A stretch of DNA of 64,000 nt. It comes from Imbricaverruca yamaguchii. Lineage: Eukaryota > Arthropoda > Thecostraca > Neoverrucidae. The stretch's first letter is position 1, and every line of letters starts with the position of its first letter. Location: assembly GCA_034440575.1 (NCBI GenBank), contig JAOTOL010001208.1, forward strand, positions 62,001 through 126,000, written 5' to 3'. A program made the translations under genes and the position numbers. Below are positions 1 to 64,000 of the stretch, in pieces. The notes beneath the pieces were generated by a model that did no database searches, had not been told where the DNA came from, and saw nothing but the letters and a program-made list of their open reading frames with translations.

Positions 1-28
1 GACCTCTTCCCTGACCTTTACTGTCCAG

Positions 29-142
29 CTGACCTCGCGACCCTACTCGATGCGCAGATCCAGCGGGACCAAGACCATCACTAGAGAGATACCGGACACC
101 GTCACATCGTGGGTCGGATCAGCCATCTGCTCCCACCAACAG
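29..142 (+). CDS. A2M-like gene, exon 1 of window (start of A2M domain)
   Basis: A polypyrimidine tract ending CTGTCCAG precedes base 29. The exon reads in phase 0 through [17 protein letters not shown] and ends CACCAACAG before donor GTCAGT. PDT(I/V)T.W is a hallmark of the A2M domain just after the bait region. It is 38 codons, phase 0 at both ends. The last 13 bases are copied in each unit of the array that follows. The acceptor lies only 28 bases from the window edge, so the exon start is slightly less certain than the others. Confidence 0.88.
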
Positions 143-3100
143 GTCAGTACAACAACCGCTGTTCACACCGTCAGGTCAGTACAACTACCGCTGCTCCCAC
201 CAACAGGTCAGTACGACTAACTCTGCTCCCACCAACAGGTCAGTACGACTACCGCTGCTCCCACCGTCAGGTCAGTACAACTACCGCTGCTCCCACCAAC
301 AGGTCAGTACAACTACCGCTGCTCCCACCAACAGGTCAGTACAACTACCGCTGTTCCCACTGTCAGGTCAGTACGACTACCTCTGCTCCCACCAACAGGT
401 CAGTACAACTACCGCTGCTCCCACCGTCAGGTCAGTACAACTACCGCTGCTCCCACCAACAGGTCAGTACAACTACCGCTGCTCCCACCAACAGGTTAGT
501 ACAACTACCGCTGCTCCCACCAACAGGTCAGTACAGTACCGCTGCTCCACTCAGGTCAGTACAACTACCGCTGCTCCCACCGTCAGGTCAGTACAACTAC
601 CGCTGCTCCCACCAACAGGTTCAGTACAACTACCGCTGCTCCCACCAACAGGTCAGTACAACTACCGCTGCTCCCACCATCAGGTCAGTACAACTACCGC
701 TGCTCCCACCAACAGTAGTAAACTCCTACCGTCAGGTCAGTACAACTACCGCTGCTCCCACCGTCAGTCAGGTCAGTACAACTACCGCTGCTCCCACCAA
801 CAGGTCAGTACAACTACCGCTGCTCCCACCGTCAGGTCAGTACAACTACCGCTGCTCCCACCAACAGGTCAGTACAACTACCGCTGCTCCCACCAACAGG
901 TCAGTACAACTACCGCTGTTCCCACTGTCAGGTCAGTACGACTACCTCTGCTCCCACCAACAGGTCAGTACAACTACCGCTGCTCCCACCGTCAGGTCAG
1001 TACAACTACCGCTGCTCCCACCAACAGGTTCCCACCAACAGGTCAGTACAACTACCGCTGCTCCCACCAACAGGTCAGTACAACTACCGCTGCTCCCACC
1101 GTCAGGTCAGTACAACTACCGCTGCTCCCACCAACAGGTCAGTACAACTACCGCTGCTCCCACCAACAGGTTAGTACAACTACCGCTGCTCCCACCAACA
1201 GGTCAGTACAACTACCGCTGCTCCCACCGTCAGGTCAGTACCACTACCGCTGCTCCCACCGTCAGGTCAGTACAACTACCGCTGCTCCCACCAACAGGTC
1301 AGTACAACTACCGCTGCTCCCACCGACAGGTCAGTACAACTACCGCTGCTCCCACCAACAGGTCAGTACAACTACCGCTGCTCCCACCAACAGGTTAGTA
1401 CAACTACCGCTGCTCCCACCAACAGGTCAGTACAACTACCGCTGCTCCCACCAACAGGTCAGTACAACTACCGCTGTTCCCACTGTCAGGTCAGTACGAC
1501 TACCTCTGCTCCCACCAACAGGTCAGTACAACTACCGCTGCTCCCACCAACAGGTCAGTACAACTACCTCTGCTCCCACCAACAGGTTAGCACAACTACC
1601 GCTGCTCCCACCAACAGGTCAGTACAACTACCGCTGCTCCCACCAACAGGTCAGTACAACTACCGTTGTTTCCACCGTCAGGTCAGTACAACTACCGCTG
1701 CTCCCACCAACAGGTCAGTACAACTACCGTTGTTTCCACCGTCAGGTTAGTACAACTACCGCTGCTCCCACCGTCAGGTCAGTACAACTACCGCTGCTCC
1801 CACCAACAGGTCAGTACAACTACCGCTGCTCCCACCAACAGGTTAGTACAACTACCGCTGCTCCCACCAACAGGTCAGTACAACTACCGCTGCTCCCACC
1901 GTCAGGTCAGTACAACTACCGCTGCTCCCACCAACAGGTCAGTACGACTACCTCTGCTCCCACCAACAGGTCAGTACAACTACCGCTGCTCCCACCAACA
2001 GGTTAGTACAACTACCGCTGCTCCCACCAACAGGTCAGTACAACTACCGCTGCTCCCACCGTCAGGTCAGTACAACTACCGCTGCTCCCACCAACAGGTC
2101 AGTACAACTACCGCTGCTCCCACCAACAGGTTAGTACAACTACCGCTGCTCCCACCAACAGGTCAGTACAACTACCGCTGCTCCCACCGACAGGTCAGTA
2201 CAACTACCGCTGCTCCCACCAACAGGTCAGTACAACTACCGCTGCTCCCACCGTCAGGTCAGTACAGCTACCGCTGCTCCCACCGTCAGGTCAGTACAAC
2301 TACCGCTGCTCCCACCAACAGGTCAGTACAACTACCGCTGATCCCACCGTCAGGTCAGTGCAACTACCGCTGCTCCCACCGTCAGGTCAGTACAACTACC
2401 GCTGCTCCCACCGTCAGGTCAGTACATCTACCGTTGTTTCCACCGTCAGGTCCGCACAATTAACGCAGCTCCCACTGTGAGGAATGCCGAGGCCTTGCTG
2501 AGAGGCAGGCGGGGCGGAGATTTCCGAGGGTGATTAGGAGGTGAATAGGGGGTGACTGTTTGCGATCTGATGTGCTAGTGTGCTGAGTATAATGCTGGTG
2601 TCATGCGCGATACACTCGCGAGGCGCGGGATGCTCTCGTGTGACACGTGATCGCTCCTCTCAGCGGTTGTACTTGTGGTGTCTTATCGCACTTGTTTTTG
2701 TTTTGTTTTTGTTTGTTTTTTTACAATAAATTTAGTCCGAGTTGTTGCTGGGGTGGCTTTAGGAATCAGGGTTATACTGCAAAACAGAACTTGTTGCGTT
2801 AACTCTGGCCCCACCACCCGTTCCATGGACTCCAGTTCAACGGCAGAATTTTGATCGAAAGTTTAACGTGCCGTCAATGCACCGACACGGCTGCCCGGTA
2901 GCTCGTCCCCGCCTTACTCTTCAACCTTGTCACCCCGGTCTTGCTTGGCCCGAGTGTACAGGTGCGATGACCTTGTCGCACTTGTCACACTCGGATCTCC
3001 GCACAGACTGGGCGGGCGAGCCCCCGTTATCCGTGATCTGCAGGCTGAACGTGAGCGGCCCGCAGATCTTTGGATAGCGGCAACACATGGTTTTGATTTT

Positions 3101-3890
3101 GTCCATGCAACATCATGGACATGCGATATTTCACGAAATCGTTGGACACGGCTCCTCCCCAGTCCCCCACCGTGGCGACGGCCATGAGCGTGGTCCAGCC
3201 TGGCTGGGCGTGGTCCAGCCTAGCTGGGCGTGGTCCAGTCTTGCTGGGCGTGGTCCAGTCTTGCTGGGCGTGGTCCAGCTCGGCTGGGCGTGGTCCAGCC
3301 TGGCTGGGCGTGGTCCAGCCTGGCTGGGCGTGGTCCAGCCTGGCTGGGCGTGGTCCAGCTCGGCTGGGCGTGGTCCAGCCTGGCTGGGCGTGGTCCAGCC
3401 TGGCTGGGCGTGGTCCAGTCTTGCTGGGCGTGGTCCAGCCTGGCTTGGCGTAGTCCAGCCTGGCTGGGCGTGGTCCAGCCTGGCTGGGCGTGGTCCAGCC
3501 TGGCTGGGCGTGGTCCAGTCTTGCTGGGCGTGGTCCAGTCTTGCTGGGCGTGGTCCAGTCTTGCTGGGCGTGGTCCAGTCTTGCTGGGCGTGGTCCAGCT
3601 CGGCTTGCTTTGGAACCAGGGACGCTGTCATGATTTTCGTAAGAGGAAGAGACTCGACCAGATATTTATATCCCAGGAAACGGACTGCCGTCGGCGCGAG
3701 GTGTTCCGAAGATTCGTGTTCTTTTTCATGGTCAAATCTCAAACCTCCTTACTTGATCTAGTGTATTTTATACTCCTAACGGGAGGGGGCTTGCCCTCTT
3801 GGGAGTGCCTCTGTTGGAAGCGTAGTGACAACATGAGAAACCAAGCCGGATGTTTTTGTCCTTTCTCCTCTCTAATGCCCATGGACGAGG

Positions 3891-3974
<84 letters not shown>

Positions 3975-5510
3975 GTATGCATGTATATATTAATCACGTC
4001 CATGGAAAATGAACTGGGCTGTTCGGTAGGGGCATCATCAGAACCCTCAGAACCTCAGACCCTCGGAACCATCAGAACCCCCAATGCAACTAGAGTGGAA
4101 CCAGAGTGCTATGAAACCTGCTAATGCTGTGTGTAACAGTTGGAACGTCGCTTTCTTTGAGTGACAACCGGTACCTTGCTCTGCGAGTGTTAAATGGAAC
4201 ATTGTTATCAGTGATTGATAACCGGAACCGTGTTCTCTGTGAGTGTTAAATGAAACATCGTTATCAGTGAGTGATAACCGGGACCTTATTATCCGTGAGT
4301 GACAACTGGAACCTTGATCTCTATGAGTGGTAAGTGAAACATTGTTATCAGTGAGTGACATCTGGGGCCGTGTTCTCTGGGAGTGACACCTGGGACCGTG
4401 TTCTCTGGGAGTGACATATGGGGCCATGTTCTCTGGGAGTGACATCTGGGGCCGTGCTCTCTGGGAGTGACATCTGGGGCCGTGTTCTCTGGGAGTGACA
4501 TCTGGGGCCGTGTTCTCTGGGAGTGACATCTGTGACCATGTTCTCTGGGAGTGACACCTGGGGCGGTGTTCTCTGGGAGTGACACCTGGGACCGTGTTCT
4601 CTGGGAGTGACACCTGTGACCGTGTTCTCTGGGAGTGACACCTGTGACCGTGTTCTCTGGGTGACACCGCCGTGTTCTCTGGGAGTGATGGGGCCGTGTT
4701 CTCTGGGAGTGACATCTGGGGCCGTGTTCTCTGGGAGTGACATCTGGGGCCGTGTTCTCTGGGAGTGACATCTGTGACCGTGTTCTCTGGGAGTGACACC
4801 TGGGGCGGTGTTCTCTGGGAGTGACACCTGGGACCGTGTTCTCTGGGAGTGACACCTGTGACCGTGTTCTCTGGGAGTGACACCTGTGACCGTGTTCTCT
4901 GGGAGTGACATCTGGGGCCGTGTTCTCTGGGAGTGACATCTGGGGCCGTGTTCTCTGGGAGTGACATCTGTGACCGTGTTCTCTGTGAGTGACACCTGTG
5001 ACCGTGTTCTCTGGGAGTGACATCTGGGGCCGTGTTCTCTGGGAGTGACATCTGGACCGTGTTCTCTGGGAGTGACACCTGTGACCGTGTTCTCTGGGAG
5101 TGACATCTGGGGCCTGTTCTCTGGGAGTGACATCTGGGGCCATGTTCTCTGGGGTGACATCTGGGGCCGTGTTCTCTGGGAGTGACACCTGGGGCCGTGT
5201 TCTCTGGGAGTGACATCTGGGACTTTCTCTGGGTGACATCTGGGCCGTTTTTGTGAGTGACATATGGGGCCGTGTTCTCTGGGAGTGACACCTGTGACAC
5301 TGTCGTCTGTGTGCCTGACATCCGCGCGCCTGCAGGAGGGATTCGGTGTGTCCAACAAGTCCACCATCATCGCTTTTAAGCCGTTCTTCACCGAGGTCAC
5401 CCTGCCGTACTCACTGAAGCGTGGCGAGATCCTCAACATGTCGACGACGGTCTTCAACTACCTGGACTCGAGCCTCTCGGTCAGTTCCTACCTCCGAAGT
5501 TCCACCGTAT

Positions 5511-5542
<32 letters not shown>

Positions 5543-5544
5543 CT

Positions 5545-5630
<86 letters not shown>

Positions 5631-8600
5631 TATGTATATATATGTATGCATATGTGCGTTATGTATGTATATGTGTATAGAGTTCAGCAGTGTTTCTGGT
5701 GTCTACAATTCATTGGTGAAATGGCCTGAACCGCCTTCCGGTCGGAGCGATATTCAATCCCAGAGTTCGGATCAGCACATCTTCGAGACTATTATCGGTG
5801 GACACACACCACCAGGAAGTCTCTGATGACCATTCCACGGGCGGTAATATGCCTGGCTAGCAGTCGCTCTGTAGTTTATGTCGGGTGAGTTGCGAGGCCA
5901 GAAGAGGGGATGGCTGGCCTCCACTGAGCCGCCGGCCGCCTGGCTAATCCACACTTAGTAGTGGACGGCCACGAAGTGTGTCCGAGGTCACACTTCTCGG
6001 CACTGCAGCGTCGCTGACTGAGGCCACCGAACCGCTCCAAGATGAAGATGAAGCTGAAGGAAGGGCCGGGCGAACTGCGCGCAGCCGGCGAGTGGAAGCC
6101 GCCGGCGCTCGGGGAGACTGGGGAGCGCTCAAGGAGACTGGGGAGCGCTTGGGGGGACTGGGGAGCGCTCAAGGAGACTGGGGAGCGCTCGGGAGGGGGA
6201 CTGGGGGCGCGGGGAGACTGGGGAGCGCTCAAGGAGACTGGGGAGCGCTTGGGGGGACTGGGGAGCGCTCAGGTAGACTGGGGAGCGCTCGGAGAGACTG
6301 GGGAGCGCTCGGAGAGACTGTGGAGCGCCCGGAGAGACTGGGGAGCGCTCGGGGAGACTGGGGACCGCTCGGAGAGACTGGGGAGCGCTCGGGTAGACTG
6401 GGGAGCGCTCGGGGAGGCTGGGGAGCGCTCGGGGAGGCTGGGGAGCGCCGCAGACGGGCAGCAGATGCGCGCGGGAGCACGGATGTTAAATTAGCACTTC
6501 ACACGACTTAATGAAATGAAGTTCGCGATTGATACTTTTTCACAAGTTCTATGCACAAGGAAGGTGATTTGTAATGTAAGCAATTTCGGATATGTGTTTC
6601 AAATGTCTTATTGATCTAGTGCTTGGTGTAGAACCTTTGTAGATTAGTGGCTAGGCGACCCAGCTTTGCCAGATATGACATGATGGACCGAATAATTCTG
6701 GAAATTGTTTAACTTGTCTCTATTAACACAGAAAATTTGCAAATGAAAGACCAATAACTGATATCTTAAATAAATAATTTTGCCAGAAGTTCATACATAC
6801 TGAAATATACAAGCGGAGAGATTCAAGACCTTGAAATTGACACTTACGCATCTTGTGGAAAGTATGAGGCCGTACATGTTCTTGGCATTGTTGGTCGCTG
6901 CAGGGATATTTGAGAACGTCGTGGAGATAGGCAGATGAATGGGTTGAGAACCCGCACACCCGAGTCATCTTTGCAACTTTCGCCGCTCGACGCTAGAAAA
7001 TGCATTGATGTAGTCGAGTTTGAAGTTGCGTGAGTCCTCCTCGACACTGGCCTTCGCGGAGTGGGTCACCGTAGCTCAGTCGGAGGAGCGTTCCACTCTT
7101 GGTGGTAGGACCGTGGGCTGGAATCCCGCGGCCGGCGGGATCGTCGCTTCAGTCGGCGGACAATCGGCGTGGGAAGTTGGCGACGTTGTGTGACCCAGCA
7201 GTCGAACATGTGGTAAAAGAGTCCAAGGCTTCTCTTCTGCTATTGCTAGTCGATGCGCCCTAAAGCCCTGATAAACAACTAACGGTTCTTCTTTTGCTGT
7301 TGGGTAGTGTCACAAGAAATGTGATCGATGGTCTTATGAGTGTCACCAGGAGTGTCATGAGTGTCACCAGAAGTGTCATGAGCGATACCAGGAGGTATGA
7401 GCGTCACCATGAATGTCATAGAGGAGTGTCTCCAGGAGTGTCATGAGGAATACCAGGAGTGTCATGAGCGATACCAGGAGTGTCACCATGAATGTCGACA
7501 AGAGTGTTTCCATGAGTGTCATGCACCAGGTTCACCGTTGGGGTGTGGCCGGCAGGTGTATGTGAGGAGTGTGACTCACTGTTGGGGTGTGGTGCATGTG
7601 AGGAGTGTGACTCACTGTTGGGGTGTGGTGTATGTGAGGAGTGTGACTACTGTTGGGGTGTGGCCGGCAGGTGTATGTGAGGAGTGTGACTCACTGTTGG
7701 GGTGTGGTGCATGTGAGGGGTGCCCTGTTGGGGTGTGGTGGGCCTGTGGGGTGGGTGATGTGAGGAGTGTGACTCACTGTTGGGGTGTGGTGTATGTGAG
7801 GAGTGTGACTCACTGTTGGGGTGTGGTGTATGTGAGGAGTGTGACTCACTGTTGGGGTGTGGTGCATGTGAGGAGTGTGACTCACTGTTGGGGTGTGGTG
7901 TATGTGAGGAGTGTGACTCACTGTTGGGGTGTGGTGTATGTGAGTGTGACGTGTGACTCACTGTTGGGGTGTGGTGCATGTGAGGAGTGTGACTCACTGT
8001 TGGGGTGTGGTGCATGTGAGGAGTGTGACTCACTGTTGGGGTGTGGTGCATGTGAGGAGTGTGACTCACTGTTGGGGTGTGGTGTATGTGAGGAGTGTGA
8101 CTCACTGTTGGGGTGTGGTGTATGTGAGGAGTGTGACCCCCTGTTGGGGTGTGGTGCATGTGAGGAGTGTGACTCACTGTTGGGGTGTGGTGCATGTGAG
8201 GAGTGTGACTCACTGTTGGGGTGTGGTGCATGTGAGGAGTGTGACTCACTGTTGGGGTGTGGTGTATGTGAGGAGTGTGACCCCCTGTTGGGGTGTGGTG
8301 CATGTGAGGAGTGTGACCCCCTGTTGGGGTGTGGTGCATGTGAGGAGTGTGACTCACTGTTGGGGTGTGGTGTATGTGAGGAGTGTGACCCCCTGTTGGG
8401 GTGTGGTGTATGTGAGGAGTGTGACTCACTGTTGGGGTGTGGCCGGCAGGTGTATGTGAGGAGTGTGACTCACTGTTGGGGTGTGGTGCATGTGAGGAGT
8501 GTGACCCCCTGTTGGGGTGTGGCCGGCAGGTGTATGTGAGGAGTGTGACCCCCTGTTGGGGTGTGGTGCATGTGAGGAGTGTGACTCACTGTTGGGGTGT

Positions 8601-11600
8601 GGTGTATGTGAGGAGTGTGACTCACTGTTGGGGTGTGGTGCATGTGAGGAGTGTGACTCACTGTTGGGGTGTGGCCGGCAGGTGTATGTGAGGAGTGTGA
8701 CTCACTGTTGGGGTGTGGTGTATGTGAGGAGTGTGACTCACTGTTGGGGTGTGGTGTATGTGAGGAGTGTGACCCCCTGTTGGGGTGTGGTGCATGTGAG
8801 GAGTGTGACTCACTGTTGGGGTGTGGTGTATGTGAGGAGTGTGACTCACTGTTGGGGTGTGGCCGGCAGGTGCATGTGAGGAGTGTGACTCACTGTTGGG
8901 GTGTGGTGTATGTGAGGAGTGTGACTCACTGTTGGGGTGTGGTGTATGTGAGGAGTGTGACCCCCTGTTGGGGTGTGGTGCATGTGAGGAGTGTGACTCA
9001 CTGTTGGGGTGTGCGGCAGGTGTATGTGAGGAGTGTGACTCACTGTTGGGGTGTGGTGTATGTGAGGAGTGTGACTCACTGTTGGGGTGTGGTGTTGTGA
9101 GGTGTGACCCCTGTTGGGGTGTGGTGCATGTGAGGAGTGTGACTCACTGTTGGGGTGTGGTGTATGTGAGGAGTGTGACTCACTGTTGGGGTGTGGTGCA
9201 TGTGAGGAGTGTGACTCACTGTTGGGGTGTGGTGCATGTGAGGAGTGTGACTCACTGTTGGGGTGTGGTATGTGAGGAGTGTGACCCCTGTTGGGGTGTG
9301 GTGCATGTGAGGAGTGTGACTCACTGTTGGGGTGTGGTGTATGTGAGGAGTGTGACTCACTGTTGGGGGTGGGTGGTGTGCCCTGTTGGGGTGTGGTGTA
9401 TGTGAGGAGTGTGACTCACTGTTGGGGTGTGGCCGGCAGGTGTATGTGAGGAGTGTGACTCACTGTTGGGGTGTGGTGCATGTGAGGAGTGTGACCCCCT
9501 GTTGGGGTGTGGCCGGCAGGTGTATGTGAGGAGTGTGACCCCCTGTTGGGGTGTGGTGCATGTGAGGAGTGTGACTCACTGTTGGGGTGTGGTGTATGTG
9601 GAGGTGTACTCACTGTTGGGGTGTGGTGCATGTGAGGAGTGTGACTCACTGTTGGGGTGTGGGTGTATGTGAGGAGTGTGACTCACTGTTGGGGTGTGGT
9701 GTATGTGAGGAGTGTGACTCACTGTTGGGGTGTGGTGTATGTGAGGAGTGTGACTCCCTGTTGGGGTGTGGTGTATGTGAGGAGTGTGACTCACTGTTGG
9801 GGTGTGGTGTATGTGAGGAGTGTGACTCACTGTTGGGGTGTGGTGCATGTGAGGAGTGTGACTCACTGTTGGGGTGTGGTGTATGTGAGGAGTGTGACTC
9901 ACTGTTGGGGTGTGGTGTATGTGAGGAGTGTGACTCCCTGTTGGGGTGTGGTGCATGTGAGGAGTGTGACTCACTGTTGGGGTGTGGGTGTATGTGAGGA
10001 GTGTGACTCACTGTTGGGGTGTGTGTGAGGAGTGTGACTCACTGTTGGGGTGTGGTGTATGTGAGGAGTGTGACCCCTGTTGGGGTGTGGTGCATGTGAG
10101 GAGTGTGACTCACTGTTGGGGTGTGGTGCATGTGAGGAGTGTGACTCACTGTTGGGGTGTGGTGCATGTGAGGAGTGTGACTCACTGTTGGGGTGTGGTG
10201 TATGTGAGGAGTGTGACCTGTTGGGATGTGAGGAGTGTGACTCACTGTTGGGGTGTGGTGTATGTGAGGAGTGTGACCCCCTGTTGGGGTGTGGTGTTGT
10301 GTGGGGTGTCACTGTTGGGGTGTGGCGGCAGGTGTATGGGGAGTGTGACTCACTGTTGGGGTGTGGTGCATGTGAGGAGTGTGACCCCTGTTGGGGTGTG
10401 GCCGGCAGGTGTATGTGAGGAGTGTGACCCCCTGTTGGGGGTGTGGTGCATGTGAGGAGTGTGACTCACTGTTGGGGTGTGGTGTATGTGAGGAGTGTGA
10501 CTCACTGTTGGGGTGTGGTGTATGTGAGGAGTGTGACTCACTGTTGGGGTGTGGTGTATGTGAGGAGTGTGACTCACTGTTGGGGTGTGGTGTATGTGAG
10601 GAGTGTGACTCACTGTTGGGGTGTGGTGTATGTGAGGAGTGTGACTCACTGTTGGGGTGTGGCCGGCAGGTGTATGTGAGGAGTGTGACTCACTGTTGGG
10701 GTGTGGTGTATGTGAGGAGTGTGACCCCCTGTTGGGGTGTGGTGTATGTGAGGAGTGTGACTCCCTGTTGGGGTGTGGTGTATGTGAGGAGTGTGACCCC
10801 CTGTTGGGGTGTGGTGTATGTGAGGAGTGTGACTCACTGTTGGGGTGTGGTGTATGTGAGGAGTGTGACTCACTGTTGGGGTGTGGTGTATGTGAGGAGT
10901 GTGACTCACTGTTGGGGTGTGGTGTATGTGAGGAGTGTGACTCACTGTTGGGGTGTGGTGTATGTGAGGAGTGTGACTCACTGTTGGGGTGTGGTGTATG
11001 TGAGGAGTGTGACCCCCTGTTGGGGTGTGGTGTATGTGAGGAGTGTGACCCCCTGTTGGGGTGTGGTGCATGTGAGGAGTGTGACTCACTGTTGGGGTGT
11101 GGTGTATGTGAGGAGTGTGACTCACTGTTGGGGGTGTGGTGTATGTGAGGAGTGTGACTCACTGTTGGGGTGTGGTGTATGTGAGGAGTGTGACTCACTG
11201 TTGGGGTGTGGTGTATGTGAGGAGTGTGACTCACTGTTGGGGTGTGGTGTATGTGAGGAGTGTGACCCCTGTTGGGGTGTGGTGCATGTGAGGAGTGTGA
11301 CCCCCTGTTGGGGTGTGGTGCATGTGAGGAGTGTGACCCCCTGTTGGGGTGTGGTGCATGTGAGGAGTGTGACTCCCTGTCGGGGTGTGGTGCATGTGAG
11401 GAGTGTGACCCCCTGTTGGGGTGTGGCCGGCAGGTGTATGTGGAACTGGCGTCGTCCAAGCAGTACGTGCTGGCTGGCGAGGCGGCCCCCTCCGGCGCCG
11501 ACCTGTGTCTCGCCGCCGGCCGATCCAAGGTCACCTACTTCCCGCTGACCTTCAGCGGCATCAGCGAGGTCAATGTCACCGTCACGGCTCGACTCAAGGA

Positions 11601-14600
11601 CGGAAACTGCGCCCGACTTAACGCAGTGTCGCTGGGAAGGTAGGGCAGACGAGAAAGTGGTGTCCCTGGGAAGGTATGGCAGACATGAAACGTAATGAGA
11701 GCTTGTCCAACGGCAAATCAACAATAACAGAGCGTCATGCATCGCAACAATCAACAATAACAACATATCTACTGGGGGATCTATATATATAGATATATAT
11801 ACATACATGTATATTTACATATATGGATATATGTATATATATATACATATATGTGTAAATATGCATATGTATATGTGTATATATATATAACCTCATATTT
11901 CATGCCATATACATATATGTCCCATCGTGGCAAACATCTAGGTCAGACGACGCCGGTTGTATTTTACTGCGACACTCCAGGGTGCGGGATTCGTCAGCTG
12001 TGTGGGTGTATTTTACTGCGACACTCCAGGGTGCGGGATTCGTCAGCTGTGTGGGTGTATTTTACTGCGACACTCCAGGGTGCGGGATTCGTCAGCTGTG
12101 TGGGTGTATTTTACTGCGACACTCCAGGGTGCGGGATTCGTCAGCTGTGTGGGTGTATTTTACCGCGACACTCCAGGGTGCGGGATTCGTCAGCTGCGGG
12201 GGTGTATTTTACCGCGACACTCCAGGGTGCGGGATTCGTCAGCTGTGTGGGTGTATTTTACTGCGACACTCCAGGGTGCGGGATTCGTCAGCTGCGGGGG
12301 TGTATTTTACTGCCACACTCCAGGGTGCGGGATTCATCAGCTGTGTGGGTGTATTTTACCGCGACACCCCAGGGTGCGGGATTCGTCAGCTGTGTGGGTG
12401 TATTTTACCGCGACACTCCAGGGTGCGGGATTCGTCAGCTGTGTGGGTGTATTTTACTGCGACACTCCAGGGTGCGGGATTCGTCAGCTGTGTGGGTGTA
12501 TTTTACTGCGACACTCCAGGGTGCGGGATTCGTCAGCTGTGTGGGTGTATTTTACTGCGACACTCCAGGGTGGTTTACGTCAGCTGTGTGGGTGTATTTT
12601 ACCATTCACTCCAGGGTGCGGGATTCGTCAGCTGCGGGGGTGTATTTTACCGCGACACTCCAGGGTGCGGGATTCGTCAGCTGTGTGGGTGTATTTTACT
12701 GCGACACTCCAGGGTGCGGGATTTGTCAGCTGTGTGGGTGTATTTTACTGCGACACTCCAGGGTGCGGGATTCGTCAGCTGTGTGGGTGTATTTTACTGC
12801 GACACTCCAGGGTGCGGGATTCGTCAGCTGTGTGGGTGTATTTTACTGCGACACTCCAGGGTGCGGGATTCGTCAGCTGTGTGGGTGTATTTTACCGCGA
12901 CACTCCAGGGTGCGGGATTCGTCAGCTGTGTGGGTGTATTTTACCGCGACACTCCAGGGTGCGGGATTTGTCAGCTGTGTGGGTGTATTTTACTGCGACA
13001 CTCCAGGGTGCGGGATTCGTCAGCTGTGTGGGTGTATTTTACCGCGACACCCCAGGGTGCGGGATTCGTCAGCTGCGGGGGTGTATTTTACCGCGACACT
13101 CCAGGGTGCGGGATTTGTCAGCTGTGTGGGTGAGGTCGGGATTCCTCACCGCCTGAGCAATCAGAGCCACATGGTATGCCGGTTATGACGTGTACCGGGC
13201 GCTGACGATGGTGAAGCTGCCGCCTGTGTTGCCGCTCGCCAGCAGGTGCCCTGCTCTATCTCAGTATGCTGTTCACCGTTCAAATGCACCATTTGATGTC
13301 GTATTGTGTATCTAATGAGCCATTTGATGTCGTATTATGTATCTAATGCCCATTTAATGTCGTGTTGTGTATCTAATGCACCATTTGATGTCGTATTGTG
13401 TATCTAATGCACCATTTGATGTCGTATTGTGTATCTAATGGACCATTTGATGTCGTATTGTGTATCTAATGGACCATTTGATGTCGTATTGTGTATCTAA
13501 TGCACCATTTGATGTCGTATTGTGTATCTTAATGCACCATTTGATGTCGTATTGTGTATCTAATGACATTTGATGTCGTATTGTGTATCTAATGCACCAT
13601 TTGATGTCGTATTGTGTATCTAATGCACCATTTGATGTCGTATTGTTATTAATGTTATTGTGTATCTAATGGACCATTTGATGTCGTATTGTGTATCTAA
13701 TGCACCATTTGATGTCGTATTGTGTATCTAATGCACCATTTGATGTCGTATTGTGTATCTAATGCACCATGTAATGTCGTATTGTGTATCTAATGCACCA
13801 TTTGATGTCGTATTGTGTATCTAATGGACCATTTGATGTCGTATTGTGTATCTAATGGACCATTTGATGTCGTATTGTGTATCTAATGCACCATTTGATG
13901 TCGTATTGTGTATCTAATGCACCATTTGATGTCGTATTGTGTATCTAATGCACCATTTGATGTCGTATTGTGTATCTAATGCACCATTTGATGTCGTATT
14001 ATTGTATCTAATGACCATTTGATGTCATGTTTTATTGTGTATCTAATGCACCATTTGATGTCGTATTGTGTATCTAATGCACCATTTGATGTCGTATTGT
14101 GTATCTAATGCACCATTTGATGTCGTATTGTGTATCTAATGCACCATTTGATGTCGTATTGTGTATCTAATGCACCATTTGATGTCGTATTGTGTATCTA
14201 ATGCACCATTTGATGTCGTATTGTGTATCTAATGCACCATTTGATGTCGTATTGTGTATGTAATGACCATTTGATGTCGTATTGTGTATCTAATGCACCA
14301 TTTGATGTCGTATTGTGTATCTAATGCACCATTTGATGTCGTATTGTGTATCTAATGCACCATTTATGTTTATTGTGTATCTAATGCACCATTTGATGTC
14401 GTATTGTGTATCTAATGGACCATTTGATGTCGTATTGTGTATCTAATGCACCATTTGATGTCGTATTGTGTATCTAATGCACCATTTGATGTCGTATTGT
14501 GTATCTTTATTGTATCTAATGCACCATTTGATGTCGTATTGTGTATCTAATGCACCATTTGATGTCGTATTGTGTATCTAATGCACCATTTGATGTCGTA

Positions 14601-17600
14601 TTGTGTATCTAATGCACCATTTGATGTCGTATTGTGTATCTAATGGACCATTTGATGTCGTATTGTGTATCTAATGCACCATTTGATGTCGTATTGTGTA
14701 TCTAATGCACCATTTGATGTCGTATTGTGTATCTAATGCACCATTTGATGTCGTATTGTGTATCTAATGCACCATTTGATGTCGTATTGTGTATCTAATG
14801 CACCATTTGATGTCGTATTGTGTATCTAATGCACCATTTGATGTCGTATTGTGTATCTAATGCACCATTTGATGTCGTATTGTGTATCTGATGCACCATT
14901 TGATGTCGTATTGTGTATCTGATGCACCGTCGCCCGTCAGTGACACCGTCGTACGTCCCGTCGTGGTCAAGCCGGAGGGGTTTCCCCAGGAGGAGACGAC
15001 GTCCCGCTCTGTCTGCGTGTACAAAGGTGGGTACTGTTACCCCTGAACTTCACCGCTCTGTCTGTGTGTACAAAGGTGAGTGCTGTTACCCCTGAACATC
15101 ACCACTCTGTCTGTGTGTACAAAGGTGAGTACTATTCTAGATGGCTACGCCTGAACATCATCGGTATCTGTGCGTGTATTCAGTTGACTAGTGCTTCACA
15201 TAGTTGCCACAGCACCCTATTCCCTCCCCACTCCGTTCCCTCCCCGCCCTTGAATGTCAGGTGTCTACCTGTTTATCCTCTTCTTCAGCTAGCTACTTTT
15301 GGCGTGTTGCTCAGTGCGAAAGTTTGTGCCAAAGTTGGAACAATTTTCTCACACACGCATTATCAGATTGTTGTAGCACATGGTAGTCCAATAATCTGAA
15401 AGGTAGCCGTTAGTTGTGTGTGCAGGCCTCAATTGAATCAGCCACCAGTAGGAAGGAGTATTTATGCGATCTCTTACTGACTGCAGGCATCTCTGATTGG
15501 ATGCCTGCAGCGTAATTAGCATGTACATCTGAGTCAAATCAGATCATAATGAGAGATATGATCAGAGGGGAGAATATATGTTGGAACGCCTCGGACGCAC
15601 TATAAAGACCGTCGTCTGATCGATTAGCGGTTCAGTGCTATGAGCTCCCCAAGAATTAATTTATGACCCTCAATATAATGCTACCTGAAACCAAGATCTA
15701 TGGTTTCGCCCGGGAGATGTAATTTCGAGTAGGCATGCTATCATGAGGCGTCGGTCCGAGTTTGGAGAGGGCATCTGCAGAAACGTCATATTTTTCTGAG
15801 GGGCGGCACTAATTATGAATATGTCGAGCAGAGTACGATAGAGTGTTTGCATTTTCTACTCGGAAGAATAGCTTTTGTTAAACTTAGTTCCTAACCCTCC
15901 TCAGATTGTCAAAAGAGTTCCAGCTGACCTGAACTGAGACCAAGGATTTCTGGCAGACTGTCGTATTCGTTTTGTAAGTGTAAATAGGAATGGCTGACTT
16001 GTGTCTGCTCCTCAGTGTACGCTGCTCACTGGTTCCTGCCCGCTCCTCAGGAGACATCACTGACCGACGTCTGCTGGCTCCTCAGGAGACGATACTGACC
16101 GGCCCCTGCCCGCTCCTCAGGAGACATCACTAACAGACGTCTGCTGGCTCCTCAGGAGACGATACTGACCGGCCCCTGGATGCTCCTCAGGAGACATCAC
16201 TGACCGACGTCTGCTGGCTCCTCAGGAGACGATACTGACCGGCCCCTGGATGCTCCTCAGGAGACATCACTGACCGACGTCTGCCGGCTCCTCAGGAGAC
16301 GATACTGACCGGCCCCTGGATGCTCCTCAGGAGACATCACTGACCGACGTCTGCCGGCTCCTCAGGAGACGATACTGACCGGCCCCTGGATGCTCCTCAG
16401 GAGACATCACTGACCGACGTCTGCCGACTCCTCAGGAGACGATACTGACCGGCCCCTGCCCGCTCCTCAGGAGACATCACTAACCGACGTCTGCTGGCTC
16501 CTCAGGAGACGATACTGACCGGCCCCTGGATGCTCCTCAGGAGACATCACTAGCCGACGTCTGCTGGCTCCTCAGGAGACATCACTGACCGACGTCTGCT
16601 GGCTCCTCAGGAGACGATACTGACCGCCCTCTGGACGCTCCTCAGGAGACATCACTAACCGACGTCTGCCGGCTCCTCAGGAGACGATACTGACCGGCCC
16701 CTGGATGCTCCTCAGGAGACATCACTAACCGACGTCTGCTGGCTCCTCAGGAGACGATACTGACCGCCCTCTGGACGCTCCTCAGGAGACATCACTAACC
16801 GACTTCTGCCGGCTCCTCAGGAGACATCACTAACCGACTTCTGCCCGCTCCTCAGGAGACGATACTAACCGACGTCTGCTGGCTCCTCAGGAGACGATAC
16901 TGACCGGCCTCTGGATGCTCCTCAGGAGACATCACTAACCGACGTCTGCTGGCTCCTCAGGAGACGATACTGACCGGCCCCTGGATGCTCCTCAGGAGAC
17001 ATCACTGACCGACGTCTGCTGGCTCCTCAGGAGACGAGAGTGACCGGCTCCTGGATGTTCCTCAGGAGACGAGCCGCGGCTGGAGCGGGTGGAGCTGGTC
17101 GCTCCTGAGGGCCTCATCCCCGGGTCGGCTCGCGCTTTTTTCTCGGTGATTGGCGATCTGCTGTCGCCGACCTACAACGTGAGTGCCGCAGTTGCCTGTG
17201 GAACTGGGCGCCGGCTTCCCTGGAAGCGTGTACACCTGCTGATGAGAACGGTGTTGCGCGGTGGTGTGCGTCTTGTGGCTACGGTGGGGTCGTCTCATCT
17301 GATGCGGTTGTGTTCGTATTGTGTTCAGGTGGTCTGTAGCTGTGCTGAGGACCTGGTGTGACCTGAAGTTGCGCTCCTGATCTTGTGTGGCCTGTAGCTG
17401 TACTGGTGACCTGGTGTGACCCGTTATGACCTGTAGCTATACTGGTGACCTGGTGCGACCTGTAGCTGCACTGGTGACCTGGTGTGACCTGTAGCTGTTC
17501 TAGTGACCTGATGTGATCTGGTGTGACCTGTAGCTGTACTGGTGACCTGGTGTGACCTGTAACTGTACTGGTAATCTGATGTGACCTGCTATGACCTGTA

Positions 17601-20600
17601 TCTGTGCTGGTGACCTTACATGACCTGGTGTGACCTATGGCTGCGTTGGTCACTCGATGTGACCTGTAGCTATACTAGTGACTTGATGTGACCTGTAGCT
17701 GCACTGGTAACCTGACGTGACCTGTTGTAACCTGTAGCTGTGCTGGTGACCTGATGTGATCTGTTGTGACCTGTCACTGTAATGGTGACCTACAGAAACC
17801 TGTAGCTGTGCTGGTGACCTAACGTGACCTGTAACTGTACTGGTGACTTGATGTGACCTGTTGTGACCTGTAGCTGTACTGGTGATCTGTAGAGACCTGT
17901 AGCTATGCTGGTGACCTGACGTGACCTATTGAGACCTGTAGATGTGTTCGTGGCTTGACCTGACCTGTTGTGACCTGTAGCTGTGCTGGTGACCTGTTGT
18001 AACCTGTAGCTGTGCTGGTGACCTGTTGTGACCTGTGGCTGTACTGGTGACCTGACGTGACCTGTTATGACCTGTAACTGTACTGGTGACCTGGCGTGAC
18101 CTGTAGCTGTGCTGGTGATCTGGCGTGAGCTGTTGTGACCTGTAGCTGTACTAGTGACCTGATGTGACCTGTAGCTGTGCTGGTGACCTAGTGTGACATG
18201 TTGTGATCTGCAGCTGTACTGGTGACCTGACGTGACCTGCTCCTGTCCAGTGGTGACACTGCTGGCGATGTTGCCGCAGAACCTGGCCAGACTGCTGCCA
18301 GTACCGCGCGGAGGTGCCGAGCCGAGCCTGCTCTTCTTCGTGCCGTACATCTACACCAGACACTACCTGGAGCGGACCGGACTGGCCAGCGCCAGCGACA
18401 GACAACGCACCGACAACGGCATGCGCAGAGGTGACCACGTGCCGCGTATTACAACAGGAAACCAGCAGGCAATAGCAATAGTTGGAATAGTCAGCATCCA
18501 CCATGCTCCGTCCCCCGCCCTCCATAGACGGTAATCCACTAACGGACGTTCAGTATCCATTGGGGCTGCTGTGGTCCTAGCACCGACACAGAAACACTGT
18601 GGCTGTTAATGCTGACACACCCCTGACGCAGGAGATGAAAGGTCGCTACCCCGATGCAATAACGATTCCGTTTCAGCCAAATCGTATGGTATCGCTACCT
18701 GGTGTGTTCCATTTTATCTGTTGATCAGCAGCGGACGGTAGAATTACCGCAGCGGCAGCGAAGCATCCAAATCGCCACTGCTCGGCGGACAGGCTTGCAG
18801 GGACGGCCCAGAAGCCTGGCTGGGTGGGGGGGGGGGCAATTAAAAAATATCCGAATAACTCATCAAATTTGAGCAGTCATTGAACAGAATTCGCTGTGTC
18901 CTTGATATCATTTTCGTTATCAAAAACAAGTTTTTAAATTTCAAGATGGTACCATTTTAGTGCAAATTATCGGCAATAAATCGGCAATCGGCATTGGAAC
19001 GAGAGGACATGGCGCCTTTCCCCCCTTGGATCCGCCCCTGCAGGCATTCCTTTGTGTATTGTGTCACAGGGTACCAGAGCCAGCTGAGGTACCGGCGCTC
19101 AGACGGCAGCTACTCGTCCTACGGCCAGGAGGACCCCGAGGCGTCGCTGTGGCTTACTGCGTTCGTCCTCAAGTCCTTCAAGCAGGCCGACGTTTACATC
19201 GACATCGGTACGCATTCGTCTCACTGTGGTGGACATTGGTGCGCGCTCCTCGTACCCGTTCTGATCGTGTCCTGGTATACCAACGTTGCTATTGCAAGCC
19301 AGGTGAGCTCTGGCCTGGCAATGGTTACCTTAATTACAAACTAACATATTCATCCTGACCGTATTCTGGGCCTAACAATGGTTGGCTTAGTTCCAACTTA
19401 GCATATCCCATCCAAGCCCACTGAAGTTAAATGAATGATTAATGAATGAAACTTATTTAATAATATGTGGCGATGCCCGAATCGCACAGCAAATGTTCGC
19501 TGGCTGTTCAGCTCCTGATCTCGTCACACAAATTAGTGACAACGTGCAGCTGCTGTGGAGGACTTAGTGACAACATACACATGATGTGGAGGGCTTAGTG
19601 GCAATGCAGCTGCTGTGGAGGGCTTAGTGACAACACACCGCTGCTGTGAAGGACTTAGTGACAGACTACTACGGCTGTTGAATGACGTGAAGTGAATAGG
19701 TGAATTAATTACGTTTAGTATACCAGCGCTCGACTGAATGAACAGTTAGTCAGATACCGTAAAGCATGACCAAAATTGAATTCAGAAACAGACGCAACAA
19801 AAACACTATTATAGTATCAACGAAACAATATGTTGATAATATAGTCCTAGATTTCTAATGTCCTTAAAACGTTTTAATTTGTTCACCCTTTTTCATAGGA
19901 TGTTAAAATTGCACAAATTGCACAAATCCCATAGTGTGACAAATTGGATTCTCTTTTCCACTATAACATGATAGATATTGAACCGCTGTTTTATGGGGAG
20001 CATGTGCTATTTATCGTTGTAGGTGTGACCTTCACGACATGTTATATCTTGGATATCGTAATGGATAAATTGTCATTCTCCCTTTGAGTAGTTGATGAAA
20101 AAGGGAAGACACAGTTTGGGACACTTGGCTCCACTTATTGCCACCAGAACTGTGTAAATGTTCCAAACGTCTTGGATGATCGGCCCACTAGGCTCTGGCT
20201 GGGTACATGTTGTCGCTAAGCCGTTGTGCTGAAATAGATGTGAATTGGAAACTTGAAAATGTTTGTTTCGAGACAAATATGTGGGGAGGATGACTGTTTT
20301 CCCACCAGCACACCTGAGTCCATCAATGTTCTCTAGCATTGGCGGCCCCAGGGGAACAACTGAGGCATATGCCGCCCCTTCCCAACTTGGTGATGCGGCG
20401 CTCGTTGGCAACTGGACAGAATCTCTCCAGGCCGTTCGAGAGCACTTTCCTCGCTCAACGAATTTGTCGGCTGATGGCGCCTCTCTGAATAAAACTGCTT
20501 CACTGCAAAACACTGGGGTGCACCTCATCCTCCCCGTCTAAATCCAATGTTCAAAATCGGTGGCGCCAATCTGGGGAAAAAGCGGTCCCCCCCCCTAACC

Positions 20601-23600
20601 AGAGCCCTCCCCATAACTATTCTTCCATTCGCCCATGTTCACTATCTCAGCCCGCTTCCAAATAAGCTGGGGTGGATCTGCGTGTGTACGTTATGACCTT
20701 TGTGACGTCACGTCCGCTGTTGACAGCCAGTTCTGCTTTGGACAAAGCGAAGAACTGGCTGCAGAAGCAGCAGTTGGAGAGCGGCTGCTTCCCATTGGTC
20801 GGAAGTGTGATTCACAAGGAGCTGAAGGTGAGCGAGCGGTGAGCGGAACAAATGTCGACGACATAAATATGGACGACATGAACATGGACGACATGAATAT
20901 GGACGACATGAATATGGGCGAAATCAATATGGATAACATAAATGTGGACAATATTAAGGTGAACAACACGAATGTGGACGACGTTTGTGTGTACCACATG
21001 AAAACGACATTAATGCGTGCCACATGAAAATGGCATTAATATGGACAATGCGGGTAGACGACATAGAGTGGACGGCATGAATGTGGACAACATTGATGCA
21101 GACAACATGAATGTGGACGATGAGAATGCGACACGTATGGGGATATGAAGGTTGCACACATTGTCATGAATGGTAGAATAGCGTGGGTAACATAAGAACA
21201 GATGTGGGCGATTTAAAGGAGGAAATGGGGGTGGTGGTGTGAACGCAAGGGGGCAGTAACTGGATGAGGAAAGGCGCCCCTCCAGAATGCTCCAGTGAAC
21301 CCCTCGTTAAGATTTTCAACCGAAAGTGTCCCTCTGGGCAGGGGGCGCCCCTCCGAGTACAAAAGGCCCCCCCCCGCAGAAGACATTTGAGTACAGCACC
21401 TGCCTCCCCCTGGAACTTGCATCAGTCAGTGTTGCCAGTCCGGAAATGGTTCTCCTCTAGACAGGCCTTCCTCTCTAGATATAACTAAACATAAATGTCT
21501 GGGTCTGCCCTGCTTGACAGAGTAATGTTGTTGCTAGGACGGCAGAAACGTAAGAGGCAATGCTGGCCCTGATATGCCAATGGTTTGATGATATGGCCGG
21601 CGCGGGTTTAACAGTTTCCGACACGTTGTGACTTTATGGGACGTTCGGTACTAGTGAACAAGTACCGGCTCTAACACGATCACAGTAGTGTCGGGGACCC
21701 GGGGAGGTGGTGGAGCATGCGTCATGACCATTGGTGGAAAACTGGATACATCTTCAGCAGGCTTTACCATTGCTTACATCAAGTATTGCATACTTTCAGG
21801 GGTGCTATTCCATTGATGACATCAAGTACTAAATGCTTTTAGGAGTGGTTTCTTGTGAGGTCTGGATTAAACTTTCGTGATGCTCGGTAGGTTTCAAGGA
21901 TATACAGGCACCCCTAAAAGAATGTAGTTGTTCACCCACGGTTCCCACATGGTAATGGTGGCTCGTGCCGTCAGAGTGGAACGGAGAGGTGCTGCAGTAC
22001 AGGCTCTGACACGACAACGATGTCGTCAGGGCGGTACGGAGAGGCGCTGCAGTACAGGCTCTGACACGGCGACGGTGCCGTCAGGGCGGTACGGAGAGGC
22101 ATAAAGACATAAAGACATAAAAGATTAGTGCAACTATGAGCCACAAGGGCCCTTCTTGGTTGCACTCTGTACACTGAACCAGTTGCCCACCAAATCTGTC
22201 AATCAGCCCTCCCTGTAATACTGAAAAGCAAGCCCTCTATTCTTATAATGATAGTCAATGCTGCTTTTAAAGATGTTCAATGTGCTGCTACTGACGATGT
22301 TTTCTGGCAGCTGGTTCCAGTGTTCTACTACCCTGTTGGTGAAGAAAGTTTGCCTTAACCTTGTTCTGCTGTGGTTAACTTTAATTTTGAATTTATGACC
22401 TCTAATTGCATAATTTCTGTTAAATTCAAACATTTCCCCAAGGTATCACCTCTCCAGACCATGGACAAATTTAAAGACCTCGATGAGATATCCTCTCAGC
22501 CTTCTATATCTAAGTGAAAAGATATTCAATTTCTTCAATCTTTCCTCATATGCCAGGTTGCTTATGCCATTGACCATTTTTGTAGCCCTCTTTTGTACTC
22601 TCTCTAAAAGCCAACAATCTTTTTCATAGCTAGGAGACCAAGCTTGGATGCAGTAACCCAAATGTGGCCTGACGTATGCATAGTAAAGCTTTCTGATCAC
22701 TTCCTCACTTCTGTATGATACATTCCTATTTATTGCCCCGAGCATTCGCAGTGCCTTCTTCCTGGCTTCCTTCGTCTGTTCTGATGCCCCCCGTTTTGTG
22801 TTTAGAATAACACCTAAATCCTTCTCCTGTTGAGTCACTGATAGCACTTGGTCACCCATCAAGTATGGAGCCTTCATATGCTGCTTACCTACATGCATTA
22901 TTTTGCACTTATCAAAATTAAATTTCATTTGCCATTCTTCGGACCACTTAACAAGTTCGTCTAAGTCTTTTTGCAGCGAGATATGCTCATCCTGACCTGT
23001 TATTGCCCTAAAGACCTTCAAATCATCCGCAAATTTCAAACCTTTACTGCTTAGGCCACTTTCAATGTTATTTACAAATATAATGAACAGCAATGGCCCT
23101 AGTACTGACCCCTGGGGGACTCCACTAAGAACATTTTGCCATGATGACTTTGTACCATTTAGCATCACTCTTTGCTGTCTATCTGAAAGCCACAACTCTA
23201 TCCATTTTAAGATGCTATCTGCAATACCATGGGACTGAAGCTGTATCATTAACCGTTTATGGGGTACCTTGTCAAAGGCCTTACTAAAGTCAAGATATGC
23301 TACATCAACCTGATTTCCCTGATGAGGCGCTGCAGTACAGGCTCTGACACGGCGACGATGCCGTCAGGGCGGTACGGAGAGGCGTTGCAGTACGGGCTCT
23401 GACACAGCGACGATGCCGTCAGGGTGGTACGGAGAGGCGCTGCAGTACAGGTTCTGACACGGCGACGATGCCGTCAGGGCGGTACGGAGAGGCGCTGCAG
23501 TACAGGCTCTGACACGGCGACGATGCCGTCAGGGCGGTACGGAGAGGCGTTGCAGTACGGGCTCTGACACAGCGACGATGCCGTCAGGGTGGTACGGAGA

Positions 23601-26600
23601 GGCGCTGCAGTACAGGTTCTGACACGGCGACGATGCCGTCAGGGCGGTACGGAGAGGCGCTACAGTACAGGTTCTGACACGGTGCCGGTGCCGTCAGGGC
23701 GGTACGGAGAGGCGCTGCAGTACAGGCTCTGACACGGCGACGGTGTCGTCAGGGCGGTACGGAGAGGCGCTGCAGTACAGGCTCTGACACGGCGACGGTG
23801 CCGTCAGGGCGGTACGGAGAGGGGAGGAATACCGGCGCTGACAGCGTTCACGGTGCTAGCGTTGTGGGGGCCCGTCTGGACGGATCAGCCCGTGGCCCCG
23901 TCGCGGGAGCTCGACAAGCGGGCGAAACTGGCTTTCAGGTGTCTGGAGCAAGCCATTCCACAAACCAACAAAACCCTGTATGCCGAGGTGAGCGAGACAA
24001 TCAAAACCCGGTATGTCCAGGTAAGCGAGACAAACAAAACCCTGTACGCCGAGGCAAGCGAGAGCATGCAATAATGTATTCCGAGGGAGGCGAGAGCTTC
24101 CGAACCCGGTATTCCGACGTCGGCGAGAGCGTGCGAAACTCTATGTCGAGCAGGCGAGAGCGTGCGAAACTCTATGTCGAGCAGGCGAGAGCGTGCGAAA
24201 CTCTATGTCGAGCAGGCGAGAGCGTGCGAAACTCTATGTCGAGCAGGCGAGAGCGTGCGAAACTCTATGTCGAGCAGGTGAGAGCGTGCGAAACTCTATG
24301 TCGAGCAGGTGAGAGCGTGCGAAACTCTATGTCGAGCAGGTGAGAGCGTGCGAAACTCTATGTCGAGCAGGTGAGAGCGTGCGAAACTCTATGTCGAGGA
24401 GGCGAAAGCGTGCGAAACTCTATGTCGAGCAGGTGAGAGCGTGCGAAACTCTATGTCGAGCAGGTGAGAGCGTGCGAAACTCTATGTCGAGCAGGTGAGA
24501 GCGTGCGAAACTCTATGTCGAGCAGGTGAGAGCGTGCGAAACTCTATGTCGAGCAGGTGAGAGCGTGCGAAACTCTATGTCGAGCAGGTGAGAGCGTGCG
24601 AAACTCTATGTCGAGCAGGTGAGAGCGTGCGAAACTCTATGTCGAGCAGGTGAGAGCGTGCGAAACTCTATGTCGAGCAGGTGAGAGCGTGCGAAACTCT
24701 ATGTCGAGCAGGTGAGAGCGTGCGAAACTCTATGTCGAGCAGGTGAGAGCGTGCGAAACTCTATGTCGAGCAGGTGAGAGCGTGCGAAACTCTATGTCGA
24801 GCAGGTGAGAGCGTGCGAAACTCTATGTCGAGCAGGTGACGTGCGAATTGTCGAGCAGGTGAGAGCGTGCGAAACTCTATGTCGAGCAGGTGAGAGCGTG
24901 CGAAACTCTATGTCGAGCAGGTGAGAGCGTGCGAAACTCTATGTCGAGCAGGTGAGAGCGTGCGAAACTCTATGTCGAGCAGGTGAGAGCGTGCGAAACT
25001 CTATGTCGAGGAGGCGAAAGCGTGCGAAACTCTATGTCGAGCAGGTGAGCGTGCGAAACTCTATGTCGAGAGGTGGAGCGTGCGAAACTCTATGTCGAGC
25101 AGGTGAGAGCGTGCGAAACTCTATGTCGAGGAGGCGAAGGCGTGCGAAACTCTATGTCGAGAGGCGAAAGCGTGCGAAACTCTATGTCGAGCAGGTGAGA
25201 GCGTGCGAAACTCTATGTCGAGGAGGCGAAATCGTGCGAAACTCTATGTCGAGGAGGCGAAATCGTGCGAAACTCTATGTCGAGGAGGTGAGAGTGTATG
25301 ACAGTGCGTGGCTCCTCCACTATCCGCATAAACCGTAACCTTAATATTAATGATTTGTTAGAGATGCGTGTGTTCGTCTGAAAATAAGCTGAGCAAATTA
25401 CATGCTAATTTGTTGGATCTCGGAGTTCGGGGTACGGAATATCCCTCCCTAGTTTCCATTTACATTTTGAGTGGACGCTATTTTGTTCTGCGCTAGCACG
25501 GTGTTGTTCTGTGCTGATACCATGTCGGTCCGTGTCGCTACCGTATTCTGTTGGTAGGCGTGCTCTTTAGTTAATGTTGATGCTGTGCTCTTCAGATCAT
25601 CATTGCCCACGCATTTGTAGCGTTGGGTCGCGAGCAGAGAGGTCGGCAGCTGGTGACCGACCTGATGAAGAAGGCCTCCACCGACGGGCCTGATGCCATC
25701 TTCTGGCAGGGCGACCGCAGCTCCATTTGTGAGTGTGAATGTATGGCCTTAACTGAACGACCGCAGCTCCATCTGTGAGTGACCGATAACCTGAACTGAA
25801 CGACCGCCACTATGTATGTCAGTATGGCCGTATGATCCGAACTGAACGACCGCAGCTCCATCTGTGAATGACCGTATAACCTGAACTGAGCGACCGCAAC
25901 TCCATCTGTGAGTGACCATAGGTAAGGGCACACGTCCTCCGAAGGGCGCCGTCGGCAAAAATTCGTTCAGGGAGGTGGTGCACTCGAGCAAACCGAAAAG
26001 GCTCTTTTTCGTATCATCTCAAAGGGAACGGGATGGTCTCTTTCTCTGAAAAGGATGTTTTTGGTTAGAAAGTGTGTTGGGAATGGGGTGGGGATGTAAC
26101 CGAAGATTCGTGGAAGGGCACCATTTTCGGCCTCAGGGACACCACATTTTCCTGGTCCATATTATCCTCTCCCACTGTCCTGCATGAAATGGCATGTTCT
26201 TGACATCGAAAGGCAATTTATTAGAAAGCGGACTCCCCAACCCGTAAGTGGATTTAAGCGAACTCCCCCACTCCGTGAATGTTGGCCGTGGAAATATCTG
26301 AAGCGTTTTTCTCGAAGTCGAAGGAGATAAAAATTTAACCGGCTCCTCCCCCCAGCCGGCATAAAGTCAAGTTTTCTGGATCGGCCAGTGCATGCCACAG
26401 TTCTCGTATGCTGGTAGGTACTGGGATGACTCGATCCACACTCCACAGCTAAAAGATATAAAGGTGGCAGTCCACACTCCACAGATTATGGATTTTGATG
26501 ACAGTCCACATACTGCAGAATATTCAGATGCCATTTTTAACACTCCATAGACGTGGCAGTCGTAGATGACATGGTCCACACTCCACAGACGGTGGATATT

Positions 26601-29600
26601 GAGATGACGGTGGATATTGATGTGGATATTATGACATGGTCCACGCTCCACAGACGGTGGCATCTGCGGTGGATATTGAGATGACATTGAGTCCACACTC
26701 CACAGACGGTGGATATTGAGATGACATGGTCCACACTCCACAGACGGTGGCAGTCTGGCGGTGGATACTGAGATGACATGGTCCACGCTCCACAGACGGT
26801 GGCATCTGGCGGTTTGATATTGAGATGAGATGGCATGGTCCACACTGCACAGATGGTGGATATTGAGATGACATGGTCCACCCTCTACAGATGGTGGATA
26901 TTGAGATGACATGGTCCACCCTCTACAAATGGTGGATATTGAGATGACATGGTCCACCCTCTACAAATGGTGGCAGTCTGGCGGTGGATATTGAGATGAC
27001 ATGGTCCACACTCCACAAACGGTGGATATTGAGATGACGCGGCCCACACTCCACAGACGGTGGATATTGAGATGACATGGTCCACACTCCACAGACGGTG
27101 GCAGTCTGGCGGTGGATACTGAGATGACATGGTCCACGCTCCACAGACGGTGGCAGTCTGGCGGTGGATGTTGAGATGACATAGTCCACACTTCACAGAC
27201 GGTGGATATTGAGATGACATGGTCCACGCTCCACAGACGGTGGCAGTCTGGCGGTGGATACTGAGATGGCATGGTCCACACTCCACAGACGGTGGATACT
27301 GAGATGACATGGTCCACGCTCCACATACGGTGGATACTGAGATGACATGGTCCACGCTCCACAGACGGTGGCAGTCTGGCGGTGGATACTGAGATGACAT
27401 GGTCCACGCTCCACAGACGGTGGCAGTCTGGCGGTGGATATTGAGATGACATGGTCCACACTCCACAGACGGTGGATATTGAGATGACATGGTCCACGCT
27501 CCACAGACGGTGGCAGTCTGGCGGTGGATATTGAGATGGCATGGTCCACACTCCACATACGGTGGCAGTCTGGCGGTGGATATTGAGATGACGTAGTCCA
27601 CACTCCACAGACGGTGGATATTGAGATGACATGGTCCACGCTCCACAGACGGTGGCAGTCTGGCGGTGGATATTGAGATGACATGGTCCACACTCCACAG
27701 ACGGTGGATATTGAGATGACATGGTCCACGCTCCACAGACGGTGGAATTCAGATCATGGGCGGTGGTGAGATGACATGGTCACTCCACAGACGGTGGATA
27801 TTGAGATGACATGGTCCACGCTCCACAGACGGTGGCAGTCTGGCGGTGGATATTGAGATGACATGGTCCACGCTCCACAGACGGTGGCAGTCTGGCGGTG
27901 GATATTGAGATGACATGGTCCACGCTCCACAGACGGTGGCAGTCTGGCGGTGGATATTGAGATGACGGCCTACATGGTGCTGTCGCTGGTGCGTCTGTCG
28001 GGCCAGCAGAACATGGAGCAGGCGGCTCGAGCAGTCAAATGGATCAATCGCCAACGTAATAGTCTCGGAGGGTTTGTCTCCATCCAGGTGTGTGGATTCA
28101 GGCCCAGCGGAGCGGCCGTATGATGTCCTGGAATTGTCAGACTCCGAACCCCATGCCCTGGAATTGTCAGTCTCCGAACCCCATGTTCTGGAATTGTCAG
28201 TCTCCGAACCCCATGTTCTGGAATTGTCAGTCTCCGAACCCCATGTCCTGGAATTGTCAGTCTCCGAACCCCATGCCTGGAATTGTCAGTCTCCGAACCC
28301 CATGTTCTGGAATTGTCAGACTCCGAACCCCATGCCCTGGAATTGTCAGTCTCCGAATCCCATGTCCTGGAATTGTCAGTCTCCGAACCCCATGTTCCGG
28401 AATTGTTAGTGTTCGAACCCCACGTTCTGGAATTGTCAGTCTCCGACCCCCATGTTCCGCTGGATTTTAGCTTACGTCCCCAGACGTGCCGATTTAGGCA
28501 GGAAATGATGGTCGTCTGGCTGTTGATATATTGTAAAAGTCCAGCTGTGATTAGTAGTGCTTGTTCTCTGTATGGGAAAAGGCGTAAAATGACCTTATGC
28601 TCATGATAAAAGAAAGAAATAGACCAAAATTCGCACTGCATATATTTCGGCCACGGGCCTTCCTCAAGATTCGCTGTTGGGGAACAGTCACTGTTCCTCA
28701 CTGTTGAGGAAGGTCCGTGCAAGAAATATATTCAGTGCGAATTTGGATCTATTCCGTAGCTTTACTATGAGCATTAGGTTATTTTACGCCTTTTTTAACT
28801 CATAATCATGCTCAATGCTGCACTGCACTTAACCTTTCCGTATAGCTTATGAATATGCACAGCGTATGCCTTTTAAATGACTTCCCTCCCAATGATGTAG
28901 AATTTTGATGAATTATATCATATTTTTGGTAAAACCCATGGGCTTCTGTATTCAAAGAAGCAAATGCATGTGAACGTTTTTGGATGTATGTGACCATTGG
29001 TAAATTAAATGTAAAGGTAAATTAAACCATTAAATGTAATGCGATTGACCAAGCTGCATGATTGCAAGGAAGTTCATTTTCAAAGTACATGCTGTGCTGA
29101 ATGCAGCTTTGTGACACTTGCCATGGATGCCTGCGAATAACGTGGGAAAATTTGTGATCAAATTGAGAAAATGTTAAACCGTGGGTAGAAGATACATGAG
29201 CAAAAAACTAAAGGGCAAAATCCAGAGCATGGTAATCACAAAATGTTAACAATGATAAGGAGCAAACATACATGCGTACAACCGAACAAACGCATAATGG
29301 TAAGATCAAAACAGAGCGTGAAAGAAAATGATGGCGATAATTATAAAGGGAAACAAGTAGAGTTCGATGGCGATGTTGGCTACGACCGTGTGTATTGACG
29401 ATGTTGACCAACTTTGCGATGTTGTGCATTCAACGTAAATATCCCGAACTGCCCCCTTATCGTAATGCTGCAATGCACTCTTCTGCGCGAAGGACACAAT
29501 AGTGGCGCTTCAAGCCCTCTCTGAGTTCGGCATCCGCATCTACTCTCCACGTCTCTCAACACAAGTGACAGTCGACACAGGAGGCCGCCCCTCCACTATC

Positions 29601-32600
29601 AAAGTGGACTCATCCAATCGGCTCCTGCTTCAGCAACGTAAAGTTCCTGATCTCGAGGTTAGTATAACGGTGAACTTCTGGACACATGTTAACAAGTAAT
29701 GACCATGGACGACCGTTTTATGAAACATTTTAGGGGAGGCAAGGCGTGTAATAGTTTGAAACTTCCGAGGCAAAAAGGCTTCAGAGGCGGTACCAGCTTT
29801 TAATAGGGGAGTGGGGGAACGATCGATTTTCAGCCCATTCTTTCCATGCCGTGCCCAGGTGTAATGCTAACTTCACGATGCTTTTGGGTGTGGATAGCAC
29901 GTCATCCCGTCTCCCTTTTGTTCCACCCATAACTGAAGGGCTCAACTACGAAGGAGCTCAATCATGGATGGAGTTACCTTTCCAGTTTGAGAACCTTGAG
30001 CTCAGGACGATATAACGAGGTAATATCACCAGGTGCTGATTTCGTTTGCTGTGTGTGACATCACGTGAACTATCTTGTGGCTGCAATGCGGGTCCCCGCA
30101 GTCTGACATGACGACTTCATTACTCTACGCCTTGCGGGACAGTACATGTCAAATGAATCATGTGTGTCTTGCTCAGATGTACGGTAATGATCCTTATCGG
30201 ACTTCGCATCGATTCCACGATAATTGGGCCTATCTCCCGTCCAGTGGCTCCTTTAATCCACTGTGAGGCTGTTATAGATTATTCGTGAAATAGGGTGGAA
30301 TATACCACCAACTGGAATCGACATCCGACCAGGGGTGGCACTGGCAGTGTGTATGTGTACCCTACACCCCCACGGAAGGGTGGCACTGGCAGTGTGTATG
30401 TGTACCCTACACTCCCATGGAAGGGTGGCTCCCCTCCGACCTAGAAAGGCGCCACTTCGAGAAGCCGGCATCACCTCCCCTAGCCCCTTCATAAATTTTT
30501 TTTTCTCTCATTTTTTTTCCCGTCCAAAGGAAAAGGCGCCCAAGTTCAGTATGTCCGAGTGCATCCACACCCAGCAACTTGTTCGGCTCACGGCGTCCGT
30601 CCGGGTGCATGCGCCCTTTCCCGTGTAGATGTTCGTGTGCAGACCCGACAGCAGCCGGTGACGCTCGGTCTGCTGGTGCCCGCCGTCTGTCGGCCCGCCT
30701 GGCGTCACGACCTGACGTGTCACGTGACCTGACGTGTTGCGTGACCTGACGTGTTGCGTGACCTGACGTGTTGCGTGACCTGACGTGTTGCGTGACCTGA
30801 CATGCCACGTGACCTGACGTGTTGCGTGACCTGACGTTTCACGTGACCTGACGTGTCACGTGACCTGACGTGTTGCGTGACCTGACGTTACGTGACTTGA
30901 CGTTACGTGACCTGACGTTACGTGACCTGACGTCGCCGACAGCTACCTGCCGAGCTGACGTTCGAAATTCCGCCGGAGGGCTGCGTCATCGTGCAGTCGA
31001 TCTTCCGGTACTCCAGTCGTGTTAAGGTACGTCCCCGGTACTCCAGTCGTGTTAAGGTACGTCCCAGGTACTCCAACCGTATTAAGGTACGTCCCCGGTA
31101 CTCCAGCCGTGTTAAGGTACGTCCCCGGTACTCCAGTCGTGTTAAGGTACGTCCCCGGTACTCCAGCCGTGTTAAGGTACGTCCCAGGTACTCCAACCGT
31201 ATTAAGGTACGTCCCCGGTACTCCAGCCGTGTTAAGGTACGTCCCCGGTACTCCAGTCGTGTTAAGGTACGTCCCCGGTACTCCAGCCGTGTTAAGGTAC
31301 GTCCCAGGTACTCCAACCGTATTAAGGTACGTCCCAGGTACTCCAGACGTGTTAAGGTACGTCCCCGGTACTCCAGCCGTGCTAAGGTACGTCCTCGGTA
31401 CTTAAGCCGTGTTAAGGTACGCCCCCGGTACTCCAGCCGTGCTAAGGTACGTCCCCGGTACTCCAGCCGTGCTAAGGTACGTCCCCGGTACTCCAGCCGT
31501 GTTAAGGTACGTCCCAGGTACTCCAACCGTATTAAGGTACGTCCCAGGTACTCCAGACGTGTTAAGGTACGTCTCCGGTACTCCAGCCGTGCTAAGGTAC
31601 CTCCCAGGTACCGAGCCGTGTTAAGGTACCTCCCAGGTACCGAGCCGTGCCAAGGTACGTCCTCGGTACTCCAGCCGCGCTTCATTGCGAACATTTACCA
31701 AATGAAAGGCGTTCGGAACCTGAATTGCTCTGAAGTGCTGATCATCGCTGAAAACATTATGATTAGGAACAGATAACTGAACATAAAAAAGACAAGGCAG
31801 GTTCTCTAAGCTCTGCCGAAGGATGACATCATTAAAGCGTATCTCGCCAGTGGATCCAGGGTCGTTGTGACCATTAGCCCAAAAGTAGCAGATTTCTGCA
31901 GGATTTCATCAGCTCAAAGTGTCTTTGAGCTGATGTAGCCATAAGCTGTATCATGACTGTTGGCTCAACACGACCAATTAAGTTAAGCACACCCAAAAAA
32001 GTTTTTAGATGACGTCTATTCCCCTCCAAACGAACTGAGGTTTCTGGCTCCGGACGCGGGGCCAGACGAAGTGGCAACACCTCGTCCCATGAGCATACGC
32101 CACGTACCGTCCTTCGGATGTTCGAGACAAATATCATTAGCATGGCCTGTTATCTGTGTTGTCAGGTGCCGAAGCCGGCCTTCTCACTGGCCATGTCGTC
32201 CGAAGCTCGCCCCAGCAGGCACCCCGGCAACTCTTACGCTCTCGAGGTTTGCATCGCCTACATCCTCGACGCTGACGAATCGGAGCGCGTCGTGGTGGAG
32301 GTGGAGCTGCCCTCAGGCTATGTGGCCGTCAGCAGCTCTCTGAGGAAACTGAGGCAGAGAACAGGTGTGTAGCGCGGCTGTAACACGGCGGTAACGCGGC
32401 GGTAACGCGACGGTAACGCGGCGGTAACGCGGCGGTAACGCGGCAGTAACGCGACGGTAACGCGGCGGTAACGCGGCGGTAACGCGGCAGTAACGCGGCG
32501 GTAACGCGGCGGTAACGCGACGGTAACGCGGCAGTAACGCGGCGGTAACGCGGCAGTAACGCGGCGGTAACGCGGCAGTAACGCGGCGGTAACGCGGCAG

Positions 32601-35600
32601 TAACGCGGTGGTAACGCGGCAGTAACGCGGCGGAAACGCGGCGGTGACGCGGCTGTAACGCGACTGTAACGCGGCGGTAACGCGGCGGTAACGCGGCGGT
32701 AACGCGACGGTAACGCGGCGGTAACGCGGCGGTAACGCGGCGGTAACGCGACGGTAACGCGGCGGTAACGCGGCGGTAACGCGGCGGTAGCGCGGCGGTA
32801 ACGCAACGGTAACGCGGCGGTAACGCGACGGTAATACGGCGGTAACGCGGAGATAACGCGGCGGTAACGCGACGGAAACGCGGCAGTAACGCGGCGGTAA
32901 CGCGACGGTAACGCGGAGATAACGCGGCGGTAACGCGACGGTAATACGGCGGTAACGCGGAGATAACGCGGCGGTAACGCGGCGGCAACGCAGCGGTAAC
33001 GCGGCGGTAACGCGGCGGTAACGCGGCGGTAACGCGGCGGTAACGCGGCGGTAACGCGGCGGTAACGCGGCGGTAACGCGGCGGTAACGCGGCGGTAACG
33101 CGGCGGTAACGCGGCGGTAACGCGGCGGTAACACGGCGGTAACGCGGCGGTAACGCGGCGGTAACGCGGCGGTAACGCGGCGGTAACGCGGCGGTAACAC
33201 GGCGGTAACGCGGCGGTAACGCGGCGGAAACGCGGCGGTAACGCGGCGGAAACGCGGCGGTAACGCGGCGGTAACGCGGCGGTAACGCGGCGGTAACGCG
33301 GCGGTAACGCGGCGGTAACGCGGCGGTAACACGGCGGTAACACGGCGGTGACGCTGCGGTAACGCGGCAGTAACGCGGCGGTAACGCGGCAGTAACGCGG
33401 CGGTAACGCGGCAGTAACGCGGCGGTAACGCGGCGGTAACGCGGCGGTAACGCGGCGGTGACGCGGCAGTAACGCGACGGTAACGCGGCGGTAACGCGGC
33501 ACGTGACTTCGATGGTTGTGTTGGATGTCGGAGTCGGCCGTCGGATGCGGACGGTCCCTGCTCTCAGTCTGACCTTGGTCAGCTCTGCCCTGACCTCGGT
33601 CAGCTCTGCCCTGACCCAGGAGGGTGCGGCGGCAGGCGGACGTGACCGCTTGTTTAAGGTCCTGAGTTCTGGATTCCAATGTGCCGGATTCAACACTCGC
33701 ACCACTCTAAACATTTCCTAACCTTGCGGGCCACCGGCGAAACAGTGTGGGCGGCGCCATTAGTCGTGATCGCGCATACAGTGTGTCGTGAACCATCTCA
33801 TGAACATCGACCCATGGGGCCGGCTCTGCCCTGACTCAGGAGGCCGGCTCTGTCCTGACCCAAGAGGCCAGCTCTACCCTGACCTTGGCCAGCTCTGCCC
33901 TGACCTTGGCCAGCTCTGCCCTGGCCTTGGCCAGCGCTGCCCTTACCCAGGAGGCCAGCTTTGCCCTGGCCTTGGCCAGCGCTGCCCTTACCCAGGAGGC
34001 CAGCTCGGTCCTGACCCAGGAGGCCAGCTCTGCTCTGACCTTGGCCAGCTTTGCCCTTACCCAGGAGGCCAGCTCTGTCCTGACCCAGGAGGCCAGCTCT
34101 ACCCTGACCTTGGCCACCTCTGCCCTGACCTTGGTCAGCTCTGCCCTGGCCTTGACCAGTGCCTTACCCAGGGGGCCAGCTCTGTCCTGACCCAAAAGGC
34201 CAGCTCTGCCCTGACCCAGAAGGCCGGCTCTGCCCGGACCTTGGGCAGCTCTGCCCTGACGCAGAAGGTCAGCTCTGCCCTGACCGAGGAGGCCGGCTCT
34301 TCCCTGACCCAGGAGGCCAGCTCTGCCCTGACCTTGGCCAGCTCTGCCCTGACGCAGAAGGTCAGCTCTGCCCTGACCCAGGAGGCCGGCTCTGCCCTGA
34401 CCCAGGAGGCCGGCTCTGCCCTGACCCAGGAGGCCGGCTCTGCCCTGACCCAGGAGGCCAGCTCTTTCCTGGTCCTTCTGCCAGAATTTACCTCCGAACA
34501 CCAATGCTATAAATAATAGCAATGAACTAAGTTCACGTCAATAAATATAGCATGCACATCATTAAACATATGCATTGTGCAGCCACGTGTTTAGCTCCAG
34601 ACATCGTAGTGATTCGGTTTGGTTCCTTTGGTTGCCTGTTCGATGGCACGTCTCTAGCACGTGTGTGAGACTCGCAATATCAATGCCTCCTCCTCCAACA
34701 GCCGTAAAGAAGTACGACTACAGCAGAGACACAGTGACCTTCACACTCTCCAGCGTCACCGGCCGGAAGCTGTGTCTCAAGTTCCGCATCATACGCGCCA
34801 CGGATGTCGCCGACATTAAGCCATCCGTCGTGCACGTCTACGACCTGTTCCGACCCGAAGATCGCAATATTCTGGTGAGGTTGAAGATGTCGGTATGTCC
34901 CAGGTTTCGAGATTTGACTTCACGATCTTAACCACTTTTTCAATCCCATTTTCGAACAGCTGTTGCTCTCAATAGCATAAAGGTTGGATAAAGCAGAATT
35001 TCGATCATCATTTGACTGCAGTTTTGCGGTATGCAGAACCATACCGCAAAACTGCAGACATTTGTCCCTTGGACGCTACTTGATCTTGAACAACCCCTGA
35101 AGGAAGACCACTGCCAACACAGCAGAGGCTGCGCGAACAAATTCTGCGCACGACGTTTTACCGTGGTGTGAAAGGTCGAGGCGTCAAAGTACGGTTTGAA
35201 ACGCCAGCTTCTCCTTACCCTTCCCTCTGCAGGGTAGTAATGCCTCTTCGTTGGGCTTTTTCCGGTAGCATGAGCTACAACTTGCCTTCTCTGGCGGCAT
35301 GGGCTACATGTTATGGAAATAACTTCCTAGGGGCAGCAGAACGAGAAATATCGCTGCCAAAAGCAGTAGCCCTCCAGATTGTGCGGTGATGTTTGGCTGA
35401 CGTAGTCGGAAGGGGTGGATATACAATCAGTCACTCACTTAGGGATTCGGTGAAGCGACAAGCGTCACAAACCTGCTAAAACAAACTATCAAAAACTGTC
35501 ACAAGCTGCTTTTGAAATCATGATATTGCGTCAGCATCGTTCGTGATATATCACGCAGCATAATCTAATTCGTGAATCAATATTTTGTAGGTTCATTGTC

Positions 35601-37776
35601 CATGGTTTTGGATGTGCTTGCACCTGATCTCGTTATCTTCACCTTGCTAAGTACCATAGCGTCAGATGAAATCTGGCATTTGTGCATCACTCAAATTTCC
35701 TCATGCAATTCCATTGTTTCACGAATAGGCTCCGAAATGTACGAAGGTTATCGAGTGATTGAGAACACATGTTTGGCCCAACATGTGATCAAACATGGTT
35801 AGAACGAGTCCCAGGACAAAAGTAAAAAGACGAAAAAGTCAACGACAAAAACTTAAAAGAGATAAAATTTCAACGGGAGAGGTAGAAACGTGAAAAAGAC
35901 AGCAGGCGAACCGTCAGCTAGAATCTGTCAACGGCGATAAAAGTCACATGGAAGGAAGCCAAAATAACAAACGTCATGCGGAAGCAAGACCATGGGAAAG
36001 CTTAGGCGGACAACATCCAAGATGTCAAGTGAGACTGAAGAAATTATTGAAGAAAAAGGTGGGAATATTAAGAAGTGTAAACAAACAAAAAGTAAAATGT
36101 CAAACCTCCGTGCATTTAGGCGATTTTTTTTGTGTAATAAGAAATGATCAGGAGACGTTCCGATAAACAAGGTAAGCAAGAATAGCTTGTCAGGGAAGAT
36201 AAATTTAAGGGTTGAGAACATCAAAAGAGCTGGAAACAGTTTGCCTTCATGTCATGTTTATTTCTCCTAAAATGGTTGTTTTTATGCACGATAGAAACGT
36301 ATGTTACGACTACGCATTGTTTATCTAAACCCGGAATGCATTCGTGGGTAACGAAGTATACTGTTCGAAGACAGCACCAGGTGTGAGTGAATGTAGGAAT
36401 ACATTTAATATATTTCCTCTCACTAACTCTGCTCATTTTGTGTAAATTGTTCGTCCGATGATTTCGAGAAAGAAATGTATCGCAACTAAAGAACACAACA
36501 GGAAGGAAGCATGTATGTACCTTGCAACACACCTTCTCTTGAGTATATAAAATCGGCGTGATGCGTGTCACACTAGCACTGCATAAACAGCAAATGCGTC
36601 GCTAAGACAACTCACGTGAAGCCGCCGTTTCATGGTTACTCTCAGAACATTGGATACGGAGTGCACATCACTCCGCATTTGGTTTGTTGCCACTATTTCA
36701 CAGCTGTCCGTCACCCATCATACTTGTAGTGTCGTTTATTGTCGTTCTTAGCTAGTTAGTTAGTTATTAGGATTTTCAGTCGCATCAACTGCAGTGGTTA
36801 TACAGCGCTCAATATTGTCGTTCTTAAGGGGGCGAGTAATCTATAGGCAAGGCACCCCTCTCCAAACCGAAAGGTTGTTGGTTCGAGTCCCACCTGCCGC
36901 TACTCTTCGCCCACTACCAATCGGTGTGAGAGATTGGCGACGCTAGATGATCCAACAGTCGATGGATCGTGGGACCAATGGCCACTAAGATTGCTCTTGT
37001 ACAGCCATCGGCCTGCGAAAGCGATCTTTCCTATGCATATGTGTGATCCATGGCTGGTAGTGTTTAACACGAAACCTGAGTTTACTGTTTTTACTACTGG
37101 CAACATCTGACATATCAAGAGCTGTTTTTATCGGCTTTTGCCGGTAATTGTCCTGAAAATATTTTGCATATTCTTTCTTAGATATATGAGGCATCCTGCT
37201 TGCATGTCTTGTAATGTGGGGTGGGGATGGCCGAGTGCCTAAGGTGTCGGGCTATGGGTACCAAAGGCCCCGAGTTCGACTCTAGCGCCATTCAGTACAT
37301 ATCCCAATCCCGCGGCCCACCGGCGAAACAGTGTGGGCGGCGCCATTAGCCGTGAATGTGTATAAAGTGTGTCGTGAACCAACCAATAAACAAACAAACA
37401 AACAAACAAACAATGTCTTGTAATGTGACGTATCATACAACATGTGCAATTAATAGAAATAAACCAAATTGTAGCTGAAGATGTCACAGGTGTGTAAGCA
37501 TTGGCACCGTTGTTTTGCCTATTTTTTTACCGACTTGTAACAGTTTTTACAGGTAAAATTGGTTGTCATGTCAAAAATTAGTCTTCCCGACAAAAGCCCC
37601 AACCGTGGATGTCGGCGGGATGCTGAGTCGTGTCGTTGCCGGCCGCGTTCACAAAGTCATCTGATTGGCTGCCGCGTTCACAAAGTCATCTGATTGGCTG
37701 CCGCGTTCACAAAGTCATCTGATTGGCTGGCGCTGTGTTTCAGGAGTACGAGCTGACACCGGCGTCGGCCGCCTAA
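29..37776 (+). CDS. Alpha-2-macroglobulin/TEP-family protein lacking the thioester, C-terminal half, 16 exons (5' part outside window)
   Basis: Coding exons: 29-142, 5336-5479, 11434-11639, 14941-15026, 17066-17178, 18280-18430, 19070-19207, 20727-20827, 23808-23987, 25596-25728, 27933-28087, 29493-29657, 30943-31026, 32166-32364, 34702-34874, 37744-37776. They sum to 2175 bases (724 codons plus TAA). Every junction is GT-AG and every phase pair matches. Family landmarks occur in order: [57 protein letters not shown] and a C-terminal receptor-binding-type domain ending VVHVYDLF. In this family the region normally traps proteases or tags microbes through a Cys-Gln thioester, but here the GCGEQ site reads GGAEP. 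The N-terminal MG domains and bait region would lie upstream. The short tail ([10 protein letters not shown]) has no membrane or GPI-type hydrophobic segment. The protein could be Mcr/TEP6-like or another thioester-free TEP. The family call is firm; orthology is not resolved. Confidence 0.93.
143..2462 (+). repeat. 32-bp minisatellite, about 72 copies, seeded on exon 1 donor junction (intron 1)
   Basis: The unit is GTCAGTACAACTACCGCTGC followed by TCCCACCAACAG. The second part equals the end of exon 1 and the first six bases equal its donor, so each copy repeats CCACCAACAG|GTCAGT. Variants include CCACCGTCAG, CCACTGTCAG and GGTTAGT. Long open frames through it are by-products. Confidence 0.97.
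2463..3184 (+). other. Non-repetitive intron 1 sequence
   Basis: I see no gene here. It contains a T-rich stretch (2690-2725) and an AATAAA at 2724. No exon of the A2M-like gene is missing at this point, because exons 1 and 2 join directly. Confidence 0.6.
3185..3606 (+). repeat. 20-bp minisatellite, about 21 copies (intron 1)
   Basis: The unit is GTGGTCCAGCCTGGCTGGGC with CC/TC and GGC/TGC variants. Open frames on both strands are artefacts of the repeat. I cannot link it to an exon boundary. Confidence 0.95.
3889..3967 (+). repeat. (TA)n microsatellite
   Basis: Nearly pure TA dinucleotides with a few TGTA interruptions, in intron 1. Confidence 0.97.
4140..5300 (+). repeat. 28-bp minisatellite, about 35 copies plus a degenerate older flank (intron 1)
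   Basis: The unit core is GTGTTCTCTGGGAGTGACAT with a CTGGGGCC or CTGTGACC tail. Copies before about 4360 are diverged (GTGAGTGTTAAATGAAACAT), suggesting an older, decayed edge. The array stops about 35 bases before the exon 2 acceptor. Confidence 0.95.
5336..5479 (+). CDS. A2M-like gene, exon 2 (A2M/MG7 region)
   Basis: Acceptor CCTGCAG, then EGFGVSNKS, then the family block [20 protein letters not shown] and the N-x-S site NMS. The donor is TCG|GTCAGT. It has 48 codons, phase 0 on both sides, joining SHQQ of exon 1 to EGFGVS. The equivalent A2M segment reads GLGIS..LRAFQPFFVELTMPYS, so length and register agree with the family. Confidence 0.95.
5513..5665 (+). repeat. (CA)n/(TA)n microsatellite right after exon 2
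   Basis: Alternating AC then TA dinucleotides starting about 34 bases after the exon 2 donor, with TGTA interruptions at the end. Confidence 0.96.
6107..6450 (+). repeat. 20-bp minisatellite, about 17 copies (intron 2)
   Basis: The unit is GGAGACTGGGGAGCGCTCGG with AAGGAG, GGGGGG and GGGTAG variants. It yields spurious open frames on both strands. Confidence 0.95.
6451..7058 (+). other. Unique AT-richer intron 2 sequence
   Basis: No gene or repeat structure is evident. The base composition is more AT-rich than the surrounding arrays. Confidence 0.5.
7059..7310 (+). mobile_element. tRNA-derived SINE-like element (family 1)
   Basis: It has an A-box-like TAGCTCAGTCGG and a B-box-like GGCTGGAATCC about 45 bases later, in tRNA spacing. 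The body that follows (CAATCGGCGTGGGAAGTTGG, then CGACGTTGTGTGACCCAGCA) recurs in diverged form at 36907-36975. The tail carries GTCGATGCGCCCTAAA, also shared with 40176 and 45386. Confidence 0.65.
7318..7530 (+). repeat. Short degenerate GTGTCA(T/C) repeat (intron 2)
   Basis: Irregular 12-15 base units of the type GAGTGTCACCAGGAGTGTCA and ATACCAGGAGTGTCATGAGC. It leads directly into the 36-bp array. Confidence 0.85.
7545..11433 (+). repeat. 36-bp minisatellite, about 105 copies, carrying exon 3 acceptor copies (intron 2)
   Basis: The unit is GTGTATGTGAGGAGTGTGAC followed by TCACTGTTGGGGTGTG, with CCCC and GCATG variants. In at least ten units eight bases are added so that the unit reads GTGGCCGGCAGGTGTATGTG, identical to the true exon 3 acceptor plus exon start (e.g. 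7549, 7659, 8441, 8521, 8673, 8861, 9431, 9511, 10400, 10661). A period of 36 keeps frames open on both strands. Confidence 0.97.
11434..11639 (+). CDS. A2M-like gene, exon 3 (MG7 strands)
   Basis: Acceptor GGCCGGCAG lies at the last unit of a long array. The exon opens [16 protein letters not shown] and runs through [13 protein letters not shown], the NVNFTV-like strand of the family. It is 206 bases, phase 0 in and phase 2 out, with donor GGGAAG|GTAGGG. A second copy of the exon end and donor lies 34 bases downstream (GGGAAG|GTATGG at 11674). Reading through the first donor gives an immediate TAG, so the first donor is the coding one. Confidence 0.95.
11775..11895 (+). repeat. TA/TG-rich microsatellite (intron 3)
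   Basis: Runs of ATATAT with ACATACATG and ATATGT interruptions between the exon 3 donor region and the 49-bp array. Confidence 0.9.
11955..13135 (+). repeat. 49-bp minisatellite, about 24 copies (intron 3)
   Basis: The unit contains GTATTTTACTGCGACACTCC, AGGGTGCGGGATTCGTCAGC and TGTGTGGGT. Variants are ACCGCGACA and CTGCGGGGGT. A period of 49 makes all three plus frames open, which explains the overlapping long frames. Confidence 0.97.
13136..13264 (+). other. Spacer between two intron 3 arrays
   Basis: Unique sequence with a CTGCTCTATCTCAG acceptor-like site near its end. No exon is supported, because exons 3 and 4 join directly in phase. Confidence 0.5.
13265..14935 (+). repeat. 31-bp minisatellite, about 54 copies, abutting exon 4 acceptor (intron 3)
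   Basis: The unit core is CACCATTTGATGTCGTATTG then TGTATCTAATG. The last unit grades into CTGATGCACCGTCGCCCGTCAG, which is the exon 4 acceptor, so the array has no spacer before the exon. The core ATTTGATGTCGTATTG is highly homogeneous. Confidence 0.97.
14941..15026 (+). CDS. A2M-like gene, exon 4 (DTVxRP segment into CUB)
   Basis: Acceptor CGCCCGTCAG follows a 31-bp array with almost no gap. The split codon AG|T joins exon 3, then [19 protein letters not shown], matching the family DTVIKPLLVEPEG block. It is 86 bases, phase 2 in and phase 1 out, with donor AAAG|GTGGGT. Two more copies of the exon end plus donor follow at exact 49-bp spacing (donors at 15076 and 15125). Using either would include an in-frame TGA. 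Confidence 0.95.
14978..15132 (+). repeat. 49-bp triplication of exon 4 end plus donor
   Basis: CGCTCTGTCTGCGTGTACAAAG followed by GTGGGT, then two more copies ending TACAAAG|GTGAGT, spaced exactly 49 bases. It looks like a junction-seeded array at a very early stage. Confidence 0.93.
15133..16000 (+). other. Unique intron 4 sequence
   Basis: No gene is evident. It contains a short inverted pair around 15482-15510 (CTGCAGGCATC...GATGCCTGCAG). Confidence 0.5.
16005..17065 (+). repeat. 35-bp minisatellite with 70-bp higher-order period, carrying exon 5 acceptor copies (intron 4)
   Basis: Two 35-bp unit types alternate: CTCCTCAGGAGACATCACTG..CGACGTCTG and CTCCTCAGGAGACGATACTG..CGGCCCCTG. Both contain CCTCAG|GAGAC, the true exon 5 acceptor plus exon start. 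There are about 30 units. The array runs straight into exon 5. Confidence 0.96.
17066..17178 (+). CDS. A2M-like gene, exon 5 (CUB to thioester domain)
   Basis: Acceptor TTCCTCAG, then a split GGA codon and [20 protein letters not shown], then [17 protein letters not shown], matching the SARASVSVLGDILG element that opens the thioester domain. It is 113 bases, phase 1 in and phase 0 out, with donor AAC|GTGAGT. The acceptor and first exon bases (CCTCAGGAGACGA) are copied throughout the upstream array. Confidence 0.95.
17330..18250 (+). repeat. Variable 20-45-bp minisatellite of GTGACCTGTAGCTGT type (intron 5)
   Basis: Built from GACCTGTAGCTGTACTGGT and GACCTGATGTGACCTGTTGT in irregular order. 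The period is less regular than in the other arrays. It ends about 30 bases before the exon 6 acceptor. Confidence 0.93.
18280..18430 (+). CDS. A2M-like gene, exon 6: thioester site, degenerate
   Basis: Acceptor GTTGCCGCAG then [25 protein letters not shown] and an RQRTDNG helix. Aligned to the family NLLQMPYGCGEQNMV block, the Cys is Gly and the Gln is Pro, so the intramolecular thioester is lost. It is 151 bases, phase 0 in and phase 1 out, donor GAG|GTGACC. An upstream acceptor (CTGTCCAG, 18250) is also strong, but its phase does not match exon 5 and would read a stop. The chosen start gives exact family length across the junction. Confidence 0.93.
18431..19069 (+). other. Intron 6, with a transposon-end motif at 19027-19040
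   Basis: Mostly unique, with a G-run (18827-18836). TGGATCCGCCCCTG at 19027-19040 is shared with 60094 and 62461, marking a decayed dispersed element just before exon 7. Confidence 0.5.
19070..19207 (+). CDS. A2M-like gene, exon 7 (thioester-domain helices)
   Basis: Acceptor TTGTGTCACAG, then a split Gly codon and [18 protein letters not shown], then [20 protein letters not shown]. These match GYQRQLNYKHYDGSYSTFG and [13 protein letters not shown] of A2M. It is 138 bases, phase 1 on both sides, donor ATCG|GTACGC. This is among the best conserved stretches of the gene. Confidence 0.97.
19531..19665 (+). repeat. About 36-bp repeat, four diverged copies (intron 7)
   Basis: Units of the type GCTGCTGTGGAGGGCTTAGT then GACAACA. 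The rest of intron 7 (19666-20726) shows no gene; it is AT-rich unique DNA. Confidence 0.85.
20727..20827 (+). CDS. A2M-like gene, exon 8 (thioester domain, QxxxGCF helix)
   Basis: Acceptor GCTGTTGACAG, a split Ala codon, then [20 protein letters not shown] and [13 protein letters not shown]. This aligns with ITQALIWLSQRQKDNGCF. It is 101 bases, phase 1 in and phase 0 out, donor AAG|GTGAGC. The frame was found by matching exon 7 phase; the longest open frame here is a different, spurious one. A donor-like GTGAGCG recurs 11 bases further on. Confidence 0.92.
20846..21135 (+). repeat. 15-bp repeat ATGGACGACATGAAT (intron 8)
   Basis: Starting about 20 bases after the exon 8 donor, ATGGACGACATGAAT-type units repeat regularly to about 20940 and then decay. 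It gives a short spurious Met-Asp-Asp open frame. Confidence 0.9.
21136..21960 (+). other. Intron 8 sequence with decayed interspersed elements
   Basis: No gene is evident. GC-rich segments such as GGGGGCGCCCCTCCGAGTAC resemble other dispersed fragments in the window (compare 58430-58480). Confidence 0.4.
21961..22100 (+). repeat. 55-bp minisatellite, left part (intron 8)
   Basis: About two and a half units with GGTACGGAGAGGCGCTGCAG then TACAGGCTCTGACACGGCGA. The array is split by the LINE insertion that follows. Confidence 0.93.
22101..23323 (-). mobile_element. CR1/jockey-like LINE, 5'-truncated, inserted in the 55-bp array
   Basis: The element lies on the minus strand. Its 3' end is a short CTTTAT-type tail (22101-22120) and its 5' end cuts off inside the reverse transcriptase. 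GAGGC flanks both sides (22096-22100, 23324-23328) and the array resumes in register, so this is a clean insertion with a probable 5-bp duplication. A second 3' fragment of the same family is at 41691-41833. Confidence 0.93.
22203..23323 (-). pseudogene. LINE reverse transcriptase fragment with one internal stop
   Basis: It reads from [15 protein letters not shown] (RT palm motif A) through [13 protein letters not shown] and KFADDLK (the catalytic Asp pair), then the [15 protein letters not shown] and VQKRATKM blocks typical of CR1/jockey-type elements. A TGA at 22446-22448 follows HGLER; the same frame then continues with [13 protein letters not shown] to a stop at 22203. The endonuclease and the N-terminal RT part are missing, so it cannot be autonomous. 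Confidence 0.95.
23324..23807 (+). repeat. 55-bp minisatellite, right part, carrying exon 9 acceptor copies (intron 8)
   Basis: About nine units. Each contains TGCCGTCAGGGCGGTACGGA, which equals the exon 9 acceptor (CCGTCAG) plus the first exon bases (GGCGGTACGGAGAGG). The array ends exactly at exon 9. Confidence 0.95.
23808..23987 (+). CDS. A2M-like gene, exon 9 (thioester domain)
   Basis: Acceptor GTGCCGTCAG then [20 protein letters not shown], ending NKTLYAE before donor GTGAGC. It matches GG..DEVTLSAYITIALL and the following helices. It is 180 bases, phase 0 both sides. Its acceptor plus first bases (CCGTCAGGGCGGTACGGAGA) are the unit core of the upstream 55-bp array. Its last bases plus donor are the ancestor of the downstream 31-bp array. 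Confidence 0.94.
23988..25290 (+). repeat. 31-bp minisatellite, about 40 copies, seeded on exon 9 donor junction (intron 9)
   Basis: The first degenerate units copy exon 9 end plus donor (CCCTGTATGCCGAG|GTGAGCGAGA). They grade into the homogeneous unit AACTCTATGTCGAGCAG|GTG followed by AGAGCGTGCGA. Each mature copy thus carries CAG|GTGAGA. Confidence 0.96.
25291..25595 (+). other. Unique end of intron 9
   Basis: AT-richer unique DNA up to the exon 10 acceptor. No gene is evident. Confidence 0.5.
25596..25728 (+). CDS. A2M-like gene, exon 10 (thioester domain)
   Basis: Acceptor GCTCTTCAG then [20 protein letters not shown] and [20 protein letters not shown], like the ALLAYAFALAG...HWERP segment of A2M. 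It is 133 bases, phase 0 in and phase 1 out, donor CCATTT|GTGAGT. The exon end plus donor (GACCGCAGCTCCATCTGTGA) is repeated about four more times within 200 bases downstream. Confidence 0.95.
25713..25925 (+). repeat. About 45-bp repeat, five copies, exon 10 end plus donor (start of intron 10)
   Basis: GACCGCAGCTCCAT(T/C)TGTGAGTG recurs, with AACCTGAACTGAAC spacers. The first copy is the real exon end; the others are decoy donors, partly decayed. Confidence 0.92.
25926..26430 (+). other. Intron 10 unique sequence
   Basis: No gene is evident. It includes purine-rich and CCCC-rich stretches of the kind seen in other decayed dispersed elements. Confidence 0.4.
26430..27932 (+). repeat. About 52/34-bp minisatellite carrying exon 11 acceptor copies (intron 10)
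   Basis: Units combine ACATGGTCCACGCTCCACAG with ACGGTGGCAGTCTGGCGGTG and GATATTGAGATG. This is the exon 11 acceptor (CTCCACAG) followed by the first exon bases. A short unit lacks GGCAGTCTGGC. Copies are more diverged on the left and most uniform next to exon 11. Confidence 0.96.
27933..28087 (+). CDS. A2M-like gene, exon 11 (end of thioester domain)
   Basis: Acceptor GCTCCACAG, split Tyr codon, then [20 protein letters not shown] and [18 protein letters not shown], ending SIQ before donor GTGTGT. It matches AEVEMTSYVLLAYL and IVKWITKQQNAQGGFSSTQ. It is 155 bases, phase 1 in and phase 0 out. The nearer AG (GGTGGCAG) gives the wrong phase, so the acceptor before ACGGTGG is chosen. The junction is copied many times upstream. 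Confidence 0.94.
28110..28465 (+). repeat. 30-bp minisatellite, about 12 copies (start of intron 11)
   Basis: The unit is CCATGTTCTGGAATTGTCAG followed by TCTCCGAACC. It starts about 25 bases after the exon 11 donor. It is in frame with itself and open in two frames. I see no clear exon copy in the unit. Confidence 0.94.
28576..28796. mobile_element. Fold-back (MITE-like) inverted-repeat element
   Basis: The left arm starts AAAAGGCGTAAAATGACCTT and passes through AAATTCGCACTGCATATATT. The right arm is the diverged reverse complement, ending AGGTTATTTTACGCCTTTTT. Arms of about 90 bases flank a short centre near 28680-28700. There is no coding capacity. Confidence 0.85.
28797..29492 (+). other. 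AT-rich unique part of intron 11
   Basis: I see no gene or array. Exon 12 begins at its right edge. Confidence 0.5.
29493..29657 (+). CDS. A2M-like gene, exon 12 (CUB return strands)
   Basis: Acceptor CTTCTGCGCGAAG then [25 protein letters not shown] and [16 protein letters not shown], donor GAG|GTTAGT. It matches DTVVALHALSKYG and NNRLLLQQVSLPE of A2M. It is 165 bases, phase 0 both sides. No junction-derived array flanks it, unlike most other exons here. Confidence 0.96.
29658..30690 (+). other. Intron 12, mostly unique
   Basis: It contains a 2-copy, about 52-base repeat (GGGTGGCACTGGCAGTGTGT at 30334 and 30378) and T-runs at 30495-30520. No gene is evident. Confidence 0.45.
30697..30942 (+). 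repeat. 17-bp minisatellite, about 14 copies, abutting exon 13 acceptor (intron 12)
   Basis: The unit is CGTGACCTGACGTGTTG with CACGTG and shorter ACGTTA variants. The final unit grades into GACCTGACGTCGCCGACAG, the exon 13 acceptor. Confidence 0.93.
30943..31026 (+). CDS. A2M-like gene, exon 13 (CUB end, GxC motif)
   Basis: Acceptor GTCGCCGACAG then [20 protein letters not shown] and FRYSSRVK, like [24 protein letters not shown]. It is 84 bases, phase 0 both sides, donor AAG|GTACGT. The last 21 exon bases plus donor are the 30-bp unit of the array that follows, which stays open in the exon frame. Confidence 0.94.
31006..31676 (+). repeat. 30-bp minisatellite, about 22 copies, seeded on exon 13 donor junction, in frame
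   Basis: The unit is CGGTACTCCAGTCGTGTTAAG|GTACGTCCC. The first unit is the real exon 13 end and donor. Later units keep AAG|GTACGT and the exon frame, reading [10 protein letters not shown] repeats without a stop to 31776. The last units shorten (GTACCGAGCCGTG). Confidence 0.96.
31908..31934. repeat. Perfect 12-bp hairpin with 3-base loop (intron 13)
   Basis: ATCAGCTCAAAG, TGT, then CTTTGAGCTGAT. It lies in otherwise unique intron 13 DNA (31677-32165) with no gene. Confidence 0.9.
32166..32364 (+). CDS. A2M-like gene, exon 14 (receptor-binding domain, first part)
   Basis: Acceptor TGTGTTGTCAG then [36 protein letters not shown] and [17 protein letters not shown]. This parallels the PFALGVQT..SFQISLSVSYTG..VDVKMVSGFIPL region. 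It is 199 bases, phase 0 in and phase 1 out, donor AACAG|GTGTGT. An 11-bp array starts about ten bases after the donor. Confidence 0.95.
32370..33500 (+). repeat. 11-bp minisatellite, about 103 copies (start of intron 14)
   Basis: The unit is CGGCGGTAACG with CGACGG, CGGCAG and ACACGG variants. It begins within about ten bases of the exon 14 donor. A period of 11 makes a 33-bp, 11-residue repeat in all minus-strand frames, hence three overlapping spurious open frames of 339-461 codons. Confidence 0.97.
33725..33800 (+). mobile_element. SINE family 2 body fragment
   Basis: CCACCGGCGAAACAGTGTGG then GCGGCGCCATTAGTCGTGA and GTGTGTCGTGAACCA match the body of the full SINE at 37219-37412. The tRNA-like head is missing. 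Confidence 0.85.
33825..34475 (+). repeat. 24/21-bp minisatellite, about 29 copies (intron 14)
   Basis: Units GCTCTGCCCTGACCCAGGAG plus GCCG, and a shorter CTGACCTTGGCCAGCTCTGCC form, are mixed. Three diverged copies lie at 33565-33620, before the SINE fragment. Open frames on both strands are artefacts. Confidence 0.95.
34702..34874 (+). CDS. A2M-like gene, exon 15 (receptor-binding domain, end)
   Basis: Acceptor CCTCCTCCAACAG, split Ala codon, then [37 protein letters not shown] and [16 protein letters not shown]. This matches [34 protein letters not shown]. It is 173 bases, phase 1 in and phase 0 out, donor TCTG|GTGAGG. Confidence 0.95.
34875..36830 (+). other. Intron 15, AT-rich unique DNA
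   Basis: No gene is evident. It contains the 18-bp perfect hairpin reported separately. Confidence 0.5.
35016..35057. repeat. Perfect 18-bp hairpin with 6-base loop (intron 15)
   Basis: The arms CTGCAGTTTTGCGGTATG (35016-35033) and CATACCGCAAAACTGCAG (35040-35057) are exact reverse complements around CAGAAC. Confidence 0.95.
36836..36985 (+). mobile_element. SINE family 1 copy (tRNA-like head)
   Basis: A B-box-like GGTTCGAGTCCC at about 36880 is followed by CCAATCGGTGTGAGAGATTGG and CGACGCTAGATGATCCAACA. That body matches the element at 7059-7310 with about 20 percent divergence by eye. Confidence 0.65.
37219..37412 (+). mobile_element. Full-length tRNA-derived SINE (family 2) with 15-bp target-site duplication
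   Basis: The head has A box TGGCCGAGTGCC and B box GAGTTCGACTC in a tRNA-Leu/Ser-like layout. The body has CCACCGGCGAAACAGTGTGG, and the tail is (CAAA)n. The flanks ATGTCTTGTAATGTG at 37204-37218 and 37413-37427 are identical. The long duplication and tail indicate LINE-mediated retroposition. Confidence 0.93.
37642..37730 (+). repeat. 29-bp repeat, three copies, next to the last exon
   Basis: GCCGCGTTCACAAAGTCATC then TGATTGGCT, three times, ending about 15 bases before the acceptor of the terminal exon. Confidence 0.93.
37744..37776 (+). CDS. A2M-like gene, terminal coding exon and stop
   Basis: Acceptor GCGCTGTGTTTCAG then [10 protein letters not shown] and TAA. EY matches the AEYNAP end of A2M and the phase fits exon 15. 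The last coding bases and the stop (ACCGGCGTCGGCCGCCTAAC) begin a 31-bp array that would lie in the 3' UTR. Confidence 0.88.
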   Translation, partial: EYELTPASAA

Positions 37777-39063
37777 CCAGCAGACTGCACCGGCGCCTGC
37801 CGCCTAACCAGCAGACTGCACCGGCGTCGGCCGCCTAACCAGCAGACTGCACCGGCGTCGGCCGCCTAACCAGCAGACTGCACCGGCGCCTGCCGCCTAA
37901 CCAGCAGACTGCACCGGCGTCGGCCGCCTAACCAGCAGACTGCACCGGCGCCTGCCGCCTAACCAGCAGACTGCACCGGCGTCGGCCGCCTAACCAGCAG
38001 ACTGCACCGGCGCCTGCCGCCTAACCAGCAGACTGCACCGGCGTCTGCCGCCTAACCAGCAGACTGCACCGGCGCCTGCCGCCTAACCAGCAGACTGCAC
38101 CGGCGTCGGCCGCCTAGCCAGCAGACTGCACCGGCGTCGGCCGCCTAACCAGCAGACTGCACCGGCGTCGGCCGCCTAACCAGCAGACTGCACCGGCGTC
38201 GGCCGCCTAACCAGCAGACTGCACCGGTGTCGGCCGCCTAACCAGCAGACTGCACGGCCGCGCCTGCCGAACCAGCAGACTGCACCGGCGTCTGCCGCCT
38301 AACCAGCAGACTGCACCGGCGCCTGCCGCCTAGCCAGCAGACTGCACCGGCGTCGGCCGCCTAACCAGCAGACTGCACCGGCGTCGGCCGCCTAACCAGC
38401 AGACTGCACCGGTGTCGGCCGCCTTACCAGCAGACTGCACCGGTGTCGGCCGCCTAACCAGCAGACTGCACCGGCGCCTGCCGCCTAACCAGCAGACTGC
38501 ACCGGCGTCGGCCGCCTAACCAGCAGACTGCACCGGCGCCTGCCGCCTAACCAGCAGACTGCACCGGCGTCGGCCGCCTAACCAGCAGACTGCACCGGCG
38601 CCTGCCGCCTAACCAGCAGACTGCACCGGCGTCGGCCGCCTAACCAGCAGACTGCACCGGCGCCTGCCGCCTAACCAGCAGACTGCACCGGCGTCTGCCG
38701 CCTAACCAGCAGACTGCACCGGCGCCTGCCGCCTAACCAGCAGACTGCACCGGCGCCTGCCGCCTAACCAGCAGACTGCACCGGCGTCTGCCGCCTAACC
38801 AGCAGACTGCACCGGCGTCTGCCGCCTAGCCAGCAGACTGCACCGGTGTCGGCTGCCTAACCAGCAGACTGCACCGGCGTCTGCCGCCTAACCAGCAGAC
38901 TGCACCGGCGTCGGCCGCCTAACCAGCAGACTGCACCGGCGTCGGCCGCCTAACCAGCAGACTGCACCGGCGTCGGCCGCCTAACCAGCAGACTGCACCG
39001 GCGTCTGCCGCCTAACCAGCAGACTGCACCGGCGTCTGCCGCCTAACCAGCAGACTGCACCGG
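37754..39063 (+). repeat. 31-bp minisatellite, about 42 copies, seeded on the coding end and stop codon
   Basis: The unit is CACCGGCGTCGGCCGCCTAA then CCAGCAGACTG. Its first copy is the real end of the A2M-like frame including TAA. The rest would form a long 3' UTR array. GCCTGCC/GTCTGCC variants occur. A stray diverged copy lies at 40866-40905. Confidence 0.96.
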
Positions 39064-39444
39064 CGCCGCGGTCAATCCAGGGGCGTGGCAGCAACGCGAC
39101 CCCTGGGATTTGGGTGGGCAGAGACGTATAACTGTGCCTCCGATCTCGGAGCTCATGGGACGTGCGTGGTATTCAGCAGTCCCACATTGGCAGGTGGCCC
39201 CAACGGGTGGGCGCGGTATTCACTGAATGACCTTCGATGGGTCAGATTGGGAGATCATGGTTCACAACGGACGCGAAGAGAAACCGTGTCATAGCAGACC
39301 TTCAGAAGAAATGGTCCGCAACGGACACGAATAAGTGTTCTTTGTGTCTGGCAAACTTCCAGCTGCCACGGCTGCAAGCGTAAGTAATGTGTTGCGATTT
39401 CAAAATGTTGGCCATCGCCACCACCCGCAGGTCATGATGCTCGA

Positions 39445-39450
39445 AATAAA
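39445..39450 (+). promoter_or_regulatory. Candidate poly(A) signal AATAAA of the A2M-like gene
   Basis: An AATAAA hexamer lies about 380 bases after the 3' UTR array and about 1.67 kb after the stop. It is the first plus-strand AATAAA I see in unique DNA after the array. The only support is the motif and position. Confidence 0.3.
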
Positions 39451-40175
39451 GAAAAATAGCTTTGTGCAGCTGCCTACACATGTGTATCCTCACCATCGTT
39501 TTCTAAGCGAATGCTCGCGTTTCAGCCAGAAGCCATATTGCGATCTACATAGCGTCGTTGGTGACTGAATCAACACTGCCAGCGCATTTTCTGAGATTTT
39601 CTAGCATGTTCATTGGTGCGGATGTAGCTGCCAGACGGATGTTTACGAGCGAGTGCTATAGCACAGCTCTGTTGCTGACGTTCCAGCACCGTCAAGGTCA
39701 AGGTCAAAATCAACTGTTGGTGTAGCAAGTTGTCGGGTGCTCAAACCGCCGACAGATTACTAAGCTCAGATTGGGCCATTTAAGCCAATGCAACAGCCAA
39801 AGTATTCCGTACCAACTCTGCTAGAAGAGCCGTTATGGAGTATTCTGCCCAGTGGAAACTATAACAAGCGGTACTATGTGATGATGATTTTTCATTCATG
39901 CTGATTATTTATCATTATACAAAAACAATCGCCTAAATCTACTCAGGTTTGACATTTTACTTTTTGTTCTTTACACTTCTTATTGGTTCAACTTTTTTCC
40001 TCAATTCTTTTTTCCCAGTCCCACTTAACATCTTGGTTGTTGTCCGCCTAAGCTTCACGATTATATTATTTCCATATGACTTTTTTTTGTCATTTTGGCT
40101 TTATTCCATAGCTATACCATAGGAACTGTAGTCGTGCTGTGCTGTGCTGTGCAGTGCTGTGTGTGTGTGTGTGTG

Positions 40176-40221
40176 ATTGTGGTTTTAGGGCGCATCGACC
40201 ATGGTTGGTCATTTAGCGCCC
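40176..40221. repeat. Dispersed fold-back repeat, copy 1
   Basis: ATTGTGGTTTTAGGGCGCAT then CGACCATGGTTGGTCATTTA and GCGCCC. GGCGC/GCGCC and GACCA/TGGTC form an imperfect hairpin. The near-identical copy 2 is at 45386-45431, and the motif GTCGATGCGCCCTAAA recurs inverted at 7247. Confidence 0.85.
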
Positions 40222-41167
40222 ATTGTGCAGTGCTGGATGGTGTGCGAGACCAATAGGCCGATGTCTTGTTCTGCGAGTGATCCCCAAACCATTGCATCAA
40301 TGACATTGGCAGCCATTGACAGTAGCCGTTCCGGAAGTCTGGCTTGCGTTATTCCCTCCCCTGAGTACGGACGTTCAGCTGAGTTCTGGTTTAAGTCCGT
40401 CCCCAAATTGAACCCACTTGCTGGCGTATTTTCTACTAGCTCTGTAGTAGAAGTCTCAATGTGTTCCGATCTAAGGATAATTATAGGAAAGGTGTGTGAC
40501 GTTTGTTTTATATTCCAACGTGATCTCGGCCATTGAAGGTACTGAAAGCAGAGTGTATTTATTCGAAATCATGACGCTTCAGGAGCAACCCTGCTAGGCA
40601 GTTGAACGGTCCAGAAAGGCAGTCATCTGACACATCACTGTCTCGCAGTCACCTGATCCATCACTCTCCCTTTCGAAACCGACACACATGGCAAATAAAT
40701 GTCGAGGCGGGTAGTACAAAGTGAAATAAAGGTGGCCGATACAGTTGCCGGTTGATCTCGAGTAAATGCAATGCTATTTTCAGAAGTTGCTCCTGCGATA
40801 ATTAATCCAGCAGTGACGTCGGTAGGTATTTATATATTCCAGGACTGGGTAATTGAAGCAGACTGTGCCGGCGCCGGCCGCCTAGCCAGCAGCCAGCAGA
40901 CCATGGGCTAAAAGCCGTCTGCACATATTCGGAGAATGAAAATGCCATGACCGATGCTGTCGTCAGCGTCCAAAACTCGCCATTGTCTTACGCCGCCAGC
41001 GTGGTGTTCACTGGGCCGATTTGTAATTCCACGTCTGTCTCAAGCAAACGTCTACCAAACGATATGCTTCCTCCTCCAGGATTTGACTGAGCTCTGGTTT
41101 CCTAAAAGTTGCATAGATCGTCACCAGTCACTCCACGATATAGTTCATATTCATATTAGCAATAATT

Positions 41168-41239
41168 GGGCTCGTCCGGGATTTGAACCCGGGACCTCTC
41201 GCACCCTAAGCGAGAATCATACCCCTAGACCAACGAGCC
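41168..41239 (-). tRNA. tRNA-Pro (anticodon AGG)
   Basis: The minus strand folds as a 72-base tRNA: acceptor GGCTCGT/ACGAGCC, D-arm with TGGTCTAGGGGTA, anticodon arm TTCTCGCTTAGGGTGCGAG with AGG, T-arm with GGTTCAAATCC. All stems pair perfectly and the sequence is that of conserved animal tRNA-Pro. No TTTT terminator is seen just downstream, so a recently retroposed copy is possible. It lies in the spacer between the two convergent genes. Confidence 0.93.
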
Positions 41240-41690
41240 ATGACACCAAACCGCTGTCCACAAGCACCGCTCGGTCGGTTACTTTCATCCGCAGTGTTAC
41301 ATGCTGTTCTGACCACGCCCTCCCCGGGCTTTGCTAGTGGATTCGCTCTCCATTTGGGCTCCAGATGAGCGGTGGCAGTGCTAGCGACTCAAGATTCTCC
41401 CCACCCACGCACATACTAACGTCGAGCAGCATGCTTCCCCGTCCAGGATCCAACTGCGCTCGTGTTTGTTAGTGGCCGTCCCCAACTCCGATATATGTAT
41501 GGAAACTAGGGTACGACGGCCAGGGTAACTAGGGTAGGCCAGCGTCTCCGGAATGGTGGTGCCGCCATCCCCGCTGGCTTGTGCCGACATTCTGTGGGAG
41601 TGGCCAGTCGTGTCACCTGGTGGCGCCACCGGCGAATCAGCTCAGCTCAGGTGGCAGCACAGTCGCTTAGTTGCAGGCGACAACAGTCGG

Positions 41691-41833
41691 AAATAAAGAC
41701 ATAAAATATCAGTGCAACTATGAGCCACAAACACCCTTCTTGGTTGCAATCTGGACATTCAACCAGTTTCCCATAAAATCCGTCGATCAGCCCTCCCTAG
41801 AATACTGAAAAGCCTATTCTTAACATGCTCCCT
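41691..41833 (-). mobile_element. LINE 3' fragment, same family as 22101-23323
   Basis: AAATAAAGACATAAAATATC then AGTGCAACTATGAGCCACAA and CAGCCCTCCCTAGAATACTG align with 22105-22250. It is a severely 5'-truncated copy of about 140 bases on the minus strand. Confidence 0.88.
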
Positions 41834-42690
41834 CCAGACCTTGCACATGACTAGCCTCTAGCCCCATAACTGGTTGGAAAGCAAAACTAACATGAATTCG
41901 TCAAAAAGCAGCGCTCACCTGTGTGTAATCAGCTGGCTAAGCCCAATAACGACCCAAGTCAGTGTAAATGTAAACAAATCGACCAGAACACTTACCCCGC
42001 CTCTAGGCAGGTCACGTTTGGACAACTAGGTTGTTTGCATTTGAGAGCTTTGGCACGTCTGACGCGCATGGGATAAAGCTGACACGATTCATATCATTTA
42101 GCGGTTACTGATGCTTTGCTGGAAAACTCCCGGTTGAGGGAGGGGGTGGAGTGTTCTTAGAGGCGTGGCGGATCAAAGCGGTCATTTGCGCTGCATTTAA
42201 AGAGTAGGTTTTGCAAGCAAGTTGAAGGCAATTGCTCATTTACGTAAAAGGAGTGTTATGTTATAGTGTATATGGCGCTCAAAGCAGGGGCGTCTCCCAG
42301 ATGGTTGGGACGGTTTTGATAACACTTAGCTTGCTTTGCTCCTCCGCAAGATTACTCGGCTGGTACCTAATTTGCGGTGGGGAGGGGGAGGGGGTTAGCA
42401 TGAAGGTTAAGCTTGTCAGGGTGGCATCATTAGTCTACTCTTGTCGAAGAGCACCAACAAACCTTTAACGTGGGGGCAAGGAAGTAGTTTCTCACACCAT
42501 CATTCACGCCAGCCTTTGTATTAGCTGTACTTAGTAGAAATTAGTAGCATGATTCTAGTGAGGAGGGGATATGTGTGGTTAGTGTCTTCTTGTAATTCGG
42601 CTCACCTATGTCCGATGTGTTCAAAGGTACCTCTGTGTAGTCGTCTAACGCTATGTTAATTCAAAGCAAGTCGGCTCATTTCCGTCATTT
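41834..42690 (+). other. Intergenic unique DNA
   Basis: No gene, array or RNA is evident. Confidence 0.45.
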
Positions 42691-42693
42691 ACG

Positions 42694-42760
42694 CCGTTAG
42701 CCCTGAATGTGCATAAAGTGCGCCGTGAATCACCCAACAACCAAACACGTCCCGTCCGCT
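42694..42760 (+). mobile_element. SINE family 2 tail fragment
   Basis: CGCCGTTAGCCCTGAATGTG then CATAAAGTGCGCCGTGAATC and CCAACAACCAAAC match the end of the SINE at 37219-37412, more diverged. Confidence 0.7.
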
Positions 42761-42897
42761 CAGTTCGCACAGGAAACTCTGGTGCCCCCCGTGGTCAGCC
42801 AGGTAACTAGTGAGTCGATGGCGCGCCGTCAGGCGGCGCTAGCGCGATGGCAGCGCTACCGTCGCCCGACACGGGTCAGACACGGGTCAGAGCAGGT

Positions 42898-43057
42898 ATA
42901 CGAGGCCCTGAGCCGGTCCGTGCACCCGGTCCTGAGCCGGTCCGTGCACCCGGTCCTGAGCCGGTCCGTGCACCCGGTCCTGAGCCGGTCCGTGCACCCG
43001 GTCCTGAGCCGGTCCGTGCACCCGGTCCTGAGCCGGTCCGTGCACCCGGTCCTGAGG
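42898..43057 (+). repeat. 24-bp minisatellite, about 6.5 copies
   Basis: The unit is CCGGTCCGTGCACCCGGTCC then TGAG, open in several frames (e.g. RSVHPVLS). A possible unrecognised exon ends at 43180 (GCATACCTCATG|GTAAGT), but nothing in it resembles a known family. Confidence 0.93.
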
Positions 43058-43517
43058 CGATGGTGTATACTCGAGAGTACGGTGAGAGCCGGATGTGGGG
43101 GTGGGCACTAGAGAGGTCCAAACTGCAAAAAGCGTTTAATGTCTTGTTCCTAAAGGGAGTCCCTATTGCATACCTCATGGTAAGTTGCATTGATTGACTC
43201 CGATGTTTTCTTTCTTTTAACCCATAATTACAAACTACTAATCATAGTCCGACGTTCTAACTTCCGATTATGTCACTTCTCGCAAAGTGTCGATTTTCCA
43301 CACAACTAACCAGCCAGCACCATCCGCGCTCAAACCTAGGCACGCTCGCCACGCTGAAGCGCGCACTCTGCAACGCCTCTTCCCTGCCGAGTCGCCGAGG
43401 CGCTTGTTCGCCCAAACAGCTGCAATTGCGTCTACACTCAGCTGACTTCGTCGCTATAACGCTTAGGGTATCTGCTAAGGTTGAAAAATATCAATATAGC
43501 CGCGTGGCTACTGATAT

Positions 43518-44550
43518 ATAGGTGTACAGAGGTGTTAGCTGTTAATGCGGATTGGATGGGAGGTGTGTACAGAGATGTTAGCTGTTAGTGCGGATTGGAT
43601 GGGAGGTGTGTACAGAGGTGTTAGCTGTTAGTGCGGATTGGATGGGAGGTGTGTACAGAGGTGTTAGCTGTTAGTGCGGATTGGATGGGAGGTGTGTACA
43701 GAGGTGTTAGCTGTTAGTGCGGATTGGATGGGAGGTGTGTACAGAGGTGTTAGCTGTTAGTGCGGATTGGATGGGAGGTGTGTACAGAGGTGTTAGCTGT
43801 TAGTGCGGATTGGATGGGAGGTGTGTACAGAGGTGTTAGCTGTTAGTGCGGATTGGATGGGGGTGTGTACAGAGGTGTTAGCTGTTAGTGCGGATTGGAT
43901 GGGAGGTGTGTACAGAGATGTTAGCTGTTAGTGCGGATTGGATGGGAGGTGTGTACAGAGGTGTTAGCTGTTAGTGCGGATTGGATGGGAGGTGTGTACA
44001 GAGGTGTTAGCTGTTAATGCGGATTGGATGGGAGGTGTGTACAGAGATGTTAGCTGTTAGTGCGGATTGGATGGGAGGTGTGTACAGAGGTGTTAGCTGT
44101 TAGTGCGGATTGGATGGGAGGTGTGTACAGAGGTGTTAGCTGTTAGTGCGGATTGGATGGGAGGTGTGTACAGAGGTGTTAGCTGTTAGTGCGGATTGGA
44201 TGGGAGGTGTGTACAGAGGTGTTAGCTGTTAGTGCGGATTGGATGGGAGGTGTGTACAGAGGTGTTAGCTGTTAGTGCGGATTGGATGGGAGGTGTGTAC
44301 AGAGGTGTTAGCTGTTAGTGCGGATTGGATGGGAGGTGTGTACAGAGGTGTTAGCTGTTAATGCGGATTGGATGGGAGGTGTGTACAGAGGTGTTAGCTG
44401 TTAGTGCGGATTGGATGGGAGGTGTGTACAGAGGTGTTAGCTGTTAATGCGGATTGGATGGGAGGTGTGTACAGAGATGTTAGCTGTTAATGCGGATTGG
44501 ATGGGAGGTGTGTACAGAGGTGTTAGCTGTTAGTGCGGATTGGATGGGAT
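43518..44550 (+). repeat. 43-bp minisatellite, about 24 copies (intergenic)
   Basis: The unit is GGTGTGTACAGAGGTGTTAG then CTGTTAGTGCGGATTGG and ATGGGA. Very homogeneous, with only G/A variants (GAGATG, TTAATG). It is not next to any recognised exon. Confidence 0.97.
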
Positions 44551-46379
44551 TGTTAGGTTGCCTGGATTAATCTACGAGCAGCAAAAGTGTCAAAACGGAG
44601 CCTCCTTTAAATATTATCCGATTGACCTGAAATTCGGCTCAGATAGTTAGCAAGTCAAGTGAAACGGGGGCGGCCTTTAGGAGCAAAAACTTTTTAACTT
44701 TTTGTAAATGCTATGTATTGGTGGACAGATCTAGTGGGCACCGATCGACATAGAGTTCCATTGGGACTCCTGTCGGCGGTAGGAAGGCGACGGGAATAGT
44801 GTCAGCTGAAACACCTGACCAATTAAACGGGTCTTCTGTTGGCGTGGGTCTGCGCGTGGGCTGCGAGGTATCGGGTCTGGGGGAGCCGCATCAGTTGGCA
44901 AGTAGTGTTCCTCGCGCGGGTTCCTGTGTCTTCACCTTCGCCCCTTCAACCTGATGTGATGCTGATCACTGTTTTCAACGAACCATAAATTGTATTTTTT
45001 TTCGTGGTCGGATTACATTTGTAAGCGTGTTGCATGTCTTAGCTTCGACGCGATCGGCTATATTTTTCTCCACCTGGCCAAATCCGGAACGACGGAATGA
45101 CCGAAACATTCGAATCGGGTGTTTGGTGCGCTTCGTGCGTCGAAGGGTTTTCAGTTTCATTGATTGCTTTTGGGTCCGGCCACGTTTAGAAAAATCCTGC
45201 CTTAGCCACCGTGTAACCGATGACCAGAGACAGAAAAAGGTGACTCGTAATGCATATGCGCGTCCAAAGTGCGGGCCATGGATTCCGCTGCATTTAGTTT
45301 ACTTCTGCACTAAAAAAAAAAAAATACATAGCGTATTTCCTAGATCGCCAAAGAGAGTGGCCGGAACCTGTTTCCTTTTGTGTGTCATTGTGGTTTTAGG
45401 GCGCATCGACCATGGCTGGTCATCTAGCGCCCCAGTTCCTTATGTATGGGCAGACGAAACAAGATTAGCATACCCACTCACCAAGGGCCAGAACTGCCTC
45501 TGCCTCTGATAACATTTGGCCGGTCGATAGGCTCCATTTCCTGTTGGCGACACGCATGACTATACAATAAAATAAACTATTACTCCTTAGCAGGCGATCA
45601 AACTATATCCAGGACAAACCATGTATTTAAAAAGCTGCATACAATTGAGACAGAAATTGTTGAGCACCAGAGCGGTATCGGACACGCTGAACTCACAGGA
45701 CAGCTGCAGTAGCAAAATACAACAAACTCACGCATCGTCACACACAAGCAAAGATGCATAGAAAGAGAAACTGAAAGAAAGCCCCGGGTGGGCCTAATAA
45801 TCTAAGCATAAGTCTTTCCACACCCTAGACCATAATACCACAACCGCCTACAGACCTTACAAAGTTGGCCACCATGCCCTCCTCCCACACTTAAGTAATA
45901 CCCAACGTCTATCCACACTACACGATCACCACTAGGGATTGATTAGAAAATGTGCTAGGGATGTATTGCATGACATGGATGGATGCGGTTGAATGTACCA
46001 TGCGCACCAAGTCATGTTGTCCCACGTTAAATTTACGGGCAGACGCACAGCCAAGGAGAGCCGACTCCAGCACCAAAAGAAACGAGTACAGCAAAAGAAA
46101 CGAGACATTGGGAGATTTTCGCAACGTGAAACTTTACATTTTCGGCGCGCGAAACGCGCCGCAAGTTTTCTTCGTTTCATCACATTGTTCGTCCCCCCCC
46201 CACTCCCGTAGGAAGCCTGTTTACGAGTGCTTGACAAGCTCTCCGAATGCCTATGCGCCCACACAGAAGTATTGTTGTGCATGCTTGTGCTGTGTGGTTA
46301 TGGTACCCTGCCAGTGGTTACCGCTCATCTCTAGTATGGCAGCACAGGTGGCTTGGATATGACAGCACGGACAATGTCG
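44551..46379 (+). other. Intergenic DNA between the 43-bp array and the minus-strand gene
   Basis: No gene is evident apart from the fold-back repeat at 45386. A poly-A run is at 45313-45324 and a C-run at 46194-46201. Confidence 0.45.
45386..45431. repeat. Dispersed fold-back repeat, copy 2
   Basis: It differs from the copy at 40176 by only a few bases (TGGCTGGTCATCTAG). Surrounding DNA is not homologous, so this is a short mobile or SINE-internal module. Confidence 0.85.
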
Positions 46380-46383
46380 CTGC

Positions 46384-46660
46384 CGGCCGTGGACAGAGTG
46401 CACCAGACCTATTTTAGGCAGTTGTCGTTGGACGTTCTGAAGCGTGGACGGAGTGCGCCGGCATTATTTGGGGCAGTTGTCGTTGGACATTCTGAAGCGT
46501 GGACGGAGTGCGCCGAACCTATTTGGGGCAGTTGTTGTTGGACATTCTGAAGTGTGGACGGAGTGCGTTGGACCTATTTGGAGCAATTGTCGTTGGACGT
46601 TCGGAAGCGTGGACGGAGTGCGCTGGACCTATTTGGGGCAGTTGTTGTTGGACGTTCTGG
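46384..46660 (-). repeat. 55-bp minisatellite, about five copies, seeded on coding end and stop of the CaMKII-AD-like gene
   Basis: On the minus strand each unit contains GAACGTCCAACAACAACTGC then CCCAAATAGG, i.e. the last codons of the gene plus TAG, followed by about 25 bases of 3' sequence. The first copy is the true gene end. Confidence 0.93.
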
Positions 46661-46749
46661 AGCGGTGGCCGTGCACATATTTCCACGCGCCGTCACGCCG
46701 GTGCCAGATCCTGGTCTCCTCGGTATGCCGCACGTGTGGCTTGGCGTCG
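46629..46749 (-). CDS. CaMKII-AD-like gene, last coding exon
   Basis: On the minus strand, acceptor TATGTCACAG, split Ser codon, then DAKPHVRHTEETRIWHRRDG, AWKYVHGHRSRTSNNNCPK and TAG. It matches [30 protein letters not shown]. Between the Asp of exon 4 and EETR the spacing is identical to CaMKII. The end of the exon, stop included, is the unit of the 55-bp array downstream. Confidence 0.94.
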
Positions 46750-48238
46750 CTGTGACATACAAGTGGGGTTACCGGAGCATCAGCACGATAATGCAACAAA
46801 TCTGGAAGACAGAAATTTCCGGAGTTAAGGGCTGTACCGAACTGTTGGAGATGGAAAGAAAATCTGGAGCACCATTAGGTGAATCGTTTCCCATCTGCAA
46901 TATAATATTCATGTATGCCAACACGGTAATCACGGAAGTTAATATTGCATAAGTTAGCCCGCGCCGTCTTTCCTGTCAAATCCTCCCACCCCGTCTCGGG
47001 GGGGGGGGGAGGGCGGGGACGGTTGAAAACCCCCCTCTAAAATCCAAACTAAGTATCGCACGAAAACGTAAGAGGTGTCATCGGAAAGCGCTCGACGAGT
47101 AGGGTTCGGGGTCAACCCCCCAAACACTCCCCTAAAAAGTGACGTCACCAGGGGGATAGATTGTCACGACTTTTCACGACTTACATTATGTTTTGGAATC
47201 TCGGGTGTTCATTTTGGGTATATATGAAAGAACAAAATTTATTTGGAATGAGAAAAGGACAGCGAAATCGACCAGGGCTTTAATTCCCCCCCAAAAAAAA
47301 AAGGAAAAAAGTTCAAATTTCAAAACTTTGAGTTTCCAAGTTTTCTTTAATTTTCCTTTTCCAATGGGTAGAGCAGACCGAGAAACGTTGTTGGAAGTCA
47401 ACTTGCCCTAATACAAAATGCTTACTTTAGCCAGAATCCTGCATTTTAGCTGCAAGTTGGCAAATACGCAAAATTTATAGGTAATTAAAAACGAAAACAA
47501 AATGAGAATTTCAACTCGTACGTTTTGTTGCATCCGCAAAGATAAACAAACGCTGAAAGGTTCATTAAAATATCTGTATCCGTTAAAGCGTGACGACTAG
47601 TTTAACGTTTTTGCAGGTGACCTAACTTGATCTTGACTAACTCGTTGACCCTAGATGATCTGACCTAAAACTTTTGAATCGGCATGTCAAATCGATGTGG
47701 GAAAAGGTATGCCAAATTTAGGCGCGCTGCCGCGCACCGTTCGTCCGCTATCCGCGAAAAAACCTGAGGGGGGGCGGTTGAAGACCCCACGAGACGGGAC
47801 GGGTTAGTATCGCGGGAGTTCATATCGCTGGAGTTTATGTTGTGTTGGATAATGTCGCGAGAGTTAATTATAGCGCCCTCGTCCTTTTCCGATACAGTCC
47901 ACGTCAAGCCGAAATACTATTGCTCTGATGCTATGTCCAAAACACTCACAGACACCCCGCGGCACACAGCCACGCCCTCACCGGTCAAACGTCTCAACTC
48001 CACTGAGAACCCTAGCCACAGCCGGCCGGTGCGCCGCCGTCGCCGACACGTGATACACAGACGGCTCCTGTTGCAAAGCTGCGAGGGGGTATTCTCCACC
48101 ACATTAATATCGCAGGAGTTAATTACCGAATAGTGCGAATCCCTGCAAATTCGCTCTTTCTTCTCTCTCTCGCTCTCGCTCTCGCTCTCGCTCTATCACT
48201 CACTTTCACTCTCTCACTCTCACTCTCACCCTCATCCT

Positions 48239-48331
<93 letters not shown>

Positions 48332-50644
48332 CCTAACCCTCACCCTCACCCTCACCCTCACTCTCACTCTCACCCTCACTCACTCACACTCTCACTCTCA
48401 CTCTCACTCGCTCTCTCTCTCTCTTAAATAGAGTACGCAGACGCGTACTCTGTCCTGTCCTGTCCTGTCCTGACCTGTCCAAGAATTGGTCCAGTCGGAC
48501 GTAGGCGATGTAGGCGACGTCGTCTCCCAGGAACTGCACATGGGGGCTCAAGATGGTTGCGTTTCCGATACGCCTTCCCAGCACTATCGGCAGTACGGTT
48601 AACACAGGTCATGTCTCTGGCACGGGCAACACAGACCATTGTTTGCGGCACGAATAACACATGCCATTGTCTCCGGCAAAGTTAGCACATGATGTCGTCT
48701 TCAGGACGGGTAACAGACCATTGTCCCCGGCACGAGAAACACAGGCCATTGCCTCCGGTAGGGTTAACGCCGGCCATTGTTTCCGACACGGGTAACGCCG
48801 GCAATTGTTTCCGACACGGGTAACGCCGGCCATTGTTTCCGACACGGGTAACGCAGGTCGTGGCTTCTGGCACGTGTAACATAGGTCATTGTCTCGGGCA
48901 CGAGTAACATAGGTCAATGTCTCGGGCACGAGTAACACAACTCCCCGTCACGTGTAACATAGGTCATTGCCTCGGGCACGAGTAACATAGGTCATTGCCT
49001 CGGGCACGAGTAACACAACTCCCTGACACGGGGAGGACGTTTCAGCGAGCGCTACTCGGTCAGTTCGAAGATCGTGATTAAGTGCGAACTTCCGCTCGTC
49101 GTTCTTTGATAGTTTTTTGTTTTTTTCTTAAATTATTGCACTTCTGTGTATGTGTATAGCGGCAGTACATCTGGCGAAGCATTAGTGCATCCGTTGGTAG
49201 GTACACTGCAGTGTATGCCGATCTGCCGCAACAACAGTGGGTCTGTTACAACTCTGTAGGTCTTCCTCGGCGTTTTTTGTTTTTGTAGTGGCGTCGGTGG
49301 ATATGTCGCAGCGTGGGTGGATCTGTCGCAGATTCAGTGGATCTGTCGCAGTGTCGGTGAACCTGTTGGGGTTTCGATGGATCTTTCACAGTGTCGGTAT
49401 GTAACTTCTACGGTGTCGGTTGATCTGTTGCGGTGTCGATAGATATGTTGCAGTGTCCGTGTATCTGTCGCAGTATCGATGGATCTACTGCAGTGTCGGT
49501 GGATCTGCTGCAGTGTCGGTGGATCTGCTGCAGTGTCGGTGGCCCTGTTGCAGTGTCGGTGGATCCGCTGCAGTGTTGGTGGATCTGCTGCAGTGTTGGT
49601 GGATCTGGTGCAGTGTCGGTGGATCTACTGCAGTGTCAGTGGATCTGCTGCAGTGTTGGTGGTCTTGTTGCAGTGTCGGTGGATCTGCTGCAGTGTCGGT
49701 GGCCCTGCTGCAGTGCTGGTGGATCTGCTGCAGTGTCGGTGGATCTGGTGCAGTGTTGGTGGCCCTGTTGCAGTGTCGGTGGATCTCCTGCAGTGTTGGT
49801 GGATCTGCTGCAGTGCTGGTGGGTCTGCTGCAGTTCTGGTGAACCTTTTACATACAGTGTTAGTAGATCTGTCGCGGTGACGGCGGATCATCCCATGAAT
49901 TAGCAGATCAAAACGACTGTCTGCACTCAGGTTCAGGTGAATCTGTGACTCATTTCGCGCCTCTGGGGTTGCTCATTCCTCACATGCTGTGATCCACGGA
50001 GGTCAGAGGACCAGTTACAGGGCGAGGTGGGGGTAAGAGAAGTTCTTCCTCTCCCCTAACTCGTCTCCTCCGCACCAACGTTGCTTCCGTTATTCGCGCG
50101 AGCAGAGCTGCGCCACTTACCGTGGTCGAAGTAGAACTTGTGGAAGTCGAGTCCATGCACCAGGTCGCCGATGGTCTCCATCATGAATGCCGTCAGGTTC
50201 GGGTCAGTGAGTCGCCTGGACCGTCATCGGGCTACGTCAAACTCGAACATCGTATCAATCACGTGCGCCACTGCCATTTTTCCCGTCGTTTTTATTTGGT
50301 CCGAATTCTTTATCGGGTGGCTTTGTGGACCAGAATCGCATTGCTAAGCAGAGCTTGTTGCATGAATCCTGGCCCCATCAGCCATTCCATGAATTTACCG
50401 GCAGTCCCTCGACATTTGCCTCATGACATGTGCATTTGTCAGCAGTGCAAGATTTCAATTTGCCGACAGTGCATTGACACGACCGCCCCGACAACTCGCC
50501 CCCGGTCTTATCAGACCAGTTGCCAAGTGACCCTCCCAGCTGGGGCTAAATTTGAGTCCGTGAAGCGGCTCGAACCCTGCGTTGTCAGGACAGGGGGAGT
50601 AATGCAGGCCAGCGCTCTAATCAGCGTTCTAACCTATGCATGTA

Positions 50645-50716
<72 letters not shown>

Positions 50717-53700
50717 ACATTTACAGAAGCAATTTACTACCCACGTTTTCAAGCTGTATCAATTTCATGATTTATGTGCAGTTTGGAACTAATGGTTGGA
50801 TGCGGGTATGCCCAAGCAAGCATGCATTCATACACCCGGTGACACCGGTCCAATTTGCTGGCTTACACCCTGCCAATGGCGACAGGTCGCCAGAAGCTGC
50901 GACACGACTCTACCGGTTATACGTGTGTCGTTCTACCGGTGTTCCGCTCTACCGGTGATACGTGTGTCGTTCTACCGGTGTTCCGCTCTACCGGTGATAC
51001 GTGTGTCGTTCTACCGGTGTTCCGCTCTACCGGTTATACGTGTGTCGTTCTACCGGTGTTCCGCTCTACCGGTGATACGTGTGTCGTTCTACCGGCGTTC
51101 CGCTCTACCGGTAATACGGGTCATTCTACCGGTGTTCCGCTCTACCGGTGATACGTGTGTCATTCTACCGGCGTTCCGCTCTACCGGTAATACGGGTCGT
51201 TCTACCGGTGTTCCGCTCTACCGGTAATACGGGTCATTCTACCGGTTTTTCGCTCTACCGGTGATACGTGTGTCGTTCTACCGGCGTTCCGCTCTACCGG
51301 TAATACGGGTCGTTCTACCGGTGTTCCGCTCTACCGGTAATACGGGTCATTCTACCGGTGTTCCGCTCTACCGGTGATACGTGTGTCGTTCTACCGGCGT
51401 TCCGCTCTACCGGTAATACGGGTTGTTCTACCGGTGTTCCGCTCTACCGGTGATACGTGTGTCATTCTACCGGTGTTCCGCTATACCGGTGATAGGTGTG
51501 TCATTCTACCGGCGTTCCGCTCTACCGGTAATACGGGTCGTTCTACCGGTGTTCCGCTCTACCGGTAATACGGGTCATTCTACCAGTTTTTCGCTCTACC
51601 GGTGATACGTGTGTCGTTCTACCGGCGTTCCGCTCTACCGGTAATACGGGTCGTTCTACCGGTGTTTCGCTCTACCGGTAATACGGGTCATTCTACCGGT
51701 GTTCCGCTTTACCGGTGATACGTGTGTCGTTCTACCGGCGTTCCGCTCTACCGGTAATACGGGTTGTTCTACCGGTGTTCTGCTCTACCGGTAATACGGG
51801 TCATTCTACCGGTGTTTCGCTTTACCGGTGATACGTGTGTCGTTCTACCGGTGTTTCGCTTTACCGGTGATACATGTGTCGTTCCTGGTGGCACAATGCT
51901 GACGCCGAGTTCGTTGCACCTAAGCAGGGTAGCTTACTGATGTTACCGGGTTAGTCTACACATTGCCGGTGCATAAAGATGGCGAATGATGAGAGGAGAG
52001 AAGCAGGTTCCCCGACTCTGAGTGAATGCTATCATCAATATTATGGGCGTTGCATGGAAATAGTGAAATTCAAGATTGTCGTTGACACCTGCCTCGTGCT
52101 AGCCGAGTCTGCGATGGTTGCAGTGCATTTGATATACGAGGACGGTGGCGATGGTGATATTGATGTAAGGAAGTTTTTCTCCCCCAAAGCTTCATCAGGT
52201 GTTTTCAAAATTGTCTGAAACAAATTTCCCTTTGACACGTAGATAGACTATAGGACCTCGATGTTTGTGATATTTAAAATCCCAGGTATAAATTCAATAG
52301 CTCTAAGTCTCCATATCAGAGCTCTGATTCAAACACATGTTGATAGGCACCACACAAATCCAGCAGTCATCCAATATTCCACGTCCCTATTACATTCATA
52401 AATCATGCACATAATATATTAGACGCACGTAGCATCATGCATACTTGCCCTATGCATACCTGCAACGTGGTATGACGTTTGCAATACCTCTGTCATCCCA
52501 CATGCACACATACTGCATTCGAGATGTACCTGTTATTATACCTACTTCACATTGCGGTCGCACAGGCTATCTTGGCCCAGTGGCAGGACCTGTCACATCT
52601 CAGCCACACTACTGTAATCTCACTGTCATTCCACTCAGCCACACTACTGTAATCTCACTGTCATTCCACTTAGCCACACTACTGTAATCTCACTGTCATT
52701 CCACTCAGCCACACTACTGTAATCTCACTGTCATTCAACTCAGTAGTACTGACGCACGTGTTCTGTTAGACAATTGTCATACTACTCATATACTCACACA
52801 CCTGTAGTCATTGGGCGCAAAATGACCCTAGATGTCGACGCGCCCCTAAACTCCAATCCACCACCACCTGTAGTCATATAAACGCCACACACACACATTC
52901 GTCCATAGGGTTCCCAGAGTGGACTGACACATACTGTTACCCGTGACGGTCACATCCAACCGTCAGACACTGACATGTCAATATTAGTCAGACAGCGGCA
53001 GCCGACGGCGGCGGGGTGTAGCGAGGTCACGTCGTCAGACACAGACACAGTCATCAGACATCAGAGACAGCGGCGGCCGACGGCGGCGGGGTGTAGCGAG
53101 GTCACGTCGTCAGACACAGACACAGTCATCAGACATCAGAGACAGCGGCGGCCGACGGCGGTGGGGTGTAGCGAGGTCACGTCGTCAGACACAGACACAG
53201 TCATCAGACATCAGAGACAGCGGCGGCCGACGGCGGTGGGGTGTAGCGAGGTCACGTCGTCAGACACAGACACAGTCATCAGACATCAGAGACAGCGGCG
53301 GCCGACGGCGGTGGGGTGTAGCGAGGTCACGTCGTCAGACACAGACACAGTCATCAGACATCAGAGACAGCGGGGGGCGGCCGACGGCGGTGGGGTGTAG
53401 CGAGGTCACGTCGTCAGACACAGACACAGTCATCAGACATCAGAGACAGCGGCGGCCGACGGCGGTGGGGTGTAGCGAGGTCACGTCGTCAGACACAGAC
53501 ACAGTCATCAGACATCAGAGACAGCGGCGGCCGACGGCGGTGGGGTGTAGCGAGGTCACGTCGTCAGACACAGACACAGTCATCAGACATCAGAGACAGC
53601 GGCGGCCGACGGCGGTGGGGTGTAGCGAGGTCACGTCGTCAGACACAGACACAGTCATCAGACATCAGAGACAGCGGCGGCCGACGGCGGTGGGGTGTAG

Positions 53701-56700
53701 CGAGGTCACGTCGTCAGACACAGACACAGTCATCAGACATCAGAGACAGCGGCGGCCGACGGCGGTGGGGTGTAGCGAGGTCACGTCGTCAGACACAGAC
53801 ACAGTCATCAGACATCAGAGACAGCGGCGGCCGACGGCGGTGGGGTGTAGCGAGGTCACGTCGTCAGACACAGACACAGTCATCAGACATCAGAGACAGC
53901 GGCGGCCGACGGCGGTGGGGTGTAGCGAGGTCACGTCGTCAGACACAGACACAGTCATCAGACATCAGAGACAGCGGCGGCCGACGGCGGCGGGGTGTAG
54001 CGAGGTCACGTCGTCAGACACAGTCATCAGACATCAGAGACAGCGGCGGCCGACGGCGGTGGGGTGTAGCGAGGTCACGTCGTCAGACACAGACACAGTC
54101 ATCAGACATCAGAGACAGCGGCGGCCGACGGCGGTGGGGTGTAGCGAGGTCACGTCGTCAGACACAGACACAGTCATCAGACATCAGAGACAGCGGCGGC
54201 CGACGGCGGTGGGGTGTAGCAGGTCACGTCGTCAGACACGGACACAGTCATCAGACATCAGAGATCAGAGACAGCGGCGGCCGACGGCGGTGGGGTGTAG
54301 CGAGGTCACGTCGTCAGACACAGACACAGTCATCAGACATCAGAGACAGCGGCGGCCGACGGCGGTGGGGTGTAGCGAGGTCACGTCGTCAGACACAGAC
54401 ACAGTCATCAGACATCAGAGACAGCGGCGGCCGACGGCGGTGGGGTGTAGCGAGGTCACGTCGTCAGACACAGACACAGTCATCAGACATCAGAGACAGC
54501 GGCGGCCGACGGCGGTGGGGTGTAGCGAGGTCACGTCGTCAGTCAGACACAGTCATCAGTCATCAGACATCAGAGACAGCGGCGGCCGACGGCGGTGGGG
54601 TGTAGCGAGGTCACGTCGTCAGACACAGACACAGTCATCAGACATCAGAGACAGCGGCGGCCGACGGCGGTGGGGTGTAGCGAGGTCACGTCGTCAGACA
54701 CAGACACAGTCATCAGACATCAGAGACAGCGGCGGCCGACGGCGGTGGGGTGTAGCGAGGTCACGTCGTCAGACACAGACACAGTCATCAGACATCAGAG
54801 ACAGCGGCGGCCGACGGCGGTGGGGTGTAGCGAGGTCACGTCGTCAGACACAGACACAGTCATCAGACATCAGAGACAGCGGCGGCCGACGGCGGTGGGG
54901 TGTAGCGAGGTCACGTCGTCAGACACAGACACAGTCATCAGACATCAGAGACAGCGGCGGCCGACGGCGGTGGGGTGTAGCGAGGTCACGTCGTCAGACA
55001 CAGACACAGTCATCAGACATCAGAGACAGCGGCGGCCGACGGCGGTGGGGTGTAGCGAGGTCACGTCGTCAGACACAGACACAGTCATCAGACATCAGAG
55101 ACAGCGGCGGCCGACGGCGGTGGGGTGTAGCGAGGTCACGTCGTCAGACACAGACACAGTCACACAGACACAGTCATCAGACATCAGAGACAGCGGCGGC
55201 CGACGGCGGTGGGGGTGTAGCGAGGTCACGTCGTCAGACACAGACACAGTCATCAGACATCAGAGACAGCGGCGGCCGACGGCGGTGGGGTGTAGCGAGG
55301 TCACGTCGTCAGACACAGACACAGTCATCAGACATCAGAGACAGCGGCGGCCGACGGCGGTGGGGTGTAGCGAGGTCACGTCGTCAGACACAGACACAGT
55401 CATCAGACATCAGACATCAGAGACAGCGGCGGCCGACGGCGGTGGGGTGTAGCGAGGTCACGTCGTCAGACACAGACACAGTCATCAGACATCAGACATC
55501 AGAGACAGCGGCGGCCGACGGCGGTGGGGTGTAGCGAGGACACAGACACAGTCATCAGACATCAGACATCAGAGACAGCGGCGGCCGACGGCGGTGGGGT
55601 GTAGCGAGGTCACGTCGTCAGACACAGACACAGTCATCAGACATCAGAGACAGCGGCGGCCGACGGCGGTGGGGTGTAGCGAGGTCACGTCGTCAGACAC
55701 AGTCATCAGACATCAGAGACAGCGGCGGCCGACGGCGGTGGGGTGTAGCGAGGTCACGTCGTCAGACACAGACACAGTCATCAGACATCAGACATCAGAG
55801 ACAGCGGCGACCGACGGCGGTGGGGTGTAGCGAGGTCACGTCGTCAGACACAGTCATCAGACATCAGAGACAGCGGCGGCCGACGGCGGTGGGGTGTAGC
55901 GAGGTAACGTCGTCAGACACAGACACAGTCATCAGACATCAGAGACAGCGGCGGCCGACGGCGGTGGGGTGTAGCGAGGTCACGTCGTCAGACACAGACA
56001 CAGTCATCAGACATCAGAGACAGCGGCGGCCGACGGCGGTGGGGTGTAGCGAGGTCACGTCGTCAGACACAGACACAGTCATCAGACATCAGAGACAGCG
56101 GCGGCCGACGGCGGTGGGGTGTAGCGAGGTCACGTCGTCAGACACAGACACAGTCATCAGACATCAGAGACAGCGGCGGCCGACGGCGGTGGGGTGTAGC
56201 GAGGTCACGTCGTCAGACACGGACACAGTCATCAGACATCAGACATCAGAGACAGCGGCGGCCGACGGCGCCGGAGAGTCAGCTATGTAACTTGACCGGA
56301 AGGGGAGGGGAAGCAATAGACCGCTGGCCTCGGCAGCTTGGCTAGAGCACTGCTTGAATAAGTAGCGACCGGTCGGCGCCGGGACTGATGATTTCCTGTC
56401 GCGGTACCTGTCGTTACATGAGCGCGGCAGGATAAAGATTAAACTTCCGGGTTCCAAGTGTCCCCATATGAAGCTTTGCTACCTACAGTTGAATTGGTAT
56501 GGCGTGTGGCAGCCCACAGGGGTATTAAGTGCACAATTGATGTAAGTGGTGCGTATTGTCTCTTATTGTGCTTGCCTTGCGCTTCCATCTTACCACTGAT
56601 GGAAGTGTTAGAAGAGGAATACTTACACAAATTCTTCGTAGTTTCCCGAGACGAATGTATTGACGAGTTGGGTCACCAGTTGGACCATCTCGGCCTTCCT

Positions 56701-59518
56701 GCTCTCCTCCTGTGCTGCAACTACCAGCACAAACAGGATCAAGTATCCACATGATTTACATTGAGCACAGCGGCGGCGGCGCGGGTAACACGTCATGACT
56801 AGGATCCGGCTGTGATCTGCGGCTGATAAATAGCTTACCGGAAGAAACTGCGTGGCGACTCGAGAGTGGCGAGGGCGTGTAAGAGCCACACTAAAAACTG
56901 ATGTCGGGGGATCCATTAACGGGTCCCTGGGAGGGGAATGTGGGCATCCCCTTGCCGTGCAAATGGGAGTCAGACAGTCATTTACCTCTCCCCTTTTGGT
57001 CGGGAAAAATATCATCACCGAATGCAGACAACAGTGGCGATGCCCGGACTTTCCTAGCGGGGCCAGACAAAAAATAACCTAAACAAACGGATCATGAGGA
57101 GCGCCGAAATTTAGGGTTGTTCGTGGTGAACATGACAAAATTGCTTCCTTGTTTCTTCTTGTTCTTGTTCGTGCTCCTTGATTGTAGCACGCTTTTTGTT
57201 GCTCAGGGGAGGCCAGGCCTCCCCCCCCCCCAAGTTTGTACTTCTGACAATCCAAATGTTTTGCTCTCCCAAACGAAAGGAAGTGGTTTCCTGACCTACG
57301 TCACCTCGGAACATACACAGCTGATCGGCTTTGAATGCGTGTAGTTCGTGGGTAACGATAAATATGTGCACAACTAAGGGGAATTTAGAAAACAACAAGT
57401 GGTTAAATGGTTATGAGCTAGCCCTATACCATCGATTACACCCACTGGTGAAAGCACTAGCGCACTAGTCAACCACTCAGTGTAATGCGACACTTGACAT
57501 CACTACCCCATGGATCTTTCGTCACCCCTCCCCTCCCTCCTTCTCAACGGATCCTTCAGTCAAGGTCACGTCGGGTCTTGAGGACTACCCCGGCCCTCAC
57601 GAGTCGGGACGAACGCGGACACTCGAAGTGCATGTTTCGGTGCCGTTTCTGCTCAGGATAGATCACCACGCGATTTTGCGGTATGGGACTGAACAATCTT
57701 GGGCCAGGCTTGAAAAGCTACTCGATGGCTGTGGAACTTATATTTGCGTTATGTCTCTGCTATATAGAACGTAATGTCTGAATGTTTCCGATGAATTGTG
57801 TGATTTTCGGTACTCGCTGGTCTGGGTGCATGTTCGGTACTGGCTGGTCTGGGTGCATGTTCGGTACTCGCTGGTCTGGGTGCATGTTCGGTACTGGCTG
57901 GTCTGGGTGCATGTTCGGTACTGGCTGGTCTGGGTGCATGTTCGGTACTGGCTGGTCTGGGTGCATGTTCGGTACTGGCTGGTCTGGGTGCATGTTCGGT
58001 ACTGGCTGGTCTGGGTGCATGTTCGGTACTGGCTGGTCTGGGTGCATGTTCGGTACTGGCTGGTCTGGGTGCATGTTCGGTACTGGCTGGTCTGGGTGCA
58101 TGTTCGGTACTGGTCTGGGTGCATGTTCGGTACTGGTCTGGGTGCATGTTCGGTACTGGCTGGTCTGGGTGCATGTTCGGTACTGGCTGGTCTGGGTGCA
58201 TGTTCGGTACTGGCTGGTCTGGGTGCATGTTCGGTACTGGTCTGGGTGCATGTTCGGTACTGGCTGGTCTGGGTGCATGTTCGACGTCTTAATCATAAGA
58301 GTTTATTTTATGCCTGGTCTATGGCGCATAGAAAATAACTCTTGAAAACAATGTTGAAGTGGATTATTTGTACTCGGTGAAGAGAAGTGGGACCGTCAGG
58401 TTACCGGGGGAACTAGGGGCATATACCCTCTCCTCTGGAAAGGTGGCGCCCTCCGAAAGGAGTCCCTTTAGAAAGGTGCAAATTCGCCTCTTGAGACGAA
58501 AAAGTGACCCTTCAGTGTGCTCTCGTGCAGCCTTCCTCCCCTTCGCCGAACCGATTTATCTGTCGAGGCTGCCCTACCAGGACGTGTGCCCCATAATTGT
58601 CAGGATCCCCCCTGGAATTGAGAAGGGTGTGTCACCCAGTGATGTCGTGATTGTTGTGTCGTGTGGGGCGTCAGTAATCTGATTGTTGTGTCGTGTGGGG
58701 CGGTATAGCTTTTACGTGATAATCTGGCAGGATGCAGTGATGTCAGTAATCTGTCAATCTGAAGACGGGGCGTGGCATTGGTGTTATTATTGGCAACAAG
58801 TGAAAGGCGCTGGAGTATAGTACTTGTCATGAAACGAGCAGTCAAGGGGGCGAAGGCCTAATCCCTCACCCTTTTAGCAATCTAAAATACACGAGGTGAA
58901 ACGAGAAGTTTTTATATTGTCATCAAGCAATTGCAACCATTTTCGGCACCCGAAACGCGCAGAAAATTGAGAATTGAGACATTTAAGAAAACTTTCGGAT
59001 TAAGAAAGCTTAGGTTGGAGAAAATTGAGAACGCTTTCGGCGCGCGTCATGCGACAAAAGCTGTTAGGTTCTTCACCTTTTTTTTCGTCTGGCCCCGTCA
59101 GGAAAATCATGGCTGCACCATTGTCTGTCATAGAGCATCATGTATCATTCTTTGGTTGTTGTTCGTTTGCGTGTATCATCAACAGAGACAGGCTCCACTG
59201 GCATGTAACGTCAAGGTTTAGAAGACATCAAGAACAATGCACAGGTGGGTAATGATACCCAGCCTAAGGAATACAAATTGTGCGTCATTCCCTAATTGTG
59301 TACATACTCAAGACAGTGGATGCAGTTCACAATACACTCATGTCGATTTGAGCACTGGGTGCAGATGTTGGAGGCGCTGCACAAGCTGCAGCCACCGAAG
59401 CTGTTGAAGCTGCTGTGGATCCACTCCACTCACCAGGGGCGTTGCCGATGGCGGGCTCTGCCATCACCAGCGAGCAGCAGGTGGCCAGCAGCGGCAGCAG
59501 CAGCGTGGACAGCCGCAT
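46629..59518 (-). CDS. Secreted CaMKII association-domain (SnoaL/NTF2-like) protein, five coding exons
   Basis: Exons in transcript order: 59518-59434, 56714-56627, 50215-50121, 48583-48475, 46749-46629. All junctions are GT-AG with matching phases and give about 165 residues. The first about 20 residues form a signal-peptide-like stretch (MRLSTLLLPLLATCCSLVMA). The rest aligns along its length with the CaMKII association domain: AEMVQLVTQLVNTFVSGNYE, LTDPNLTAF, GDLVHGLDFHKFYFD, NATILSPHVQFLGDD, VAYIAYVRLDQFLD, TEETRIWHRRDGAWK. In CaMKII this alpha+beta barrel builds the 12-14 subunit ring. Here no kinase or linker is present in the window. It is probably a secreted oligomeric or ligand-binding protein; the function is unknown. 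Coding exons further upstream (above 59547) cannot be excluded, because the frame stays open back to the acceptor before the ATG. Confidence 0.9.
46750..48130 (-). other. Intron 4 of the CaMKII-AD-like gene, unique part
   Basis: No exon is required here. A G-run (47000-47010) and scattered ATATCGC(G/T)GGAGTT motifs (47808-47870, 48107-48125) suggest decayed repeats. Confidence 0.45.
48160..48422 (+). repeat. (CTCTCA/CCCTCA)n simple repeat
   Basis: CT-rich start, then about 25 perfect CCCTCA hexamers (48220-48360) with one CCCTAA, then (ACTCTC)n. It resembles a telomere-type hexamer but is TGAGGG, not TTAGGG, and lies inside an intron. Confidence 0.95.
48450..48475 (-). repeat. CAGGA pentamer repeat at the exon 4 donor
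   Basis: On the minus strand the donor GACAG|GTCAGG is followed by four (GACAG) units. It looks like slippage of the donor junction itself. Confidence 0.85.
48475..48583 (-). CDS. CaMKII-AD-like gene, exon 4 (central beta strands)
   Basis: On the minus strand, acceptor CTGCCGATAG, split Val codon, then LGRRIGNATILSPHVQFLG and DDVAYIAYVRLDQFLD, donor GACAG|GTCAGG. It matches [28 protein letters not shown]. It is 109 bases, phase 1 in and phase 2 out. The loop before NATIL is two residues shorter than in CaMKII. The acceptor pyrimidine tract is weak. Short CAGGA repeats follow the donor. Confidence 0.92.
48600..49035 (-). repeat. About 30-bp minisatellite before exon 4 of the CaMKII-AD-like gene
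   Basis: On the minus strand the units (ACCTATGTTACTCGTGCCCG then AGACAATG) resemble the sequence just upstream of the exon 4 acceptor (ACCTGTGTTAACCGTACTGC). The array ends at that acceptor. Confidence 0.9.
49285..49885 (+). repeat. 20-bp minisatellite, about 29 copies (intron 3 of minus-strand gene)
   Basis: The unit is GGATCTGCTGCAGTGTCGGT with GCCCTG, TTGGT and GGTGCAG variants. Each unit has a PstI-like CTGCAG. The frames through it are spurious. Confidence 0.95.
50121..50215 (-). CDS. CaMKII-AD-like gene, exon 3 (DFHxFYF core)
   Basis: On the minus strand, acceptor GACGGTCCAG then a split Val codon and RLTDPNLTAFMMETIGDLVH and GLDFHKFYFDH, donor ACG|GTAAGT. It matches [29 protein letters not shown] nearly residue for residue. 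It is 95 bases, phase 2 in and phase 1 out. Confidence 0.95.
50216..50640 (-). other. Intron 2 of minus-strand gene, unique part next to exon 3
   Basis: The segment 50300-50560 resembles 2680-3000 (both carry TTGTTGC, CTCTGGCCCC/CTGGCCCC, CATTCCATG and GTGCATTGACACG/GTGCACCGACACG-like stretches), so a dispersed repeat is present in both introns. Confidence 0.5.
50650..50715 (+). repeat. (TA)n microsatellite
   Basis: About 32 uninterrupted TA dinucleotides. Confidence 0.98.
50905..51885 (+). repeat. About 39/36-bp minisatellite of TTCTACCGGTGTTCCGCTCT type
   Basis: Units alternate GTTCTACCGGTGTTCCGCTC then TACCGGTGATACGTGTGTC, and a shorter form ending TACCGGTAATACGGGTC. The submotif CTACCGGT occurs twice per unit. 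It lies in intron 2 of the minus-strand gene. Confidence 0.96.
52585..52745 (+). repeat. 36-bp repeat, about 4.3 copies
   Basis: The unit is CAGCCACACTACTGTAATCT then CACTGTCATTCCACT. Uniform copies. The flanking DNA (51890-52584) shows no gene. Confidence 0.95.
52985..56272 (+). repeat. 75-bp minisatellite, about 44 copies (intron 2 of minus-strand gene)
   Basis: The unit holds AGACAGCGGCGGCCGACGGC, GGTGGGGTGTAGCGAGGTCA, CGTCGTCAGACACAGACACA and GTCATCAGACATCAG. A period of 75 keeps one frame open for 714 codons (GCSEVTSSDTDTVIRHQRQR repeats). Copies are almost identical; variants are ACACAGAC or ACATCAG internal duplications. Confidence 0.97.
56273..56626 (-). other. Unique part of intron 2 next to exon 2
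   Basis: No additional exon is needed; exons 2 and 3 join in phase. Nothing else is recognised. Confidence 0.45.
56627..56714 (-). CDS. CaMKII-AD-like gene, exon 2 (N-terminal helix)
   Basis: On the minus strand, acceptor GTAGTTGCAG, split Ala codon, then QEESRKAEMVQLVTQLVNTF and VSGNYEEF, with donor GT|GTAAGT. It matches the [23 protein letters not shown] helix of CaMKII association domains. It is 88 bases, phase 1 in and phase 2 out, both fitting the neighbouring exons. Confidence 0.88.
56715..57806 (-). other. Intron 1 of minus-strand gene, unique part
   Basis: A short plus-strand frame (57132-57344) starts with a hydrophobic stretch, but it crosses a C-run and has no family match, so it is not called. 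Fragments here resemble other dispersed GC-rich repeats. Confidence 0.4.
57810..58285 (+). repeat. 27-bp minisatellite, about 18 copies (intron 1 of minus-strand gene)
   Basis: The unit is TTCGGTACTGGCTGGTCTGG then GTGCATG. Some copies lack TGGC. All frames are open because the period is divisible by three. Confidence 0.96.
58286..59433 (-). other. Intron 1 of minus-strand gene, unique part
   Basis: It includes decayed element-like DNA at 58390-58625 and duplicated TGATTGTTGTGTCGTGTGGG at 58650 and 58681. No exon is evident. Confidence 0.4.
59434..59518 (-). CDS. CaMKII-AD-like gene, first coding exon (signal peptide)
   Basis: On the minus strand the ATG at 59518-59516 starts MRLSTLLLPLLATCCSLVMA, then EPAIGNAP and a phase-1 donor CCTG|GTGAGT. 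The hydrophobic core followed by small residues fits a signal peptide cleaved after VMA. Upstream, an acceptor ACGTTTTCAG puts the exon start at 59547, leaving 29 bases of probable 5' UTR. Confidence 0.8.
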
Positions 59519-59547
59519 GGTCAGCGCTGGCCTCTGCAACGGCCGGG
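59519..59547 (-). other. Probable 5' UTR part of the same exon
   Basis: On the minus strand, acceptor ACGTTTTCAG is followed by CCCGGCCGTTGC and then the ATG. The frame is open here, so it could instead be coding continuation from an upstream exon. The same acceptor and exon start are echoed in the 55-bp array immediately upstream. Confidence 0.55.
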
Positions 59548-59815
59548 CTGAAAACGTGGACACGTGACCTCTCGGGTGACCAGGTCAGTGCTGGACTCGG
59601 AGCGAGAGGGCTGAACACGTGACCTCTCGGGTGAACAGGTCAGTGCTGGCTCGGGGGGCTGAACACGGACCTCTCGGGTGACCAGGTCAGTGCTGGACTC
59701 GGAGCGAGAGGGCTGAACACGTGACCTCTCGGGTGACCAGGTCAGTGCTGGACTCGGAGCGAGAGGGCTGAACACGTGACCTCTCGGGTGACCAGGTCAG
59801 TGTTGGACTCGGAGC
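59548..59815 (-). repeat. 55-bp minisatellite, about five copies, carrying acceptor-like copies upstream of the signal-peptide exon
   Basis: On the minus strand the units read GTCACGTGTTCAGCCCTCTC then GCTCCGAGTCCAGCACTGAC. The exon itself begins ACGTTTTCAG|CCCGGCC and continues GGCCAGCGCTGACC, so the unit is a diverged copy of acceptor plus exon start. Confidence 0.88.
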
Positions 59816-60107
59816 GGCATGGCCGAATACTTGGTGTAAGCGTTATTCGTTCGGAAGTGCAGGAGTATCCTATCAAAAAGAAATTGAATGTGTTGAGTTT
59901 GCTACTCCCAACTACTTAACTGTTTCCCCTGAGAGTTGCTGTCACCTCGTAGGGGTTGGGCTAGAATGTACACTCCCTCTGCCCCTGCTCAAGGGATTAT
60001 TGAGCCAAAGACGCCCATTTCAGAGAAAAGAGTGTCCATTTGACACGAAAAGCTCCCCTTCTCCGAGGGAATGTGCATTCCCACGAACATTCCTGGATCC
60101 GCCCCTG
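59816..60107 (+). mobile_element. Decayed dispersed element ending in TGGATCCGCCCCTG
   Basis: The terminal motif at 60094-60107 is identical to those at 19027 and 62461. The other end cannot be placed, and no coding content is seen. Confidence 0.4.
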
Positions 60108-60189
60108 TTACCTCAGCGGTCAGTTGGACGTCAGGCGGTGAGCGAAAAAAAAACTGCGCAAAATGGCACCGCAGGCTGCTCTGCGCAGA

Positions 60190-61220
60190 GGACACCTGCC
60201 GCAGCTACCGCTGCTGGTACTGCCGCAGCTGCCGCTGCTGCTACTGCCGCAGCTACCGCTGCTGGTACTGCCGCAGCTGCCGCTGCTGCTACTGCCGCAG
60301 CTACTGCTGCTGCTACTGCTGCAGCTACCACTGCTGCTACTGCCGCAGCTACCAATGCTGCTACTGCCGCAGCTACCACTGCTGCTACTGCCGCAGCTAC
60401 CAATGCTGCTACTGCCACAGCTACCACTGCTGCTACTGCTGCAGCTACCACTGCTGCTACTGCCACAGCTACCACTGCTGCTACTGCCGCAGCTACCACT
60501 ACTGCTACTGCCGCAGCTACCACTGCTGTTACTGCCGCAGCTACCACTGCTGCTACTGCCGCAGCTGCCACTGCTACTGCTAGCTGCTGCAGCTACGCCC
60601 AGCTGCCGCTGCTGCTACTGCCGCAGCTACCACTGCTGCTACTGCCGCAGCTACCACTGCTGCTACTGCCACAGCTACCACTGCTGTTACTGCCACAGCT
60701 ACCACTGCTGCTACTGCCGCAGCTACCGCTGCTGCTACTGCTGCAGCTACCACTGCTGCTACTGCCGCAGCTACCAATGCTGCTACTGCCGCAGCTACCA
60801 CTGCTGCTACTGCCGCAGCTACCAATGCTGCTACTGCCGCAGCTACCACTGCTGCTACTGCCGCAGCTACCACTGCTGCTACTGCCACAGCTACCACTGC
60901 TGCTACTGCTGCAGCTACCACTGCTGCTACTGCCGCAGCTACCAATGCTGCTACTGCCGCGGCTACCACTGCTGCTACTGCCGCAGCTACCACTGCTGCT
61001 ACTGCCGCAGCTACCAATGCTGCTACTGCCACAGCTACCACTGCTGCTACTGCTGCAGCTACCACTGCTGCTACTGCCGCAGCTACCAATGCTGCTACTG
61101 CCGCAGCTACCAATGCTGCTACTGCCGCGGCTACCACTGCTGCTACTGCCGCAGCTACCAATGCTGCTACTGCCGCAGCTACCACTGCTGCTACTGTCGC
61201 AGCTACCAATGCTGCTACTG
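60190..61220 (+). repeat. 24-bp minisatellite, about 43 copies (GCTGCTACTGCCGCAGCTAC type)
   Basis: The unit is GCTGCTACTGCCGCAGCTAC then CACT, with CAAT and CACAG variants. It is read as Ala-Thr, Leu-Pro-Gln, Cys-Tyr or Ala-Val repeats depending on frame. All frames on both strands are open, so no coding claim can be made. Confidence 0.96.
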
Positions 61221-62020
61221 CCGAAAGTCCCGATGGCCTGGTACACGGCCAAGGCCTGCCGAGAATAGACCGATTCGTGAAAGTGAAGTTGAGGCGAAGG
61301 TCGCACATGAGCACGAGTCTCTATTGTCTGCCGGCCAGCACCTGGCCAGCAGCCCCTTGGGGGCCTTGGTGCAGTCGGCGGAACGGTGATCTAATCCTGC
61401 CGTCAACCAACACGCCCCGCAAAATCCCGGCCGCCACTACCTTTTCCAAGCTGCCCACATATCTTGGCGACCAGGAGCGCAGCCAGGATTTTCTGAAAGT
61501 CCGATTGGAAAACAAATATAATTGTGCAGCTGAATAATTTGCATCTTTGAAGTACGTGTTTAGTTCTGTTTACTTATCTAACTAACGTAGCTATCGATGG
61601 CAATAATGTTATTTGGAGCAGGATAGATGTTTCCAATGGCTATATGTAACGTAATCTTAAACTTAACCTAAGGCCTAAACGAAACTATTGCTAACTGCCC
61701 TACTCCCAGCTGCCTGAATATGAGGATTTATGCCTCAGTAGCCACGCTATGAACCATGCTTTACTCAAGCAGTAGCGAATGGCAGCCATGGTTGGATCCA
61801 TTGCGACCACCCGCTTGGTTCCGATTCGCCTCGTTCTTTTTGGAAGACAATTTTTGCAGACTTTTGTCCTCAGAAAATCATGGTGCGCCCAATGATGAAG
61901 TATGTTTGAATTCCTCTGTGAATTTTGCATCACATGCATGTGTACCAAACTCACAGGTGAGGGTGGTACTTGTGCATGTGCGAGCAAATTGATATATATT
62001 ATATGTGCAAGTATGCATGC
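61221..62020 (+). other. Unique DNA between arrays
   Basis: No gene is recognised. It lies upstream (transcript sense) of the minus-strand gene and could hold its 5' non-coding exons, but no promoter motif is clear. Confidence 0.4.
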
Positions 62021-62474
62021 CACGGGCAGATTCAGGGGCACACGGGGCATGTGCTAGAAATGCTCCTGGGAAAATTGACTCCTCTCCTGCCGAAAAATGG
62101 CGCTCTTCCGGGAAGATTCCCTTGTATCCCCCCCTCTTATTTTTCGGCCAGATCACCCCTGGGAAGAAGACTTCAGTGTGCTCACCTCACCACTTCAGTG
62201 TGCTCACCTCACCACTTCAGTGTGCTCACCTCACCACTTCAGTGTGCTCACCTCACCACTTCAGTGTGCTCACCTCACCACTTCAGTGTGCTCACTTAAC
62301 CACTTCAGTGTGCTCACTTCACCACTTCAGTGTGCTCATCTCGCCACTTCAGTGTGCTTGAATGCACCTCTCCCCATCCATGAACAATTTGTTTTCTGCC
62401 AGAGGTGCTCCTCCGAAAAATGTTGTCCCTCCAGAGACAAACTGCCACCATAATAATTCCTGGATCCGCCCCTG
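62021..62474 (+). mobile_element. Non-autonomous DNA-element remnant with internal 22-bp array
   Basis: The right end TGGATCCGCCCCTG (62461-62474) is shared with two other loci. The left end has GGGCAGATTCAGGGGCAC, a partial inverted match. Inside, CTTCAGTGTGCTCACCTCAC plus CA repeats about nine times (62171-62360). There is no transposase frame. Confidence 0.5.
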
Positions 62475-62574
62475 TTACATGCATCAGAATTGCATGGCAC
62501 GCGATGCTCATGTAGTGAGCTGGTGCTGGAGCCGGCCCTGCGCCACGCAGGGCCGCCGGCGCCGGTGGCGCCGG

Positions 62575-62625
62575 TGTCACGTGGCACTCGGCGCGTCACG
62601 TGGTCACGTGGTCACTGTCACGTGG
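62575..62625. repeat. Cluster of four CACGTG palindromes
   Basis: CACGTG appears four times in about 50 bases within GTCACGTGGTCACGTGGTCA-type sequence, upstream of the gag frame. CACGTG is an E-box core; whether it works as an element promoter is inference. Confidence 0.5.
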
Positions 62626-62839
62626 TCACGGCCGTCGGCGGTTTCTGCAGCGCGGTCTGTGGTTGGGGCGGCTAGGTCGGCGGCGCGCGGGGGTGACTGC
62701 CGGCAGTTGGTCGAGGGGACGCGTGGCCGGTGCTCGTGGCTGGGTCGCCGGACACTGCCAATACACGTCCTTCCCCGTGCTCGGCACTTACTTTCAAATC
62801 GGCAACTACAAGCTATTTCGGCCATACGTTGCGAATACG

Positions 62840-63610
62840 ATGCCGGGGCACGGGGATGAAGAGGGAGAGCCGCGGGAGGCGACGTCGGGCGCGAGTGGAT
62901 CGGTGAACTTCGCGGAGGTGTCGGGGACCCTGGGTGTGGCAGGCCCGCGTGATTTCGACACGCGCCACATACCCGAGTTCAGCGGGACAGTGAATGTGGC
63001 CGAGTGGTTTACGCGGGCAGAGAAACTGTGCCGACGACGCGGCGTCAACTTCGTGGACGTCATCCCGGAACGGCTGACTGGGGCAGCCTTCGCTGTCTGG
63101 GAGCAGCTACCCGACAAGGCGCAGGACTCCATGGCGGCTGTCCGCGACGCGTTATACGACGCGTTCGCGTTAAACTGGCACGCCGCGTACGCCGCCTTCC
63201 AGGACCGAGAACTGCGACCAGGGAAGTCCGTGGACGCCTACTTGGCGGACCTGCGCCGCCTCGTAGCGCTGGTCTCGGACGAGAAGCTCCCCGAGTCCAT
63301 CCTGGACGCCAAATTCATATCGGGGCTGCCAGCACCGGTACGGAGCCAGCTAAAGGCAGGTACGCGAGCACAGCGGATGGCGCTGCCGAGTCTCGTCCGC
63401 TTGGCCCGGGAGATCCTGAGTGATGACCATCACGAGGTGCTGGCTGCGGCAGCAGCGTCGCGGCCCGCGCCCCCGCCGTCTCGTCAGGAAGCGCGGCGGC
63501 CACGACTATCGCGACGCTGCTGGAAATGCGGGAGGGAGGGTCATCTCGCCGCGGCCTGCCCAAACGCATCGGGGGACGCGTCAGCGCGAGCGCCGTCTCC
63601 GGATCAGTAG
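62840..63610 (+). CDS. gag: Ty3-type retrotransposon gag (256 aa)
   Basis: ATG at 62840 in GAATACGATGCC. The middle has IPEFSGTVNVAEWFTRAEKL and a capsid-like region with AYAAFQDRELRPGKSVDAYL and FISGLPAPVRSQL, as in Retrotrans_gag proteins. It ends with a CCHC zinc knuckle, CWKCGREGHLAAAC (residues 227-240, C-x2-C-x4-H-x4-C). No frame break is seen. The frame is open upstream to 62600, but the ATG is the first one consistent with gag length. No LTR can be identified, because the element runs out of the window. Confidence 0.88.
   Translation: MPGHGDEEGEPREATSGASGSVNFAEVSGTLGVAGPRDFDTRHIPEFSGTVNVAEWFTRAEKLCRRRGVNFVDVIPERLTGAAFAVWEQLPDKAQDSMAAVRDALYDAFALNWHAAYAAFQDRELRPGKSVDAYLADLRRLVALVSDEKLPESILDAKFISGLPAPVRSQLKAGTRAQRMALPSLVRLAREILSDDHHEVLAAAAASRPAPPPSRQEARRPRLSRRCWKCGREGHLAAACPNASGDASARAPSPDQ
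63559..63600 (+). promoter_or_regulatory. -1 ribosomal frameshift signal between gag and pro
   Basis: CCCAAAC at 63559-63565 is in gag phase as C CCA AAC, a standard X-XXY-YYZ slippery heptamer, directly after the zinc knuckle. After a 6-base spacer, GGGGACG (63572-63578) can pair with CGTCTCC (63594-63600) with one wobble. The -1 frame is open and leads into the protease. Confidence 0.75.
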
Positions 63611-64000
63611 ATCGCGCCCTTCCGGTCGCCCGGATGCAAGTGGACGGCAGCGAGCGACGCGTGTTGGTGGACTCCGGATGCACTGACACGCTCGTGTACC
63701 GAGGTTGCTGTCGGCGGTGGACGCCACGGACGGTGGAAATGAGAACCGTGAACGGGGGAACGTTACGGTGCAGTGGGTCGGTCACGGTCAAGGTGGAATA
63801 CCAGGGCAGGCGAGTGATGCTCGCGGCACTGGTTGTGCCAGACCGCCCGCTGGGTGTGGACGTGGTTCTGGGGATGTCGGGCATCACGGCCCTGGGTGGC
63901 ATCAGCCTGCGGACACCGACAGACGTGCGGGTCTGTGCGGCGGCAGTTGAGGTCGACCGTCGGGACTTGGCCGTGGATGCAGCGGACTTCACGGCGCGAT
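63559..64000 (+). CDS. pol: Retrotransposon pol, protease start (-1 frame, partial)
   Basis: The -1 frame continues through VSGSVDRALPVARMQVDG, then RRVLVDSGCTDTLVY, a retropepsin-like active site with DSG, and about 75 residues later LGVDVVLGMSGITALGG, the conserved hydrophobic-Gly element of the fold. It is open to the window end. Reverse transcriptase and integrase would follow outside. Confidence 0.85.

Follow-up and report, generated by a model that had tools for sequence, protein, structure and literature searches.

Minisatellite arrays that copy splice junctions of an A2M-like gene and two stop codons at a barnacle locus

We analyzed a window of 64,000 bp (the whole stretch of DNA considered here; one locus, one haplotype) from the barnacle Imbricaverruca yamaguchii, of which 31,078 bp lie in arrays called by TRF. 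Two genes were rebuilt, with GT-AG ends at 19 of 19 introns and frames open to the stop.

2..37776, plus strand: A2M-like gene, 16 exons, start uncertain; in-frame translation, all introns GT-AG
A2M-like exons 1 to 8, plus strand: 2 (start uncertain)-142, 5336-5479, 11434-11639, 14941-15026, 17066-17178, 18280-18430, 19070-19207, 20727-20827
A2M-like exons 9 to 16, plus strand: 23808-23987, 25596-25728, 27933-28087, 29493-29657, 30943-31026, 32166-32364, 34702-34874, 37744-37776
46629..59518, minus strand: gene with a signal-peptide-like leader and a CaMKII association domain (CaMKII-AD; PF08332, 9.6e-38), 5 exons, in frame, GT-AG
CaMKII-AD exons 1 to 5, minus strand: 59434-59518, 56627-56714, 50121-50215, 48475-48583, 46629-46749

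In a first and nearly identical model, the A2M-like protein matched the Pfam families TED (3.8e-69), A2M (3.8e-22), and A2M_recep (3.2e-19) and was 66% identical to Pollicipes P0001; the gene looks like a barnacle immune gene. That model was rejected after comparison with Pollicipes proteins, by which the start of exon 6 was misplaced and exon 9 was too short. The two starts were moved to 18280 and 23808, which gave a continuous frame and brought more exon bases into the exon 9 acceptor array; all other exons had been fixed before the proteins were fetched. At the start of exon 1, the reading frame continues without a stop as far as the window edge; an AG at 27-28 was left out of the junction count.

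Local self-alignment was run at 41 boundaries, comprising 38 splice junctions, one start, and two stops. We found tandem copies containing exon bases at 10 of the 38 splice junctions (six donors and four acceptors) and at both stop codons. Their self-alignment scores ranged from 42 to 148. Among 150 control positions free of arrays, the highest score was 46 and the 95th percentile was 32. With a score of 42, the two-copy array at the exon 3 donor falls within the control range, but when one of its copies was shuffled, 0 of 500 shuffles matched the other as well. Every unit combines exon with intron sequence or, at the stop codons, CDS with 3′ UTR sequence. The arrays and one inserted element are listed below, with tallies of GT or AG that take in copies found under a mismatch limit.

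127..2475, plus strand: exon 1 donor array, 32-bp unit (16 exon and 16 intron nt), ~73 copies; GT kept in 73 of 74 copies found
7555..11442 (TRF limit 11426), plus strand: exon 3 acceptor array, 36-bp unit (9 exon nt)
11626..11690, plus strand: exon 3 donor, two copies of a 34-bp unit (14 exon nt), below TRF calling at score 50; GT in 2 of 2
15004..15133, plus strand: exon 4 donor array, 49-bp unit (23 exon and 26 intron nt), 3 copies and a decayed fourth; GT in 3 of 3
16035..17072, plus strand: exon 5 acceptor array, 35/70-bp unit (5-7 exon nt); AG in 30 of 30
21966..23823, plus strand: exon 9 acceptor array, 55-bp unit; AG in 12 of 12
22100..23323, minus strand: LINE fragment with reverse transcriptase (PF00078, 1.5e-24)
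23967..25294, plus strand: exon 9 donor array, 33-bp units (21 exon nt), then decayed units, then a 38-copy 31-bp array
25712..25914, plus strand: exon 10 donor array, 46-bp unit (17 exon nt); GT in 4 of 4 copies found
26484..27966 (TRF limits 26566-27966), plus strand: exon 11 acceptor array, 52/38-bp units (34 exon nt); AG in 26 of 31 copies found
31005..31677, plus strand: exon 13 donor array, 30-bp unit (22 exon nt); GT in 22 of 22
37757..39065, plus strand: A2M stop-codon array, 31-bp unit across TAA, ~42 copies
46388..46664, minus strand: CaMKII-AD stop-codon array, 55-bp unit, 5 copies, TAG or TAA in each (by eye)
59519..59816 (TRF 59560-59816), minus strand: array just upstream of the CaMKII-AD ATG, no splice junction

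The first-pass annotation had named 13 array sites and described them as spread throughout two unrelated genes. Self-alignment confirmed 12 of these: the donors of A2M-like exons 1, 4, 9, 10, and 13 with the two-copy version at exon 3, the acceptors of exons 3, 5, 9, and 11, and the stop codons in both terminal exons. The thirteenth, an array said to copy a junction around exon 1 of the minus-strand gene, instead repeats sequence just upstream of the ATG (self-alignment score 33, with 0 of 500 shuffles as good). The wording "throughout two genes" was thus too broad, as junction copies occur at 10 of 30 junctions in the A2M-like gene but at 0 of 8 in the CaMKII-AD gene. A period-5 array at 48450-48480 overlaps the exon 4 donor of the latter by its TRF limits; in the self-alignment at that donor, it appears without exon bases. 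The proposal that an 11-bp array at the A2M exon 14 donor was seeded by the donor itself was rejected because 481 of 500 shuffles reached its score.

Across the ten splice arrays, many copies, although not all, carry GT or AG. At exon 1, 69 of 74 copies score at least as high as the real site. At the exon 3 acceptor, AG is kept in only 13 of 62 copies found and the working acceptor is the last copy, while among the 33-bp units of the exon 9 donor GT is present in 3 of 6 copies found. The unit of the latter was joined to the adjacent 31-bp array because bridge units connect them; when compared directly, the authentic unit and the 31-bp unit are not significantly alike (50 of 500 shuffles). The exon 9 acceptor unit contains 16 well-matched exon nucleotides, probably ~45 counting a diverged part, and its intron part resembles exon sequence further in (0 of 1000 shuffles). 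The same comparison at the other nine splice arrays revealed no likeness (93-883 of 1000 shuffles). The LINE fragment splits the exon 9 acceptor array and has GAGGC at either end.

Among six arrays compared, far-edge units were more diverged than interior ones at exons 1 and 13 and, for one of two far-edge units, at exons 5 and 11; they were not at the exon 9 acceptor and the A2M stop. Distance from the exon tracked divergence in only two of seven arrays (exon 13, p 0.006; exon 11, p 0.014), and decay away from the exon was set aside as a general rule. Exon-derived columns were better kept than the rest of the unit in some arrays and worse in others. The first-pass annotation had read arrays of different size and homogeneity as different ages of one process. 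The two-, three-, and 73-copy cases and the LINE-split array would fit this reading. Copy numbers in the assembly may be wrong.

Comparison with Pollicipes proteins bears on which junction copy is used. The A2M-like protein aligned to P0001 without gaps within 8 residues of 15 of 15 exon joins, at exons 6 and 9 partly by construction, as these starts were set from the Pollicipes proteins. Against P0002, a single gap appears, close to where exons 5 and 6 meet, a join without a straddling array; the alignment with P0004 spans joins 1-9 only and is gap-free across them. Because the protein is uninterrupted at the joins, the exon sequence predates the arrays, and it is the outermost copy that fits. 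As judged from sequence comparison, each junction thus appears to work through its outermost copy. Since the surplus copies at exon 1 match the real site in quality, position rather than motif must decide. These results support the earlier suggestion that duplications across a junction are tolerated as long as one intact junction remains.

We compared the number of straddling arrays with chance placement, using arrays with a TRF score of at least 50 and a period of at least 10 (32 in introns, 39 events window-wide). The null models collapse each array to a single event and already grant tolerance, as wholly exonic duplications are excluded. A null that places arrays at the full length they have today would fill roughly half of the window, and the observed straddling would then seem ordinary; this null was judged wrong because one array represents one birth event. 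Nine of the 32 intron arrays straddle a splice junction, a count that includes the exon 3 acceptor array by alignment rather than by TRF limits and, like the 17 of 26 below, involves hand choices (six array periods set, one of them to its old value, and three pairs merged). Expected were 1.06 window-wide, 1.53 within the arrays' own introns, and 1.62 with GC weighting (1.06-1.88 overall), with P from ≤5e-6 to 2.5e-5. Without hand decisions, using TRF limits alone, 8 of 37 arrays straddle, as compared to 2.53 expected (P 0.0023); at a TRF score of at least 300, the highest cutoff, 5 of 21 do, against 1.52 (P 0.012). The excess is smaller under strict array calling. In this window, straddling arrays are thus 3 to 9 times commoner than under random placement, all of them in the A2M-like gene, which agrees with the initial claim of more junction arrays than chance would give. 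Arrays other than straddlers also sit near exons in this gene: 17 of its 26 intron arrays either cross an exon edge or come within 45 nt of one (expected 4.63; reached in 0 of 400,000 simulations). The CaMKII-AD gene has 0 of 6 within 45 nt (expected 0.68) and 0 of 6 within 60 nt (expected 0.81), which is weak evidence in either direction.

Because nulls that grant tolerance expect 1.1-2.5 straddlers where 8-9 are seen, a seeding bias near exon edges is also needed. Tolerance alone is insufficient at present intron lengths; it would be sufficient if introns measured ~100-150 bp when the arrays were born. Both causes offered by the first-pass annotation, preferential seeding and tolerance, are therefore required unless introns were once that short, a conclusion that concerns one gene. 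We consider it unlikely, yet a serious alternative, that chance and tolerance acted on such short introns, later grown by arrays and insertions. Uniform introns of 100-150 bp would yield 10.7-7.8 straddlers by chance, and the LINE in intron 8 is younger than the array it interrupts, so that present unique lengths overstate those at birth. On the other hand, the straddled A2M introns today contain 362-2184 bp of unique non-array sequence (the 2184 includes the LINE), and mean intron lengths in the available text of two genome papers are 2,077 bp for Pollicipes (PMC8917513) and, for Balanus improvisus, 706 bp, a figure described as an underestimate (PMC8270832). An improbable explanation lies in composition, whereby GC-rich DNA, exons included, supplies the seeds and only those reaching into introns survive. 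The GC content of units (56%) is indeed closer to that of exons (60%) than of unique intron (47%); however, a null weighted by the 28 non-straddling units still expects 1.62-1.88 straddlers against 9 (P 5e-6 to 2.5e-5), and the GC preference of units accounts for little of the excess.

It is scarcely credible that the arrays are themselves introns born by tandem duplication of an exonic stretch containing AGGT, even though new introns have been suggested to arise from amphioxus arrays of a similar kind, termed mirages, according to the accessible portion of one study (PMC3087553). None of the 19 introns showed likeness between its ends at ≤3 of 300 shuffles (the nearest were A2M intron 4, 10 of 300, and intron 14, 15 of 300), and the 362-2184 bp outside the arrays argue against it as well. 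Equally implausible is selection for extra splice sites or stops, serving alternative splicing, splice-site redundancy, or coding repeats. Retention of GT or AG in many copies would suit it, as would the exon 13 array, whose unit is a codon multiple, with 20 of 22 GT copies in frame and an open frame at 30931-31776 in the exon 13 register. In contrast, GT copies at exon 1 are split evenly over the three reading frames (24, 24, and 25), and only 3 of the 12 unit lengths (32, 34, 49, 33, 46, 30, 36, 35, 55, 52, 31, and 55) are divisible by 3. The poor retention of AG at the exon 3 acceptor and GT at the exon 9 donor, and the inconsistent preservation of exon-derived columns, also speak against it. 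An assembly artifact is very improbable: one amphioxus globin mirage was apparently misassembled in a draft genome, as the excerpted text reports (PMC3087553), but here copies differ by scattered changes, spacings of 52 and 38 are mixed in the exon 11 array, and a LINE lies within another array.

We therefore favor, with a probability of roughly 0.55, the reading that the arrays are mirages produced by edge-biased duplication and by survival of those duplications that leave one junction copy intact. Each would begin with a short tandem duplication (~30-55 bp) of DNA across an exon edge, at a rate that may be raised near exon edges in the A2M-like gene, for instance by nucleosome edges or transcription-linked nicks. 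Purifying selection would purge duplications lying wholly within exons, whereas edge straddlers would survive, as the spliceosome, or the ribosome at a stop, could keep using one intact junction in its old place. Surplus copies would then end up in intron or UTR, leaving the outermost copy to fit the conserved protein, and unequal exchange or slippage may later amplify and homogenize them. A broader reading, which we hold tentatively, is that barnacle exon edges are true birth hot spots of minisatellites, covering a few tens of bases on either side, and stop codons too, that mirages arose independently in arthropods and cephalochordates, and that much intron growth followed from them.

Mirages are already known from amphioxus, in Adh3, the globins BflGb6 and BflGb9, and TnC, and repeats in PGBD5 were likened to them; as described in the parts available, they are tandem repeats across 5′ and 3′ exon-intron boundaries with splice signals in many but not all copies, as in the barnacle, and the regular mRNA is kept (PMC3087553, PMC3902484). 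Reported units are 10-72 bp in Adh3 and 150-160 bp in the globins, as compared to ~30-55 bp here. Relative to those accounts, the barnacle case differs in its arthropod host, in 10 junctions within one gene, in up to tens of copies, and in its stop-codon arrays. Splicing and instability were tested in amphioxus, whereas the barnacle case is known from genome sequence. Intron gain by tandem duplication, as in the Rogers model (cited in PMC3087553) and, in the portion seen, a potato RdRp case (PMC4974935), likewise involves a short tandem duplication touching AG/GT; in contrast, the barnacle duplications enlarge existing introns, and none of the 19 introns has both of its splice sites within copies of one unit. 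Ordinary intronic minisatellites resemble these arrays in unit size, homogeneity, and variant units but not in placement, as exon bases occur in 9 of 26 A2M intron arrays. A search of the open-access literature found no paper on minisatellites in barnacle introns and, by title, none on tandem repeats and introns of barnacle genomes. What is new is the barnacle mirage case, the density of arrays, and the stop-codon arrays.

The birth of minisatellites is hard to study since the seed is usually lost. Here, coding sequence conserved in Pollicipes orients the seed, and thus unit limits and breakpoints can be read. If the pattern is general in barnacles, amphioxus would not be alone in having the mirage process, and the ~3% repeat content reported for related genomes may miss much. 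The locus also provides natural constructs with dozens of tandem near-perfect donors, and the 73 GT copies at exon 1 offer a direct test of how the spliceosome chooses the outermost site.

Two genes, both with open frames and with GT-AG at 19/19 introns in the final models, provided the exon boundaries for the analysis.

Genes and other elements in the window
Plus strand, from the A2M domain up to the stop codon at 37774-37776: alpha-2-macroglobulin (A2M)-like gene (Pfam TED 3.8e-69, A2M 3.8e-22, receptor-binding 3.2e-19, computed on the first gene model)
59518 to 46629, minus strand: CaMKII association-domain gene (PF08332, 9.6e-38)
22100-23323: LINE fragment with reverse transcriptase, within the exon 9 acceptor array (PF00078, 1.5e-24)
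41168-41239, minus strand: tRNA-Pro gene, anticodon agg
59772-61268: open frame of 498 aa through a 24-bp array (no Pfam match at E 0.01)
62519-63610: zinc-knuckle frame resembling retrotransposon gag (zf-CCHC 4.2e-05; Retrotrans_gag, at 0.00013, did not reach its cut-off)

To test the sites listed in the first-pass annotation, we took the 80 bases around 41 boundaries in turn, comprising 38 splice junctions, one start, and two stops, and aligned them to 5 kb of flanking sequence per side after masking the self-match. Exon-containing copies were recovered at six donors (exons 1, 3, 4, 9, 10, and 13), at four acceptors (exons 3, 5, 9, and 11), and across both stop codons. The exon part of the units ranged from 5 to 34 nt; thus, the units share no single fixed offset relative to the junction. 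For the exon 9 acceptor (region 21956-23862), the exon part probably amounts to ~45 of the 55 nt and has since diverged from exon 9, as suggested by the exon 9 bases past the well-matched 16, which resemble the remainder of the unit in register (0/1000 shuffles). A score as high was reached by 5/4354 array-free stretches elsewhere and by 0/213 exonic ones. By eye, GTGC occurs at both ends of the seed of this array, a possible microhomology.

The first-pass annotation had held that such junction arrays exceed chance, and this was borne out by placement nulls in which every array stood for a single birth event and was collapsed to one unit, whose seed was placed randomly, with wholly exonic seeds barred (selection) and straddling seeds permitted (tolerance). 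Of the 32 intron arrays (the window has 39 events in all), 9 straddled. This count depends on periods assigned by hand in six clusters (with one left unchanged), on three mergers of array families, and on the alignment-based inclusion of the exon 3 acceptor, and it omits the two-copy exon 3 donor. The window-wide null gave 1.06 expected with a 5-nt overlap (0/200,000 simulations reached 8) and 1.24 with a 3-nt overlap (P 5e-6), while placement within each array's own intron gave 1.53 (P 5e-6). Weighting by GC, with weights taken from the preference of non-straddling units, raised the expectation to 1.62 (P 5e-6) or 1.88 (P 2.5e-5). Without hand choices (TRF limits, best-scoring period, capped at 60), 8 of 37 arrays straddled against 2.53 expected (P 0.0023). 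Thus, 8-9 straddlers stood against 1.06-2.53 expected in all nulls at a TRF score of at least 50; at a score of at least 300, again without hand choices, the figures were 5/21 and 1.52 (P 0.012). For arrays at both stops the expectation was 0.06 (P 0.0015), or 0.10 with GC weighting (P 0.004).

The excess extended beyond straddling. Four further arrays ended no more than 15 nt from a junction but did not reach the exon (0.85 expected), and in the A2M-like gene 17 of 26 arrays straddled or lay within 45 nt (4.63 expected; 0/400,000 simulations), with 13, 14, and 17 of 26 at 15, 30, and 60 nt against 2.79, 3.71, and 5.54 expected. The minus-strand gene had 0/6 arrays straddling or near an exon at any cut-off from 15 to 60 nt (0.42-0.81 expected). 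Therefore, the effect is demonstrated in the A2M-like gene only, and the earlier claim that it runs throughout two genes overstates it.

The 52 TRF arrays (score at least 50), 42 of them with a period of at least 10, occupy 31,078 of the 64,000 bp (48.6%). Published figures are far lower by RepeatMasker, 3.2% repetitive, and 18.5% masked by WindowMasker for Pollicipes (PMC8917513), and a repetitive share of 3.53% for Capitulum mitella (PMC8416341).

The start of exon 1 of the A2M-like gene is uncertain. A protein search with the first gene model, in which the 8000 best candidates were scored, had as its top match murinoglobulin-1-like isoform X2 of Pollicipes pollicipes (66% identity over 98%), followed by further proteins of Pollicipes (54-63%) and Amphibalanus (33-44%); the source is therefore likely to be a cirripede close to Pollicipes. 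The alignment of the A2M-like protein to the top match had one gap in all and none within 8 residues of any of the 15 joins. A second Pollicipes homologue gave four gaps, one near the exon 5-6 join, which has no straddling array; a third spanned joins 1-9 only and was gap-free at these. The Pollicipes proteins had informed where exons 6 and 9 begin; the remaining exons were placed independently of them. The gap-free joins thus indicate that the exon sequence predates the arrays and that the copy fitting the protein is the outermost: the first at donors and stops, the last at acceptors. By eye, the protein reads VPRGGAEPS (18280-18430) at the position expected for the thioester motif, GCGEQ; the Pollicipes proteins read GGGETN, GGETN, GGGEPN, or GGGEHN, with the cysteine likewise missing. 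In the minus-strand gene, a putative signal-peptide-like leader (by eye) precedes the association domain, and Pfam found no kinase domain.

Many copies retain splice signals. At the exon 1 donor, GT was kept in 73/74 copies, equally spread over three frames, and 69/74 equaled or beat the authentic site against the donor consensus, MAG|GTRAGT. Provided that splicing uses the outermost site, as the protein sequence implies, motif alone cannot explain site choice at exon 1. AG was kept in 30/30, 12/12, 26/31, and 13/62 copies at the acceptors of exons 5, 9, 11, and 3, respectively, and GT in 3/6 copies at the exon 9 donor. The exon 13 donor array (31005-31677) is a codon multiple with 20/22 GT copies in frame, and it sits inside an open frame (30931-31776) that shares the reading frame of exon 13; donor skipping there would append in-frame 10-residue repeats.

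In one window and one haplotype, and from DNA sequence only, the units straddle junctions, the outermost copy fits, and in one of the two genes arrays lie close to exon edges more often than expected. We propose that the duplication rate would be raised near exon edges, with tolerance of straddling duplications probably acting alongside. The main alternative holds that the introns were very short when the arrays arose, so that chance seeds straddled often; an intron length of 100-150 bp would yield 10.7-7.8 straddlers by chance. The straddled introns today hold 362-2184 bp of unique sequence, which weighs against short introns without being decisive, as do published barnacle averages of 2,077 bp (PMC8917513) and 706 bp (PMC8270832). 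Separately, intron creation by duplication was unsupported (0/19 introns).

Copy numbers ranged from 2 (exon 3 donor) and 3 with a degraded fourth (exon 4 donor) to 22 (exon 13) and 73 (exon 1), which is consistent with a single process at different stages, as had been suggested at first pass. The LINE fragment, flanked by GAGGC at either end, lies inside the exon 9 acceptor array; therefore, this array is older than the insertion. By eye, the element has an octamer-type tail, ATAAAGAC, and its 3' end is present a second time at ~41693-41800. At the exon 9 donor, exon-like 33-bp units pass through decayed units into a homogeneous 31-bp array. The bridge units match each side (0/500 shuffles each), the second stretch containing the first 31-bp copy, while direct likeness of the array's two ends was not significant (50/500).

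Under the amphioxus definition of mirages as tandem repeats spanning exon-intron boundaries, the arrays in this window qualify as such. PMC3902484 counts TnC among the mirage genes and likens PGBD5 repeats to mirages. Our literature search, which covered barnacle minisatellites narrowly, found no barnacle case. The stop-codon arrays are an extension here, not met in the available parts of the amphioxus mirage literature.

Among eight arrays compared, exon-derived columns varied more than intron-derived ones at 127-2475 (0.065 versus 0.030) and 31005-31677 (0.085 versus 0.023), more than UTR-derived ones in the stop array at 37757-39065 (0.058 versus 0.000), and slightly more in the exon 11 array (0.036 versus 0.028). 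The reverse was seen at the exon 4 donor, the exon 5 and 9 acceptors, and the stop of the CaMKII association-domain gene.
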